From NCBI GenBank assembly GCA_030374765.1, contig JARGXX010000121.1, forward strand, positions 248,001-312,000: 64,000 bases of DNA. Direction: 5' to 3'. The number at the start of each line of letters is the position of its first letter. Position 1 is the stretch's first letter. Under the pieces are notes generated by a model that saw only the letters and a list, made by a program, of their open reading frames with translations, ran no database searches and was not told where the DNA came from. The stretch is from Agarophyton chilense. Its lineage: Eukaryota > Rhodophyta > Florideophyceae > Gracilariales > Gracilariaceae. Positions 1 through 64,000 of the stretch are shown here, piece after piece. A program made the position numbers and the translations under genes.

Positions 1-558
1 GATATAATTACAATTACAAGTACTAATAATTACTCAACCAGAAGGTACATTTCAACACTACACGTGGCTGACAACACCTAGATGGTAGCTCGCCCGGAGC
101 TGCATGGCCGATGATCCCTCGCATCCATCCCCTACAGGGTCAGTGTAGTATATTGACAACCACAAAGGTCAGACCTTCTGCCACTATTCGACAGACCCCC
201 TTCCTACCCGTGAGGCACGCCCCGTGTCTCCTTCCATCAAACCATAGAGTTGTAGCGAGCGACAGCGGCGCGGGCATCGGAGTGGTGTCTGTCGGCGGTT
301 GCTCACAGTGCGCGACGGGCGATCCCTTGAGGTTCAGAACTCGGAGCCCGTGTCGGTGGGGGAGGGTGCGCGACGACGGCGGCGCACGACTTGAGCGACA
401 ACCATTCAGGTAGGGACTGCCATGAGGGCGATGCAGTGTAAATAGCACGCTCGCGGACACCTTTTCGGTAGTGGCCCTGCTTGTTTGCGATTCTGCTTCT
501 GCATAGCCCACTTTTTAACCAAGTTGGTATCGCACCTTTCCCGGTTGCTCAAACTTCA
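1..558 (-). repeat. Probable 3' LTR of element A (cut by window edge)
   Basis: The right boundary is placed at the CA before a pyrimidine tract at about 559-570. That tract would be the polypurine tract of a minus-strand element. The junction resembles the better defined LTR/PPT junction of E2 near 28089. No second copy is in the window, so the length cannot be checked. Confidence 0.4.
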
Positions 559-650
559 TTTCCCTCCTAGTTTCCTGCGCGCGCCGTCCTGCCTGGTCGT
601 TCCCACGGCTCGACAACCCTTCAGGTATTGCTCGTCCTCTGCCTCAACCT

Positions 651-1148
651 ATGATGGATTCTTCGGCCGTGGTCGGTTCGCTGGCTGGAATTCGCCAGGC
701 TTGCGTCACCAACTTTCAGAGTGCTGGGCCTCTCTCCGTGGTTTCTGCATTACCGCTCCTTGAAGGTTTGCTGCCGCGCCATGCGCAATACATGAAGGCG
801 CTGAACCAACTTGGTGAGTTCCGGAATCAGTTCCGGTTGGACATGTACCAACTGGACACCCGTCATGTTGCTAATCTGGCAAGTGGCTCTGCTGCTGCGC
901 CATCTGATCCTTTGACGGATCCCCTTCTAGATGCTAACTTGAACCCTGCGGTTTTGCAACCTGCTCCGGCGGTTCCTTTCGTTCATCCTCTTTTGGTTTC
1001 GACTCCTCTCCCCACTAGCGGGGCTACCGCTCCTTTGCTACATCCTAGGTCGATGGATCCTAGCATTTCTGCAAGTTTTCCTCCGTGGGTAGTCAATAAC
1101 ACGGGTCCTCCTGATTCCACTGCTCCTAAACCGACAGGTCCTTCTTAA
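651..1148 (+). CDS. Antisense open frame between pol and 3' LTR of element A, unknown function
   Basis: This 165-residue open frame runs opposite to gag-pol of element A and lies between the integrase tail and the probable 3' LTR. That is the same slot as the antisense frames of E1, E2 and E3. The first half is mixed helical-looking sequence; the second half is rich in proline, alanine, serine and leucine. I see no signal peptide, membrane segment or known motif, and no clear sequence similarity to the other antisense proteins. It may be a diverged or unrelated accessory frame, or chance. The position is the main reason to list it. Confidence 0.35.
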   Translation: MMDSSAVVGSLAGIRQACVTNFQSAGPLSVVSALPLLEGLLPRHAQYMKALNQLGEFRNQFRLDMYQLDTRHVANLASGSAAAPSDPLTDPLLDANLNPAVLQPAPAVPFVHPLLVSTPLPTSGATAPLLHPRSMDPSISASFPPWVVNNTGPPDSTAPKPTGPS

Positions 1149-1308
1149 AGTGAAATGTTGTCTCTTCTTGTCTCCTCTACTGTTACATTTGGTTGTTCTT
1201 TGGTGTCCTCCCTTGTAGGTAATCTGACACGCATATGCGTCCACCTTCAGCGGAAAACGACGTCTTTCCTCCCCCTTCCTTAGGCCTGAGTACCACGAAG
1301 GTCTAAGG

Positions 1309-4300
1309 TTAGCCGTCTGCAGGCATCTGCTCCTTGCGACGGTTCCAATACCTGATACGGAAGTGTGGGGGTATTGCGGCTGGGGGTTCGAGAGTGTCAC
1401 CTTCTGGGCCCCAGCCGTACCACCTGACGGTGTACTTCAAACCATTGTAGGTTTGCGTGTGGCCCACAAAACGTTCAACGGGAAATTCCTCTGAGGTTTG
1501 GTCCTGATCTTTCGGGGGAACGCTACCTCGAGGGTTCATGTGTTCCGAGTTGGGAGCTTCGTTTGTGGAAGCCGGGTCGGGAGCTCCGACTGTTACCGTG
1601 TGATGTTCCATTTCCATCCCTGTTAGAGGGTTGTGATCCGGATCATCCCGTTGTAGTTCATCATTCACCTCAATTGGGGTGGGGTCCTCCGAGGGTCCAG
1701 TGCGCAGAGCTACCGCTCTGGGCTCTCGGGCTGAGGTGTCCGCCCCCATGCGATGTTGAACCGTTTCAGGTGCTACCGTAATACGGTCAATTGATATCGT
1801 ATTCGGTATTCCATCTTGTTCAATCGTAACGGTGTGGTCTGATGCGTTCAATACCTTATAAGGTCCCACCGATTTGGGTAGAAGCTTCGAATTGATATCT
1901 CTGTCAATAGCTTCATCGTCCGCTTCATCACCCGGTCGTGTTCTTTTACCTGAAGGTGGGTTGTGTATGTAGACATATTTTCCCGAAGATACGGAGACCA
2001 GTTTGGTTACCCTACAGTCGTAGTCGGCCTTGTACCGCTTCTGGGCTGCAGTGAGGCGGCTTTCTGCATGTTTGAGAGCCCTCCTCAACCTCACAAGGGT
2101 ATTCCGCTTGACCTGGGCAGGGGTCAGTGCGCCAGCTGCAGTGCTGGTGGTATGATCTCCCTGAACTACAATACCTGGGGGGTGTCGCGAAAGATCCAAG
2201 TCAAAGGGAGTGGTCTGCGTTAACCGGTGTACCTGAAGGTTATAGGAGTAGGTGAGCGGTTGCACCAGCTCATCCCACCCAGTTTGGTGCTCTTCCGTAT
2301 AGTGTCTTAGCCTTGATACCAATGTGTGGTTAAAGCGCTCGACCTGTCCGTTCGTCTGCGGGTGGTAGGCAGTAGTGAATTAGTGCTTGATACCCAAGAG
2401 GTTACAGACTGCTTCGAAGAACTTCAATACCAGGTTTGAACTATTAACTGTAAGTAGGTACAGTGGTGCACCATACGAATAGACCCAATTGTTGAGGAAC
2501 GCGATCGCCAGCGTTGTTAACTTCGTCTCCTTTAAACGTATCGCTCTCGTGAGCTTCGAGAAGCTTTCGGTGATCACTATGTGCTGATACCCATTCTTGG
2601 TTTTGGGAAGTGGTCCTAGAAGGTCTATCGCAACAAACTCCGGTGGACTCGCTGCTGGAAACAGCTTGAGGTACTTTCGATGCTTTTGAATACCACCGCG
2701 GGTACGAACACAAGATTCGCATTGACCTACAAAGGTATAGACATCATGGGCCATATGAGGCCAATAGAACTGTTGCCTCAAGGTGTAATACATACTGATG
2801 GCACCAGGGTGTCCTGATAGTCGCGGGTTGTGCGCGAGATACAAGACTCTCTGGCGCAGTGCCTTCGGAACCATCTTTTGAAGGCTACTATCCAAGGTTG
2901 ACCTTCTCACGATGTACCCATTGTGGTCCACATCGAACGGTGATCCTTTGAAACCAATTTGGTCAACCAGGGTTCTGCAGTACGCATCCTGGGCCTGTTC
3001 TCGTAGAAATTCCTCTCGGGTTACGGGCATGACGTTCGTTTCCTCTAGGGTCAGTATCTGCGTTGCCATGTCTGTGTTCCGCAAAGCACCTTCTTCAGGT
3101 AAGTCCAAACATCCTTCTAGGTGTTCGCCGGTACCATTTTGATTTGATGACACCAAAAAGCAAGGGATATCATCTTCCACTGGTTCTGTCTCTAACCCTG
3201 AGGTGTTTAAGCCTGACATATCTTCAGCTATGTTGTGCTTGATTCCTGGACGGTACTGTACGTCATATTCAAACTCCGACAGTCTCAACCTCCAACGGAA
3301 AAGTCTACCAGACGCATCTGCGAGTCCGAGGATCCACCTTAGGGCGTCGTGGTCCGTGCACAACGTAAAGCGCTCACCATAAAGGTAGGGACGGAGCATC
3401 AACATGCTCCACACTACTGCTAGACATTCCTTCTCGGTTACTGTTTAGTTCTGCTCCGCCTTATTCATAACGCGGGTCCCGTATCCTATAAGTAATTTTT
3501 CTCCGTTGTGGTGCTCCTGCATGAGACAACAACCAATTTGGGCATGGGATGCATCTGTATCCAGCGTGTATGGTAGACCTGTTTTCGGTAACGCTAAGAT
3601 TGGCGGCGACAACAGCGCTCGTTTCAATTCCTCAAAGGTATCCATTTCGTCGTTCGATAGATTCTCAAACCGTTCAGGTTCACCTTTCTGGAGCTTCTTG
3701 TTGAGGGGAGCCGCTATTTTCGCGAATCCCTTCACGAAGCGACGATAGACGTTACAGAAACCTATAAAGGATCGTACGTCTGTCTGGGATCGTGGCAACT
3801 TGACCTCCTGTACGGCTCTAATGTTGCTCGGCGCAACATCTAGGGTACCAGGGTCTATGATGTGTCCCAGGTATTCAACCGTCCTGGTAAAGAAGACGCA
3901 TTTGCGTAGCTTCAGCGTCACCCCCCCCTCAGCTAGGAGGTTTAGTACGATGCGTACCTGTGCAAAGTGCTCTTCTACCTATCTGGAATAGATGATTATA
4001 TCATCGATGTATACAAAGGCGGTTGTCCATTTAACCTTCGAAAGAAAGATGTCCAGCGCCCTTTGAAAGGTGGTTGGAGCATTGCGTAACCCGAAAGGCA
4101 TCCGCGTGAAGCGAAACAAACCTGCCTGGCCCGTGGAGGTCGTTTTGTCTCGATCTTTCTCATCTACGGGTACCTGCTAATAACCACAATTGGCATCCAA
4201 CGTGGTAAATATCTGCGCATCTCTCAAGGAGTCCATGCACTCATCCATTCTAGGTATCGGGTACGAATCCCTGATTCTCACGCTATTGAGCCTCCTGTAG

Positions 4301-5480
4301 TCCACAAAAAACCTCATACGGTTATCCCCTTTCTTCTGATCCAGAACAACTGGACTAGCCCAGTCTGAGTTGGCTGGTTCAATTACACCTTTTTGGAGCA
4401 TTCGCTCCACTTCCTTGAGTTCTACTTCTCTCGCATTAGAACTTGCACGGTATGGTTGCTGATGAATCGGCTTCGAGTTAGGAAGAAGCTCGACGCGATG
4501 CTGTGTGGCCTTAATTTGGCCCAGATGGCCTGACCACATGGTTTCAAACTCCTCTACAAGGTCGAGAATACGGCCTCGCAGTTCTCCGTTATCTTCACCG
4601 ATCTGGACTGTATGTTTCCATTGCCTCTCAGGGTCAGGTTCCTCTTCTTTGTCTACCGATGCCTTATCGGTTATCTTTGATTCCAAGTTGGTATTTATCG
4701 ATACCTTTGTGGTTGTGGACGCATTTGCGCACCCCCCTTCCTTATCGAAGGCGACCTCGCCAAGATCAGTTTGAGCTACGGTGAAGACCCCTTGTGGTTC
4801 CGGTAGTGCGATGCCAACATTGGTTTTTTTCGGCAACTTCACGTCATTACTGCTGAAGTTGCTGAGACACACCTTAAAGGGTTGATTTGGGATGTTGTCG
4901 ACAACCCCGTCGGCCATCAAGGTGAGGTGTCGATGTGCTAACCTCTGATGGTTTTGTAGTATGACCAGCCCGGGGGTCGCACACGACACCGGTACCAATA
5001 TTTGGTGCATTGGCAGGATAACAACCTGTTTGGTAATGCGCACTTTGTTGGAGACCGTTTCGGTGGATATCGTCTTCTTCGGTTTGACGAACCATCCCCG
5101 TTTGGTTTCCGTATTACCTAATATGGCAATTCGTTCCCCGTGACGTAGGGCGACGGTATGGGAACCAGGAAAGATTGCTTTGACATGTCCGTCAATGAAG
5201 TTCGTACCTAGTAGGCAGTCTGTTGGTAACCGGTCGACCACAAAGAATTTCATTCTTACCTTGAGGTGTCCGAGCTGCACGACAGTGGTGAGCATACCTC
5301 TAAGGTTTCATGGGCGATCATTTGCATCCACCAGCGGATTGTTGTCGGGAGGTCGGCTCAGGTTCCGAAGTACCGCCTCAGGTATGACGCGGGAGTTCAG
5401 AACGTTTGGACCGGCCCCCGTATCCAACACGCAGGTGACCGGAACCGCAAGGCGATCGGAGAATCACATTGAAGCACGTA
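1309..5480 (-). pseudogene. pol region of element A (PR, RT, RNase H, INT, chromodomain)
   Basis: This is the broken polyprotein region of a Ty3/gypsy element. The protease core DTGAGPN lies near 5.42 kb. The RT region follows at 4.9-3.9 kb (ASPVVL and DYRRLN-type motifs). RNase H at 3.9-3.2 kb has DTDASHAQ and a TDHDALRW motif. The integrase HHCC finger and core start are at 2.9-2.4 kb, and the integrase tail at 2.3-1.3 kb includes a GPYKVL-type SH3-like segment. The last 50 residues show RWYGWGPEGDTLEP, a chromodomain pattern. This supports a chromovirus-like lineage. It is a fossil with several breaks. Confidence 0.85.
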
Positions 5481-5594
5481 CTTTATAGTTATTGTACTTC
5501 ATATGACAAACCGGAACTGGTTGTGACGTTTTCTTTTCCACCTTCAAGGTTCTGCGTATCGATTGGCCTTCCACTTGCAGGTTGGGTTCGGCCA

Positions 5595-5890
5595 TTACGC
5601 TAACCATTCGGTGTTTTCCTCCTGTACGGGAGGGGTTGAGTCCAAGTTTAATGTTTGCTCGATGGTATTGATCTGTACCTGTGTACGGGGTTGGAACCTA
5701 TTTGGTGCTTGCGTTGAAGACCCATAGAGGCGTTCGTGATTCTGCATGCAAGCCTGAATCAACTGGTCTCTCCTCCCTGGAGGTAGGATAGTGCAATTTT
5801 TTGCCAAATAGTCTATCGCGAGACAGAACCAGCAAAGAAGGCCTCCAGTTTGGGGGTCCTGCGTTACAATTGGGGGGGGCTCGAAACATG
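5595..5890 (-). pseudogene. gag tail of element A (zinc-knuckle remnant)
   Basis: This short stretch, upstream of protease in the element's direction, encodes a CWFC...NC knuckle-like segment followed by a polar tail with PGRRDQL. Gag zinc knuckles normally sit just before protease, which is the position seen here. The rest of gag for this copy is not present. Confidence 0.55.
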
Positions 5891-5894
5891 GTTA

Positions 5895-7985
5895 GTAGGA
5901 GCAGTGGCGTAGGATGTGGGTGGAGAGTTATGGGAGCTCGCTCCCTGCATCCTATGCGAGCTCACCGCACTTGGCGGCGATTGTACCGAGTGTGGTGTAC
6001 GCGTTGACGACCATTTTCCTACCATCGAAGGTTTCGAGAACCGCCCCTGGATCGCTACCAAGTTGATGGCGGTCCGTGTAGGTACTTTACGGTGCGAGCT
6101 ACCCTCTGAGGTTCTGATATCTTCAATTTCCAAGACCGACCTTTTCGTTTTATCCTTCGAGGTTGGAGGCACGGCTGGTCTTTTTCCCATCCTCGAGTTC
6201 TTTGCTGTTCTTCGGTGGCCGGTCCAGGTAAAAAAGTTCTCCTTTTCCACAGGTCTGTGTTTTCCGAACGGCCTTGTCGAAATTGACCTTGTAACGGCTT
6301 TGGTATTTGGGCAGTACAGTTCTAGCCGATTGGATATTGCGGTCGTCACGTCTTCGCTAGTAGTGCTTCGCCTGGGTAGGAGTCATCCCTTCGGCTATGT
6401 TCTGGGGTATGATAGACTCCTAAAGGTCAACAGCTTTCGGCGGTGGCAATCTCGTTAGCGTCAAATTGAAAGGTGGTGTCCCCGTGGAAGCATGCAGTTG
6501 CGTGTTGTAGGCATAAACCAGTGGCTCAACGTAGTCGTCCCAGTCCAATTAGTGATCCGATACGTAGTGTGCCAATCGGTCCAGAATGATGCGGTTGAAG
6601 CGTTCGGCTTGGTCATTGGTTTGCGGGCGGTACGCCGTGGAGGTCACATGTTTGATACCTATGGTCGCACAAATGTGTGAGAAGAATTTGTATACAAACT
6701 GGCTACCGTTATCCGTAAGGAGGTAGATGGGCATTCCATATAGATATACAAAGTGGAACAAGAAGGCCGTGGCGACATCCGTGGCTGTTGTCTTCCTTGT
6801 GGGTAGGGCTCGTGTAAGCTTGGTAAACCTATCTGTTATAACCAAGACAAACTGCTTCCCATGGGACGACTCAGGCAGAGGTCAAAGTACATCCATTGCC
6901 CTACATTCCATCAGACCTGCGGCCGGGAAGAGTTTCAATTCAACCTGATGGTTGGCGCGAGGCCCTCGGACTTGTGCGCACAATGTACAGTTACATACGG
7001 TTTTCCATAGGTCCTGCGTCATTAGTAGCCAGTAGAAGAACTTCCTTAGGGTCTAGTACATTCGTCGGTCGCCAGGGTGACCAGCCAAGCGAGGAAAATG
7101 GGCGAAATATCGGAATCGCGCCCATAGCGAACTTGGTACTACCCGGTGGAGTGCGCGAACCAGTGGTGAGCGGCGAAACAGTAGCCCAAAACGTTCTTAG
7201 TCGAATATGCATTCATGGGTCCGTACCAATTCAGCTGTTTCCATGCATTACTCGTCTTCAACCTGCGCCTGTAGGAGTTTCTCAATATATATAGGGAGGA
7301 GCTCTTTTTCCTCCAAGGCTATCGCGTTAACCTGAGGTGGTATCGAATTGGTCGGTACTGTCTCCCAGTCCAATAGGTATACTTCGTTCTCTTTCACCTC
7401 GGGATCCTCCGATTGCACCTTTCCCATATGTTCATCTGTTTCTGTATAGCCCTGAGGTCCATCATCTTTAAAGGGGGTAGGAATTAGGTCGCCCAATGGA
7501 GTTTCATCACTTCCGTCGCTAATGAATCGCGACAGGGAATGTGCTGCCTGGTGCTTGATGCCTGGCTTATAGGTTATCTCGTAGTTATATTCTGAAAGCC
7601 TAAGGCGCAATAAAGCGAGGCGACTGGATGCATCGGTCATATTGAGTAACCAGCGGAGTGAATCTTGGTCTGTCTTAATGGCCTAGATAAATGCCCTTAA
7701 TGTATCGATCGATAAAGAAGGTCCTCAGGATTGCCTCAGCGCCCAAGTTAGGACATAAAAAAAACCACGTCCCGACTTTTAATCGTCTTAGTTATAGGTA
7801 AAGTGGTACTTTTCCTTTGATGTCCATTGGTCCACTTGATGCATCGGTAATCCTGGGGGTCTCCCTTGCATGAACAAAATCTTGCCCATTAATGGGTAGT
7901 AGCATAGAATGGACCAAATTGGAACCAAGGCCTGTGTCTGACACGGCTGTGATCAATCGAGAGTTGTTGGAACGAATTCCCACGG
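5895..7985 (-). pseudogene. pol remnant of element B
   Basis: Three pol parts are readable. Near 7.9 kb is a protease-like SDTGLGSN core. At 7.25-7.64 kb is an RNase H tail (RLRLSEYNYEITYKPGIKH), followed by the linker. At 6.55-6.85 kb is an integrase core with DRFTKLTRALP, LLTDNGSQFV and RPQTNDQAERFNR, which are the D and E catalytic surroundings of retroviral-type integrases. The integrase tail runs to about 5.9 kb. It is broken at many points. Confidence 0.75.
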
Positions 7986-8053
7986 TTAGTCGAACTTTTT
8001 ATTTCTCTTTCCTGAGGATACAGACAGGGTCGTTACTGTGTTCCAAATCTGTA

Positions 8054-9810
8054 TCATCCTGAGTGGACGATATTGAGTGGTTTGTAGTGAAAGTTGAAGA
8101 GCTCCTTGGCTCCTGAACGTCCAATTAGTTGAGTCAGGGGCTGAGAGAGGGAGTATTTGCCTTGCGTCGACCCTCTACGAGTTTCCCGATGGAGTTTCCA
8201 TTTCTTCCTGAGGATAAGATTCCGCTTCGGGTTTTTCCGTAGGGTTAACAATGACGTGGACCTGTGGGGATTTGATCGGAGTATACGGAGGCGTGGCATA
8301 GCGTGAGCTTTCAGAGATTCCTGTGGCTCGTTGCTTTGCCCTTTCAACATCCCTTCGGATCGGCGCACCCGAAAATTCTCTTCCCTTAAGGCTAGGAGAT
8401 TTTTGAGTGCGCCCTCAGGCAGACACCTCTTGCAGTCAAAAGGTTGGACCATTAAAAGGCAGAAGAAGCAAGCCCATGGGGATCGAACAAAAACGTCTTT
8501 GCGGCCCAGAAAGGCCGAATACTTGTGTGTGGGTGGTCTAGTGGTCGCTGTAGTTCCATTGGAGGTATTCGATGGGGGCCCGCACGGAGGAGCACTGAAA
8601 TTAACCGTGGGGACATCTCCCGAGTCGGCAAATTGGAGTGATGAATTCATATCCGATTCGTTTGAGAGAACCAAATGTGCTTGGTTGGGTTTACGCAATG
8701 GAGTTGCGTGTACTCTGGATATGTCAGCATTTCGCTTAGAAGTCCTGTAGTTTTTTCCATAACCTCGAACGTAGGTGACAAGCCTTCGGAAGGATTATTG
8801 TGGGTTTTTGGTGTGGTAGTTGCAGATATGTGTCCGAATGGCAGGGATTAATCCCGTGATGATGTGACTTTTAAGCCGTCCTTCAGAGAATACAATTCCA
8901 CATCGATAAGCCTTATTCCAAAGGTCGTTTGCGAAAGCCGGTTCGGTCATGTTGGCGCTCTGCCTAAAAGATAATTCTTTCTGGTGGGCATCAATTATAA
9001 CGTCATCCGTGGCGTTAGTTTCCAAGAGGTAATGAACCAACTGAGGGTATGACCCGAAGAGCTCACGATCTTGAGCATCCAGGATGTCAGTTGTGCCAGA
9101 TATCTTCGAAAACACTCGGTCACGCGCCTGTCCTGTAAGGAAGATTTCGAAAAGGTACAGAGCGGCGCCCTCGTAGACAGCGTTTTGATCGCAAGCCGTA
9201 CGGAAGAAAAAAAGAAGTCTAAAGACAGAAATGGGATCGGAATCCGAGAATTTGTCCGTAATGCTTAGTTGCATCCGTTTGGCCCATTTGGCGCTTCTGC
9301 GAGCCACCGAACCAGAATATTTCGGAGACCTGTCGTCCCATCGCTCATTCCTGTAGTCTAAAACCTTCAGGAAAAGTTCGTTAGTTGTTGTAAGTGGTTT
9401 GAGGCCTTGAACGACAGCCTCATCGACTTCCGAGTAGGTCACTTTGCTTGAGTCCGAATCGGAATCACTCGTGATTGCATGGACTCTTCTTTTACTATTT
9501 CTGTTCTTCTTTCTCCTGAGGCTACTTCTTTCATTTCCAGCGTAATGGGGACTTAAAAGATCGATATCTCTATCAGATCAGATGGAGCCCTGAGGTCGCA
9601 GTACCTCGTATTGTATTTTTGGTCAAGCAATCTGTCTCTCTTCTAGACGCGGAGCTTCTCTTCTGCTTTTAGATTGTCTTTCTATTGGATTTTCCCGATA
9701 GTGGTACCGGCGAGGGGCAGGTAGTACCGCCACTCCTGGGAATTCGGGAGGGGGTTGCCATATGGAAACCGGATGTTGGAATTGTGGAGTGGTCGTAGGT
9801 ACCACATTGC
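8054..9810 (-). pseudogene. gag region of element B
   Basis: The best-preserved part (8795-9442) reads as a helical gag capsid-like domain (YLFEIFLTGQARDRVF, YPQLVHYLL, EPAFANDLWNKAYRCGI). It is comparable to the capsid segment of E1-E3 gag (EAVQYLLRSYAT, SVRLNKAFHR). Toward 8.4 kb a WACFFC...CKRC stretch looks like the knuckle. The upstream end (9.6-9.8 kb) is a proline/arginine-rich leader. It is broken. Confidence 0.6.
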
Positions 9811-10412
9811 CTGACTGGCTGGTGACTGCCTCTTGAAAGGCCTATAGGAGGAATTCTATGAGTAACTCAGAATCCATTACCTTAGGGACTGCTCGCGTAA
9901 TGAGGTAATCCGTATAGTCTGCGATCTCCGTAGCGAGTCGCATGTCCACTATGGAATCCCCATGGGCTGAGCAGAGCTCACGGAGACGGGCCCAGAGAAG
10001 GTTGGCAAGCCCTGCGGGAATGTTCTATCTAATTTCTCCGGTCTTACGAAGCTCTCCCTGGGGTTTCCCTGGCCTAGGATTGGTCCTGACGAGGCGTTCT
10101 CATAATCGGGCTGCCACCGTGGGTTCCTTGCGAATACTTTCAGGGTGGTGCAGCGGTGTCAGTACTCCTTGCGGCTGGCTTCTCGTGCTTTTGCGTTTGC
10201 TAATGGTATCCACCTGAGGTTCAGGCGACATCGTCGGCGTTCGGTCGCAACTTGTTCTGCCCTAGGAGACCTATAGCCTCGTCAGTTGGGTGTGTTTCCT
10301 GTATTTATGATGGCAGTTGCTTCTATACTTCTGGTCCTTTGGGAAATTAATCCAAAGGCTAGAATCCGTATAATTCTTCTTTCCAGTGGTCAGCTGAATT
10401 ATTCCTAGGCGA
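9811..10412 (-). other. 5' leader of element B, no gene seen
   Basis: This is untranslated leader sequence between the gag start and the primer binding site of B. I see nothing else in it. Confidence 0.45.
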
Positions 10413-10430
10413 TTCTAAGTCGGGAGAACA
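10413..10430 (-). promoter_or_regulatory. Primer binding site of element B
   Basis: Read on the minus strand it matches the 18-nt site TGGTCTCCCGACTTAGAA of E2 and E3 with one difference. It lies 3 nt from the LTR edge. Confidence 0.7.
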
Positions 10431-10433
10431 AAA

Positions 10434-10467
10434 TGTAACGCAATGACTGATTGGTCAGCGTACTGGT
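10434..10467 (-). repeat. 5' LTR fragment of element B (inner end)
   Basis: The LTR edge TGTAACG follows the primer binding site. The fragment ends where E1 inserted; its last five bases CTGGT are the E1 target duplication. Confidence 0.6.
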
Positions 10468-11182
10468 TGTAGTATTCTACTATGTCGGGGAATCCGATAG
10501 GTTGGTTTTTCGCGAAGTCGCGGTTGGAACTCATGATTGAGTGTTATCATCGGCATTGTGATATGAAACGGCATCCCGCATAGGATGCCTAGAGGCAGAA
10601 TGTCTTAGTGGAATACGTGGCGTCATGGGTCGAGTGGCTTACCACGGCGCGCGCATAGTTGCGACCCTTCTAGGGGAATGCCATATTGGCAACGGAGCAT
10701 GTAGTGGCGATCCACGTGGAAGGCTTTACTACCCTTTGTAGCTAGACGTCCATTAGGGACCATACCCTTACAGTGGTTTGGCTAAGTGGCTGCCCACTGG
10801 GTATTATTTATATATTTATTTTGGCACTCACCCTGGTACACAGTATATACTGTACCAGAGGTGAGCGCCGACTCCAAGTAAAGGAGACAACATGGGCATC
10901 ATGACTATTCTGTTCCTCGCTTAGGATTACTCAACTGGAGATCCGGACGAGCTATAATAGATAGTCAGCCCCCAACCACTTCACGAGCCGTCTCGTACCT
11001 ACGTTCCATCAACGTTTTACAGTTGCACTGTTCACCCTCGCTGGCGAGTAGTGGCCTTACACCCCACTTCCAGCTCGCTGGTGTTGTAGCTCTACCACCC
11101 CTTTTCCTTCGCCGCAAGCGATCCATTGGCAGTCCGAACGCTGTCGCAGGTGTCTGCTCTATCCGTTAGAGCGGATACTACA
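10468..11182 (+). repeat. 5' LTR of E1
   Basis: This 715-bp repeat starts TGTAG and ends TACA. It contains a TATA-like run at about 10805-10822, followed by a 47-bp imperfect inverted repeat (10823-10869) around an alternating TATA core. The second copy is at 19497-20211. Confidence 0.95.
10823..10869. promoter_or_regulatory. 47-bp imperfect palindrome in E1 LTR
   Basis: GGC/CTCACC/CTGGTACA on the left pairs with TGTACCAG/GGTGAG/GCC on the right around CAGTATATAC. It sits just downstream of the TATA-like run. The same palindrome is at 19852-19898 in the other LTR. It could be a dimeric-factor operator or an RNA stem in the R region. Confidence 0.6.
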
Positions 11183-11184
11183 AG

Positions 11185-11202
11185 TGGTCTTCCGACTTAG
11201 AA
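11185..11202 (+). promoter_or_regulatory. Primer binding site of E1
   Basis: TGGTCTTCCGACTTAGAA lies 2 nt after the LTR. It is complementary to a tRNA 3' end finishing ...GAGACCA, and matches the E2, E3 and B sites. Confidence 0.8.
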
Positions 11203-11396
11203 CCACTGTGGTCAGCTGCACTGAACAATTCTTTCCTGGAACGTGGAATCGATTTCGATGTTTGGAAGAAGTGGAATCACTACAGTTATTGTTTATCGAT
11301 CCCCCTCCGGCAATTGCGGAATTCATCGTGGTTGAACACGTGGTCGAGAAGTCGAAGACACCATTTGGTTCGTACCTGGACTCGGGTTTGGTCTAG

Positions 11397-13550
11397 GATG
11401 CCGAAGACCCAAAGCCAGTCGAGTACTGGTCGCTCCGATCCTGCGGAACCACCCCCGAAACCGAGGCTCGCCTCATCTGTTGAAGCCGGAGAGAGGCTGT
11501 ATCGTCAAGCGATGTCGCGCTCACGCTCGGTGAATGATGAATGAGATCTCCCGGATGTACTGGCCCCTGTGGCAGCGGTACTCACGCCCACCACAGAAGC
11601 CGTAGTTGACCCTGAGGTCGTCGGACCTCAAAAAGAGGATGATTTGCGCAGGGAAGTGCTTCGTCTCAAGTCTGAGTCAAGCGCTTCGCGTGTGCGCATG
11701 GTTGCGTTGGAATTGCAGATCGCTGCTCTTATCGATGATGTCGAACAATTACGCAGTGCGCATCAAGCACTCGTTCGTCAAGACGATGGGAATCAGGTAT
11801 CTATATCAGTGAAAACACTACGTGAGGATTTGATTCATCTACCGGAAAGGTACGGAAGTACGCCCGATGCGCTACCCAGCTTAGCCGGGGATGTAGAGGA
11901 AGTCCTCACTCGAGTTAACCCTTGTTTAGAACGCCTGGAGGCGGCAGTTCATGCGCAGACTGCTGCTAAACCAGGCGTGCTGGAAGAAGAAAGGAGCTTA
12001 TTTGAAGGAAGCTCGTTCGAAGAAGTCGAAGTCAAGACGTAAGAAGCGGAAGTCCGCACGTGATTCGAGTGATGAATCGTCAAGTACGGAGGGTTTCCGT
12101 TCCAGTACTGATGATTCTGATGATTCAGATACGTCAGATGACGACAACAGTGATGATGGTCATCGAAGGTCCCGATTTCGGAAGAAGAACACGTCTTCGT
12201 GGTTCATGAAAAAAAAAGGCTAGCCTTACAGAGGATTGAAGGTGATCCCGTGCATGAATCCGCTTTATCGGAAGGTTTTCAATTACAGGTACTACCGTCT
12301 GAAAGTGAAGAGCAAGAAACGCTCAGGACGCGAAACCGCGAAGGTGAAGGATCACATCAAACGATTGAAGATCGGCCTTAATGATTTAACATTTGATGGG
12401 AAACCCCCCATTCTCGATATCGAGTTTCTCACTCGATTCTTTGCCGAAGCAGACACTCTAGAGATGAGTGAACAACAAGTATTTGTGTCTTTATTACACT
12501 TCCTAAAGGGTTTTGCTTTAGAGCAATATCGTTCCGTATGCGGATCATTGACAGCCGATGAAGGCGGCGTTAACTCATGGCCAGAGGCAGTGCAGTATTT
12601 GCTGCGCAGTTACGCGACATCAAAGGCGATACGTTAGGCGATCCTGGACCTATGGGATGTGACCCAAGAGTATGAGGAGGGCGAAGCTGAGTACAGTTCA
12701 AGGCTTAACAAAGCTTCAGTCCGCTGTGGAAACGTCCACTCGGCGGAGGACAAGACTACCTTCTACATCGACGGGCTGGACACGAGCATCAAGTCGTTGG
12801 AACCTCGATATCTAGAGAAGCATGGAAGAGTCTCTTTTTTGGAGTTAGTTCAGTTTGCGAAAGCTGAAGGAGACGCGGCCAGAGCGCGTGGTAGCCCCCG
12901 TCGTTTAGTGGCTTTTGGAACCTCAATGGGTAAGGAGAAGATCTCCGCCAAAGTTAATCAGCGCAGCAAACTGCTACATCTGGAATCTCCAGTTGACTCA
13001 CGAGATTCGTCGTTGGCACCCAAAGGGAGTGACTCGCATGAGGAGGCGGTCCATTTAATGGAATAAATGGACTCTTCTGTACCTACAGTGGATCTCTCAC
13101 ACTCGGAGTCTTAGGACGAGGAAGCCATAATGGCTATGGAGGGCCGTCGCCCTATGTACCCTCTCGACACGGTGCCTCCACAAGGAGGTTCTAAGAACGG
13201 GAAACCCGGATGGGTGGATACTCGCACGGCATACCGTTCACAACCCATGTTGACCAACCGTCGTGACGGTTTGATATGTTATTCATGTTATGGAAAATAC
13301 CATTTGAGTGCAGAATGAACGCTTCCTGCAAAGGATCTGAGTCGTTTCATGACGAATTATGAAGCACTCTCAGAAGAGGAAAGGAGCCGCGTACCGGCGG
13401 GCATGTATTGGAAAGCCAAAACTTGGTTTTTTCAGACACCAATGCGCCGGACGGACAAGCCGGTTGCTGAGAATGCTGAAGTGTTACAACCCGTAACCCC
13501 GGTAGGAAAAGGCGCCTTTGAGGCGAATAAGCCGGTGCAACCGGAAAACT
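11397..13550 (+). pseudogene. gag region of E1
   Basis: This is gag of the E1-E3 type: an N-terminal coiled-coil-like stretch (11.57-12.0 kb), a Ser/Asp-rich basic-acidic linker (12.0-12.2 kb) and a capsid-like domain (12.25-12.9 kb) with EAVQYLLRSYAT and RYLEKHGRVSFLELVQFA. A CYSCYGKYHLSAE segment near 13.28 kb is the knuckle position. It is homologous along its length to gag of E2 and E3. The region is spread over more than one frame and is broken. Confidence 0.8.
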
Positions 13551-13589
13551 AAGTGAGGGAGCCCCTAGGGGGTCGGCTCTAGTCGATCC

Positions 13590-16500
13590 CGTAGTGCTGA
13601 ACAGGGAGAGCTCGCCTCCCTGCTCTCGCGCTCGGAAGCCGAAGATTCTCTTGAGGCCTCCCAAATTTCCGCCGTACGGAATCAATCCGCCAAACGGAAC
13701 GCGAGTACAGTTTGACTGTGAGTTACATCGTCCTTGGAGACGTTATACATGTCCGTCAAAACGAGAAAGTTACCTCATGGTAGTGTCTAAAGGAAACTAT
13801 AAGGTCTATGCCGACATCGGCTCTGATAGGAATCTGTTATCTCGTCGATTGACTATCCTGGACACAGGTGCTGGTCCGAACGCGAGTCGGAGCTCGCTCC
13901 TGCTGACTTAGAACCTATTCGATACGGTCCTTTACCGGACATCCGGGATGCCAACAAAAATGCTGTGAAGACACTGGGAACAGTTCGACTCGTGGTGCGT
14001 TTGGGACGCTTTGTAGTCCTAGTCGATTTCATCGTCTGTAAGACGTTAGCTGCACCAGTGGTACTGGGATGTGATTATTGTGACAAGTTTGTCAAATCCA
14101 TTCGCCCGCGAAGAAAACTAGTGGAACTAGATGATGGATCAATGGTACCAATTGTTCGCAAGGCGATGCGTCGTTGCTCTGACGCACCTCCACTTCCACC
14201 ATCTATAGAATACAGGAAATCACGAGGACGTGTCTCGCCGAGTATTCGAGTAGCGAAGAGTGCCATGCTGAAGGCGCAAACCCAAACTTGGGTTCAAGAA
14301 AGAACAGAACGACACGGACTCATGGTAATTTAACCAAATACTCGGATGTACGAATCCCGTGGATTGCTAGTCGCTAACTGCATTGTTCAAGTTGATCCTG
14401 GTAGCCCCTTTTGGATACTAGTGAGTAACTTCACCGATAACGATTATCATATACCGAAGAATCAGGTTGTTGCAACAGCTTTACCTCATCCCACAGTGGT
14501 GGTCCCTACTCATATTTCTACTGCAGACGTATTGGGATTAACCCATGTCGGTGACACAGATGAAGAACTGCAAACTCCGTCTGGAGATCAATTGCAAACG
14601 GCAAAGGATCCAGAAAGCCTGGTCGATGAGCTAGACTTAGCACATGTGTCGGAACACTACAGAACGAAGATCAGGTCTATGCTGAAGAAGTATACATCCA
14701 TGTGGAGTGGAAAAATAGGAGAGATATCCACTACGGAACACCACATTGATTTGGTCCCAGGGTCACGACCCATCTCCCAACCACCCTACAGAGCGGGACC
14801 GAGAACTCGCCAAATCGAGGAGGAGAATCTCAACAAAATTCTGGAAGAAGGAGTAATCGAAGCAGCTCAATCTGATTGGGCCTCACCAGTGGTGCTGGTT
14901 CCCAAACATGATGGTTTTTTACGATTCTGTATCTATTATCGAAAACTGAACGCAGTTACAGTTCGAGATGCATACCCGTTGCCTCTAATGGACGAATGTA
15001 TTGACAGCTTAGGAGAAGCAAACGTGTTTACCACGTTGGACGCCAACTCTGGCTATTGGCAGGTGCCTGTAGCGGAAGAAGACCAAGATAAAACCGCATT
15101 TGCGTGTCACGCCGGTCTCTACCGTTTCAAAAGGATTCCCTTTGGCTTAACGAATGCACTGGCTCCTTTCCAGCGTACTCTAGACATCTTTCTCTCAAGA
15201 TAAAAGTGAAAGACTTGTTTAGTCTATTTGGACGATGTGATCATCTTTTCCCAGGATGTGGAAAGCCATTTACGGCATGTCGAGGAGATCCTCAAAGCAC
15301 TACAGAGCGCAGGTATGACTTTGAAGTTAAAGAAATGCAAATGGTTCGCTGGCACCGTCCTGTACTTAGGACATGTGATCAAACCGGGACAGCTAGCCGT
15401 TCAAGAGGCACAAACAGCGGCTCTCCGCGAAGCACAACCTCCGTCGACACAGAAGCAATTGCGTTCTTTCCTTGGCTTGTGCAACGTCTACCGACGATTC
15501 GTGCCGCGATACTCGCATATAGCGGCACCGCTCGACGCAAAGCTGCGTAAAGGACAACCGGTAGAGCTGGAACAATTTAGACAAGCTGAAGTGGAAGCGT
15601 TTGACACGCTGAAGACAAAGATTATTACAGCCCCAGTCTTGGCGCTGCCCATCCCCAACCTGCCATACTCAGTTGATACCGACTCTAGCGAGTACCAAGT
15701 AGGATGTGCCCGTTCAAACAAACCCTGATGGTGAACGCAAACCCATTGGTTACTGGTCAAGATCGCTGAATGCAGCTGACAAGAAATATTCAGTTTCAGA
15801 AAAGGAATGCCTTGCAGTTGTTTGGGCTCTAATTACATTGCGACCGTATCTCCAAGGAGAACGTTTTACAGTCAACACGGATCATTCGTCTCTACGATGG
15901 TTACTGTCCATTACAGACCCGTCTGGTCGTCTCACACGATGGCGCTTACGCCTTTCTGAATTCGATTTCGAAGTGAAGTATAAGAAGTTACTTGCCAATG
16001 TCCAAGCTGACGCGCTTTTGCGACTCTAAACACTGGGCGAAACCCAAGGCGAAATAGATGAAGAGATACCTTGCTTCTACATAGAGACCCATTCACCATC
16101 TTTTGAAGAAGAGGAACAAGAGACCATTGATGATTATTCGGAGGCAGACCCGTTCCTTGCATTAGCAGACACTGACCTTTCAGTTCAACTCGAGCGAATC
16201 TCGTGCACTGAGCTCCTCAATGAGCAACACGCCAATAAGTTTTGTGCGTTGATACGCTCTCGTCCTAACGGGGGGGAGGAGCTCCTCTTTTCACTCGATT
16301 CACGAGGATTACTGTTAAGACATGTCGAAAAGCCTGATCAAATCGTGATTCCGCACGTCTTGAAAAGTCGAGTACTCCATCTGGCACTCTACAGCAGGCT
16401 GTCTGGTCATCCAGGAGGAACGAAGTTGTTCATAACTCTAAGAAGAGATTTTTACTGGCCTACTTTGGCAATGGACTGCCATGCTACAGTGAGGTTGTGT

Positions 16501-17436
16501 ACAACATGTGCGAAGAATCGCGTGAAGCTTGACAAGGGGCGGAAACCGATGACGTTATTCCAGGCGAAAGCCCCTTTACAATACGTCAGTATCGACATCC
16601 TAGGGGAATTGATTCGCTCAAGGCGAGGTTATCGCTACCTATTGGCCAATCACGAAGAGCTTCCGAAGTATCGGGATATGCCCCGTGGCACGCGCACACC
16701 CGTAAGGACAGAAATGGAACCTGAAAGAAGGAGAGATGTTTTGAACTTTGGCCCCAAGGACTTGGAAACGAGTGCACGCAAAAACGCGCCGTTGCCGCTT
16801 CAGGCTGAACCGTCAAGTGAAGCGCCACTCGCTGTTCCGCCGCTATCGGCTCCCATCCATCGTGGGCAGGAAGAAGAACAGGTATCGCCTCCTGTCGTGG
16901 GGCAAGTACCACCGTCCACCGAACAGCTGTCAGAATCTCATAAACCGAAGGAAGTTCATCCACGAATGGAATTGAGAAGTAGGAAGAAGTACGCTTCTAT
17001 GGAACCTGGAAAACAGGATAGCTCTTTATCTGAGAAAGGTTCTCAAAGAATGAGTACACTGCCCCAGCGGGCAGAACGACAGTTAGTCGACGAGCGAACG
17101 CTTAGCGACGCTGAGACTGCTAACAAAGAGATGCTTGGGTCAGCCCTAAGACATTTCAAATCTGTTGACAGGAGTCTCGCACCAACAGGGAAAGCATTGG
17201 CAAACGCCCAGGAATATGTTATGGATCGCATATGTGAACATGGCGAGCATGAAGATACTAGAGAATTACTATATCGAGTCCGTTGGTACGGTTTTTCTCC
17301 GGAAGCGCATACGTGGGAACCTATAGCTCATATCCCCCGTTCGCAACTCGTGCGATGTCATCAACGCATGCGAATACCACTTCACAGGGAGATAGACTCC
17401 TCGATAATCGGGCTCATGGGCACATCCCATTTCTAA
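13590..17436 (+). pseudogene. pol region of E1
   Basis: The parts in order are protease (ILDTGAGPN near 13.86 kb), RT (14.8-15.4 kb, with LDANSGYWQVPV), RNase H (15.6-16.0 kb, with DTDSSEYQ and NTDHSSLRWL), integrase zinc finger (about 16.4-16.55 kb; LSGHPGGTKLF, CTTCAKNR), a Pro/Ser/Gln-rich linker, and a C-terminal chromodomain (17.2-17.37 kb; YRVRWYGFSPEAHTWEP). The integrase catalytic core is not recognised. The region is broken at several points. Confidence 0.85.
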
Positions 17437-17630
17437 GTATGGGCTACAAAGGTAGTAGAAACTCGAAAGGCGAGAAGAAGGATTGAAGAACTCGAGAAGC
17501 GAGAAAGGAAGTATGAAACTCGAGAAGCGAGAAGAGATGAAGACTAGATGATAAGAAGGGAACGTGAAGACACGAAGTCACCGGAATTTTTATTGGTATC
17601 AAGATACCACCTCAAGGGTGTTGACTAGGA
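17437..17630. other. Spacer between convergent pol and antisense frame of E1
   Basis: This purine-rich spacer contains short direct repeats of the type ACTCGAGAAGCGAGAA at about 17.46-17.54 kb. No gene is seen. The two frames converge here. Confidence 0.5.
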
Positions 17631-17639
17631 GTCTTTTCT

Positions 17640-19473
17640 AGTATCATCAAAGAGACGTGCGAGCACGCAGGTTCGCAAGAAGCTGCGCGCGATCACCCTC
17701 AACTTGGTCCACGGGAAAGCCTGCATCTAAGAGGAACTGCCTCAGCGAATCCAAGCCTGGATCTTCGACCGGCACTGCACTCGGTTGTTGGGTAAACCGA
17801 TGAAAGTTCTCTTGAGCAACTTTCGCCGCTGCGGATTGATCGAGGGAAGTCGCTACGCCTGCCAGCCCTGGCTCGTCCTCGTAACCGAGTTCAGCCTCAG
17901 CTCCCGGCGCTTGCTCATACGGTTCCTCTCCGTTCTCGGATGGAGTAGCATCCTACACGTATCCAGTAAGCAGGTTCGGTGGGATGTCACGCGGGTTCTC
18001 CCGAAGAAAGCGTGCCTGCTCGGAGGTGATCAACTGGCGCGTCCAGGGATCGTACCAAACGAAATATCCAGCATTTTCTGTTCGTCCAGGAGAATGGTCG
18101 TAGTGTCTTGCACGGGTTCCGCGAGCGGATTGATCAGCTGGAACTCCAGACCTATCGACACTGTCGATCAAATCCACAAGATGGAGGAAGTCGGCATGGT
18201 TCGCAAGGGATCCCAGGACAAGGGAAAGATCGAGTTCTCTCGCATACTTTCACGCTTTGGGCGACATGTACCAAACTCTAAAGGTATCATAAGCATCCCA
18301 CAAGAGAAAGACGGCCATCTTGGCGATAAACTAGGTGTAAACCACCCTTCAATATCCCGAGAACTGGTCGTTAACCAACGCGGACCTGATGTAGGAGGTC
18401 GCCGGTGAGAGCTCCACAAAGCAACCATGAGGACTCTCGATCGCCTCCCAATGCTCTGGAATACCGATGTAGCGCCCGAAGCGCGCGTTCCGCCAGATGC
18501 GGTCAATCTCGATCATTTGATACGGCACCAAATAGCCCAAACGTGATTGAGTACGACGTTCGCAACGGGGATAATCCCAATAGGGAATGTCACGCTTTCG
18601 AAGGAAGCGGAACTCCGCACGGAGAAGCGGTTGCTGAAAGCAGAGAGCTGCATCATGCACACCGCGCACACCGCACCAACCGCTAACATCGATTTCAACG
18701 AGTGTCTCGATATACGAGTAACCTTCACCGTCGGTACGGATTTTCCAGGTATCTAGTTCCCAGTCCTGCGGGAGGAGAACCCTACTGATGAATCCATGAG
18801 GACGCTTGTAAATCAGCTTGGTGAACCGCGTACGAGCTTTGGACAAGGTTTCCGTTGAATATCGCGCAATCGCGTTGTCTGGCAAAGCAATATGGCCCGC
18901 CCAGTCGTCGCTATAAATCGCGTCTTCCGGAATACCGTCAGGGAAGTACCCACCGTGTACATACTGTTGTATCAACGCGTCATTGTGGATAGCAACTGGG
19001 TCAAACCAGGGCGCTTCCGCGAAAAGTTCAACGTTGTCGAGAGGATCTCGTCCATAGAAATCCGCAGGGTGCGGGTAGCTCCGCTGAGCAAGACCAGAAG
19101 GAGCTCGAATCACACCCGCAGAGGCGACGTAAGCTACATTCGGCATCGGAGCCACGGTTGGCTGAGGTAACGGTACCGACCGGAATCCGGTGTACGGTGT
19201 GGGGAACGAACGGTAGGGACCGAGTTGAGCAGTAGGCTGCGACGCATAACAAGCAGTATTGGACGGAGCCCCAGAAGGCACATCCTCAGAGGAGGGCTGA
19301 AACGGGTTGGACCCAGCGTTCGGATTCATCGCGAGAGATTGAGCTGAAGAGCGATGAGGAACAGAATGCAGTTGAGAACTGTAAAAGTTTGTCGGGCGGC
19401 GAGGAATTCGTGATGACGATGAGTACCCGAAACACCGGTCCGACTGCTTGTAAACGCTTCTTGCGTCCCCCAT
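17640..19473 (-). pseudogene. Antisense accessory frame of E1 (family shared with E2, E3), broken
   Basis: This runs opposite to gag-pol and starts 24 bp inside the 3' LTR edge. The first 374 residues are open, and the recognisable protein continues to about 17.64 kb with breaks. Conserved blocks shared with the E2 and E3 proteins are APWFDP, LLRAEFRF, YLVPYQMIEIDR, FGRYIGIPEHWEAIE and GCFVELSP; later come a DPW...ITSEQA block and a C-terminal FLLDAG segment. The N-terminal ~100 residues are Ser/Pro/Gln rich. There is no signal peptide, membrane segment or known domain. The LTR beside it is unrelated in sequence to those of E2 and E3, so the shared protein is not just shared recent descent. 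Confidence 0.75.
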
Positions 19474-19485
19474 GGTTCGCGCTTA

Positions 19486-19496
19486 ACGAGGGGGTG
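19486..19496 (+). promoter_or_regulatory. Polypurine tract of E1
   Basis: AACGAGGGGGTG abuts the TGTAG start of the 3' LTR, the position of plus-strand priming. Confidence 0.65.
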
Positions 19497-20211
19497 TGTA
19501 GTATTCTACAATGTCGGGGAATCCGATGGGTCGGGTTTTCGCGAAGTCGCGGTTGGAACTCATGAGTGAGTGTTATCATCAGCATTGTGATATGAAGTGG
19601 CATTCCGCATAGGATGCCTAGAGGCAGAATGTCTTAGTGGAATACGTGGCGTCATGGGTCGAGTGGCTTACCACGGCGCGCGCATAGTTGCGACCCTTCT
19701 AGGGGAATGCCATATAGGCAACGGAGCATGTAGTGGCGATCCACGTGGAAGGCTTTACTACCCTTTGTAGCTAGACGTCCATTAGGGACCATACCCTTAC
19801 AGTGGTTTGGCTAAGTGGCTGCCCACTGGGTATTATTTATATATTTATTTTGGCACTCACCCTGGTACACAGTATATACTGTACCAGAGGTGAGCGCCGA
19901 CTCCAAGTAAAGGAGACAACATGGGCATCATGACTATTCTGTTCCTCACTTAGGATTACTCAACTGGAGATCCGGACGAGCTATAATAGATAGTCAGCCC
20001 CCAACCACTTCACGAGCCGTCTCGTACCTACGTTCCATCAACGTTTTACAGTTGCACTGTTCACCCTCGCTGGCGAGTAGTGGCCTTACACCCCACTTCC
20101 AGCTCGCTGGTGTTGTAGCTCTACCACCCCTTTTCCTTCGCCGCAAGCGATCCATTGGCAGTCCGAACGCTGTCGCAGGTGTCTGCTCTATCCGTTAGAG
20201 CGGATACTACA
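19497..20211 (+). repeat. 3' LTR of E1
   Basis: This 715-bp LTR is about 98.5% identical by eye to 10468-11182. It is followed by the target duplication CTGGT at 20212-20216. On the minus strand it carries an AT-rich AAATAAATATATAAAT run at about 19.83-19.85 kb, which could serve as a TATA for the antisense frame. Confidence 0.95.
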
Positions 20212-20216
20212 CTGGT

Positions 20217-20894
20217 CTCAACCTGGGGTAGCACGGCAGAGCGGGTATTAATGTCCATATCCGTGACGGCGGCACTTCCAGAGTAATTAGTGCAATGGGC
20301 TGGCGTTTACTGCGTAGTCCTACAGGTCGGATCTACGAAATCGATGGCTCGAAGACCAATTGGTGAAACTAATGTACCAAATGGGGTAATTTAGTATCCT
20401 AACGGTACCTACCTTACTCTAAAGGAGAAGCGTAACTCCAGCTAAGTCAATAGTACTGGCGAGGAGCTGGGATCTTCTTGGCCCTGTAATGCTAATCTAT
20501 TACACTAATCAAAACAAATAATAATCTTCATGAGTCCACCTGAGGTCGACTCGTCCACGTGTCGCCTGTAAGATATCTCAAGGCCCGACGGCTTAAAGGG
20601 CTCAACCATTATCATCGCTCCCTCAAAAAGATATTGCTCGCCAGGGTTTGGACAGCGTTTCTCTGTTGTACCGGTAGAAAGGGGTAGACATGCCTGGCAT
20701 ACAAGCAATTAAGCCCACTTCGAAGTCAATCAAATATACGTTTAATTTTCTTCTTGCGTCTTCGCTTTTCTCGTTTTTGTGCGCTTGCTTTCTTTGTATC
20801 CCCGTACTGTATATCAGACGTCCCTGACATAGGAAGCACGTCCCGCATGCCCATCGAATTAAAAATTGTCCTTGTTGTTGTCGTTGTTTTTATA
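20217..20894 (-). repeat. Probable outer part of element B LTR, then unassigned sequence
   Basis: Sequence resuming after the E1 duplication should be the remaining LTR of B. The outer boundary cannot be placed because no second copy is in the window. No gene is seen. Confidence 0.35.
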
Positions 20895-21604
20895 TTAATT
20901 TTCGTTGCCGTCTCCTTTCTTACGCAATGTAGACGTATCCTTCTTAAAATCCTTACGAAGTTTCACCGACCTGTCAAGCTTTCGATTCATCGAATCCCTT
21001 ATGAAATCGTCGTGCTCTTCTTCGAGTTCTCTTGCAGCTTCCCAGTTGCCAGTCTTCTCAATCATTGTCAGTGCCGCCAACATACGAATTGCCAACTCCA
21101 CCGCCAACTCATTCTTTGCGCTCATAGCGCCCAACGAGCTGATGAGACAGTCAATAACCCGAGCTAGTGTTGCAGCTTCCCGGCGGTTCCGAATGTCCAT
21201 CAAAGTACGAGCCTAAACCCACGCAGAGACCGTCTTTAAATTCGTCAGGGCCTTGCGGAGCATACCTTCCCCTCCAAAACTGTCAACCGAAAAAAGTTGT
21301 TCAGAAAACGGTTTGCCAGCGAAAGCAACCCAGAACTTATTGTTCGCCTTCTATCGCTTCGAATTCAAAGCCTTCTTCACGAGGCTCGAAATTCCCTCAT
21401 CTCCATCGTCGAACTCTGAGCCAGAGTCATTGCCGGAATCGACAACAACCCCTTCCATCGCCTTTTTGATGACTGCAAGAACATCTTACCTCTTTGTTTT
21501 ATTCTTTGAACTCTTCCGAGACTCCTTCAATTCCTTAATGTCTTTAGTAATGCGTTTCTGCATCTTTTCCAACCCCTCCATGAAAGAAAGAATATTTATT
21601 AATA
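20895..21604 (-). pseudogene. Decayed unrecognised reading region, target of the copia insertion
   Basis: On the minus strand a 102-residue open frame (20895-21203) is rich in Ala, Leu, Lys and Glu and looks helical (RVIDCLISSLGAMSAKNELA, TGNWEAARELEEEHDDF). Upstream, with several interruptions, readable sequence continues to about 21.58 kb with a Lys-rich coil (MEGLEKMQKRITKDIKELKE) and an acidic Ser/Asp/Gly stretch (DSGNDSGSEFDDGDEG). A matching acidic piece lies on the far side of the copia element at 49.64-49.75 kb. I do not recognise the family; it may be a decayed host gene or part of an older mobile element. Confidence 0.5.
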
Positions 21605-21891
21605 TGACGACCGGTCATAATTGAATGGCTTGGTAATTCTTGTTGTCGGGCTGCTTAATGATGCAACCTTCTGCTTGTCTTACTATTTTACATGGCACCC
21701 GTTTATGTCTCTCGGGTGCTGTAGTTTGTATCTCTATGCTTCGTATGTATTGTTGTTTGCTACTTAAGGTCTATCCGAGTCTTGATTGTAAAACCACGGG
21801 ATAACGCGCTCTCGTGCTTTTGTGTACTTTGTTCTACACCTTGTTTGTGTTATCGACGTGTATCGATTTCAGGTTACAGCCCAACTATTAT
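21605..21891 (+). repeat. 5' LTR of the copia-like element
   Basis: This about 287-bp LTR starts TGACGACCGGTCAT; its second copy is at 49357-49643. The 3' boundary is uncertain by a few bases because it does not end in CA. Confidence 0.85.
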
Positions 21892-21893
21892 TA

Positions 21894-21910
21894 GTTATGG
21901 GCCCAGCGCT
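21894..21910 (+). promoter_or_regulatory. Copia-type primer binding site (initiator tRNA-Met anticodon arm)
   Basis: GTTATGGGCCCAGCGCT is the perfect complement of the eukaryotic initiator tRNA-Met anticodon arm AGCGCTGGGCCCATAAC. Drosophila copia is known to prime from a half tRNA-iMet at this internal region rather than from the CCA end. Confidence 0.85.
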
Positions 21911-22022
21911 CCAGTCAAACTTGCTGTCAAGGCCTAAATTCTCTTGGGATGCAGTATCACCTCCTTAGACCGACGGCAAAGGTGACCGAGAAGAATTTCG
22001 CGATGCTGTTCGTTTATGGCAT

Positions 22023-24291
22023 ATGTTCCACAATGCACTACCCGACTCTAACAGCAATAAAATTCCTACTACTCTTCAAGCTATTTGTCTAAAGTCTCAA
22101 CTGTTCGGACGTGCCAAAGACCTTTGTACTGGAATTACGGACCAGCAGTTGACTGCCGATGGAGCTGTACAACTGTTAGTGGGAAATGTCTATCAAAGAG
22201 ATTCTTTGACTGTTGTTAGTGAAGCATATCGTGCTTTCAACGCTCTCTGGAATACTCGTCGTGCAAACACTGAAAGTATGAAGAACTTTGAGTCTAGGTT
22301 CTCTGCACAGGTTGCAAAATTCAACTCCATTTCCACAACGACGAAGCTTCCGGAATGTATCACAGCTCCAATGCTGCTATCTAATTCTTCGATTGATGAC
22401 TCACGGCGAGTATCATTACTAGCAGCAGCTGCAGCAGCTGCTGAGATCTTAAATGCACAGTCATCTAATGATGAATTCCTGAGTGCAATAGCATACCAGT
22501 CTGTATCGTCTGTCATCAAGCAGTGTGACAAGTCTGCGCCTGCAATAGGTTCTATGGATGCCCTTACTGCTAGTTCTGCTGGAACTACGAGTCATGGAAA
22601 AGGGCGCTACAATGGAAACAATATTACAATGAAGTTTCCTTGTGACAAGTGTGGAAAGTATGGTCATTGGAAAAGGAACCATAAACCTGATGGATTCTTA
22701 CCATCACACGTGAAGTCGTTTGACGCACCTCAGAACGGAAACTCAAGAAATGCTCGTGACGAATCTTCATCTACCTCGGCCTATGCATCTACCGGTTTCG
22801 ATAAGGGTAAGAAGAAAAGTATTTCTTTTAACATGGCTACAGTTTCCGGATCTTCAGCATCATTGCCTGCATTAGCTCAACCTGGACCGTTAGTTGATGA
22901 CAGAGCACCTTACTCGGCAATTAGACAGGTCGAAATGAACCTTCTCATCGGAAATGCTGGACTTCAGACCAATAGGAAGCTGGATAAAATACCTAAGGCC
23001 CTCAATGGTCACACACACTGGCAGTATGGTAAAGGAAAACATGCCAGTCCAGCTCGTCGCATTTTAGGATCCACTGTGCCCACAGCAAATTCTGACAGTG
23101 GACGTTCTGTCAACATAATACATCTAGTCCTTGAAGGCTCATCGCAGTGCGTAATTGGCAGAAATGTTACAAGGAAGGTCAACATAGAGCACCTTGAAAG
23201 AAATTCTCTAGCATTTGTCATAGATGGAACTGTCGACCATATCTCCATGGTTGACCACGAGTTCTTAAGCTATGTACTACTGGATAGTTTCATCGAAAAA
23301 GAAAACGGTTCATCAACTTTGTCATGTCTAAGTGCTGTAACTTTAGACAAGATGCGATGGAAGGAACTTAAGAAGGTAATCGATAAATTTCACAAGCATG
23401 TATGTGGACACGCAAGCTTTACGGATTATAAGCTTCTTTTGGAAAGGAACAACCTTTGGAATGAAACAATAGTCTCCTATGTTGCAAGAACCATGGGAGA
23501 GTGCACAGCTTGTCGTTGCACTGCTGTACCGCAGCCTAATAGGAAGGTCTCGATCAGCTCTTTATCAAAGAGTTTCAACCAAGTCTTGTGCGTGGATCAC
23601 TTCAATCTGGATGAAATTCTCCTCATGCACTGCATGGATCTCATTTCGAGATATTTAACGGCATACATTGTTTCTTTTACAAAGCTTTATGATGCAGTAC
23701 TTGGATTTGAGGCCAGTTGGGTCAGTCAGTTCTGGTATCCTGATTCAATTCAAGTGGATAAGGCTTTCCAAATGGGCGAGTTCAAAGCTTACGCTGACAA
23801 GATGGGTAATCAGATTCGTTCAGTTCCCCCTGGACGACACTCAAAGAACCCAATCGAGTCTAAACACAACATAATTCGCAGTATATATCTGCGAGTGAAG
23901 GAAGCTGCTGGCTCAGAGTTTGACTCTAAGCTTGCTGCACACAAGGCGGTTTCTATATCAAATGATTTGTATGGTAATGACACTATGTCTGCTTTCGAAT
24001 TAGCAAAAGGCTTCACCAACCCCGTTGCTTCTAGACCCCAGGATTGTACTGTACCTGATGATGTTTTAGAAGCCCGTGAAAGGATGCAAGCTCGCCGTAA
24101 GTTAGCTCTTATTCTGCGCTCAAAAGCAGTTCAAGAGTTACCTATTTCTGTTGGTGACCTTGTTGAGGTCTTCCAGAAGAAAGAGCACGAAAAGAGGGGC
24201 AAATGGTCAGTTGCTAAACCAATCCTATCTTTCAATTACGATGCCCGCTCTGTCACTGTTCCTGGAAAGGCAGGACGCCAATTGTCTGTCG
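22023..24291 (+). CDS. gag and integrase portion of the copia-like polyprotein
   Basis: About 756 residues are open up to the solo LTR insertion. The first ~200 residues are a gag-like helical domain (VYQRDSLTVVSEAYRAFNAL). Near residues 204-220 is the knuckle CDKCGKYGHWKRNH. A protease is not obvious. Around residues 460-500 is an HHCC-like integrase finger (HKHVCGHASF...CTACRC), followed by the core with VDHFNLDE, IQVDKAFQ and HSKNPIESKHN giving D, D and E. The chain ends near the insertion. It is the longest open part of this fossil. Confidence 0.75.
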
Positions 24292-24296
24292 CTGTC

Positions 24297-25475
24297 TGTG
24301 ACACAACGCGCCGGGCCCTTATTGAGGACAAGTAGCCACCCTCCTCCGACTTCCTTACACTAAGCAGTGACGACGCCGTAATAGCTGGCATACTGCCAGG
24401 ATGGAATACCGTGCATGGCGCTAGGTGTCATACGTGTGGCAATGGCCGGCAGCTAGTTCGTGTGGTTGGAACCACACAGTGCTCTGCACTGCTGCCTTGT
24501 AAGTTTTAACTGTATTTATTAGTTGTAATCTATCGTAATGGCTAACTGCTAAGCGGCCGGCGGTACTTGAGTGCCAGGTCGCCGGGGACTAGACCGAAGT
24601 AAAGTCCAAGAGGTGAGAGACGCGTCCGAACTACTAGTTCGTGTCTTGAGACTATAGGGTTATCAGACCTTCGTTCCCAGTCGACGCCGACAAGACAAGC
24701 AGCAGTCTGATCAACTGCTGCAGAGGTATCTCTCGCGTTTTAGCCTATCGAGTATTCCCCGTCCAGTCCTTGCCCTCGCGGCCATCGGTCGCCGCGTAGC
24801 GCATTGCACTTTCGCTCGGTCTATTGGACCGCTGGCAGTTCTACTGCCCCAGCAGATTGTAGACCCGTATCCTTTGGATACCGAGGTGTGGATCGGGAGC
24901 CTCGGATAAGTGAGTATCACTTCTAGGTGCAACTGGTAAAGCCAGGCAGGCGCATTCGTCTGGGCGCTGGTTCAATCCCAGGGCTTGCCCTGCTTTGCTA
25001 TCTTCACCCGTTGGGTGTGAGTGATTACCACTTTGTGGCGCCAGTCGGCATAGCCAAGCAGACGCTCTCGTCTGAGCGCTGGTACAATCTCAGGGCTTGC
25101 CCTGCTTTGTTATCGCCACTCGTTGGGTGAAGTGGTTGGTGCGTCGTTGCCGACGTTAGGGTCGTGGCGCTCGTACGGGCTCTGGTACAATCCCGGGGCT
25201 CGCCCCGGCTACTCGTCATACGCGGCGTATATCCAGGCCGATCACTTCGGTTCGTGTCCGATCGACACCACTCAGAGCACGTCTTCCGGACGCCGAGAGC
25301 TCCTGTGGAACGATAGGAGTTTGTGTCTAGTCGACACTCCTCGCCTGTGAGACGACGCCTCTCTTGAGTCGTTGCGGACTCTAGGGCCAGATAGCCGACC
25401 CCGGCTTTCCAGGCTCTGCCTGTGCGTAGCTCTCGCCGCCCGCGGCTGGGCTCCCGAGTAGCGCATTGCGTTACA
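24297..25475. repeat. Solo LTR (1179 bp) inserted in the copia-like element
   Basis: The boundaries TGTGACAC...GCGTTACA are set by the 5-bp duplication CTGTC (24292-24296 and 25476-25480), and the reading frame of the host element resumes exactly after it. The last 11 bases resemble the LTR end of element B. Inside are three imperfect tandem units of about 103-112 bp at 24.94-25.23 kb and many short palindromes. No internal coding region is present. Confidence 0.85.
24939..25225. repeat. Three imperfect tandem units inside the solo LTR
   Basis: Equivalent points GGT(T/A)CAATC(C/T) are at 24969, 25081 and 25184, giving spacings of 112 and 103 bp. Each unit carries a CAGGGCTTGCCCTG-type hairpin after it (GGGGCTCGCCCC in the third). 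The GGTTCAATCC core resembles a polymerase III B box. Confidence 0.75.
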
Positions 25476-27294
25476 CTGTCGAAGACATTCGCCCTGCCAT
25501 ACGAAATAAGAGCCTTGCGCAATATGTGCAAGATGGTATTGACGAATTAGATGAGCTCCTTCACGAAAAATATTATGGTGCCACGGATCATGATGTAAAT
25601 GGCGCTGTAGAATCCTCTTATGAGGTTGAAGAACCTGTTGACGATGATTTTTCAACCGAGACCTCGAAGTCAGAACCTGCACTTGGTGACAGAATCTCTG
25701 TTTTTTGGCCACTGGAAGGTCAGTTCTACGATGGTACCATGCACTCTACAGCAGACGACGGACACCGAGAGATCCACTATGATGGTGGTGACACAGAATG
25801 TCTAGATATGACAAAGGAACATTGGAAATTTGCAAGTGCACTTCCTGCAAATGCTGGTAAAGTTTCAAGTGGTTTGGAGGTTACTAGTATTGAAAGCTCT
25901 GTGCTATCATCGATGCTAGACCACTTTGGTAACAAACCATTTCTCATTCACCAGGCACAATGATTTGATCAGTTTCCTCTTGTCAATGCTTACAGAATGG
26001 AGGAGGAGACATTCCTGAAGACTGTGCGACCTCTGCCTAAGAGTAAGGTTCCATCTGCGTCTAGTATTATAAACAGTCATACACTGTACAAGTTGAAAAA
26101 GAAGGATGATGGTTTATTGAAGCTTTAAGGTCGCATAGCACCTCACGGTAATGAAGACGATTTAAAGGACTCTCTAAGCAAAGACTGCAGCACATTCCCT
26201 CCTACAGGACTACGGATCCTCGAGTACATATCTTCTCTCTCTGGGTGGACCCTGTACAAGGCTGACGTCAAGGCAGCATTTCTACAGACTGGAACAGCTC
26301 AGCGTGAAGTGTACGTCAGACCACCGAGAGAGAGTTAGATGAAGGCGTCTCACCTTTGGCTTCTCTTAACTGCGGCGTATGGCTTGGTTAATGCTAACGC
26401 CAAGTGGCAAATCAGTCTGACCAAGTAATGTGTGATATTAAACTCACGCAATCCACGCATGTTCCCCAGCTATTTTTCCAAAAGGAGAATGGAAAGCTTG
26501 TGCTAATCGTCGCGAAGATTGCCGACGACTTGAAGGCAGTAGGTGTAGATGACCGGGCTATGGTTTTTCTAGACAAGTTCAACAAAAAGTTTAAGTTTGG
26601 TGATGTTAACCATGGACCTGGAAAACTTCGCTTCTTTGGTACTAATAAAACCCAGAACAGTGACTTTACCATAGAAACTGATGCCAACGATAAGTTTGAT
26701 GGTGTTAGCGAACATCCCCTCTCTAGACACCGCCGAAATGAGTATGAAGAGCCGGTGAATAAGATAGAGAAGTCAGCATTTTCGTCTATCAACAGCTCGC
26801 TTGGATGGATAGGAACAGCTGCCTCTCCGTTTTGTTCATTCTACTCTAGCTATCTCCAGCAAAAGGCACCGGAAACTAAAGTGTGTCATTTGGTTGAGCA
26901 GGTTAACATCTTCAGAAAGCTCAAGAAGCTTGGCACCACAATTTCACATCCAAGACCAACGGACAAATTGGAGCGAGAACTTTCTGTTCTTGTATTTTCT
27001 GATGCGTCAAGGATAGATGATGTTGGTCAGTTAGGAGTGCTTACTGGCCTTTTGGTAGGAGAGATGAAGAGTAACGCAATTTATCATCCTATTTTTTGGA
27101 TTTCTCATAAGTCTAAGAGACCAGTGAAGAGTGTGCCTGCGGCAGAGATATTGGCTGCTGGTGAGGGAATTGACGAAGGAAAGGTATTTGCCAGTGCTTA
27201 CTCCCAGTTGTTGGACATGGATATCCGTATGAGACTCTGCGTAGATTCAAAGGATTTATTCACTTCGCTGTCAACTCAGAAAAACTCTATCGAT
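25476..27294 (+). pseudogene. RT and RNase H portion of the copia-like element
   Basis: The readable pieces are an acidic linker (25.5-25.96 kb), RT (26.2-26.7 kb; WTLYKADVKAAFLQT, AYGLVNA, VAKIADDLKAVG) and RNase H (26.95-27.29 kb; LSVLVFSDASRID, SVPAAEILAAGEGI, RLCVDSKDLF). This is the copia C-terminal order. It is broken, and is interrupted by E2 inside RNase H; the last part of RNase H lies at 39026-39122 and beyond E3. Confidence 0.8.
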
Positions 27295-28089
27295 TGTAGT
27301 GCAACGCCAAGGGCGGCGGAAACACACGAAGATGTCCGAGTCTTCCTCCAAGGAGGGTAGCACGGCGACGGAGCCTCTCCGGAGTGAACACGACTAAGTC
27401 GGGGTGTAAGGCCGAGGTTCACCGGCACGCCAAGCGGGGAGAGTGCGGGATGCTAGAAGGGAGCAGACGAGGTATGAGCTGTATTCCACGGGAGTGGGCA
27501 AGAGATAAAAGGGGGGACCACCCAGTGGGGGCGATTGGTAACATGGGCCACGAGAGCCAAAAGAAATATGTAGCAAACCCAATACTGGGGCGAGAACACG
27601 GCAGTGGTATGAAAGATATACACGCTAACAGCGGTGAGTCTCCTGTTGACGCAGGGTGGATAAGTCTACCGTTAGTAACGCGGCTTCACCTCCGTAGAGT
27701 GTGGAAGACTCGCGAAAGCGGAAAAAGACTTAGAGCCAAGAACCCTGGTTGGGGAGGTTTACTGAGTGTCGGGGCGAGATCGCCCTGGCACTATATAGTG
27801 TAGAATACTGTAGAGAGCTCCCTAACCTAGTGTAATAAAGCTAAATAAATAGAGAAATATCCAGCTATGCTGTGCCAACCTGTCCTGGGCCACCCACGTT
27901 ACACGTGTGTCAGTCACACCCGAATCGGGGCCACGGCGCACGGCCGCCGTTGCACTTCGCGTCCAACTCGTATACACCTGGCTACGCCAGCCTACTAGTA
28001 GCAGTATTACTCATAGATCTCACAAGTATCGCCCGAGGCGGAAAAACAACCAAGTCCTGGAAAACGGCCCTCACGAGGGTTGCACTTCA
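27295..28089 (-). repeat. 3' LTR of E2
   Basis: This 795-bp LTR runs TGTAGTG...TTCA on the plus strand. The AT-rich run TAATAAAGCTAAATAAATAG at 27.83-27.85 kb lies about 270 bp before the antisense start and is a TATA candidate. Confidence 0.95.
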
Positions 28090-28105
28090 TATCCCCCTCC
28101 TGAGG
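28090..28105 (-). promoter_or_regulatory. Polypurine tract of E2
   Basis: On the minus strand CAGGAGGGGGATA directly precedes the 3' LTR. Confidence 0.65.
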
Positions 28106-28124
28106 CGCGAGTACGACATCCGCG

Positions 28125-30062
28125 ATGGTGGCCGACGCGCCGAGACGAATGCATAAGAGTGCAACCAGCTCGCTGGGATCCACTTCATCCGGTGCCAACA
28201 AACGCAGTGCGGCAAAACTCCAGTCTCCTGGCAACAACCGTTCTCAACGTTCCATCTCAACCGAATCCGCATCCTTGCGTGCCCTTCCTCCGATTCCTCG
28301 GCATCGTCTCCCGCTTCGCCGGTCTCCTCTTCCGGTCATCCGGCCTCTTCGCTCACCGATGAGCAACCAAAACAATCAACCCAACCGTCTCCCTGCGGGG
28401 TACTTCTCCGGCTTCCAGTCCGCTCCGCTTCCGCAAAGCGCGTCATCGGCTGCGCCGCAGATTCTTGTCGCGAACGCGGCTGCTGCTACGTACGGAATGT
28501 TCCCCCTGAGAGGGTGGCCGCCATACGACATGCTTGTTGGGCGCCATCCTGGGCATCATGCGTCCGTTCTCCGGCTTGCGCCGTGGTTCCACCCGATTGC
28601 GGTGTTAAACGGAGCGCTCATAGCGATGTACACCGATAGAAACGGGATGCTGCCGGGCGATATTCCGGCCGTGGCGACAACTTCGTTGGATTGGCGACGC
28701 CGCGTAGCGGTTCCGGTCCACGCTGTGGCGCGCCGGGGTAGGGAAACCTCGGCTTCCGCTCATGCGGCCTTCGTCCTTCTTGGCCATCAACGGCTTCGCC
28801 GGGCTCCTTTCGAATATCCCATCCCCGATGGTCTCGGCACCGACATTCGGCTTTACCGCACTGAAGGTGAGATTGGTTACGTCGACCGCCTGGCGGGTTT
28901 GGAAACACTCTCGTGGAGGGGCATCCCGATAGCACGGCAAGAGGCCATGTGCTGGACGCGACCGATTATCCGGGCAGAATTCCGCTACATGCGTCGACTT
29001 GCGCGGGCCAACTTCCTCGCCCTGATCCGCTTCGAGCGTCGAGAACCATCCCGATTCAGGTATTTGGTCCCGTATCACAACGTGGAGATCGAACGCCTTC
29101 GCGTGGCCGACCGACGGGGTCGCTATGTCTTCATTCCACCGTGGTGGTCGAACCTCGAGGCCTGGCGGGGCTGTTACATCGAGCTGCCACCCGTCATCAC
29201 GTATTACGGTTCGTACCTCATCGAGGATCCCGAGTCCGGACTGTGGTCCGTGGTGATTACCGAATGGGCAGTCCGCGCGGCGGTGTTCCTTCTCTGGGAG
29301 GTGTATGACCAGTACAGACTGTGGTTCCTCCCGTTCCGGTTGAGGTCCGCGATTCGCAGCCTGGACCTGAGCATCCCACTTGGTGGAGTAACCAACGCCA
29401 GGGAAGTGGCGGTTCTTCTCGATTACATCGACCAGTTGGACTGGACCGCCGTTCCGATTGAACAAAGCGGGCGCACCGTGGGTAGCCGGGGTCAGGACCT
29501 GTCACCAGGAAGGCGTACTCCCTTGGGAGGTGATTTCGTATACTTTGACCCCTGGGAAGGGCACGAAATCTCCGCGGAGGAAGCGAACGAACTCCAGTTT
29601 GCCCCGCGCCATATCTGCGAGGAGCATCCTATCGGTTTCGTGGACGCGGATGAATATTACCACCGCTACGACGGCGACGATCCAATGGTGGACAACGAAC
29701 CCGACGACGGGGAAGCGTACGCCGAGGCGGAGGTCGAGGGATCCGAAGCGGAAGGTCCCTCTAACGCGGGGACGCCAGAAACGCCTTACGCGGATTTGGA
29801 TAACCCCGCGGGGGCTGGGTCGGAGTACGCGGTAGCTGGACCACCTCCGGTTCCACCGGTGAATCTCCCAAGTGGTGGGGCGTCCGCCCCAGGCGATGCG
29901 AGCTCCGCTCCGGCGGGTCAAGCGGCCGTGATCTCCCAGTTCCTGCGAAAGGTGGGGCTGGGGACCAACGCAGCGAGTGGCGATGTTGCCGCGATGCGCG
30001 AGGCCTTGATCACCCGCCCCCAGGGAGGTAACCGACTTGGGGGCGGTGAGCTGAACCCGTGA
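28125..30062 (+). CDS. Antisense accessory protein of E2, unknown function
   Basis: This open frame of 645 residues runs opposite to gag-pol and begins 36 bp from the LTR edge. The N-terminal ~120 residues are Ser/Pro/Arg/Asn rich. A core of about 300 residues is rich in Trp, Tyr and Arg and carries LAPWFHPIAV, IIRAEFRYMRR, YLVPYHNVEIERL, RRGRYVFIPPWWSNLEAW, GCYIELPPVITY, SVVITEWAVRAAVF and YDQYRLWFLPFR. After it come FVYFDPWEGHEISAEE, a YYHRYDGDDPMVDNE block, an acidic linker, and a C-terminal FLRKVGL...SGDVAAMRE segment. All these blocks recur in the E3 protein and most in E1. There is no membrane segment, signal peptide or catalytic signature I can name. It could be a nuclear or nucleic-acid-binding accessory factor, but this is a guess. 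Confidence 0.75.
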   Translation: MVADAPRRMHKSATSSLGSTSSGANKRSAAKLQSPGNNRSQRSISTESASLRALPPIPRHRLPLRRSPLPVIRPLRSPMSNQNNQPNRLPAGYFSGFQSAPLPQSASSAAPQILVANAAAATYGMFPLRGWPPYDMLVGRHPGHHASVLRLAPWFHPIAVLNGALIAMYTDRNGMLPGDIPAVATTSLDWRRRVAVPVHAVARRGRETSASAHAAFVLLGHQRLRRAPFEYPIPDGLGTDIRLYRTEGEIGYVDRLAGLETLSWRGIPIARQEAMCWTRPIIRAEFRYMRRLARANFLALIRFERREPSRFRYLVPYHNVEIERLRVADRRGRYVFIPPWWSNLEAWRGCYIELPPVITYYGSYLIEDPESGLWSVVITEWAVRAAVFLLWEVYDQYRLWFLPFRLRSAIRSLDLSIPLGGVTNAREVAVLLDYIDQLDWTAVPIEQSGRTVGSRGQDLSPGRRTPLGGDFVYFDPWEGHEISAEEANELQFAPRHICEEHPIGFVDADEYYHRYDGDDPMVDNEPDDGEAYAEAEVEGSEAEGPSNAGTPETPYADLDNPAGAGSEYAVAGPPPVPPVNLPSGGASAPGDASSAPAGQAAVISQFLRKVGLGTNAASGDVAAMREALITRPQGGNRLGGGELNP

Positions 30063-30241
30063 CGGGGCATGCAATCCCGATGGGGAGCTTTCCCTTGTGA
30101 CTTAGAGTAGTATGCCAAGTGCTCGGTATTCCATCGATAGCTTCGAATAAAAACCAAGTGACTTGTGTAACCCAAAACCTTCCTTCACTAGCCTGTTCTC
30201 AAGCAAACATACTTCTCTTTTCTCTTCCACCGAGGTGGGTG

Positions 30242-33200
30242 TTATCCCACCTGGGCTTTAACAACCGATGCCGGGATTCCCGTCCGCGTTCTGCGGTGAT
30301 ATGACACCACCTGCGAACGTGGGAGATGTTCCATCGGCTCATCCGAATCCCATTCGGGCCCTAAACCGTACCAACGGACGAGGTATTGAATATAACCATC
30401 CGGATGGTATGAGTGCCCCACTTTGTGGTCGACCATGAACTCCTTCTCGTAGACTTCTCGCCCTTGCGGTGTACGCGTCACTGGACCAAACCGGTGTACG
30501 TCCGCAGGTGCGTGTGGGCTACTGTGCCCTTCCCCCGAGGGGTCCATGGGTTGGCGTTGCCTTTCCATGCCCTCGGTAGGGGAACGAACCGGGTTCCGGG
30601 TTGCCTTGGCCGCTTGGCGGGTTGCTTCCGCCAAGGCGTCATGACGAAGAGCGTCAGTTCGACGGCTTCGGCCGGAGGCCTTCCCATGGGGCAATTCTCC
30701 CAGTTTTTGGGTCGGAATGCTTTCCGACAGTTCTCGTGCAGAGGCTACCCTTCGGGGGAACGCGGACTCATCCCAAGGCTGGGTTTCGCGGTCGCGTTCC
30801 GCTAGTCGTTGGGGTGAAATCCGTCGCGACGGTGCTGGAATTGATGCGGGAGGCGGTTTCATCATGGGGCGTCGTGCCTTGCCGGGTGAGCCGCCTTGGG
30901 CGTTGATTGGCGTATCTCCCGAGCCGGGTGTCGTCTGGTCACGTGACACGTCCGGCTGATGGCTGGGAATACTCCGCGCACTGCTGCGTTCCGCCTCCTC
31001 ACGTCAGGACGTGTGCAACGGCGCTGCCGGTATGTCTGATCGCTTAAGCGACACAGTACCGCGACAGGCGTGCAACTCCGGGTCAACCGTGCCTTCCTCA
31101 CTAACATGCGGCGAAGTGCGCGGCGAGGAACCCTTGCGGGGAGCGAGTTCGTCCTCAACTATCCCTTTCGAGGGTTCAACTTCACTCGGCGACGAAATGC
31201 TTCCGTCCTTGATGGGCACATTCTCCGGGGTGACCGGTGCGCCTTCGACAACGCTGTTGGGGTCAACCGAGACACTCGGAGTGCGTCCGCCACTTCGCGC
31301 GGGTTCTGAACCAGCATCAAGCGTGCTGGGTGTGAATCTCCCGTCTGCTACGGTGTGCTTGCCCGGATTAGCTGGTGTGTCCTGCCGTACAGTACGAGGG
31401 ACCACTTCCGATCGATTCGGCCTAGAGGGGCCTGCGAGGGCGTGCTCTAAGCTTTGCAGCGTAGCTGGTGTCGACGAACCGTGACCCATGGGCTGCGGGT
31501 CAACGCTCGACGGCATAGCCGGTCCAGTATCGCGAGGGCGAACAGCATCCTGCGACGATTTCGGTATCGCTTCGGCGAGAGGGTTTCCACTACGTGGTGC
31601 GTCCTGTCGAGTAGAGTCCCCGTGGGGAGTGCGATCAGACGCAGATGCGGTGGCGCTTCCCATAGAGGGTTCAGCAACGCCTGTAGCGCGCAAATGTGGA
31701 GATGGTACGTCGGTAGACGGGACGTCCGGCTCACCGTTGTTCTTGCTGGTGTGTCCAGGAGTCCATGCACCACGGTTGTCATGACGCGACGAAGCGGTTT
31801 CCGTCTCTCGACGAGAGTTATGAGCCTCCTCCCCCTCCTGAGACGGAGCGGCATGGGGAGTGGTTGAAACGCCCAACGGGCGGGGGTAGACACCGCGCCG
31901 TGGCGTGAGAGAAGAGAGGCCATTCTGGCCTTGGTCCGATAAGATCGGCAAGTCAGAGAGTCCCCGGGTAGGGTGTGGTAACGTAGAAGGTCTGGAAACC
32001 ATGGCAGTGGGCTGAGCCACCGTTGTGTGCCGAGCACCATCACCCTCAGAGAGGGATTGTTGACCCATTTCGGTTTCTTCCAACGTCGGTGGAGGGGCGA
32101 GTACAACGCGGTCGCGGGAGATCCGCTCATGAGCGTCGACAATTTCCACCACGATGGTGTCGTCTTTCACCGAAATGACCTTGTAAGGACCGTCCGCTAC
32201 GGAAGAAAGCTTGTGCTTCTTTTCATTTTCAGGGTTCCAGTACTCCTTACGGACGAACACGAAGTCACCGGCTTTGATTGGCGGGGCCTTACCGCGTACG
32301 CGAGAGTCGAAATCACGCTTGTAAGCGGCTTGGGCACGAGCCATCGAGCTTCGGGCGACCGGGATCAGCTTCGTAAGCCACTCTTTCCACCTGTGGCGAT
32401 AATCCTTCACGGAAGGGAACGCATCCAGCGTGGGCTGGGGTTCTAACGCGACAGCGGGCGGAGGGCGGGACAAGACCAGTTCGAATGGAGTCAAGCCCGT
32501 ACTACGGTGTACCTGCATATTGTTCGCGAACGTCAAGTCGTCGGTATATAAATCCCATGTCTTTGGGTGGTCGGCAACGTAAGAACGGAGAGACGCTAAT
32601 AGCGTTCGGTTAAACAGCTCCACTTGCCCATTACACTGGGGGTGATAGGTCGTTGTGAACAGGTTCTTGATGTCAATAATCCTGCACACGTCCTCGAAGA
32701 ATCGCGATGCGAACTGTTTTCCGTTATCGGATAGAAGATTAACCGGCGGGCCGTAGACGAATACCCAATGGGTTACAAATGCTTGTGCAACCGTGAAAGC
32801 GGATATCTTCCGTAAAGATACGGTCCGAACCAGTTTTGAGAAACGATCCGTGATTACGAGTAAAAACTTATGCCCACGTCGTGTGGTGAGGAGCTCGCCG
32901 AGGATGTCAATGGCGACAAACTCGAGAGGAGCCCGTGCCGGGAATAATTTCAACTTCGTTGAGTACTTGCGAAGTTTCACCCGATTCTTAGCACATTCGG
33001 TACAAAATCGCACCGTTGCGTAGCAATCCACCGCCAGGGCGGGCCAGTAGAAGTTCCTTCGCAAAGTGAGGTAGAGTTTCCGTCCACCGGCGTGTCCACC
33101 AAGTTTCGCATAGTGCGATAGATGCAAAACTCTAGACTGTAGAGTATGCGGCACCACGACTTGTGGTGATGACTGAACCGTCCTGACGAGGTATCCAAGA

Positions 33201-35938
33201 TCGTTCACCTCGAAAGGGAGTTGTGCACCGCCATTAAGCCAGGCGCGAATCTTCGTACAGAATTGGTCACCCTGCTGCTCTCTGACCATCTCCTCCGGGG
33301 GTATTGGCACAAAATCACCCGGCGGGGGTTTCTTTGAATCGTCCAAGACGAGCAATGCGTCAATATCATCGTCCGATTCCGGGCTCTCGTTCCATTTATC
33401 GTGTAACCAATCCGGGTTTCCCGGTGTTCCATCGTCTACGACGAAGCAAGGTATATCCTCGTCATCGACGGCTAGAGCTTTCCCATTCGTGGGTAAACGC
33501 GAGAGCGCGTCCGCTTGCGCGTTATGAGTGCCCTTCTTGTAGATCACTTCAAAGTCATATTCCGCGAGGCGGAGTCTCCGTAGGGACGAGTGATCCGTAT
33601 AAACGGTAAAGTGCACACCCATGAGGTAGAGGCGGAGTGTAGAAAGGGCCCACACAACTGCGAGGCACTCCTTCTCCGACACGGAGTAGTTCCGCTCGTG
33701 GACATTGAGCGAGCGTGACCAGTACCCAATGGGTGTGCGTTCTTCTTCGGGAGTAGTTTGAAAGAGCGCACAGCCTAACTGGTACTCGCTAGAGTCCGTG
33801 TCCACGGAAAACGGTAGTCCGGGTTTAGGTAGCGATAGAATCGGTGCTGATGTGACAGCCTCCCTAAGGGAGTTAAAAGCATCCGTCTGGGCGGACGTAA
33901 AGTGGTCCAGTTTAGGTGATTGCCCTTTCCGCAGAAGCGCGTTCAAGGGGGCCGCGATGTCAGCGAAGTTAGGGATAAACCGTCGGTAGACGTTGACCAA
34001 TCCTAGAAAGGAGCGCAGTTCCGTCTGGGTAGCGGGTTCTTTCGCCTTGCGAAGGGACCTCACTCGAGCTTCCTCGATCATTACACGTCCAGGACGGATA
34101 ATGTGCCCGAGATACTTCACAGTATCGGTAAAGAACTCACATTTCCTCAGTTTGAGGGTTATTCTAGCGTCACGTAGCGTGGTCATTATGTCCCTGACTT
34201 GGGTGAGATGGTCATTCAGATTGTCTGAGAATACAATGATATCGTCTAAATAGACGAGACAAGTACGCCACTTATAGCGGGCCAATAAAATGTCGATAGA
34301 ACGCTGAAAGGTAGCGGGAGCATTGGTTAGACCAAAAGGCATCCGTTTGAAACGGTAGAGTCCCGAGTGACAGACAAACGCAGTCTTATCTTGGTCCTCC
34401 TCCCTAACGGGAACCTGCCAATATCCCCAATTGCGGTCCAAAGCCGTGAACACGGTAGCAGTGCCGAGAGAGTCGATGTACTCATCCATTCGTGGGATCG
34501 GATACACGTCCTTGACAGTAACATAATTCAAGCGACGGTAGTCGATGCAAAAGCGCCAGGACGCATTGGGTTTCGGAGCCAGTTCAACTGGGGATGCCCA
34601 CGGCGACTGAGCCGGTTCGATCACTCCAGCTCGGAGCATTTTGTCCACTTGGAACTGTTCCTCTTCTCGAGCCTTGGAGCCTGCCCTGTAAGGGTGTTGA
34701 GCCACCGGTCGGGTGTTCGGCAATAAATCTATCCGGTGTTCTGTTGTATTTATCTCACCAAGAGAGCCATCCCACATTGTGGTAAACTCCCGTAACATCT
34801 CACGCAGACTTTCACGGTGTGACTCCGGTACATGACCGAGGTCGAGTTCCTCGAGTTTTTTAACGGGGTCTACCCGGCCGTAACTCGTCTGAAAGGGCTT
34901 CTTTTCAGTTTCGGCAGGTTGCGATTCCGAATCATTCGGTGATTGGACGGCAGCTTCCTCCCCCTCCTTAGAGTGAACGAGACCGAGGACTTCGGCAGCC
35001 GTCAGCCTAGTGGGGACCATCGCGGTGGGGTGAGGCATTACCGATCCAATAACTTGGTTTTTCACCAGTGACTGGGGGGTTGAGCCCAGATTGGCAACGA
35101 GCACGGTGAACGGCTTGTCTGGGACAATCTGCGCGACTCCATTCGCCACGGCGAGTTGATATCCATCGTACAGAGATAAGAGAGGCTGAATGACTCGTAA
35201 ACCGTGTTGACGGGAAGTGACACGCACCCATACTTAGGACTCTGGCGGGATTCGGACAGACGCAGCCACGCGGAGCTTGGTAGACTCCCGGGAAGCGGGT
35301 GGAGGTTCCTGCGCGGCAGGGAGCGGTACGTGCTTCTTGGAGGCATGCCGCAGCGGACGACGGACAATCGGGACCCACGAGCCGTCTTCCATCTCAACAC
35401 GCTTTAAGCGGGGCATTATGGCGTCAACGAATCTGTCACAGAAGTCACATCCCAAGATGATGGGGGCAGCCAATTTCCGGCACACAATAAAGTCGAGTTT
35501 CACCACGAAGGAGCCCAAGCGAACGACGAGAGCGACGGTTCCAACCGTTGACAACGGGTTGTTATTCGCGTCCGCGACGTCGGGCGCCACGACAAGGCGG
35601 ATCTGAGACCGCAAGGGCGGGGGCAGCAGCGACTCCACGATGAAATTCGGACCAGCACCTGTGTCCAAAACAGTAAGGGCTCGAACCATAAACTGGGTAG
35701 AAAGGCCAAAGTCGGCATACACCTTGTAATTGCGCTTGGCCATTACTAAGACTCTATCCGGTAACCGGCGGTTAAGAACACGTTTCCACGGTCGACGTAC
35801 AACACCAAAGTGTTCAGAGTCCACGTCTGAGACGGCCTGTTTCCTCGTGAGGATTGTGACCGGCGAGCGAGGCGGAGACGCCTCGGGCGTCGTCAACCTC
35901 ACTGTTGGGGAGGCCTCTCCCGAAGGGGAGACTCCCAA
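30242..35938 (-). pseudogene. pol region of E2 (PR, RT, RNase H, INT, chromodomain)
   Basis: The main open segment of about 1400 residues (31004-35227) holds RT (FCIDYRRLN, DRNWGYWQVPV, VYLDDIIVFS) and RNase H (DTDSSEYQLGC, YTDHSSLRRL). It also holds the integrase finger (LGGHAGGRKLY, CTECAKNRV) and core (FVAIDILG, LLSDNGKQF, YHPQCNGQVELFNR), then a long Pro/Ser/Thr-rich tail. Protease (LDTGAGPNF) lies at 35.2-35.9 kb. A chromodomain (YLVRWYGLGPEWDSDEP) lies at 30.3-30.45 kb. The region is not in one open frame. This copy has the most complete integrase in the window. Confidence 0.92.
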
Positions 35939-35940
35939 AA

Positions 35941-38070
35941 TCAGTTTTCATGAGTCTCATCCGCCTGGGGCGGGGCCTCAGAATCCTGAACCACTAGCAA
36001 TGGGGCGCCAGCGGCGGGATTTGAAGGAACGGAGCGGTGGTCGGAAGCCTGCTCGGCAGGGTAAAGCAACGCATTGCGCGGTTTCGCCTCCGGAATACTC
36101 CGTGGAAAATCGATCTTCGCTCGAAGATACGACGTCATCGGAACAATCCGCTTTTCCACTGGGGTCAACGCCTCATAATTACCGATTACTCGGGCTACTT
36201 CCCTCATGGTGAGGATACAGTCCGGTGAAATGTGACCGTGTTCGTAACATATGTGGCATATGAGTCCCGGGCGTGAGGGGTGCAAACCGGAGCGAGCATC
36301 CGTGAACTTCACCGCTTGGCGGGTATCCTTCCATACAGGTCGACTCTGTCGGAGCGCACCATTTGAATACGGGATGCAAGGTCCGTGAACATGGGGAGAG
36401 TCTGCGTACAGCAGGGCTTCATCCTGGGCCGTGTCATATGAGTCGCCCGTCGTAGACGGTAGTTCGGTTGTCGGGACCGAATGGATATCGCTTCGGGCGA
36501 AGTGTACGTTATCGTACTACTGTTGGGGGCGCTCACTCGCAATCAGCGATAAAGATGGCGACTTTTTTTCCATCACCAACGCCTTGGCGGTTGGCGACCT
36601 GTGTCCGGGGGCACGAGCTCTTAAAGCGTCACCTTCCGCTTGCGCGTGTTGGACCAACTCCAGATACATGGTTTTCCTTCGGTCTTCCCGGTAACGGGCC
36701 ACGAGTGTTCGGATAGCGGGGTTCAGTCCATCGATGAACATGGTGCAGCGCTCTCCGGCGGAGTGTACGTTCCCACTACGGTGGAAAGCCTTGTTCAGGC
36801 GCACCGAGAATTTGGTTTCCGTTTCTCCAGACTTCTGGCGCGTATCGCGAAGAGCGAGAATGGCCGACTGAATCGCTTGATTAGTGGCGTAGGACCTCAA
36901 GAGGTATTGTACTGCTTCTGGCCAGCAGGTTACCCCTCCTTCGGAGGCTCTAGACGAACCTCTTACAGAGTTGTATTGATCCTCGGCGAGGCCTTTCATA
37001 AAGTACGGGAGTGCAATAAACGCCTGTCCTTCGGTCATACCGAGAATATCCGCTTCGGCGACGAACCTCGCAAGGAAATCCAACACCAAAATGGGGTCTT
37101 CTCCAGAAAAGTTCTGATTCCTGAGGGACAGTTGCATACGATTTATGCAATCCTTCACTCTACCCGTGCCACGGGGCGTGCAATCCAAAGAGGAGTTCTC
37201 TAGCCGATAGTATCGGTAAGAAACCAACTTCTTGTACAGGGGGTTGGTGCATTTCAGCTCCTTCAACCCGGAGTGTTTCCTTCCCTTCTCGCGGGCGCGG
37301 ATCACACCTTGGGTGGCAGACGACCGTTTAGAACGGTAGGAACGCCTGCGATGGCCATCTTCAGAAGACGAATCTGACGAGTCCGACCCATTTGAATGGT
37401 GAGAGCCACGCAACGACCGTGAGGAGTTCGACGAGTCCGAGTCATCGCTGTCACGCTTTCCACGCCGACGGCGGGTATCGTCCCTTTTCCTCTCGTGTTT
37501 CGCTTTGTGCGACACAGCAACCGGCTTCTCCGGGACGTCTTCCATCAAGATGGTTTGCTCTAACGTCTGGAGACGGGCGCTAATACGATTGAATCGGGTC
37601 TCGACACCTTCCACGTAAGCGGCGGGACCACCAAAACATTCCAACAGGGTGTTGACGTCCGCCCGCAACAAGCGGAGTTCGTCAACCACTTCCTTCATAG
37701 AAGAGCCATCACACCTGGAACGCAGGGCTTCGAACTCTTCCACGAAGGCATTGTGCGCTTCCCGCATTACGCGGATCTGCTGCCTCACAGTTGAGTTGGT
37801 GTCGATGTGGAACTCGTTTTTCTGGGCCTTTTCGTCGGCAAGAGCCGGGTCATCCACGGCAGGGGCCGTTCCAGCACCAGAATTGGGTCCGTTCTTTGAC
37901 ACCTTAGGCGGTAGCTTGTTGTTCTTGGAGGAGTTCGACCCCTTACGCTTGCCTTTCGGAGCGGCTTGAGATAACGACGGGGGAACCCTTCCAGGGTCCG
38001 CAGGCACCACGTCATTGACGGAACGGCTCCGCGTGATCGCGGGTTCCGCTTCCGACGGTGGTCGTGACAT
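35941..38070 (-). pseudogene. gag region of E2
   Basis: The likely start MSRPPSEAEP is at 38070, about 140 nt from the primer binding site. The N-terminal part is Ser/Lys rich, followed by a coiled-coil-like region, then a Ser/Asp-rich basic tract with RRSYRSKRSS. A capsid-like domain (PILVLDFLARFVAEAD, WPEAVQYLLRSYATN, FIDGLNPAIRTLVARY) precedes a CHICYEHGHISPDC knuckle (CX2CX4HX4C) near 36.25 kb. Gag spans more than one frame. Confidence 0.88.
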
Positions 38071-38209
38071 GGTTGTAGCGTTGACCACTAAGAATAGGAC
38101 AACAAAAGCTTCCACCAAGTGGGTCCAAACCAAGAAATTGGAAAGCAGATCTTGACGAGAAAAGACAGCACAGCAATGTGAAAAACAACCAAACCAGGTC
38201 CGCTTAGCC

Positions 38210-38227
38210 TTCTAAGTCGGGAGACCA
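38210..38227 (-). promoter_or_regulatory. Primer binding site of E2
   Basis: TGGTCTCCCGACTTAGAA on the minus strand, 3 nt inside the 5' LTR, is identical to the E3 site. Confidence 0.8.
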
Positions 38228-38230
38228 GTT

Positions 38231-39025
38231 TGTAGTGCAACGCCAAGGGCGGCGGAAACACACGAAGATGTCCGAGTCTTCCTCCAAGGAGGGTAGCACG
38301 GCGACGGAGCCTCTCCGGAGTGAACACGACTAAGTCGGGGTGTAAGGCCGAGGTTCACCGGCACGCCAAGCGGGGAGAGTGCGGGATGCTAGAAGGGAGC
38401 AGACGAGGTATGAGCTGTATTCCACGGGAGTGGGCAAGAGATAAAAGGGGGGACCACCCAGTGGGGGCGATTGGGAACATGGGCCACGAGAGCCAAAAGA
38501 AATATGTAGCAAACCCAATACTGGGGCGAGAACACGGCAGTGGTATGAAAGATATACACGCTAACAGCGGTGAGTCTCCTGTTGACGCAGGGTGGATAAT
38601 TCTACCGTTAGTAACGCGGCTTCACCTCCGTAGAGTGTGGAAGACTCGCGAAAGCGGAAAAAGACTTAGAGCCAAGAACCCTGGTTGGGGAGGTTTACTG
38701 AGTGTCGGGGCGAGATCGCCCTGGCACTATATAGTGTAGAATACTGTAGAGAGCTCCCTAACCTAGTGTAATAAAGCTAAATAAATAGAGAAATATCCAG
38801 CTATGCTGTGCCAACCTGTCCTGGGCCACCCACGTTACACGTGTGTCAGTCACACCCGAATCGGGGCCACGGCGCACGGCCGCCGGTGCACTTCGCGTCA
38901 AACGCGTATACACCTGGCTACGCCATCCCACTAGTAGCGGTATTAATCATAGATCTCACAAGTATCGCCCGAGGCGGAAAAACAACCAAGTCCTGAAAAA
39001 CGGCCCTCACGAGGGTTTCATTTCA
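38231..39025 (-). repeat. 5' LTR of E2
   Basis: This 795-bp partner of 27295-28089 is followed by the target duplication TCGAT. Confidence 0.95.
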
Positions 39026-39122
39026 TCGATAAGTCTATCAGGGGTGACGTTGAATGTATCAGGTATGACTTACAGACTGGTGCTGTAGGGAAGATATCCT
39101 GGATACCTGGAAGCACTAATCT
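39026..39122 (+). pseudogene. Copia-like RNase H tail between E2 and E3
   Basis: This short piece of the host copia element reads RGDVECIRYDLQ and ISWIPGSTN, the end of copia RNase H. It is bounded by the E2 and E3 target duplications. Confidence 0.8.
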
Positions 39123-39986
39123 TGAAGAGCAACGTCCTCCAGGGAGGTTTTTGGGGACTTAAGTTTTTTCCGGAGCCTCCGGCGTGCAACCTCGTTATGA
39201 GTAGGAGTAGTCCGCTTTCACGGCGACACCCGGAACGCCGGTGATGCACCGGCGGGACCGGGTGCCATACACGTGGCCGCAGCGCCCGCGCGACACGTGG
39301 CCGCCAGATTGGCCCCTTTTGTGAGACCGACATTTAGCTATTTAGGATAGATTTTATTTATTGTATTCTACGGTGACTACAGTACTTAGGCCGCCGGCCT
39401 CGCGGCCGCCGGTCCAGTAAAGTCTCCCCAACAAGGGTGATCTTGGTCTTCCAGATCTTGGCTCTGGGTCGAACCGCCTGCGCGGATTTACAACTCCTTA
39501 CGGAGGGATTTCCTGTGGTGCACGGCTTCCCAACCCCCTTGGACGTTCAAGCAGCCTTCGTGTGTTGGGTATCTATTCCCACTTTCGTGATTCCGCCCGT
39601 GTATACGGTTTGCTACACCCGGCAGTGCTGGCTATTCCCGAGTCCTCTCTTGCGACTCGTGGTCAACCTCGCCCTCTTGCCTCCGTTCCCATTTCCTTCC
39701 CATTTCCTCCCCTTCATTGGGTAATTCCCGCTCTTGCGGCTCGCACTGACACCTGTCGTGCTCGCCACTCTCGTGGGTTTTGCCTCCTCAGAGGAAACGC
39801 AAGCACCACTTCAGCGGACATTCTCGGCTTCTTTCAGCCTCCCTGCGCCCGTCGCGACGGTTCGGCTCCGGCTTACACCCGGCATTGCGCGCCGATCCCT
39901 GGAAGGGCTCTACTGCGCCGGTTACCTCGTGAGAGGAAGATCCGGACGTCTTCGTGGGTTTTCCCCCTTGGGGGCATTGTCCTACA
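39123..39986 (+). repeat. 5' LTR of E3
   Basis: This 864-bp LTR starts TGAAGAGC and ends CCTACA. It is dense in short perfect stems such as CTCCTTACGGAG, CCTCGTGAGAGG and CCGTCGCGACGG. A TATTTATTGTATTC stretch near 39.35 kb is a possible TATA region. Confidence 0.95.
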
Positions 39987-39989
39987 AAT

Positions 39990-40007
39990 TGGTCTCCCGA
40001 CTTAGAA
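39990..40007 (+). promoter_or_regulatory. Primer binding site of E3
   Basis: TGGTCTCCCGACTTAGAA lies 3 nt after the LTR. It is the complement of an 18-nt tRNA 3' end of which the tRNA is not identified. Confidence 0.8.
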
Positions 40008-40109
40008 GTCAAGACCGCTTGTGTCCTCTCTGAGTTTGTTTTCCGTTTAACGGGTTTTCTCCGGTCTCACCGATTTGCTTTCTATTCTTCCGTCGAGACG
40101 GCGTGGCCA

Positions 40110-42188
40110 ATGCCAAGGAAACCGCCTAGAATGGAGCCTCCTGCAACACGCAGCCGTTTTCGCCAAAGCGGTGATGCCAGGGGCACTGATGTTCGACAGG
40201 CCCTGGCTCCAACACCGGCTTCCCGGGAGATACCGGTCACCGGCACTGAAGACCCGCAGCCCGATTCCGGGTTAACGACCGTCGCAACGGTGGTTTCTCC
40301 GCCTCCGCGGTTGGTCGACCAAGCGCGGGTTGTACGCTTGGAAGAGCAGCTCCGCTCCCTGCGGGCTGCTCACAATACCCTCTCGAGGGAATTCACCTCT
40401 TTACGAGGAAGCCTCGCTAACCCCCCTACGAGTGAGTTAGCCGATGATATCCGCGTATTGCGGTCGGACGTCAATACACTACTCGAGTGTTTTCGCGCTC
40501 CGTCTTCCTTCGCAGAAGGTATGGAGAATCGCTTCGAGCGTCTCCGAAGCCGACTTGAGTCGGTCGAGAGGACGTTAACCTCGCCCGCGAACGCGGCTAG
40601 ACCGGTTGTCTCTCATCGAGAGACCCAGTCGCGGAACCGGAAGAGCCGGAAGAACCGGGATTCTAACCGTAAGCACGAACCCCCGTCCCACTCATCATCT
40701 GAGTCGGACGGTAAACCGAGTGACTCGGAGAGTTCCGATTCGTCGGTGAGCGATGACCCACAGGATCGTTATGGGCGCTTATCCCACTCAAAGCGGTCCT
40801 CTGTCACCTACGGGGCCATCCGGTCGCGCCCCAAGGGTCGGCGACATTCGGGCCTCAAACCCTTGAAGCCCACCAACCCTCTGTACAGGACACTCCTGTC
40901 CTACCGGTATTACCGGCTAGAAGATTCCTCTTTAGGTCGGACACCACGTGACACGGGTAAAGTGAAAGACTGCATCAAGCGGATGCAGCTTTCACTTCGT
41001 AACCAGTCGTTTACTGGGGATGATCCAATTCTGGTCTTGGATTTCCTACACCGCTTTGTAGCGGAAGACGTGGCGCTACCCTACTTTCTACGGGGTGTCG
41101 CTGAAGATCAGTTTTTGTCGGTTCGGGGCTCGTCGCGAGCCTCCGAAGGAGGTGTGACCTGCTGGCCCGAGGCCGTGCAGTACCTCCTGCGTTCCTACGC
41201 AACCAACTCCGCGATACAAGCGGCAATACTCGCTTTGCGAGACACTCGACAACGCTCCGGCGAGCTCGAGACCGATTACTCGGTACGCCTGAATAAGGCT
41301 TTCCACCGTTGTGGTAATGTATACCCCGCTGGGGAACGCTGTACGATGTTCATTGATGGCTTGGATCCAGCCATCAAGACTCTTGTCGCCCGTTACAGGG
41401 AACAAGAGCCGAAGGTGACCTACCTTGAACTCGTACAGTTTGCCCGCGCAGAGAGAGATGCACTACGTGCACGCAATCCGGGAACCCGGTCGAAGGCCGC
41501 TAAAGCATTGCTGCTTGAGTCGGACTCTTCTTCACCGTCATTTGCGACGGATGGCATCCCCAAACAGGGTTATGACAATATGAATGTCATCCATCACGAT
41601 GGTTTATCTATTCCGACAACGGAATTACCGTCTACGACGGATGGCTCGGTTGACTCAACCGCAAAAGACACGGAGAACGGGCAGGTCTTCTATCTTAATG
41701 ACCGCCGCACTCCGGCCCCCCGTATGCCGTACTCAAACGGTATGACACGAAGTCAGCGCCCTGGATGGGTTGGAAACCGGGAACCCGGAAGATACACCGA
41801 TGCTCGGAATGCCGTACCGCGAAACGCGGGAGTGACGTTGGTGTGCCACTTGTGCTACGAGTGCGGGCACACCTCCCCGCAATGCCTTTTATCGCTACGC
41901 GATATGGCGCGAGTGGTGGATAATTACGAAGCCCTCTCCCCGCAGGAGAAGGGCTCCGTGCCACTCACGTCATATCTCCGCGCGAAGACGGACTTCCCCA
42001 ACGCATTGGCTCACACTCCGAATTCTCGGTACAAACCGGCTCAGCCGGCACGCGCCGCACCAGCGCCAAACCACGCTGGTGGATCTCAACCCGCTCCTGC
42101 GGTAGCTACCGTGCAACGGAATCATGCACTCGTTGCCGAGGAAGTCGGGCCTTCGCCCGACCAGGACCCTGTACAGGGAAAAGAATAG
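40110..42188 (+). CDS. Gag of E3
   Basis: From the ATG at 40110 about 692 residues are open; the same frame is open farther upstream into the LTR, but MPRKPPRMEPP fits the start of E2 gag. Order is a Ser/Pro/Arg-rich head, a predicted coil (ARVVRLEEQLRSLRAAHNTL), and a Ser/Asp/Arg linker (SSSESDGKPSDSESSDSSVS). A capsid-like domain (WPEAVQYLLRSYATN, RLNKAFHRCGNVYPA, FIDGLDPAIKTLVARY) precedes the knuckle CHLCYECGHTSPQC near 41.85 kb. The pol frame is open across the gag stop in a different phase, so pol expression by ribosomal frameshifting, known in Ty3/gypsy elements, is plausible. Confidence 0.9.
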   Translation: MPRKPPRMEPPATRSRFRQSGDARGTDVRQALAPTPASREIPVTGTEDPQPDSGLTTVATVVSPPPRLVDQARVVRLEEQLRSLRAAHNTLSREFTSLRGSLANPPTSELADDIRVLRSDVNTLLECFRAPSSFAEGMENRFERLRSRLESVERTLTSPANAARPVVSHRETQSRNRKSRKNRDSNRKHEPPSHSSSESDGKPSDSESSDSSVSDDPQDRYGRLSHSKRSSVTYGAIRSRPKGRRHSGLKPLKPTNPLYRTLLSYRYYRLEDSSLGRTPRDTGKVKDCIKRMQLSLRNQSFTGDDPILVLDFLHRFVAEDVALPYFLRGVAEDQFLSVRGSSRASEGGVTCWPEAVQYLLRSYATNSAIQAAILALRDTRQRSGELETDYSVRLNKAFHRCGNVYPAGERCTMFIDGLDPAIKTLVARYREQEPKVTYLELVQFARAERDALRARNPGTRSKAAKALLLESDSSSPSFATDGIPKQGYDNMNVIHHDGLSIPTTELPSTTDGSVDSTAKDTENGQVFYLNDRRTPAPRMPYSNGMTRSQRPGWVGNREPGRYTDARNAVPRNAGVTLVCHLCYECGHTSPQCLLSLRDMARVVDNYEALSPQEKGSVPLTSYLRAKTDFPNALAHTPNSRYKPAQPARAAPAPNHAGGSQPAPAVATVQRNHALVAEEVGPSPDQDPVQGKE

Positions 42189-42250
42189 AGGGAGTCTCTC
42201 CTTCGGGAGAGGCGTCCTCAGAGTTGAGGCTGACAACGCCCGAGGCGCCG

Positions 42251-45200
42251 ATGCCTCGCTCCCCGGTGAAAATTCTGACAAGGAAGGACACCGCAGACGC
42301 GGACTCTAAACACCTCGGTGTGTTGCGTCGACCGTGGATACGGATTAGAAATAACCGGATCCCGGATAGAGTCTTGGTAATGGCCAAGCATAACTACAAG
42401 GTTTACGCTGACCTTGGTCTGCACACGCAGTTTATGGTGAGACATCTCACTGTCCTGGATACAGGTGCTGGGCCGAACTTTATTGTGGAATCGGTTTTAC
42501 CCCCGCCATTGCGGTCACTCATCCGTTCTGAAACGGTACCCGACGTGTCGGACGCCAATAACAACCCGTTGAAAACGGCTGGTGTGATCGACCTGGTCGT
42601 CAGGCTAGGGCGGATGGTGGTTAAACTAACTTTTATTGTGGGCCGCTCGCTGGCCGCGCCAGTTATACTGGGTGGTGACTACTGCGACAGGTTTGTCGAC
42701 GCCATCCGCCCACGCCTTAAGCAGGTGGAACTTGAGGACGGATCGACCGTCCCCATTGTTCGTCAACCGCTGAAGCGGGCATCGAGGAAACACGTTCCTC
42801 TACCTGCTGCGCAGAAACCCACACCGGCGAACCGGGAGTCTACGAAGCTACGCGTTGCCTCGTCAGTAACCATACCCCCGGAGAGCCAGGTTATGGTTTC
42901 AGTCAATTCCCGTCAACACGGTCTTCGGGTTGTTCAGCCCTTGCCCTCGTTGTACGAGAAATTTCAGCTAACCGTTGCAAACGGAATCGTGCAAGTCACG
43001 CCGAATTCCCCTTTCAGGGTGTTGGTTGCCAACCTGGGGAAGGCTCCCCAGACGCTGGCAAAGAACCAAGTCATTGGGTCTGTGACGCCGCACCCGCTCG
43101 CGATGCTCCCTACAAAGGTGACGGCTGCCGAAGTACTCGGGATAACTCCCTCTACCGAGGATGGTCTCTCGGTATCCGGTGCAGAAACCTCCGGGGAGGC
43201 ACAGCAGTTGGCGCTCGATAAAACCGTCAAGACGGATGCATTTCCGACCTCGTCGGTTCCCAGACCTGACACCAGGTCACAGCCTACGAGCTACGATAAG
43301 ATAGATCCGATCAAGGCCCTCGAGTACCTGGGCCTGAGTCATGTACCGGTCTCACACCGGGACAGCTTACGCGGAATGCTACACGAGTTTACCACAATGT
43401 GGGACGGCTCACTGGGTGAGATCAATACAACCGAACATCGGATAGACTTGCTACCGGACGCACGTCCGGTTGCACAACCCCCTTACAGGGCGGGACCGAA
43501 AGCTCGGGAGGAGGAAGAATTTCAGGTGGACAAGATGCTCCGTGCTGGAGTCATCGAGCCCGCCCAATCTACTTGGGCTTCACCGGTGGTGCTGGCCCTC
43601 AAGGCTGACGGCACGTGGCGGTTTTGCGTTGACTACCGCCGCCTCAATGCCGTCACCGTGAGGGACACCTACCCGATTCCGCGCATGGACGAGTGTATAG
43701 ACTCGCTCGGGGACGCTACCGTGTTTACGGCTCTGGATGCTAACTGGGGCTACTGGAAAGTCCCAGTCCGGGAAGAGGACCGAGACAAAACCACGTTTGT
43801 TTGCCACTCGGGTTCCTACCGCTTCAAGCGGATGCCGTTTGGTTTAACCAATGCACCGGCCACCTTTCAAAGGGCAATAGACATACTGATGTCGCGTTTC
43901 AAGTGGCGCACGTGCCTTGTCTACTTGGACGACATCATTGTCTTTTCCAGAAACCTGGACGATCACCTGACCCACGTGCGGGACGTGATGACCGTACTGC
44001 GAGACGCAGGAATAACCCTCAAGTTGAGGAAGTGCGAGTTCTTCACCGACACGGTGAAGTATCTCGGGCACGTCATCCGTCCAGGACGGTTAATGATCGA
44101 ACAAGTTCCTATCAAGTCCCTCTGTGAGGCGAAGGAGCCCCGTACTCAAACAGAGCTCCGATTCTTTTTAGGTCTGGTCAACGTCTATCGACGGTTTATA
44201 CCGAGTTTCTCGGATATCGCCGCTCCGCTAAACGCGCTACTGCGGAAGGGCCAGCCACAAAAGCTTGCGTCATTTACCACCGATCAGTCGGAATCTTTTC
44301 GCTCCTTGATTAAGGCAGTTACGACAGCTCCCATCCTATCCTTGCCCAAACCTGCGCTTCTCTACTCCATCGACACCGACGCCAGCGACCACCAGCTGGG
44401 CTGCTCACTGTTCCAAACCACCCCCGAGGGGGAACGCAAACCAATTGGCTATTGGTCCCGCACGCTGAACGTCCACGAGCGCAACTACTCGGTCTCCGAG
44501 AAGGAGTGCCTCGCAGTGGCCTGGGCGCTATCCACTCTGCGCCCATACCTCATGGGCGTTCATTTCACCGTGCACACGGACCATGCCTCGTTGAGGTGGC
44601 TGCTGAACATCGCAGATCCTTCTGGCCACTTAATGCGGTGGCGCCTCCGCTTAGCGGAATTCGACTTCGAGGTCGTCTACAAGAAGGGTGTCCAGAACAC
44701 CCAAGCAGACGCTCTCTCTCGATTACCTACGACAGGTGAAGCACTTGCCGACCCGGTGGTCGACGAGATGCCGTGCTTTACCTTGGAAAGGGAAACACCG
44801 ACGGAGTCGGATTGGCCCGAAACCGGGGAAGACACCATGGAAATGGATGAGCTACTCGCAGCGCGCGAGAATGAAACACCCGTACCCGTGGCACCATGGC
44901 TTAGAAGCCCCGCCGTGGTACCGCACCCCTCACGAGGTCTCTCCGATATACCGACTTTATCGGAACCACCGGCAATGCCGGAAACACCTGGCCCTCGCGG
45001 CCAGCTATCCTTACGGGCGCCGCACAGCGGTATTTATACCCGCCATGCGGTTAGCCCACCATCATCCGTCGCTCCGTCTAAGGAGGGGGAGGGGATCCGC
45101 TCAATCGCGGAAGCATCGCCGTCGCAACGGAAGTTTAACCGGACACCCCGGGCAAGGCCCCCGAGCGGGCATCCGGCATCGTCGCCGGACGTTACTCCGC

Positions 45201-46183
45201 TCCCGCGGGATGCGGCGGTCAATCCGACCGCCACGCAACCCCGAAAGGGGAACCGAGGCGCTCGAAGACCCGAAGCCGGGAAGCGAGACCCTACGGTCGC
45301 TCCGCATCGCATGGAAGCAACTAAGGGCTCCCCGCACATTCGCGGTCGCACACCGAGCGTTTCGGTCGATACCGGTACTCCGGCGGGCGCTGCGCAAGCA
45401 GGTCTAGCGAGCCACTCCGTTGAGAAGGGTACGAACCCCATGGGGGAAAAGGGGCGCGACAACAAGTCGAAAACCGCCTCCCTTGCCGAACAATTGGAGC
45501 CAACCGTCCGCGACAGCCCGACCACCCGTCCTCAAGGTCACGGGACCCGGGCGGAAGATCGGACCAATGGGCACCCGGCATCCCGGTCATTGGCTGACAG
45601 TCACCCCGCGGAGGCGGACCGCCGGGACGGTGAACCACTCACCGCCCGCGGCGCACTGCACGGCGGAAACTGCCCACCAATGGGAACGCTGCATGCCGCA
45701 AATCAAGCGGAGGCCTCCGGCGAAGCGTCACCAAGACGGAAGGATCCCCGCAAACTCGCGGTAAGAGCGGACTTCAGGGAAGCCCCTACCGCCCAGCGGG
45801 AACACAACCCGGCCGCGCCGGCAACTTCCGCGAAGCGGTACGGCAGCCCCGGCAACCCGGCAACAACCGCAGAGCGGAATGACAAACCGGGTGACCCGGA
45901 ACATGCGACGACGAGCCCAGCACTACGCGGCGCTGAGGCTCGGGTCACCACCACCCGGCAAGGCCGGCAAGTTTACGTGCAGGAGTACGTCCTCGACCGA
46001 ATCGTCGGACATAGCTACGATGGGCACGGGGTGCTCCAGTACCAGACCCGCTGGTACGGATACGGGCCGGAGTGGGACACCCCGGAGCCCATCGAGCACC
46101 TCCCGCGCTCTGCGGTAATGCGATACCACCGCCTTGCGGGGACCGCACTCCCAGCCACGCTGGTAAACGCCCAAGAGGGATAA
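42251..46183 (+). CDS. Pol of E3 (PR, RT, RNase H, chromodomain)
   Basis: About 1310 residues are open. Protease (VLDTGAGPNFIVES) is near 42.46 kb. RT (43.5-44.1 kb) has FCVDYRRLNAV, LDANWGYWKVPV and VYLDDIIVFS. RNase H (44.35-44.7 kb) has IDTDASDHQLGC, SEKECLAVAWAL and HTDHASLRWLL. A Pro/Thr/Arg/Gly-rich, low-complexity region of about 400 residues follows. The C-terminal chromodomain (46.0-46.13 kb) has YQTRWYGYGPEWDTPEPIEHLP. The integrase zinc finger and catalytic core seen in E2 are not recognised here, so the copy is probably not self-sufficient, although its frame looks intact. Confidence 0.9.
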   Translation: MPRSPVKILTRKDTADADSKHLGVLRRPWIRIRNNRIPDRVLVMAKHNYKVYADLGLHTQFMVRHLTVLDTGAGPNFIVESVLPPPLRSLIRSETVPDVSDANNNPLKTAGVIDLVVRLGRMVVKLTFIVGRSLAAPVILGGDYCDRFVDAIRPRLKQVELEDGSTVPIVRQPLKRASRKHVPLPAAQKPTPANRESTKLRVASSVTIPPESQVMVSVNSRQHGLRVVQPLPSLYEKFQLTVANGIVQVTPNSPFRVLVANLGKAPQTLAKNQVIGSVTPHPLAMLPTKVTAAEVLGITPSTEDGLSVSGAETSGEAQQLALDKTVKTDAFPTSSVPRPDTRSQPTSYDKIDPIKALEYLGLSHVPVSHRDSLRGMLHEFTTMWDGSLGEINTTEHRIDLLPDARPVAQPPYRAGPKAREEEEFQVDKMLRAGVIEPAQSTWASPVVLALKADGTWRFCVDYRRLNAVTVRDTYPIPRMDECIDSLGDATVFTALDANWGYWKVPVREEDRDKTTFVCHSGSYRFKRMPFGLTNAPATFQRAIDILMSRFKWRTCLVYLDDIIVFSRNLDDHLTHVRDVMTVLRDAGITLKLRKCEFFTDTVKYLGHVIRPGRLMIEQVPIKSLCEAKEPRTQTELRFFLGLVNVYRRFIPSFSDIAAPLNALLRKGQPQKLASFTTDQSESFRSLIKAVTTAPILSLPKPALLYSIDTDASDHQLGCSLFQTTPEGERKPIGYWSRTLNVHERNYSVSEKECLAVAWALSTLRPYLMGVHFTVHTDHASLRWLLNIADPSGHLMRWRLRLAEFDFEVVYKKGVQNTQADALSRLPTTGEALADPVVDEMPCFTLERETPTESDWPETGEDTMEMDELLAARENETPVPVAPWLRSPAVVPHPSRGLSDIPTLSEPPAMPETPGPRGQLSLRAPHSGIYTRHAVSPPSSVAPSKEGEGIRSIAEASPSQRKFNRTPRARPPSGHPASSPDVTPLPRDAAVNPTATQPRKGNRGARRPEAGKRDPTVAPHRMEATKGSPHIRGRTPSVSVDTGTPAGAAQAGLASHSVEKGTNPMGEKGRDNKSKTASLAEQLEPTVRDSPTTRPQGHGTRAEDRTNGHPASRSLADSHPAEADRRDGEPLTARGALHGGNCPPMGTLHAANQAEASGEASPRRKDPRKLAVRADFREAPTAQREHNPAAPATSAKRYGSPGNPATTAERNDKPGDPEHATTSPALRGAEARVTTTRQGRQVYVQEYVLDRIVGHSYDGHGVLQYQTRWYGYGPEWDTPEPIEHLPRSAVMRYHRLAGTALPATLVNAQEG

Positions 46184-46515
46184 ACCGTGAACACGGAATG
46201 GAATGGCTGATGGCGCCACGCGCCATCTCCGTCCATGCCCCAACGCGGGGAAGGAAGCAACCGCTCACGCTATCCCAACCTCGTTCGTGGTCGTGCCAGT
46301 TACCTGGTCCGCGCGCGAAGCGCCCACCGTTAAACACGGGACTCCCAGCTAGGCTGGTTCCCTGCAACGCTGGAGCCCCGGTTGAAGGCCGGTACCCCGG
46401 AAAGAAAGAAGTGGACTTGGGAAAGAGCGTCGGAAAGGCGACCCTCTTCTTTTGTTTCTCACTACTGGCAAGGGCGCCTTAGGGGCGCCGCCCTAAATTC
46501 TACCGGAAGCTCCGG
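46184..46515. other. Spacer between convergent pol and antisense frame of E3
   Basis: This is about 330 bp between two convergent frames. It contains GC-rich short stems and no gene. A termination region for one or both transcripts would be expected here, but no clear signal is visible. Confidence 0.5.
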
Positions 46516-48291
46516 TCATTCCTCCGCACGAGGTGGACCCCCGCCCAGGCGGTTGGCTAAGGTATCCCGCATGGCGGCCACATCACCCGAGATCTCGGAA
46601 GGGCGAAGCCCCACCTCCCGAAGGAAGCGCGCGATGACCTCGCCCCGCTCCGCGCCAGCGACGGTTGCGGGCGGGCCCGCCACCGATGGAGTCGGATAGG
46701 AATCCGTTCGCACGGCATCAGCAGCCCCGGATGGAGCCGCACCACCGTATTCAACGGACTCCTCACCGGCCTCGCCGGACCCGTCATCCTCCATCGGAGC
46801 GTAACCCGGATCCTCCGCTTCGTTGTCGACCATCGGGTCACCATCTGCATAGTCGCGGTAATAGTCCCTCGAGTCGACATACCCTCGCGGGTGGTCGGCC
46901 GGGACTTCACGCAGCGCATGCCGGTTGGCTTCCGATTCCTCGCGGCTGATCTCGTGGTACTCCCAGGGGTCGAAGTAGACGAAATCCCCCGCTAGCGCGG
47001 TATTCCTCCCGAGTCCGGGGCCAGACCCGCGACGCGGTTGAATGCGTTGGGAGTTCTCCAGCGGGACCTCATCCCACTGGACCCCCTCCACAAAGTCGAG
47101 GAGGCCCAGAATCTCTTCTTCGTTCGCCTCGCCCCCGAGGGGGATGCGCATGTCCAAACGACGGATCGCAGCCCGCACACGCGGTGGCACGTACCACAAT
47201 CGGTATTGGTCGTACGCCTCAGCGAGGATAAAAGCCGTAGTGCGGACGGCCCATTCGCTTACCACGACGGACCACCACCCCGACTGGGGATCTTTCAAGA
47301 ACGACGACCCTACATAGGTGAATACTGGGGGCAGCTCAACGAAGCAACCCCAGCACGCCTCCAAGGAGGACCACCAGTCTGGGAGACTGACGTACCGACC
47401 ACGTCGGTGAGCAGGCGCGATGCGCTCAATCTCCGTGTTCTGGTACGGTAGGAAATACCCGGTCCGGGCCCGCCAACGCCGCTCATCGCGGATGAAGTTC
47501 TGAAGGAAGTTCGAGCGCGACTGCCGCGGTTGGTAGCGGAACTCTGCCCGAAGAATCGGTCGTGCCCAGCAAAGGGCTTCTTGCCGAGCGATCGGTGTGC
47601 CCCTCCAAGCGAGGGTTTCCAATCCGTTAAGACGGTCACAGTACGACATTTCCCGGCGAGTGCGGTAAAGGTGGACGTCGAATTCGATCCCTGGCGGTAT
47701 CGGGAACTCGAAAGGCGCCCGATGGTGCCTGAGATAAGCGATCCGCACAAGCGCGGCCTGAGCCTCCGCAGAGGATTCACCGCGTCGGCAGAGTATGTGG
47801 TGTACCGGGATGGCGATACGATTACGCCAATCCCAGGACAGGGTCACCACGCCGGGCAGGTCGCCCGGGAGCATCTCCGAGTTATCGGTGTAGGAGTAGA
47901 TCAAATCCTCGTCGCGGCCAGCCAATGGGTGAAACCAAGGCGCATACCGCAACCTCGCGGAGCCATGCCGAGTTCTCGGATTCGCACCCACAAGGGCGTC
48001 GTAGGTCGGCCACTGCGGTAGGTCCGCCTGTCCGCGAAAGCGGGCGCCAATACGGCGGTCTTCGTACGTGAGGTTGGTAATATCCCCAGGGTGGGGCGCA
48101 GACCGGAAACCGGTGGAACCGCCAAGGGCAGGAGTCGCGGATGTGTTATGACGGTCGGGGTTGGACATGGTGCGTGTTGGTGTGCTGTTGTTGGAATCGG
48201 ATGCGGGGAGCGTGCGTGGGATCCTTGGTGAAGGTGTGTTGGTTTCCGGAGACCCGGTGTCGGACGCGCTCTTATCATGACGAGCTGCCAT
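46516..48291 (-). CDS. Antisense accessory protein of E3, unknown function
   Basis: From the ATG at 48291 (48 bp from the 3' LTR edge) 591 residues are open. The frame also continues open into the LTR for 58 codons. Conserved blocks, numbered from this ATG, are YAPWFHPLAG (116-125), ILRAEFRY (246-253), YFLPYQNTEIER (279-290), RRGRYVSLPDWWSSLE (296-311), GCFVELPPVFTY (315-326), SVVVSEWAVR (341-350), YDQYRLWYVPPR (360-371) and FVYFDPWEYHEIS (437-449). A DPMVDNE acidic block and a C-terminal FLREVGL...SGDVAAMRD segment follow. All match E2 in order. The head is Ser/Thr/Pro/Asn rich. There is no known domain, signal peptide or membrane segment. Confidence 0.78.
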   Translation of the reverse strand: MAARHDKSASDTGSPETNTPSPRIPRTLPASDSNNSTPTRTMSNPDRHNTSATPALGGSTGFRSAPHPGDITNLTYEDRRIGARFRGQADLPQWPTYDALVGANPRTRHGSARLRYAPWFHPLAGRDEDLIYSYTDNSEMLPGDLPGVVTLSWDWRNRIAIPVHHILCRRGESSAEAQAALVRIAYLRHHRAPFEFPIPPGIEFDVHLYRTRREMSYCDRLNGLETLAWRGTPIARQEALCWARPILRAEFRYQPRQSRSNFLQNFIRDERRWRARTGYFLPYQNTEIERIAPAHRRGRYVSLPDWWSSLEACWGCFVELPPVFTYVGSSFLKDPQSGWWSVVVSEWAVRTTAFILAEAYDQYRLWYVPPRVRAAIRRLDMRIPLGGEANEEEILGLLDFVEGVQWDEVPLENSQRIQPRRGSGPGLGRNTALAGDFVYFDPWEYHEISREESEANRHALREVPADHPRGYVDSRDYYRDYADGDPMVDNEAEDPGYAPMEDDGSGEAGEESVEYGGAAPSGAADAVRTDSYPTPSVAGPPATVAGAERGEVIARFLREVGLRPSEISGDVAAMRDTLANRLGGGPPRAEE

Positions 48292-48323
48292 GCCGACTTC
48301 CTCTTCGAGGTGTTCGCCCTGTC

Positions 48324-48338
48324 TTAAGGGGGGGGATA
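48324..48338 (+). promoter_or_regulatory. Polypurine tract of E3
   Basis: AAGGGGGGGGATA directly precedes the 3' LTR. Read antisense it is a C-rich tract in the 5' leader of the antisense frame. Confidence 0.7.
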
Positions 48339-49202
48339 TGAAGAGCAACGTCCTCCAGGGAGGTTTTTGGGGACTTAAGTTTTTTCCGGAGCCTCCGGCG
48401 TGCAACCTCGTTATGAGTAGGAGTAGTCCGCTTTCACGGCGACACCCGGAACGCCGGTGATGCACCGGCGGGACCAGGTGCCATACACGTGGCCGCAGCG
48501 CCCGCGCGACACGTGGCCGCCAGATTGGCCCCTTTTGTTAGACCGACATTTAGCTATTTAGGATAGACTTTATTTATTGTATTCTACGGTGACTACAGTA
48601 CTTAGGCCGCCGGCCTCGCGGCCGCCGGTCCAGTAAAGTCTCCCCAACAAGGGTGATCTTGGTCTTCCAGATCTTGGCTCTGGGTCGAACCGCCTGCGCG
48701 GATATACAACTCCTTACGGAGGGATTTCCTGTGGTGCACGGCTTCCCAACCCCCTTGGACGTTCAAGAAGCCTTCGTGTGTTGGGTATCTATTCCCACTT
48801 TCGTGATTCCGCCCGTGTATACGGTTTGCTACACCCGGCAGTGCTGGCTATTCCCGAGTCCTCTCTTGCGACTCGTGGTCAACCTCGCCCTCTTGCCTCC
48901 GTTCCCATTTCCTTCCCATTTCCTCCCCTTCATTGGGTAATTCCCGCTCTTGCGGCTCGCACTGACACCTGTCGTGCTCGCCACTCTCGTGGGTTTTGCC
49001 TCCTCAGAGGAAACGCAAGCACCACTTCAGCGGATATTCTCGGCTTCTTTCAGCCTCCCTGCGCCCGTCGCGACGGTTCGGCTCCGGCTTACACCCGGCA
49101 TTGCGCGCCGATCCCTGGAAGGGCTCTACTGCGCCGGTTACCTCGTGAGAGGAAGATCCGGACGTCTTCGTGGGTTTCCCCCCTTGTTGGCATTGTCCTA
49201 CA
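48339..49202 (+). repeat. 3' LTR of E3
   Basis: This 864-bp partner of 39123-39986 is followed by the target duplication AATCT. Confidence 0.95.
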
Positions 49203-49356
49203 AATCTGTCCGACCCTCTGACAAAGAAAGACAGTAGTCTCACGGACGCCCTGCAACTGACACTCTTCATCGGTCGACTATCCATCGACCTAGACAGTGT
49301 CTCGGAAAAAAAAAGTTCAGAGAAGAACTTCGGCTGAAAGGGGAGGAATATTAATA
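49203..49356 (+). pseudogene. Copia-like C-terminus and polypurine region after E3
   Basis: The copia reading resumes after the E3 duplication with SDPLTKKDSS, the conserved LTK end of copia RNase H. A purine tract AAAGGGGAGGAA lies just before the 3' LTR. Confidence 0.75.
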
Positions 49357-49643
49357 TGACGACCGGTCATATTTGAATGGCTTTGTAATTCTTGTTGTCG
49401 GGCTGTTTAATGATGCAACCTTCTGCTTGTCTTACTATTTTACATGGCACCCGTTTATGTCTCTCGGGTGCTGTAGTTTGTATCTCTATGTTTCGTATGT
49501 ATTGTTGTTTGCTACTTAAGGTCCATCCGAGTCTTGATTGTAAAACCACGGGATAATGCGCTCTCGTGCTTGTGTGTACATTGTTCTACACCTTGTTTGT
49601 GTTATCGACGTGTATCGATTTCAGGTTACAGCCCAACTATTCT
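49357..49643 (+). repeat. 3' LTR of the copia-like element
   Basis: This is about 97% identical by eye to 21605-21891. Confidence 0.85.
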
Positions 49644-49760
49644 TAATATTCTGCATTTCAATAAGGCGGCTATTAGCCTCTTTCTCAGAGTCAGAATCCG
49701 GAGCGGACTGGGACTCGTTGTCACTTAAAGATTCACCCTCTTTTCCACGCGTCACGCGTT
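49644..49760 (-). pseudogene. Second fragment of the decayed reading region at the copia target
   Basis: On the minus strand this reads an acidic, Ser-rich segment (RVTRGKEGESLSDNESQSAP, then DSDSEKEANSRLIEMQ). Its composition matches the acidic stretch on the other side of the copia element. It is short and broken; the product is unknown. Confidence 0.4.
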
Positions 49761-50689
49761 AAAACGCCCTCAAGGTTTTTGATCCAAGACGGTTACAACT
49801 CGAGTACTCGCTACTCCCTTAGAAAACCCCTCTTTTGACGCACTCCCTCGAACACTCAGTGGGTATGTTTTATCTTCAATGCAATGGAATGAGACGTTCG
49901 TATCCCCCTCTTTAGGGATCCCGGAATCTCATTGTTAATTACACGAAGGAGAGAATTGTTGCTCTGTGACTTTTCTCCAAGGTAAGCCGAAAGCCTATTA
50001 ATGTTCTCAAAAAATTGAAAGAAGTCGCAAAAATTCTGAAAAACATACCAACGTTATAGGGATCACTAACCTACGGAGGATTGATCAGGTTCCTCTCCAA
50101 CAGAGATCTCTATTTGAATTACTCGGTCAGCCAGCTTACGGTGCTCAGTCGACACCACGAGGAGGTGAAGTAAAGCTGAAGTCGAACAAACGCAGAGGCG
50201 TCAATTTTTCTTCATGTATTACGAAATAATTATCTCTTCGCGAAGGCTCTGGATTAAACAATAAAAGTTGCGGTCGTACCGATGATGATATATTTGATAA
50301 ATTATAAAAGAATAGAGTGAATATGATGTTGTGTACAGGTTTTGGACGATTGTTCGTTATCTTTGAGGTTGACCCCAGAGAAGAAAAAGTGCTGACAACA
50401 TCTAGGAAGAAAATTTTAAGGAAATTGACAAAGTTTACGAAAACTATCGATGATGTAAATTTGGCCTAATATGGGGCCAGTGGTCGTAGACACCAGCGCT
50501 ATGGTAGCGAGAAAAGAACCACGTTTCGGGGGATTCGTATATTCGTGAATAGTGTGGGTCGCGGAACGTGTGGAATGTTCCGGCACTGCTGTAACACACG
50601 TGTAGGATGTGCCAGCAGCGCCGGGAGTTCCTACATCTTTGTTGACGCCGACGTTGCAGTGGTATTCTGGTGATGTCAGGCGTAGTTGT
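49761..50689. other. Intergenic, no gene recognised
   Basis: No convincing coding frame or RNA is seen. The 49.95-50.48 kb part is AT-rich host-like sequence. Confidence 0.5.
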
Positions 50690-50850
50690 TACATTTTAAT
50701 TGGTTAGTGTGCTGCTGTACTGGCTTCTAGAAGCCAATAGAGTAACCTAGAAGCACACCGTAGTAATAAGTGAGTATCAATGCGTTGCAGCCCATTCTGT
50801 GGGTTCTAGATCTCTATAAAAGGGCCTCTGAAGTCTCCGAACACCATCTC
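50690..50850 (+). promoter_or_regulatory. Promoter-like block: CCAAT, 14-bp palindrome (HSE-like), TATA
   Basis: The perfect palindrome GGCTTCTAGAAGCC (50722-50735) contains the inverted TTC/GAA arrangement of heat-shock elements and overlaps CCAAT (50733-50737). An inverted CCAAT (ATTGG) lies at about 50697-50701. A TATA box TATAAAAG is at 50815-50822. This is the layout of a regulated polymerase II promoter or an LTR U3. No protein start is obvious downstream. Confidence 0.55.
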
Positions 50851-50926
50851 GGACGACCTCAAGCCAACAAACACCCAATTCAACTATTTCCTTTGGCTTC
50901 GAGCCCTTCAACTATAACAAAAGGTG

Positions 50927-51062
50927 AGGCGTTTGCCGCCTAGGGTCCAGTGAGGCGCTTGCCGCTGGAGGAGCAACCCTATAATTATCTAAAATCGGTG
51001 AGGCGTTTGCCGCCGTATAGAGGACCAGTGAGGCGTTTGCCGCTGGAAGGTGCACCCTCTAT
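50927..51062 (+). repeat. Four-copy GC hairpin repeat forming two covarying stem-loops
   Basis: The core GTGAGGCG(T/C)TTGCCGC occurs four times. Copies 2 and 4 sit in larger folds. In the first, TAGGGT (50941-50946) pairs with ACCCTA (50976-50981); in the second, ATAGAGG (51017-51023) pairs with CCTCTAT (51056-51062). Both have inner CCAG/CTGG and GGC/GCC stems. The outer stems differ in sequence but stay paired. Copies 1 and 3 form simple AGGCG/CGCCT or GGCG/CGCC stems. This suggests a structured transcript downstream of the TATA box. Confidence 0.65.
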
Positions 51063-52229
51063 CAGCCCACTGTACCGGTTGAAGCGCCTTTGGCGTGGAC
51101 GGGAGACGGCTTGTGTGTACCAAAGGTACTGCGTCTGGCAAGGGGTCCCCCACAGAGTGAAAAGCCTGTGTCGGTCGGTAAGACCTGGAGGATTCCTGGG
51201 ATTCAGTACTGGACGGGAAGCTGCCGCAAGTGGTGCCGCGTAACCTTTCCTGCAAAAGGCCAGCTTGGGAATAGAGTGAAAGCATATCCTGCTGTTATTA
51301 GCTCTCCTCGGGAAGCCTTGTAAGGACTGTACACACCTGCTTCTGGTTAACGCAGAAGTGGGAAGGCAGCAGAAATCGTTTCACATCCGAAGTGTCTTAT
51401 CGGAAGTCGGGAGTCTGATTCCTAGTGACCATTGACATAAGTCTTTCGTTGCGTATCGTCCTAAGAAGATTTTGGAGAATTATCGCTAGGTTGAGCTTCG
51501 TTCTCCCCTTGTTATTTTATCTATTTTTATCTGACGGGTTGAGTATTCTCCCTGTCTTGCCGTTCTACTTATCTCTTTGCGAAACCGAACTACACTTATC
51601 TGTACGGGCCTTTTTTTGGCTACGAGGGACTCCCATTTACATTGACTTTTACTGTCAAGTTGGCCCACCGCGTCACACTCCCAAGATGGCGCCCACAAAT
51701 AGCACTACATATCTCCCGCAGGAACGCGGTGATATTCCATGATGATGGTTGGGTCATGGGAAATAGTTTTCATGAGATCTGCCCAGCTCACGAATCTTGG
51801 TACCAAATTTTCGTTCATTTTTCGTGTGACTGCTGATGCTGTGAAACGTGGATTACCTGGGTACAATATTTTCACCAAACTTTCACTTGCTACAATTCTC
51901 TATTATTGGCATCATACATTGTTTTGTTTAGGGGTACTATAAGGTGATCAATCACCCAGAGTCACAACGGCTCATCTAAATACACGGTTCTCCTTCAAAA
52001 CACCGATACATAGCTTCACGGTTGTATCATCAGATTCGGGGCAATCACAGGAAAAAAAAGCATTTCTATGTTGTTGATTAACTCTTACCGGTTCACAGCA
52101 GGACAGCGGTGGGCCAAAGCTGTGACCAAACCGATGAGAGACAAGTCTAAAGTCCAGGTGGGTGTGCGTTCGTTTGCACGCAATGCTGCGTATACTACGA
52201 AACAGAAACTCAAGCTCACATAAAACTTC
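51063..52229. other. Intergenic, no gene recognised
   Basis: The stretch holds a CTTCTG/CAGAAG stem near 51.34 kb and short open frames without recognisable protein features. The right part should include the 3' untranslated region of the glycosyltransferase gene. Confidence 0.45.
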
Positions 52230-54518
52230 CTAGACACCGAAATCTTGTCCAGCAAGCTGAGCTTTCACCCCACCTAACCTTTCCGCGGCTTCTGTGAACG
52301 AGCTCCAGTTTGACCCGTAGAGCGCCTTGCACTTAGACAGAGAATACAAGTCCGCAAGAGCAAACTTCACGCACTGTCCATCTCGCTCATCACATGACCG
52401 CTTAAACGAAAGAATCCGCTCAGTGCCGTAAGTCTTTTCTAACTCTCCAATCACCTCAAATGTATCAGTAGCTACGAAAAACTTAGATGACGGCTTTTCC
52501 TTAAGCATTCTATCAATTTGAGTCATGAAGTTGTGTACCCCACTTTTGTGTCGCCACATGTCCATCGTTTTTGTTGCTTCATCTCCGTACTCTTGAACGA
52601 AATCTACGTTCTTTATGTCCTTGGCCAGGGTTCGGTTTCTCACATGCAGCCCCACTACGTTATCAGATCCAAGACCTTTGCTTTCCATTTCGGCAACCAT
52701 GGTCAAGACGTCGTCCACTGGGGCGAGGGATCTAAGCTGGTCATTGTCCTTCTCCCAGTTAGTGAGCGCATTGTTCTCGACTTCCATAATGTAGGCACCT
52801 TTATAGTAGATATGTTTAGCCAGCAAATCTCGGATGATCTCACCTTTAACGGCTCCGTGACCTTCCATTTCCATATAATTGTGATACTTGAAATTCGACC
52901 ACGCAGAATCCCACTTTTCCACGTCTTCAAAAGGCCATTGTACTGGCATTTTCTCCAACACAACCAATGGAGTAACGAACAAGTCTGTGAACCTCGCCTG
53001 AATGTGACTGTCGGGCTCCCACACGACAACCATCTCTCTGTTGGTTTCCTTTGCGAAAGACATGCAACTACCAAGCGCACGCATTCTATTCCCTAGGCCA
53101 TGCATACAATGGCAGATGAGCAATCGTGGAATCGGCAGGCTGTCGACATCAACAATCTCTCCCTGACGCCCAGCAGCGTCTAGCTCGGCACGTTTGGCCT
53201 TCTCCCGATTCTCTGTTCTCTGCATTAGGCGACGAAGCAAAATCTCTTTCGGTTTGATTGCCATTGCAGCAATAATATCCCACGGCACCTGGTAGCTGTC
53301 ATGGAGACGGCGGCCTAATGCTTCGGCCCAAGCTTCATTGTATTCGGCAGCAGTCACAAGGTCTTTAAGAGATTTAGGTTTGGCGGACGCACGGATCACG
53401 ATCTTGTTCGAGGACGGGGCTGAGGCATCGTCATAAGTGCTTCCCATGTTAATACCGTTTGACCATGGTTTCAGTTTCTCTAACAATAACGAGTTCAAGT
53501 CTATTTCCACGGTTGCAAACTTGACACCTGATTGTGCCCGGCCAGCGTTTCCATGCTTGACATGAGAAACGTGATCATAGGAAATGTTCTTTTTCTGCAA
53601 GCCTGCCTCACCAAGTCGGTTATACAGGTCTTCATCATCCCATCCATATGTCTGAATGCGTTCGTCATACCCACCAACGTCCAAAAAGTCCTTGCGACGA
53701 ATGAACACGGCACCGTTCAAGTGTACTTCATTCTCATTACGAGCAAGGTTGTAATTACCAGCGTAGTAATGCTTTTCTTCAGTACCTTCAATCGCTGTTG
53801 AGGAGGTTGATTCTTCCTCTGCCTGACGGATAAGTTGTTTGTGCGCAGTCACGAAGTTTGGTCCAATCTCATAGTCACAGTCCGTACGAATTACGTTACT
53901 GTAACTGGTTGAGTTGATGGCTAAATTGTATGCTCTCGACAACACCCAATTAGCTTCACCATCTACACGGATAATTTTGATACGATCACCACCCTCAATT
54001 TTCCGAACAATAGGTTCCAAGGGTGGCTCCGAACTCCAATCAACCAAGACAATCTCATCGACCTCATTCACAGCCAGCCACGCCGGTACCGTCTTCTTCA
54101 GAGTTTCATGGCGCCCCATACACACCGCAGCCAGAGAAACACCTTCCTGCACGAGCTCCTGAGGCACATTGGCTCTCACGATTCTCGAAACTTGTTCACG
54201 ACTGAACGCACCTAACCCTAGTCGATTGAGAACCTGTGCTCCGTTGAGACGAGCGGATTCTGAGGCAGCTGTATGAACAACAGCACTGGGCGAGTGCACC
54301 GCGAAGAAGAGGAGAAGAGCAGCAAGGACAAAGACGATCTGAAGCACAGCAGAGCGTGGAAGATGGAGCAGGTGCGGTGAGGTGGACGTACGGCGTGCTT
54401 TAGCGGAGTAAAACAGTCCTGTCGAGTTCTGAAATTCTGGGAGACGTTTTATGGGGCGACGAAGCGCCGCGCCAGACGTGCCGTCATCGTAAAACCGACA
54501 AACTTGTGCACGAGCCAT
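52230..54518 (-). CDS. Two-domain Golgi glycosyltransferase: GT2/GT7C-like plus fucosyltransferase-like
   Basis: Numbering here is from the first in-frame ATG at 54617 (795 residues); the chosen start is Met34 (54518), which leaves a cytosolic tail before the membrane anchor. One hydrophobic segment at 89-107 predicts a type II membrane protein. Domain 1 (about 158-385) is GT-A: LAAVCMGRHETLKKTVPAWL, DCD at 246-248 as the DXD metal site, and NGAVFIRRKDFLDVGGYDER then WDDED (326-330), the GT7 C-terminal acceptor-side pattern. Domain 2 (about 497-780) resembles NodZ/FUT8/O-fucosyltransferase folds: HGLGNRMRALGSCMSFA (506-522), GLHVR (656-660) and FFVATD (713-718). Such enzymes transfer sugars from nucleotide sugars in the Golgi. 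Acceptor and sugars cannot be told from sequence. The gene is open without visible introns. Confidence 0.8.
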   Translation of the reverse strand: MARAQVCRFYDDGTSGAALRRPIKRLPEFQNSTGLFYSAKARRTSTSPHLLHLPRSAVLQIVFVLAALLLFFAVHSPSAVVHTAASESARLNGAQVLNRLGLGAFSREQVSRIVRANVPQELVQEGVSLAAVCMGRHETLKKTVPAWLAVNEVDEIVLVDWSSEPPLEPIVRKIEGGDRIKIIRVDGEANWVLSRAYNLAINSTSYSNVIRTDCDYEIGPNFVTAHKQLIRQAEEESTSSTAIEGTEEKHYYAGNYNLARNENEVHLNGAVFIRRKDFLDVGGYDERIQTYGWDDEDLYNRLGEAGLQKKNISYDHVSHVKHGNAGRAQSGVKFATVEIDLNSLLLEKLKPWSNGINMGSTYDDASAPSSNKIVIRASAKPKSLKDLVTAAEYNEAWAEALGRRLHDSYQVPWDIIAAMAIKPKEILLRRLMQRTENREKAKRAELDAAGRQGEIVDVDSLPIPRLLICHCMHGLGNRMRALGSCMSFAKETNREMVVVWEPDSHIQARFTDLFVTPLVVLEKMPVQWPFEDVEKWDSAWSNFKYHNYMEMEGHGAVKGEIIRDLLAKHIYYKGAYIMEVENNALTNWEKDNDQLRSLAPVDDVLTMVAEMESKGLGSDNVVGLHVRNRTLAKDIKNVDFVQEYGDEATKTMDMWRHKSGVHNFMTQIDRMLKEKPSSKFFVATDTFEVIGELEKTYGTERILSFKRSCDERDGQCVKFALADLYSLSKCKALYGSNWSSFTEAAERLGGVKAQLAGQDFGV

Positions 54519-54618
54519 GGATTGAGAGGTATATGGAAGGCGACGGCGTAAGGAGGGGTTAAGAGACGGAGTTTGAGTGATAAGAAAGAGACAAAGGCAC
54601 CAATACGCTGGAACCAAG

Positions 54619-56883
54619 CGAAAATGATGACAGACACGAACTTCTCCAAGGCCCGGGAAGGCAAATTACGGAAGCTCGGAAGTCCGACGGGACAGACTCC
54701 TCGATCACTGACCACGAAGATATCGAATATTTCACCACGGGAGGCAAAGACTTCTCTTAAGCACCGAGAAAGAAAAGGCACCTGCACGTTGGGTACGACG
54801 CCGACAAGGGAATGTCAGAGTTAAGATGACTTGATATATGATGAGACTGAGAGGAATGGGGGGAACAGGCTTGCCCTATGTAATTACCCACGTACATTTT
54901 GTACGGTGTTTAAGAGCTGCTACTGTATTGCCCAATGCATGAGAACGTGCGGTGGTTGAGTTTTTTCTGGGCTTCACTCACTGTAAGTGGCGGTCAGCAG
55001 ACTAGCAGTCAAATGCGGGCCTAGTTTTGGGATGCCTTTCCAGAATTTGGAAACTCTTTTGAGGCTGCATCACCATGTACGCCTGCTTTAAGCCTTGAGG
55101 CGCTATGTTTTATCTAGATTCGAAGTGTTTTGCATGGTTGCCTATATCTGTCAGCAAGTTTCGAGGAAGAGCAATGGCTTTGCGTAGGTCTTCGTTGGAG
55201 AACCGAAAACGAGTTTTTACCCGTTCCCAACAATTTGCCCGAGATGTAAGAAACGTTGGGTATCGAGGCAGAAAGGCCAAATCATTCCTTTTGTGATATT
55301 TTTATAGATTCTAATCGGATGTGGGTGGAGTTTTTGAGAAACAAACCTTTTTTGACCAATTTGTACCATTAGGAATTACTTCTGAAACCTTTTGCGTGGG
55401 AAGCTTGGCAACCATTTTTGCGCACATGTTAAATTTCTGCGCCGGTGCAGCGAGAACTTTGTTGCATGCCAAACCTTTTTGACAATTCTTCTGGGTGCAA
55501 GAGAGCTACACAAAAAGGGACATGGAAAATGAGAAAATGTGTTTAAATTCAAACTTGACCCAGCGGCTTTCCCCATATCACCGTGTCTAACGAATCACAT
55601 GGATACAAATCCATGCAAGAGCGAAAACAAAAAACCACGCTTCACTTCCGCAGGAAAGATTGATGTCTAAATCGTGTGCGGGGGCAGCAGGATGTCGACC
55701 ATACATGCATACTCTGTGGAGTCGTAGCTACTACGCTTCTTAGTTGCTTTTCGTTCGCCAGCCGTTCCGGCCACTTTCAAAATACCAAGTGGCCGCAGCT
55801 TTTTGCTTGCGAAATGCGTACCTTTTACACCCATCGCGGATGCGTTAGAAAAGTTCTCTTCTTTTTGTTTGGCAAATAAAAAATACTTTCTTGTGTTTCA
55901 CTCCTAGAAGAGACAGCAAGAGCCCTATTTGCACGAAATGGCTTCTCTGGGATCTTTCCTTTGGCACCGGGTTACAGGTTCCTAGAGACTTTCCTCTCAA
56001 GTCGCGCTTCAATGGTACATTATAGTCCGATCTGTACCATTTGTAAGGCAAGCTGTGGTATTCCGCTTGACGTAAGGATTGTAGCATAGCGGCCTGTTAC
56101 GTAGCCTACCATGCAAAAGTACAGATCGGACATTTGCTGTTGTAAGCGATCGTACGCATAGCGAAAGGGGCTGTTGGTGGGGAGTCAAATGTGCGCTTGT
56201 GGAGCGCGGTCGGATGCTCGGGAGAATCGGAAATAGGCACAAGAACTCCTTCCGCTTTCTCCTTTCACCCAGTGTCTCGCGTCTAAGGGACCATTGGCCT
56301 CATATGGGGTCAAACTGAAAAATTTCCCGCTAATTTTTAGTTATTTTGACCTGATTTTTTTCGTGCTTTGACCTCGAGGCAATAAAGACTTCGTTTAACC
56401 TTTTCAAAGAAATCTACGCTTCCTGAAACTTTTTCTACGTGGAAAAAGAAAAGAAACAAAACTATATAAATAATATATTTAACTGATAAGCAGTCTAATT
56501 ATTATATTTACATATAAAGGGCTTTTTTCTGGCAAAAACAGTGGTCGCACTTAAAAAACTCGTTTCGGAGCTGTGAATGAAACAGAACTATCCTTCGAAA
56601 AATAATCAATTTCGAACAGTGGCTTCGTTCGTATAAACACTTGGGTTGGAGCAAGAGAAAATGATTATGCAGCGTCGGCAGGATGGTTACAGGTGGCATG
56701 ACACAGTATTGCACACCCCCCGCCATAGCGCGATACAATAAAATTGAAATTTTTGAAGGGCCGCCGACTGCAAAATATTTCTTTGGGCGACACTGGGTCA
56801 ATCCTGACAGCATAAATTATGCAGCAGTAAATAGTAGTCACAATTTCTGATACGTCACCAGCACTCCACGGAAAACCTAAATA
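54619..56883. other. Intergenic, no gene recognised
   Basis: This holds the 5' flank of the glycosyltransferase gene and AT-rich host-like sequence up to the Tc1 element. A 63-codon frame at 55105-55296 has no supporting features. Confidence 0.5.
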
Positions 56884-58182
56884 CAGTGCGTTTCAAAAAC
56901 ATATCCCTTTACAAAAACTGCGCCAAAAAGGCATTTCACGTACTGTAGAGCACATTTCACAACAAATAAAAACCACAAAGTCAATAACACTGTTTCAAAA
57001 GTATATCCTTTATAAAAGCATTCGCTCAATTATGGCTCGTGGCGCACCTCTGACACGCTCTTAACAGCTGGAAATCATGGCATTAGTACGTCAGGGTATG
57101 ATTCCAGCAGATGTAGCCCGTAAACTCAAGCGCAGCCCAAAAACATTCAGCAACTTCATCAAAAAAACCCGCTACATACGGAACAAACCGTTCAACCGGT
57201 CGCTCTACGGCACTATCCCCGGCCGATAAGCGTGGAATCAAGCGAGAACTATGCCGCAACATTTCATCTTGCGGAAAATTGTCAACAATCTAAATTTGCC
57301 TCTATAAAGATCTACAATTTGGCGTGAAGTCAACCGTCAAAATTTGTTCAAGTACACAAAAATGAGGAAACCTTTTTTTTTAAAAGATAATCACAAGAAA
57401 AATCAAGTTGAATGGTGTGCTCAAAAGGTTTATTTGAGAAGGGAATGGAATAATATTATCTTTTCCGACGAAAAAAGTTTAACGTTGATGGTCCAGATTG
57501 CTATAAAGTTTATTGGCATGACCTACGAAAAGAAAAGAAAGAATTTGTGACCAGGGATTCAGGAGGCGCATCAGTAATGGTTTGGGCTGGAATCTCCACG
57601 AAAGAAGCAACTGATATGGCTTTTGTTGAAACTACAATGAACTCTGAGAAGTATGCTGAGGTTCTAGAAAACTATCGTTTACCTTTTTCATACTTTATGC
57701 ACGGAGAAGAATTCATTTTTCAGCAAGATAATGCACCTGTGCATAAGTCTAATTCTATGGAACAATGGTTCAATAGTCTAAATATGTCGGTTATGGAATG
57801 GCCTGCGCGCTCTCCTGACCTCAATCCTATCGAAAACATTTGGGGCATGTTGGCCCGAATGGTTTATGGGAAAGGAAGGCAATTTAATACAGTTTTTGAT
57901 CTGAAAAATTGTATCAAAGATTGCTGGGAAAAGATTGACTGTAATGCTATCAATCCTTTTATAGAATCAATGCCAAAGCGTTGTATAAGTGTTATACAGG
58001 CTAGAGGAGCAAAAATAAACTACTGAACTCGCGTTAGAATAAAAAGGATGCAATAAAAGTTATGATTTTGAAACAGTTTTTTTACTTGAAATTTTTTTCA
58101 CACTGATTTTGTTAGTTTTCCTGTAGCCAAAACGTCGATTTTTGGAAAATTTGCGCGAGGGATATGATTTTGAAACAGACTT
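56884..58182 (+). mobile_element. Tc1/mariner-type DNA transposon, copy 1
   Basis: It is 1299 bp, flanked by TA dinucleotides (56882-56883 and 58183-58184). Terminal inverted repeats read CAGTGCGTTTCAAAAACATA at the left and AAGTCTGTTTCAAAATCATA (complement) at the right, both followed by TCCC. The size is typical of Tc1 elements. The transposase is broken. Confidence 0.88.
57032..58026 (+). pseudogene. Tc1-type transposase, copy 1
   Basis: An ATG at 57032 starts MARGAPLTRS and is followed by an in-frame stop at 57062. The N-terminal helix-turn-helix reads QGMIPADVARKLKRSPKTFS. The catalytic region is in later frames: FSDEKS (first Asp), QQDNAPVH (second Asp), and SPDLNPIENIWG with the Glu about 34 residues after the second Asp region. 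The longest open part is 57547-58026. There are several frame changes and stops, so it is not functional. It may be a source of TIRs for non-autonomous copies. Confidence 0.85.
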
Positions 58183-58329
58183 TATGTTATATAGCAACTA
58201 TATTATGACCAAATTGCCCTAACCCCCCCTAAAGAGAAAATTGCTGCGCACCTTCATGCTGCTTCCATACATCTTCTTTCTTCAATTTCTTCATTTCCAA
58301 CGCCAGCATTGAACCCTAACGTTCTGTAA

Positions 58330-58660
58330 TCGTGTCTCTTGGCTGCAAGACGTCTTCAAGACCGCCTTATACCTCAACCATCTCTTCAAATGTCATATAA
58401 ATCAGCATTTGAGACAATTTTTGGCTCTGACCAAGATCAAAATCTGATCAACCTTACAAAATTTGATCATCGAAACAAAATTAATACAATGCCTCTTTTT
58501 GAAGTTTTTTTTATTTGCAGTTATTCCCCTGAAGCACAAATAGATTTATGGCTTGTTTACTAACGCAACATTTTCGGCTTGGATGCTTACGAATTATGGA
58601 AGCATCACAAAGCTAAGCACTAACGCTTTCGTAGTACCAAAAAAGAGGATCAGAAATATT
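58330..58660 (+). pseudogene. Possible PIF/Harbinger-like transposase fragment
   Basis: The readable sequence SAFETIFGSDQDQNLINLTKFDH, LFEVFF and SPEAQIDLW resembles the N-terminal region of Harbinger-type (DDE endonuclease) transposases, where an INLTGFD-like motif precedes the catalytic domain. It has a stop within it and is cut by the LTR that follows. The family call is tentative. Confidence 0.3.
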
Positions 58661-58662
58661 GT

Positions 58663-59528
58663 TGTTGTGGAGCAAAACCCGGCGACGGGAAGTGCTCTCA
58701 AGGCGTTCGAAGCCTTGCTCCCTGGGGGAGGCAGACTCAGAGACAGAGCCCTCCGTTCCACCCGTAGTGTGGGGTGTAACTCCCACGGGGGATTCCAGCA
58801 GTACCGACGGAGGTGAGGGGTAGAAACCGTTGGATCGGGAATGGGTATGGGTATCCCAAAGAATGGGGGAAAATCCGGCGAAGAGGAAAAACGGGGCGAG
58901 GGTCGGGCACTAACAGGCACCGGACCCGAGAACCAGAAAAGGGGCGAAACAACAAAAGAAACCCAATACAGGGGCGAAAACCTGTCCTCGAAAGGAAAAA
59001 CAAAAAGCACGCAACAAGTAAGCAGAACCCCCACGGGGTATCGTGCACGCAGGTCGTCTGAGCGGTCCCAAGGGGATGGTTGTACGGAATCCAAACGTGG
59101 GCACTCTCCAAGTGGAGTCGTGTCCCTACGCAGGCGTTGCTAACCAGAGCCCGTTCCGGGTTGTAAGGCCGAAACGATGGCGACGAAGAACCTCTAAAGG
59201 TATCGAAGACCAACCTTCGTTTCCATTTACTCTGAGCTCGGACTGTCAGATCTCGCCTCCCTAAGTAGGGCCCACTAACTAAACTCTACAGTAGTGCACA
59301 CCTGCTCAGGGCCATACACGTGGAGATCCCACTGCCAGGGCCCAAAAGTCCAACGTTCTACAAATATCCGAAAATCGGTACGAACATTAAGCCACGTGTA
59401 TCACGGGGCCAATCCAACCATGGGCTATCCGAATTTCCCTTATAGGCGAAATATAACCGGAAAACAGTGCCACCTCAGCACACCTTAGAGGGGATCATAA
59501 TCATAACCCTCGGAGGGTTCAATCCTCA
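58663..59528 (-). repeat. Solo gypsy LTR related to the E2 LTR
   Basis: This is about 866 bp, starting TGTTGTGGAGCAAAACCCGG (E2: TGTAGTGCAACG...) and ending CGGAGGGTTCAATCCTCA (E2: CACGAGGGTTGCACTTCA). The internal block AAACCCAATAC(A/T)GGGGCGA is shared. No clear target duplication is seen. It carries no coding region. Confidence 0.6.
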
Positions 59529-59573
59529 TTCTATGAGTTGCATCTTCAAGTATCCCCTAACTGGGCGTTGTTC

Positions 59574-60292
59574 TACATACACAGGTGCATTATCTTGCTG
59601 AAAAATGAATTCTTATCCGTGCATATGGTATGCAAAAGGTTAACGATAGTTTTCTAGAACCTCAGCATACTTCTAAGAGTTCATTGTAGTTTCAACAAAA
59701 GCCATATCAGTTGCTCTTTTGGTAGAGATTCCAGCCCAAATCATTACTGATGCACCTCCTAAATGCCTGGTCACACATTATTTCTTTTCTTTTCAAAGAT
59801 CATGCCAATAAAATTCAAAGCAATCTGAACTATCAAGGTTAAACTCTTTTTCGTCAAAAAAGATGACATTATTCCATTCCGTTTTCCAATAAGCCTTTTG
59901 AGCACACCATTCAACTCGATTCTTCTTGTGATTAACTTTTAAAAAAAAGATTTCTTCATTTTTGTGTACCTGAACAAATGTTGACGGTTGACTTTACGTC
60001 ATATTTTATATCTTGATAGAAGCAAATTTAGGTTTTTGACAATTTTTCCGCAAGATGAAGTGTAAAGGCATAGTTCTCGTCTAATTCGACGCTTATCGGC
60101 CAGGGATAATGATGTAGGATGGCCGGTTGAACGCTTTTTTTCGTATGTAGCGGGGTTTTTGATGAAGTTGCTGATTCTGTTTGGGCTGCGCTTGAGTTTT
60201 CGGGCTATATCTGCAGGGATCATACCCTGACCTACTAATTCCATAATTTCCAGCTGTTCAGAGCGTGTCAGAGGTGCGCCACGACGCGCCAC
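59574..60292 (-). pseudogene. Tc1-type transposase N-terminal fragment, copy 2
   Basis: A 97-residue open head (59999-60292) reads MARRGAPLTRSEQLEIMELV, then GQGMIPADIARKLKRSPNRI, the paired-like helix-turn-helix DNA-binding domain; KRRIRREL follows. Downstream sequence matches copy 1 up to the second catalytic Asp but in broken frames. It could still encode a DNA-binding-only peptide. Confidence 0.75.
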
Positions 60293-60448
60293 GAGGACGC
60301 AATTGAGCTAATGATTGTATAAAGGATATACTTTTGAACCAGTGTTATTGACTTAATGGTTTTTATTTGTTATGAAATGTGCTCTACAGTACGTGAAATG
60401 CCTTTTTGGCGCAGTTTTTTTAAAGGGATATGTTTTTGAAACGCACTG
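59574..60448 (-). mobile_element. Tc1/mariner-type DNA transposon, copy 2, truncated
   Basis: This is in opposite orientation to copy 1. The 5' terminal repeat ends at 60448 next to TA (60449-60450) and reads CAGTGCGTTTCAAAAACATA on the minus strand, like copy 1. Homology to copy 1 stops near 59574, inside the catalytic region just after the second Asp motif (QQDNAPV), so the 3' third and right TIR are missing. Confidence 0.85.
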
Positions 60449-60450
60449 TA

Positions 60451-61358
60451 TTTCGTATGCCTATATACCCGACGGTAAACGTGTTAAACCACAGCACAGT
60501 AAGACTCGTTTCAGCCGACCAGTAAATATAGAGGCATGTGTCGAAGACGGGAGGGTAAGATGGGGAAAGAGAGAAACATACCAGCCCTCCTCTCGCGGGT
60601 GCACCGTCTCACTCCTAAATACGGAATGTTTCCGGAGTGCTTCCGAAGAAAGCAGTGACGACGGCGGGTGATCCGATTACCATAATCCAATACCCAAGTA
60701 TCATACGCATTGAGAAATGCCAAGCTGTCCTTGAAAACCTTGCTATCCAGCGCCATGTGTTTCATCCGCATAAACAACATAAACATTCTGTCTACACAGG
60801 ACGTAAAACGATGTTATTATTTGAGTGTGACATTCATTCTACGCAATAGTCTGCACACCTTTCATTGAAATTTCAGTTGCTCACCTTTGACGGTTTTGGC
60901 TGCGATTGTGCTCCATAATGATGATTTTGTGCTTTTACGTTATCCTTTGCCTGGGCCTCGGCGTTGCACCTGCTGCGTTTGTTGTTTGGCTATAACAGCA
61001 GAGGCAGAAAGCGAAACTGCAGAGATTTCTTGATCACTCTAGTTAATGAAGTCCCCGAGTTTTCCGAGGGAGTTAGTCAGTCATAGTTACGGGCCCGGTT
61101 TCAGGGGGGTTTTATTTGGTGCCCATCTCCGCAATGCTTCCTCTTCGCAGTTTGATTAGTTCTGGAACGTTTGAGACTTGTTTCAGCTTTTATTCAACCT
61201 ATGAACCAGAGCGTGGAGACTGGCATTACATTTTTCTAAAGACAAAAACAGAGTGGGCGTTCTTCGGAAGCGTCAATTATCCAAATTTGCAGCGCCCTAC
61301 TGTACGATAGGGCCCTTTTAGTTCACAATTTGACGGAGTCTGGATTGTCCCCATAAGT
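60451..61358. other. Intergenic, no gene recognised
   Basis: This is the 3' flank of the exoribonuclease gene. Small open frames show no recognisable features. Confidence 0.5.
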
Positions 61359-64000
61359 TTAATACGCTCCACCCCGTCCTGGCTTCTCAAATCTCCATCT
61401 CTCCCCTCGACCTCTGCGCATTGACGCGGCGGTTGGACCGGACAAACCGCGTCGTGCGATGCCCGCATGTTCGTCTTCGTTCCCATCACTCCTACCTTCA
61501 ATGTTTTGATAGCCACCTCTCTGATCCGTAAAGAAAAGACCATGTGTCTGCGGTTGATGCTGAGAAACCCCTCTACTTTGTTTCTCATTCCAGCCCCATT
61601 CTCTACGACCAACACTATATTCATACCGTTGCCCATAGTTTAGCACCGTGGCATCTTGGATAGCCCCATACCGTTGGTCTTGCACATTCCCCTGGTGCCC
61701 TGATGCTTGAAGGTGTGCCTGCCAATCTGCACCAGAACTCCAATCTGTTGGTGCATGCCGTATGTTTCCTACGTTACCTGTACTCGCATGATACCCACCA
61801 TTTTTGTTGGCTGACCTGTGCGGATCTGTCTCAACTCCGTAAATGCCTCGCCGCCAACCGCCATTATATCCCCCATGTCTGGTTTGCTTTTCATGCATTC
61901 CGCGCACCCATCGAGGCAACGAAGATGATGAACTTGCCAGTCTCCCAAACATTGAGTCCCCAACATCATTGAATGGCCGATTGATAATGGGTCGGTCAGG
62001 CTGATACTGTCCCTGCCTTCCTCGAGCTGGCCCTGGATTCCGCCTCCCAGTGCCTCCCATCCGGCGTTGTCTGTCACTTGCAATCTCGCGTGCTGCACGC
62101 CCGAGTGGTCCAAATCGAGCTGGTTTCCATCCACCGCTTCTTGACTTCTTTTTTGTCCAATCGTTCAGTTGAACTGAAGACACAGTAGCTCCGGGCAAAA
62201 TCTCGGAGCGATGTGGGAGATAGTCAGGCACTTCAAATGTGAGTGCGAGCACTTTTTGCTTGTGATTAATGATTTGGGCACAATCGGAAACTTTTCCACA
62301 GAAATAGCCTCTTGTTTCTACCGAACTGATTATCGTCAGATCTTTTCCATTCTGTGCATTTTCACTGAGCGCTATGCCCATACTGGATTCCCTGTGGATC
62401 AAAATACTTGTTTGACCGAACGAGTTGCGTTGTCGTTCCTCTTCAGAAAGCTTATTCTTCAATGGAAGCAGTGCTGAACGCAACCTTGACTCATCGATAA
62501 ACGGAAGCAAAACAACGCCTTGCCATGCGAAACGCTTTCCGTTCAAATCAACATCAAATTCGGCCGGATAGTAGTCTAGAATGGGTGAGTTCGGGTTGAC
62601 CATTAAATCAGAATAGCAACTAGGCAACACCAATTTGCCACTTGACGCGGGCATGACTGCCTGTAACTGCGTGAACGGTTCAAACGGGTTTCCAAGGTCA
62701 AATATCATGTCGCCTGAAATACACTCGCTTTCAACAAGATCTGATGCAAAAGGAGCGTAGTGGAACGGGTAGTACCATCCCCATGATATACATCCGACAT
62801 AGTAGTATTTCATTATCCATTGGAGACCCTCATTATATTTTCGCAACAGAATTAGCTTCTCCTGTCGTTGATTGGGTCCCCAACCGAACTTTTGGTGGTA
62901 GTAGCGTTCTTTCCAACCGTCTTCGCCAAGCATTACGGAATCAATCATTTCGCACTCATTCTTCTCACGAAGTCGTTGCTTGAGTGCCTCACGGAAATCA
63001 GCTCTAGTCTTTTGCAGAAGTGGGCGGGTGGCCATATCACGAGTAGTATCGTCTCCATCGTGAGCCATACTTTCAAGATGGAAGATGTTTTTCGTTACCT
63101 GTTCAGCCTCACACTTCTCTCCATTTCTCTCTTCATTCATCTTCATTTCTTTGATGCGCTTCAGATAAGTCTTCACACCCTCTGCAGCTCTAGAGTTCCC
63201 TTCACCCTTCCCAAGACCAAAAACGTGACCAGTCTTCCGCCCCAGCTCCACAGTTGGCATGTTGAAGAAAGCATCTTGATACCCATGATCCTTCCTCTTC
63301 TTCTCTGTGAGACGTTTTTTAACAGCATGCAGGTTCTCAGCTTTTTCAGCATCGTTCGTTTCCTCGAGGTCTGAAACACCCCTCTTCAGACCTTCTTTAC
63401 TGCGGGCTCGTTCTTCTTGCGGTTGCTGCTGATCCTTTATCCGCTCATCCTGAATTCGTTTGCGGTAAAGACGCTCTTTGAAGACTTCTTCCTCTCTCTC
63501 AGCCACTTTATGTAGTAGTTGTCTAACACGCACAAAATCAATTTCGCCGTGAGCCGATGTGAGATATCCAATGCGAACGACTTCCGTCTTGTACAGCTCA
63601 ATCAGGTAATCAATTGCCCCTTCGCGAATATCAAGTGTAGGCAAGTGTGGTAGGAAGTCGTTCCCAACAAAAAAACACATGAATACGAAGTCATCGATGA
63701 CTCTCTCGAGATCGAATACCATGTTAGGCCCACGAGAAGACGATATTTCAAAGGCGATGTCGTCCTTAAACTCATACTCTAGATACTCTCGAAGAATGTG
63801 CACGTGCAAGAAGTGAAAAGGCTTTTTCCCTCCAAGCTCTGAGCGGAGTTTCGTAACCATCTGATGTACCTCACCAAGAAGGGATTGTTCTGGAAGTCTG
63901 GCCGGGACTGATGATGCTCCCCGCCGTTCAGCGTCACGCTTCGAAAACACCTCTTCGCGCAGAATAGTAAAATTAGCCTCATGGGTGGCCAATGCAAGCA
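61359..64000 (-). CDS. XRN2: 5'-3' exoribonuclease, Xrn2/Rat1 type (N-terminus beyond window)
   Basis: About 880 residues are visible, open to the right window edge, so the N-terminal catalytic part is outside. The first residues LATHEANFTILREEVF match the Xrn conserved region 1. HVHILREYLEYEF and VIDDFVFMCFFVGNDFLPHLP (ND at about 111-112) follow, then DIREGAIDYLIELYK. A Lys/Glu-rich charged insert of about 200 residues precedes YNEGLQWIMKYYYVGCISWGWYYPFHYAPF, FEPFTQLQAVMPASSGKLV, and DYYPAEFDVDLNGKRFAWQG, typical of Rat1/Xrn2 rather than Xrn1. The last 200 residues are Gly/Arg/Gln rich with RGG-like repeats, as expected for RNA binding. The family degrades nuclear RNA and promotes polymerase II termination. 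No introns are visible. Confidence 0.9.
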   Translation of the reverse strand, partial: LALATHEANFTILREEVFSKRDAERRGASSVPARLPEQSLLGEVHQMVTKLRSELGGKKPFHFLHVHILREYLEYEFKDDIAFEISSSRGPNMVFDLERVIDDFVFMCFFVGNDFLPHLPTLDIREGAIDYLIELYKTEVVRIGYLTSAHGEIDFVRVRQLLHKVAEREEEVFKERLYRKRIQDERIKDQQQPQEERARSKEGLKRGVSDLEETNDAEKAENLHAVKKRLTEKKRKDHGYQDAFFNMPTVELGRKTGHVFGLGKGEGNSRAAEGVKTYLKRIKEMKMNEERNGEKCEAEQVTKNIFHLESMAHDGDDTTRDMATRPLLQKTRADFREALKQRLREKNECEMIDSVMLGEDGWKERYYHQKFGWGPNQRQEKLILLRKYNEGLQWIMKYYYVGCISWGWYYPFHYAPFASDLVESECISGDMIFDLGNPFEPFTQLQAVMPASSGKLVLPSCYSDLMVNPNSPILDYYPAEFDVDLNGKRFAWQGVVLLPFIDESRLRSALLPLKNKLSEEERQRNSFGQTSILIHRESSMGIALSENAQNGKDLTIISSVETRGYFCGKVSDCAQIINHKQKVLALTFEVPDYLPHRSEILPGATVSSVQLNDWTKKKSRSGGWKPARFGPLGRAAREIASDRQRRMGGTGRRNPGPARGRQGQYQPDRPIINRPFNDVGDSMFGRLASSSSSLPRWVRGMHEKQTRHGGYNGGWRRGIYGVETDPHRSANKNGGYHASTGNVGNIRHAPTDWSSGADWQAHLQASGHQGNVQDQRYGAIQDATVLNYGQRYEYSVGRREWGWNEKQSRGVSQHQPQTHGLFFTDQRGGYQNIEGRSDGNEDEHAGIARRGLSGPTAASMRRGRGERWRFEKPGRGGAY

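Follow-up and report, generated by a model that had tools for sequence, protein, structure and literature searches.

Antisense genes are known from retroviruses and from LTR retrotransposons alike. In HBZ of HTLV-1 and ASP of HIV, an antisense transcript gives rise to a regulatory protein; both genes overlap sense genes, and HBZ is a bZIP protein. The antisense promoter of HTLV is placed in or near the 3′ LTR in PMC7264820, which also cites an antisense frame in Boty of Botrytis cinerea and, together with PMC11963269, covers the antisense extra frames of plants: Retand, with its Transposase_28 domain (PF04195), gene23 of Grande, RIRE2 and PvRetro13. Grande gene23 is reported there to be nuclear and transcribed from its own promoter (PMC7264820), and the extra frames of plant Ty3/gypsy elements, in either orientation, have been sorted into 314 unlike groups (PMC6317226). 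Antisense frames between pol and the 3′ LTR are, on these sources, already known in plant Tat elements and in the fungal Boty. The antisense accessory genes of LTR elements have been puzzling, because those of plants encode a heterogeneous set of proteins that may be mere passengers. No description of such a frame in red-algal retrotransposons was found among the titles and abstract openings of the best-matching papers, a collection that leaves most subscription journals uncovered.

Host elements and their classification

The window, i.e. the whole stretch of 64,000 nucleotides from contig JARGXX010000121.1 of the red alga Agarophyton chilense, contains the elements E1, E2 and E3 and a further gypsy element, E0, at about 1–10 kb (Table 1). 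The LTR pairs are 98–99% identical (12 mismatches in 795 positions for E2, 9 in 864 for E3) and flanked by 5-bp TSDs, a PBS motif is shared and a purine tract adjoins the 3′ LTR. Together with gag and the order RT-RNase H-integrase, these are the features of Ty3/gypsy elements, and the Pfam domains are complete in E2; the integrases are damaged in the window copies of E1 and E3, that of E3 having been lost through an in-frame deletion. A chromodomain (PF00385), as proposed in the initial annotation, is found in E1 (E 1.1e-6) and more weakly in E3 (5.7e-4) and E2 (4.9e-3), with E1 alone scoring above the Pfam cut-off, and the window copy of E0 has no Pfam chromodomain match. Classed by their chromodomain, the elements are chromodomain gypsy elements and would be of a chromovirus-like kind. 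The LTRs of E2 and E3 had been taken as unrelated; they are strongly diverged, but not wholly unrelated: their termini are alike, and three short collinear blocks are 80–83% identical (E 8e-6 to 1e-3). A tRNA scan of the whole window came back empty.

Table 1. Features of the four elements, in positions of the window
Feature	Position	Strand	Remarks
E0 antisense gene	519..1148	+	C-terminal remnant, 209 codons + stop
E0 pol fragments	1309..5295	-	RT (similarity to E3), RNase H end, integrase zinc finger, C-terminal frame
E1 5′ LTR	10468..11182	+	TG..CA ends, TSD CTGGT
E1 pol C-terminal frame	16249..17436	+	integrase zinc finger, chromodomain; no integrase core match
E1 antisense gene	17647..19473	-	pseudogene in window copy
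E1 3′ LTR	19497..20211	+	
E2 3′ LTR	27295..28089	-	element on minus strand, TSD TCGAT
E2 antisense gene	28125..30062	+	645 aa, no internal stop, E2 gag-pol on minus strand
E2 pol C-terminal frame	30242..30949	-	chromodomain below Pfam cut-off
E2 pol	31004..35227	-	RT, RNase H, integrase zinc finger + core
E2 gag	36517..38133	-	Retrotrans_gag E 3.9e-4, slightly below Pfam cut-off
E2 5′ LTR	38231..39025	-	
E3 5′ LTR	39123..39986	+	TSD AATCT
E3 gag	39954..42188	+	58% identity with E2 gag
E3 pol	42224..46183	+	RT, RNase H, chromodomain below Pfam cut-off
E3 antisense gene	46516..48291	-	591 aa, open, E3 gag-pol on plus strand
E3 protein conserved core	46873..48024	-	residues 90-473, AlphaFold pLDDT 82.7, pTM 0.84
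E3 3′ LTR	48339..49202	+	putative antisense promoter here or in 47-bp leader

The antisense gene and its copies

In the families examined, the antisense gene fills the stretch from the end of pol to the 3′ LTR, is read against gag-pol and converges on pol; in E2, the stops of the pol C-terminal frame and of the antisense gene are convergent with 179 bp between them. The frames first described in E1, E2 and E3 were placed correctly, and their starts, given as 24, 36 and 48 bp from the LTR edge, correspond to 23, 35 and 47 bp lying between that edge and the ATG. The description of three long frames stands for E2 and E3, both open, but not for the window copy of E1, which has four internal stops (codons 375, 381, 408 and 507; terminal stop at 609); intact E1-type frames of 608 aa are present at other loci (L039, L040 and L041). 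All three elements do carry the gene, but three is too low a number: there is a fourth family, E4, and a diverged homologue in E0, and the gene is present in at least five families (E0–E4), whose RT-RNase H regions are 50–78% identical, with E2/E3 at 78%. Full-length E0-type copies elsewhere encode 818–875 aa, and the E0-type proteins of L068–L070 are homologous to those of the E1–E4 type (best BLASTP E 1e-14; hhalign probability 96.7, E 4.5e-10).

The check for the frame in other copies of the same families came out positive. The copies fetched were the best matches to the window, a choice favouring intact ones. All eight E2-type copies start with ATG and stop with TGA, whilst the E3-type copies lack an internal stop in 25 of 30 cases, stop with TGA in 30/30 and start with ATG in 29/30, the match in L013 starting only at residue 2. 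At each of the 38 E2/E3-type loci fetched, LTR sequence precedes the frame and the end of pol follows it in antisense orientation (LTR match unusual or short in L019, L025 and L032). Presence by copy number was assessed for the E3 family only: of its 145 pol sites, 67 could be matched to a listed antisense frame, and a random sample of 20 from the remaining 78 had homologous sequence in every case. A listed E3-type integrase is lacking within 1.5 kb upstream of 59 of the 145 sites, and at all 43 of these that were examined either the antisense frame or sequence homologous to it is present; such retention may simply reflect the young age of the copies. Hundreds of copies of the gene have spread. 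The named relatives among the matches listed are gracilarialean only (Gracilariopsis chorda, Gracilaria domingensis and Agarophyton chilense), those of G. chorda being scattered over different parts of the tree. Searches that each scored the roughly 8,000 candidates with the most shared words named none beyond red algae, and none was confirmed when GTDB genomes and IMG/VR were scanned with the E3 protein.

Coding capacity of the antisense frame

The antisense proteins of E2 and E3 are 48% identical over 604 columns (BLASTP E 6e-172), and the E1 frame shares 31–36% identity with them. In a codon alignment of E1–E4, with one copy per family, the antisense frame has 0 stops, the remaining five frames having 5 to 29 apiece, and conservation is lowest at codon position 3 in 6/6 pairs. 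For E2/E3, dN is 0.47 versus a saturated dS of about 2.1. The antisense frame is far beyond chance, protein-coding and under purifying selection between families, and the suggestion that the protein has been kept over a long time is borne out by coding conservation across families, with the gene now known from five of them.

Among copies of one family, selection can be seen for E3 and not for E2. The in-frame pN/pS of the E3 family, calculated from the 27 of 30 copies with equal length, is 0.52 (0.44 for the core), compared with 0.97 and 1.28 when the frame is shifted along the same strand and 0.92, 0.60 and 1.11 for the three frames of the opposite one; stops account for 0/104 of the variants found in two or more copies and for 9/367 of the singletons. 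The C-terminus of E3 pol gives 0.73 (30 copies). One opposite-strand frame of E3, at 0.60, lies close to the true frame. For the eight copies of E2, the in-frame value is 0.76 and the other five frames range over 0.63–1.31, and because one of them scores below the true frame, recent selection in E2 is not distinguishable from neutral drift. The dN/dS check that had been proposed is positive between E2 and E3, where the ratio is clearly below 1, and within E3, which falls below most control frames, but not among the E2 copies.

Features of the encoded protein

The protein has a folded core of about 380 aa between two tails, the N-terminal one bearing a conserved motif of the GFRSxPxP type. The motif is present in E0, E1, E2 and E3 and degenerate in E4; when the E0 tail was shuffled 20,000 times it arose in 5 cases, with a pattern defined after the sequences had been viewed. 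Two of the blocks listed as shared by all three elements, EWAVR and YDQYRLW, are valid for E2 and E3, but E1-type copies deviate from them. The C-terminal tail is acidic in E1–E4 and basic in E0, whose core is only about 24% identical to the others, and for both reasons the E0 function may differ.

As stated at the outset, no domain can be recognized: sequence searches of Pfam, NCBIfam and PDB gave no match for the antisense proteins. PF04195 and the plant mobile domain were absent from the 18 proteins scanned (E1–E4, E0 and P0001–P0009; E up to 1, 10 or 5), and no bZIP appeared among the Pfam scans. The fold search suggested earlier yielded a confident core model and no Foldseek match at E <= 0.001 in PDB or BFVD. 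The best 19-residue hydropathy is 0.93–1.54 in E1–E4, with no clear transmembrane helix, and 2.04, a borderline value, in E0; visual inspection revealed no apparent signal peptide. Gag was considered as an ancestor and rejected, the profiles showing no similarity (hhalign probability 0.2).

Possible roles of the antisense gene

The explanation we prefer, tentatively and with somewhat less than even confidence, is that the gene is the third gene of a red-algal gypsy clade and encodes an intracellular, non-enzymatic accessory protein that aids the element. Most simply, it would already have been present before the five families separated and have been passed down along with the elements. A separate mRNA, convergent with that of gag-pol, would arise from an antisense promoter lying either in the short leader or in the 3′ LTR; TATA(A/T)A occurs on the antisense strand of the E1 and E2 LTRs and is absent from that of E3, and no antisense TATA box common to E1–E3 lies at a fixed place. 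The protein would remain in the cell, where a nuclear location is suggested by analogy only, and would most likely be an adaptor or regulator binding a partner of the element or host through its N-terminal motif and core. It may thereby help the element to be expressed or replicated, a role that has been proposed for the plant Grande and Retand antisense proteins.

A role in anti-silencing or anti-defence seems unlikely, though it deserves more weight than the alternatives that follow. VANC of the Arabidopsis VANDAL transposons is an anti-silencing factor, and the antisense protein could similarly free the element from chromatin or small-RNA silencing, acting in trans so that one expressed copy would serve many. 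The spread to hundreds of copies, a transcript of its own that would permit expression while gag-pol is silent, and an evolution faster than that of RT in E2/E3 (50% identity for the protein, 78% for RT-RNase H), as in host-facing proteins, are consistent with such a role. However, gag diverges about as fast (58%, E2 vs E3), so that speed of divergence alone is no sign of a host-facing role; no domain ties the protein to chromatin or RNA, and a factor acting in trans would not need to be kept by every copy, as it is in the E3 copies examined. It is improbable that the protein is envelope-like or otherwise a structural or particle component: retroviruses have env at this site and the pace of divergence is about that of gag, but the orientation is opposite to env, no signal peptide can be made out by eye, a clear transmembrane helix is lacking in E1–E4 (E0 being borderline), hhalign shows no profile similarity to gag, and the core model has no match at E <= 0.001 in PDB or BFVD.

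We regard it as very improbable that a host gene or another mobile element was captured recently and is carried as a passenger. Capture occurs in plant elements, according to PMC7264820, and no relative was found outside red-algal sequence among the matches listed, but the same site is occupied in five families as divergent in RT-RNase H as given above, so that any capture must be old, and position and orientation relative to pol are identical in 38/38 loci; this old presence argues against the captured host fragment, if recent, that was raised initially. Least weight of all is given to an active antisense RNA forming dsRNA with gag-pol RNA, the open frame being incidental. Antisense regulation of retrotransposons is discussed in PMC7264820 and the two transcripts would be convergent, but an RNA function leaves the codon-level conservation of E1–E4 and the frame pattern of E3 unexplained, and the Rfam scan of the whole window found no RNA family. 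Beyond the preferred reading of a third, accessory gene, a bolder proposal is possible but doubtful: a three-gene lineage in which the antisense gene is no less permanent than gag and pol, with an origin independent of the plant and retroviral antisense genes, a fold absent from solved and viral structures and a conserved docking motif for a partner that would be indispensable to the element, even to copies without an integrase of their own.

Comparison with known antisense genes

The analogy drawn initially with the position of plant Tat/Retand antisense frames is upheld, and the differences lie elsewhere. Retand belongs to flowering plants, is not a chromovirus lineage and has antisense proteins that carry PF04195, whereas the red-algal elements have a chromodomain and their 18 scanned proteins lack that match; likewise, plant Tat elements are non-chromoviruses with an archaeal-type RNase H, and judged by the chromodomain the red-algal elements would not be Tat. 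While the 314 groups of plant Ty3/gypsy frames, as presented in PMC6317226, are unlike one another, the red-algal elements share one protein family across five element families. Boty, as cited in PMC7264820, likewise lies outside plants and has its antisense frame where theirs is, after pol and before the 3′ LTR; it is fungal, and the likeness is one of frame position. An env-like gene would have sense orientation, a signal peptide and a transmembrane helix; the red-algal gene is antisense, and its product shows no signal peptide by eye and, in E1–E4, no clear helix of that kind. Unlike HBZ of deltaretroviruses and HIV ASP, which overlap sense genes, it occupies a stretch of its own. With one homologous protein across five families, coding strongly conserved from family to family and a confident model that has no structural match in PDB or BFVD, the red-algal elements are well suited to the question of what such a retrotransposon gene does, and their lineage joins the plant, fungal and retroviral cases of antisense genes.

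Arrangement of the antisense gene and its surroundings

As the initial annotation had proposed, the gypsy elements E1, E2 and E3 each carry a frame on the strand opposite to gag-pol, between pol and the 3' LTR. Counted from the LTR edge, 23 bp (E1), 35 bp (E2) and 47 bp (E3) precede its ATG, and the gap between its stop and that of pol is 210, 179 and 332 bp in the same order; given this stop-to-stop arrangement, the antisense gene and pol are convergent. The accompanying claim of long frames was borne out for E2 (645 aa) and E3 (591 aa), which are open, but not for the window's E1 frame, which has four internal stops; open 608-aa frames are present in three E1-type copies outside the window.

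All three elements are flanked by 5-bp target duplications and have in common the PBS motif TGGTCTNCCGACTTAG (at 11185, 38227 and 39990). LTR pairs differ at 12/721 positions in E1 (the ends used overran by 6-7 bp), 12/795 in E2 and 9/864 in E3, and these few differences indicate that all three are young. A Pfam scan detects RT, RNase H and a sub-threshold chromodomain in E2 and E3, together with an integrase in E2; in E1 it detects RT, an integrase zinc finger and a chromodomain, the last two being kept in the C-terminal pol frame, but the integrase core is unmatched there.

E2 and E3 are separated by 97 bp, and a further LTR element, perhaps copia-like as judged by eye, appears to be interrupted by both. 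Two host genes lie to the right, the first of which has a sub-threshold fucosyltransferase (XG_FTase/NodZ) Pfam match in its C-terminal half and perhaps encodes a two-domain glycosyltransferase.

Features of the window
Feature	Position	Strand	Details
E0 antisense remnant	519-1148		209 codons; 160 bp from pol stop
E0 pol fragments	1309-5295	minus	gypsy element at left of window
E1 gypsy element	10468-20211		target duplication CTGGT; TG..CA LTRs
E1 pol, C-terminal frame	16249-17436
Further LTR element, LTR-like repeats	21597-21893 and 49349-49645		97% identical
Further LTR element, frames	22023-27360
E2 gypsy element	27295-39025	minus	target duplication TCGAT; TG..CA LTRs
E3 gypsy element	39123-49202		target duplication AATCT; TG..CA LTRs
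E3 pol	42224-46183
Host gene	52230-54617	minus	glycosyltransferase 7C/2-type matches in N-terminal half (one above Pfam's cut-off)
Host exoribonuclease, XRN family	61359-63992		XRN_M E 7e-121; 877 codons open; at window edge

Families and relatives

The initial count of three elements with this gene proved too low, as five families were found. Searches of the genome (79.8 Mb, 135 contigs) gave 68, 74 (E3), 110, 77 (E4) and 151 (E0) matches, all of them lower bounds. E4 (618 aa), a fourth family of which two copies were read (L042, L043), was uncovered with the Gracilariopsis chorda protein P0004, and the E0 remnant served as lead to frames of up to 876 aa. Full-length E0 proteins (L068-L070) match E1-E4-type proteins with best BLASTP E values of 1e-12, 1e-14 and 6e-10, and a profile comparison of both groups gave a probability of 96.7 (E 4.5e-10, 218 columns). 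Among the matches listed, the named relatives come only from G. chorda, Gracilaria domingensis and Agarophyton chilense, from which the host is very probably a red alga of the Gracilariales; three A. chilense fragments in NCBI (P0010-P0012), 85-92% identical to the E4 protein, lie on contigs of 806-2243 bases and could be transcripts.

RT-RNase H identity is 77.6% for E2-E3, 73.6% for E3-E4 and 70.9% for E2-E4; by piece, it is 61 and 75% for E1-E3 and 60 and 60% for E1-E2, and E0 reaches 54.9% with E3 and 49.7% with E2. A tree of the folded core, built from 16 of the 22 rows of the protein alignment (the short P0007-P0009, P0011, P0013 and P0014 omitted) and midpoint-rooted for drawing only, pairs E2 with E3, E4 with P0005 and, flagged as long branches meeting, E1 with P0006, and sets E0 apart; some branches are long and four forks open. 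P0002, a G. chorda protein, is placed with E3 rather than E2; if inheritance was vertical, the E2/E3 split therefore predates that between Gracilariopsis and the host.

Coding conservation and selection

In codon alignments of E1-E4 (one copy each), the antisense frame alone lacks stops, the five others holding 5-29. E2-E3 identity at codon positions 1, 2 and 3 is 0.62, 0.67 and 0.40, an order repeated in the remaining five family pairs, and the proposed E2-E3 comparison gave a dN of 0.47 against a saturated dS of about 2.1, a ratio clearly below 1.

Copies of one family differ little, mostly by changes that arose after insertion, and those analysed are best matches to the window, a sample favouring intact copies. 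Of the 30 E3 copies, the 27 that share one length give a pN/pS of 0.52 in frame versus 0.97 and 1.28 in the shifted same-strand frames and 0.92, 0.60 and 1.11 on the opposite strand; the core gives 0.44 and the pol C-terminus (30 copies) 0.73. With the observed transition bias, neutrality predicts 2.42 nonsynonymous per synonymous change and 3.2% stops; E3 singletons show 231:127 with 9/367 stops, and shared variants 61:43 with 0/104. The E2 family (8 copies) has no clear selection signal, since the control frames (0.63-1.31, one below the true frame) overlap the in-frame value of 0.76; its core gives 0.56 and pol C-terminus 0.65. Few-copy values are 0.51-0.87 (E1), 0.52 (E4) and 0.54-0.59 (E0).

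Presence across copies

At each of the 38 E2- and E3-type loci read, the end of pol follows downstream in antisense orientation and the flank upstream contains LTR sequence, the LTR match being reversed in L019, about 200 bp further off in L025 and only about 240 bp long in L032. The frame also recurs in other copies of its family, as counted for E3: 67 of 145 pol sites (four partial rows omitted) pair with one of 74 listed antisense frames, and 20 of 20 random draws from the remaining 78 hold homologous sequence, in one to two pieces that need not be intact. Seven of the 74 frames are without a paired pol site among those listed, one adjoining the omitted rows. E3-type frames of equal score also occur exactly 9,197 bp apart (three, G000:C68:3138181-3158347) and 9,249 bp apart (two, G000:C77:295889-306910), a spacing that tandem elements with shared LTRs would produce.

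Integrase loss and possible role

An in-frame deletion of about 415-430 codons has removed the integrase from the window's E3 pol but spared its RT, RNase H and chromodomain; other E3 copies, such as L071, retain it. A listed E3-type integrase lies within 1.5 kb upstream at 86 of the 145 pol sites and is absent at 59, from which it seems that a non-autonomous derivative was amplified. Of these 59 sites, 43 were examined, 37 through the listing and 6 through the sample, and every one has the antisense frame or sequence homologous to it. The pN/pS of the frame hardly differs between copies without integrase (0.54, 15 copies) and copies with it (0.50, 12 copies). Thus, the integrase seems suppliable in trans; loss of the antisense gene was not seen in the E3 copies examined. 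Alternatively, the gene may have been kept in integrase-less copies merely because the deletion is young.

The layout of the genes implies a separate antisense mRNA, which would start in the 3' LTR or a short leader. A search for antisense TATA boxes turned up none that is consistent between the elements. We favour an intracellular accessory protein that would bind a partner and aid expression or replication of the element, its main rival being an anti-silencing factor.

Comparison with known elements

Antisense frames at the same place are already established for elements of plants and for one of a fungus (PMC7264820; PMC11963269). Another study describes extra frames as typical of OTA non-chromoviruses, divides the extra-frame proteins of Ty3/gypsy elements into 314 groups and reports no non-chromoviruses from algae (PMC6317226). 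The red-algal case resembles the plant and fungal frames in arrangement but differs in its protein and in residing in chromodomain elements, with a single homologous antisense protein throughout all five families found.
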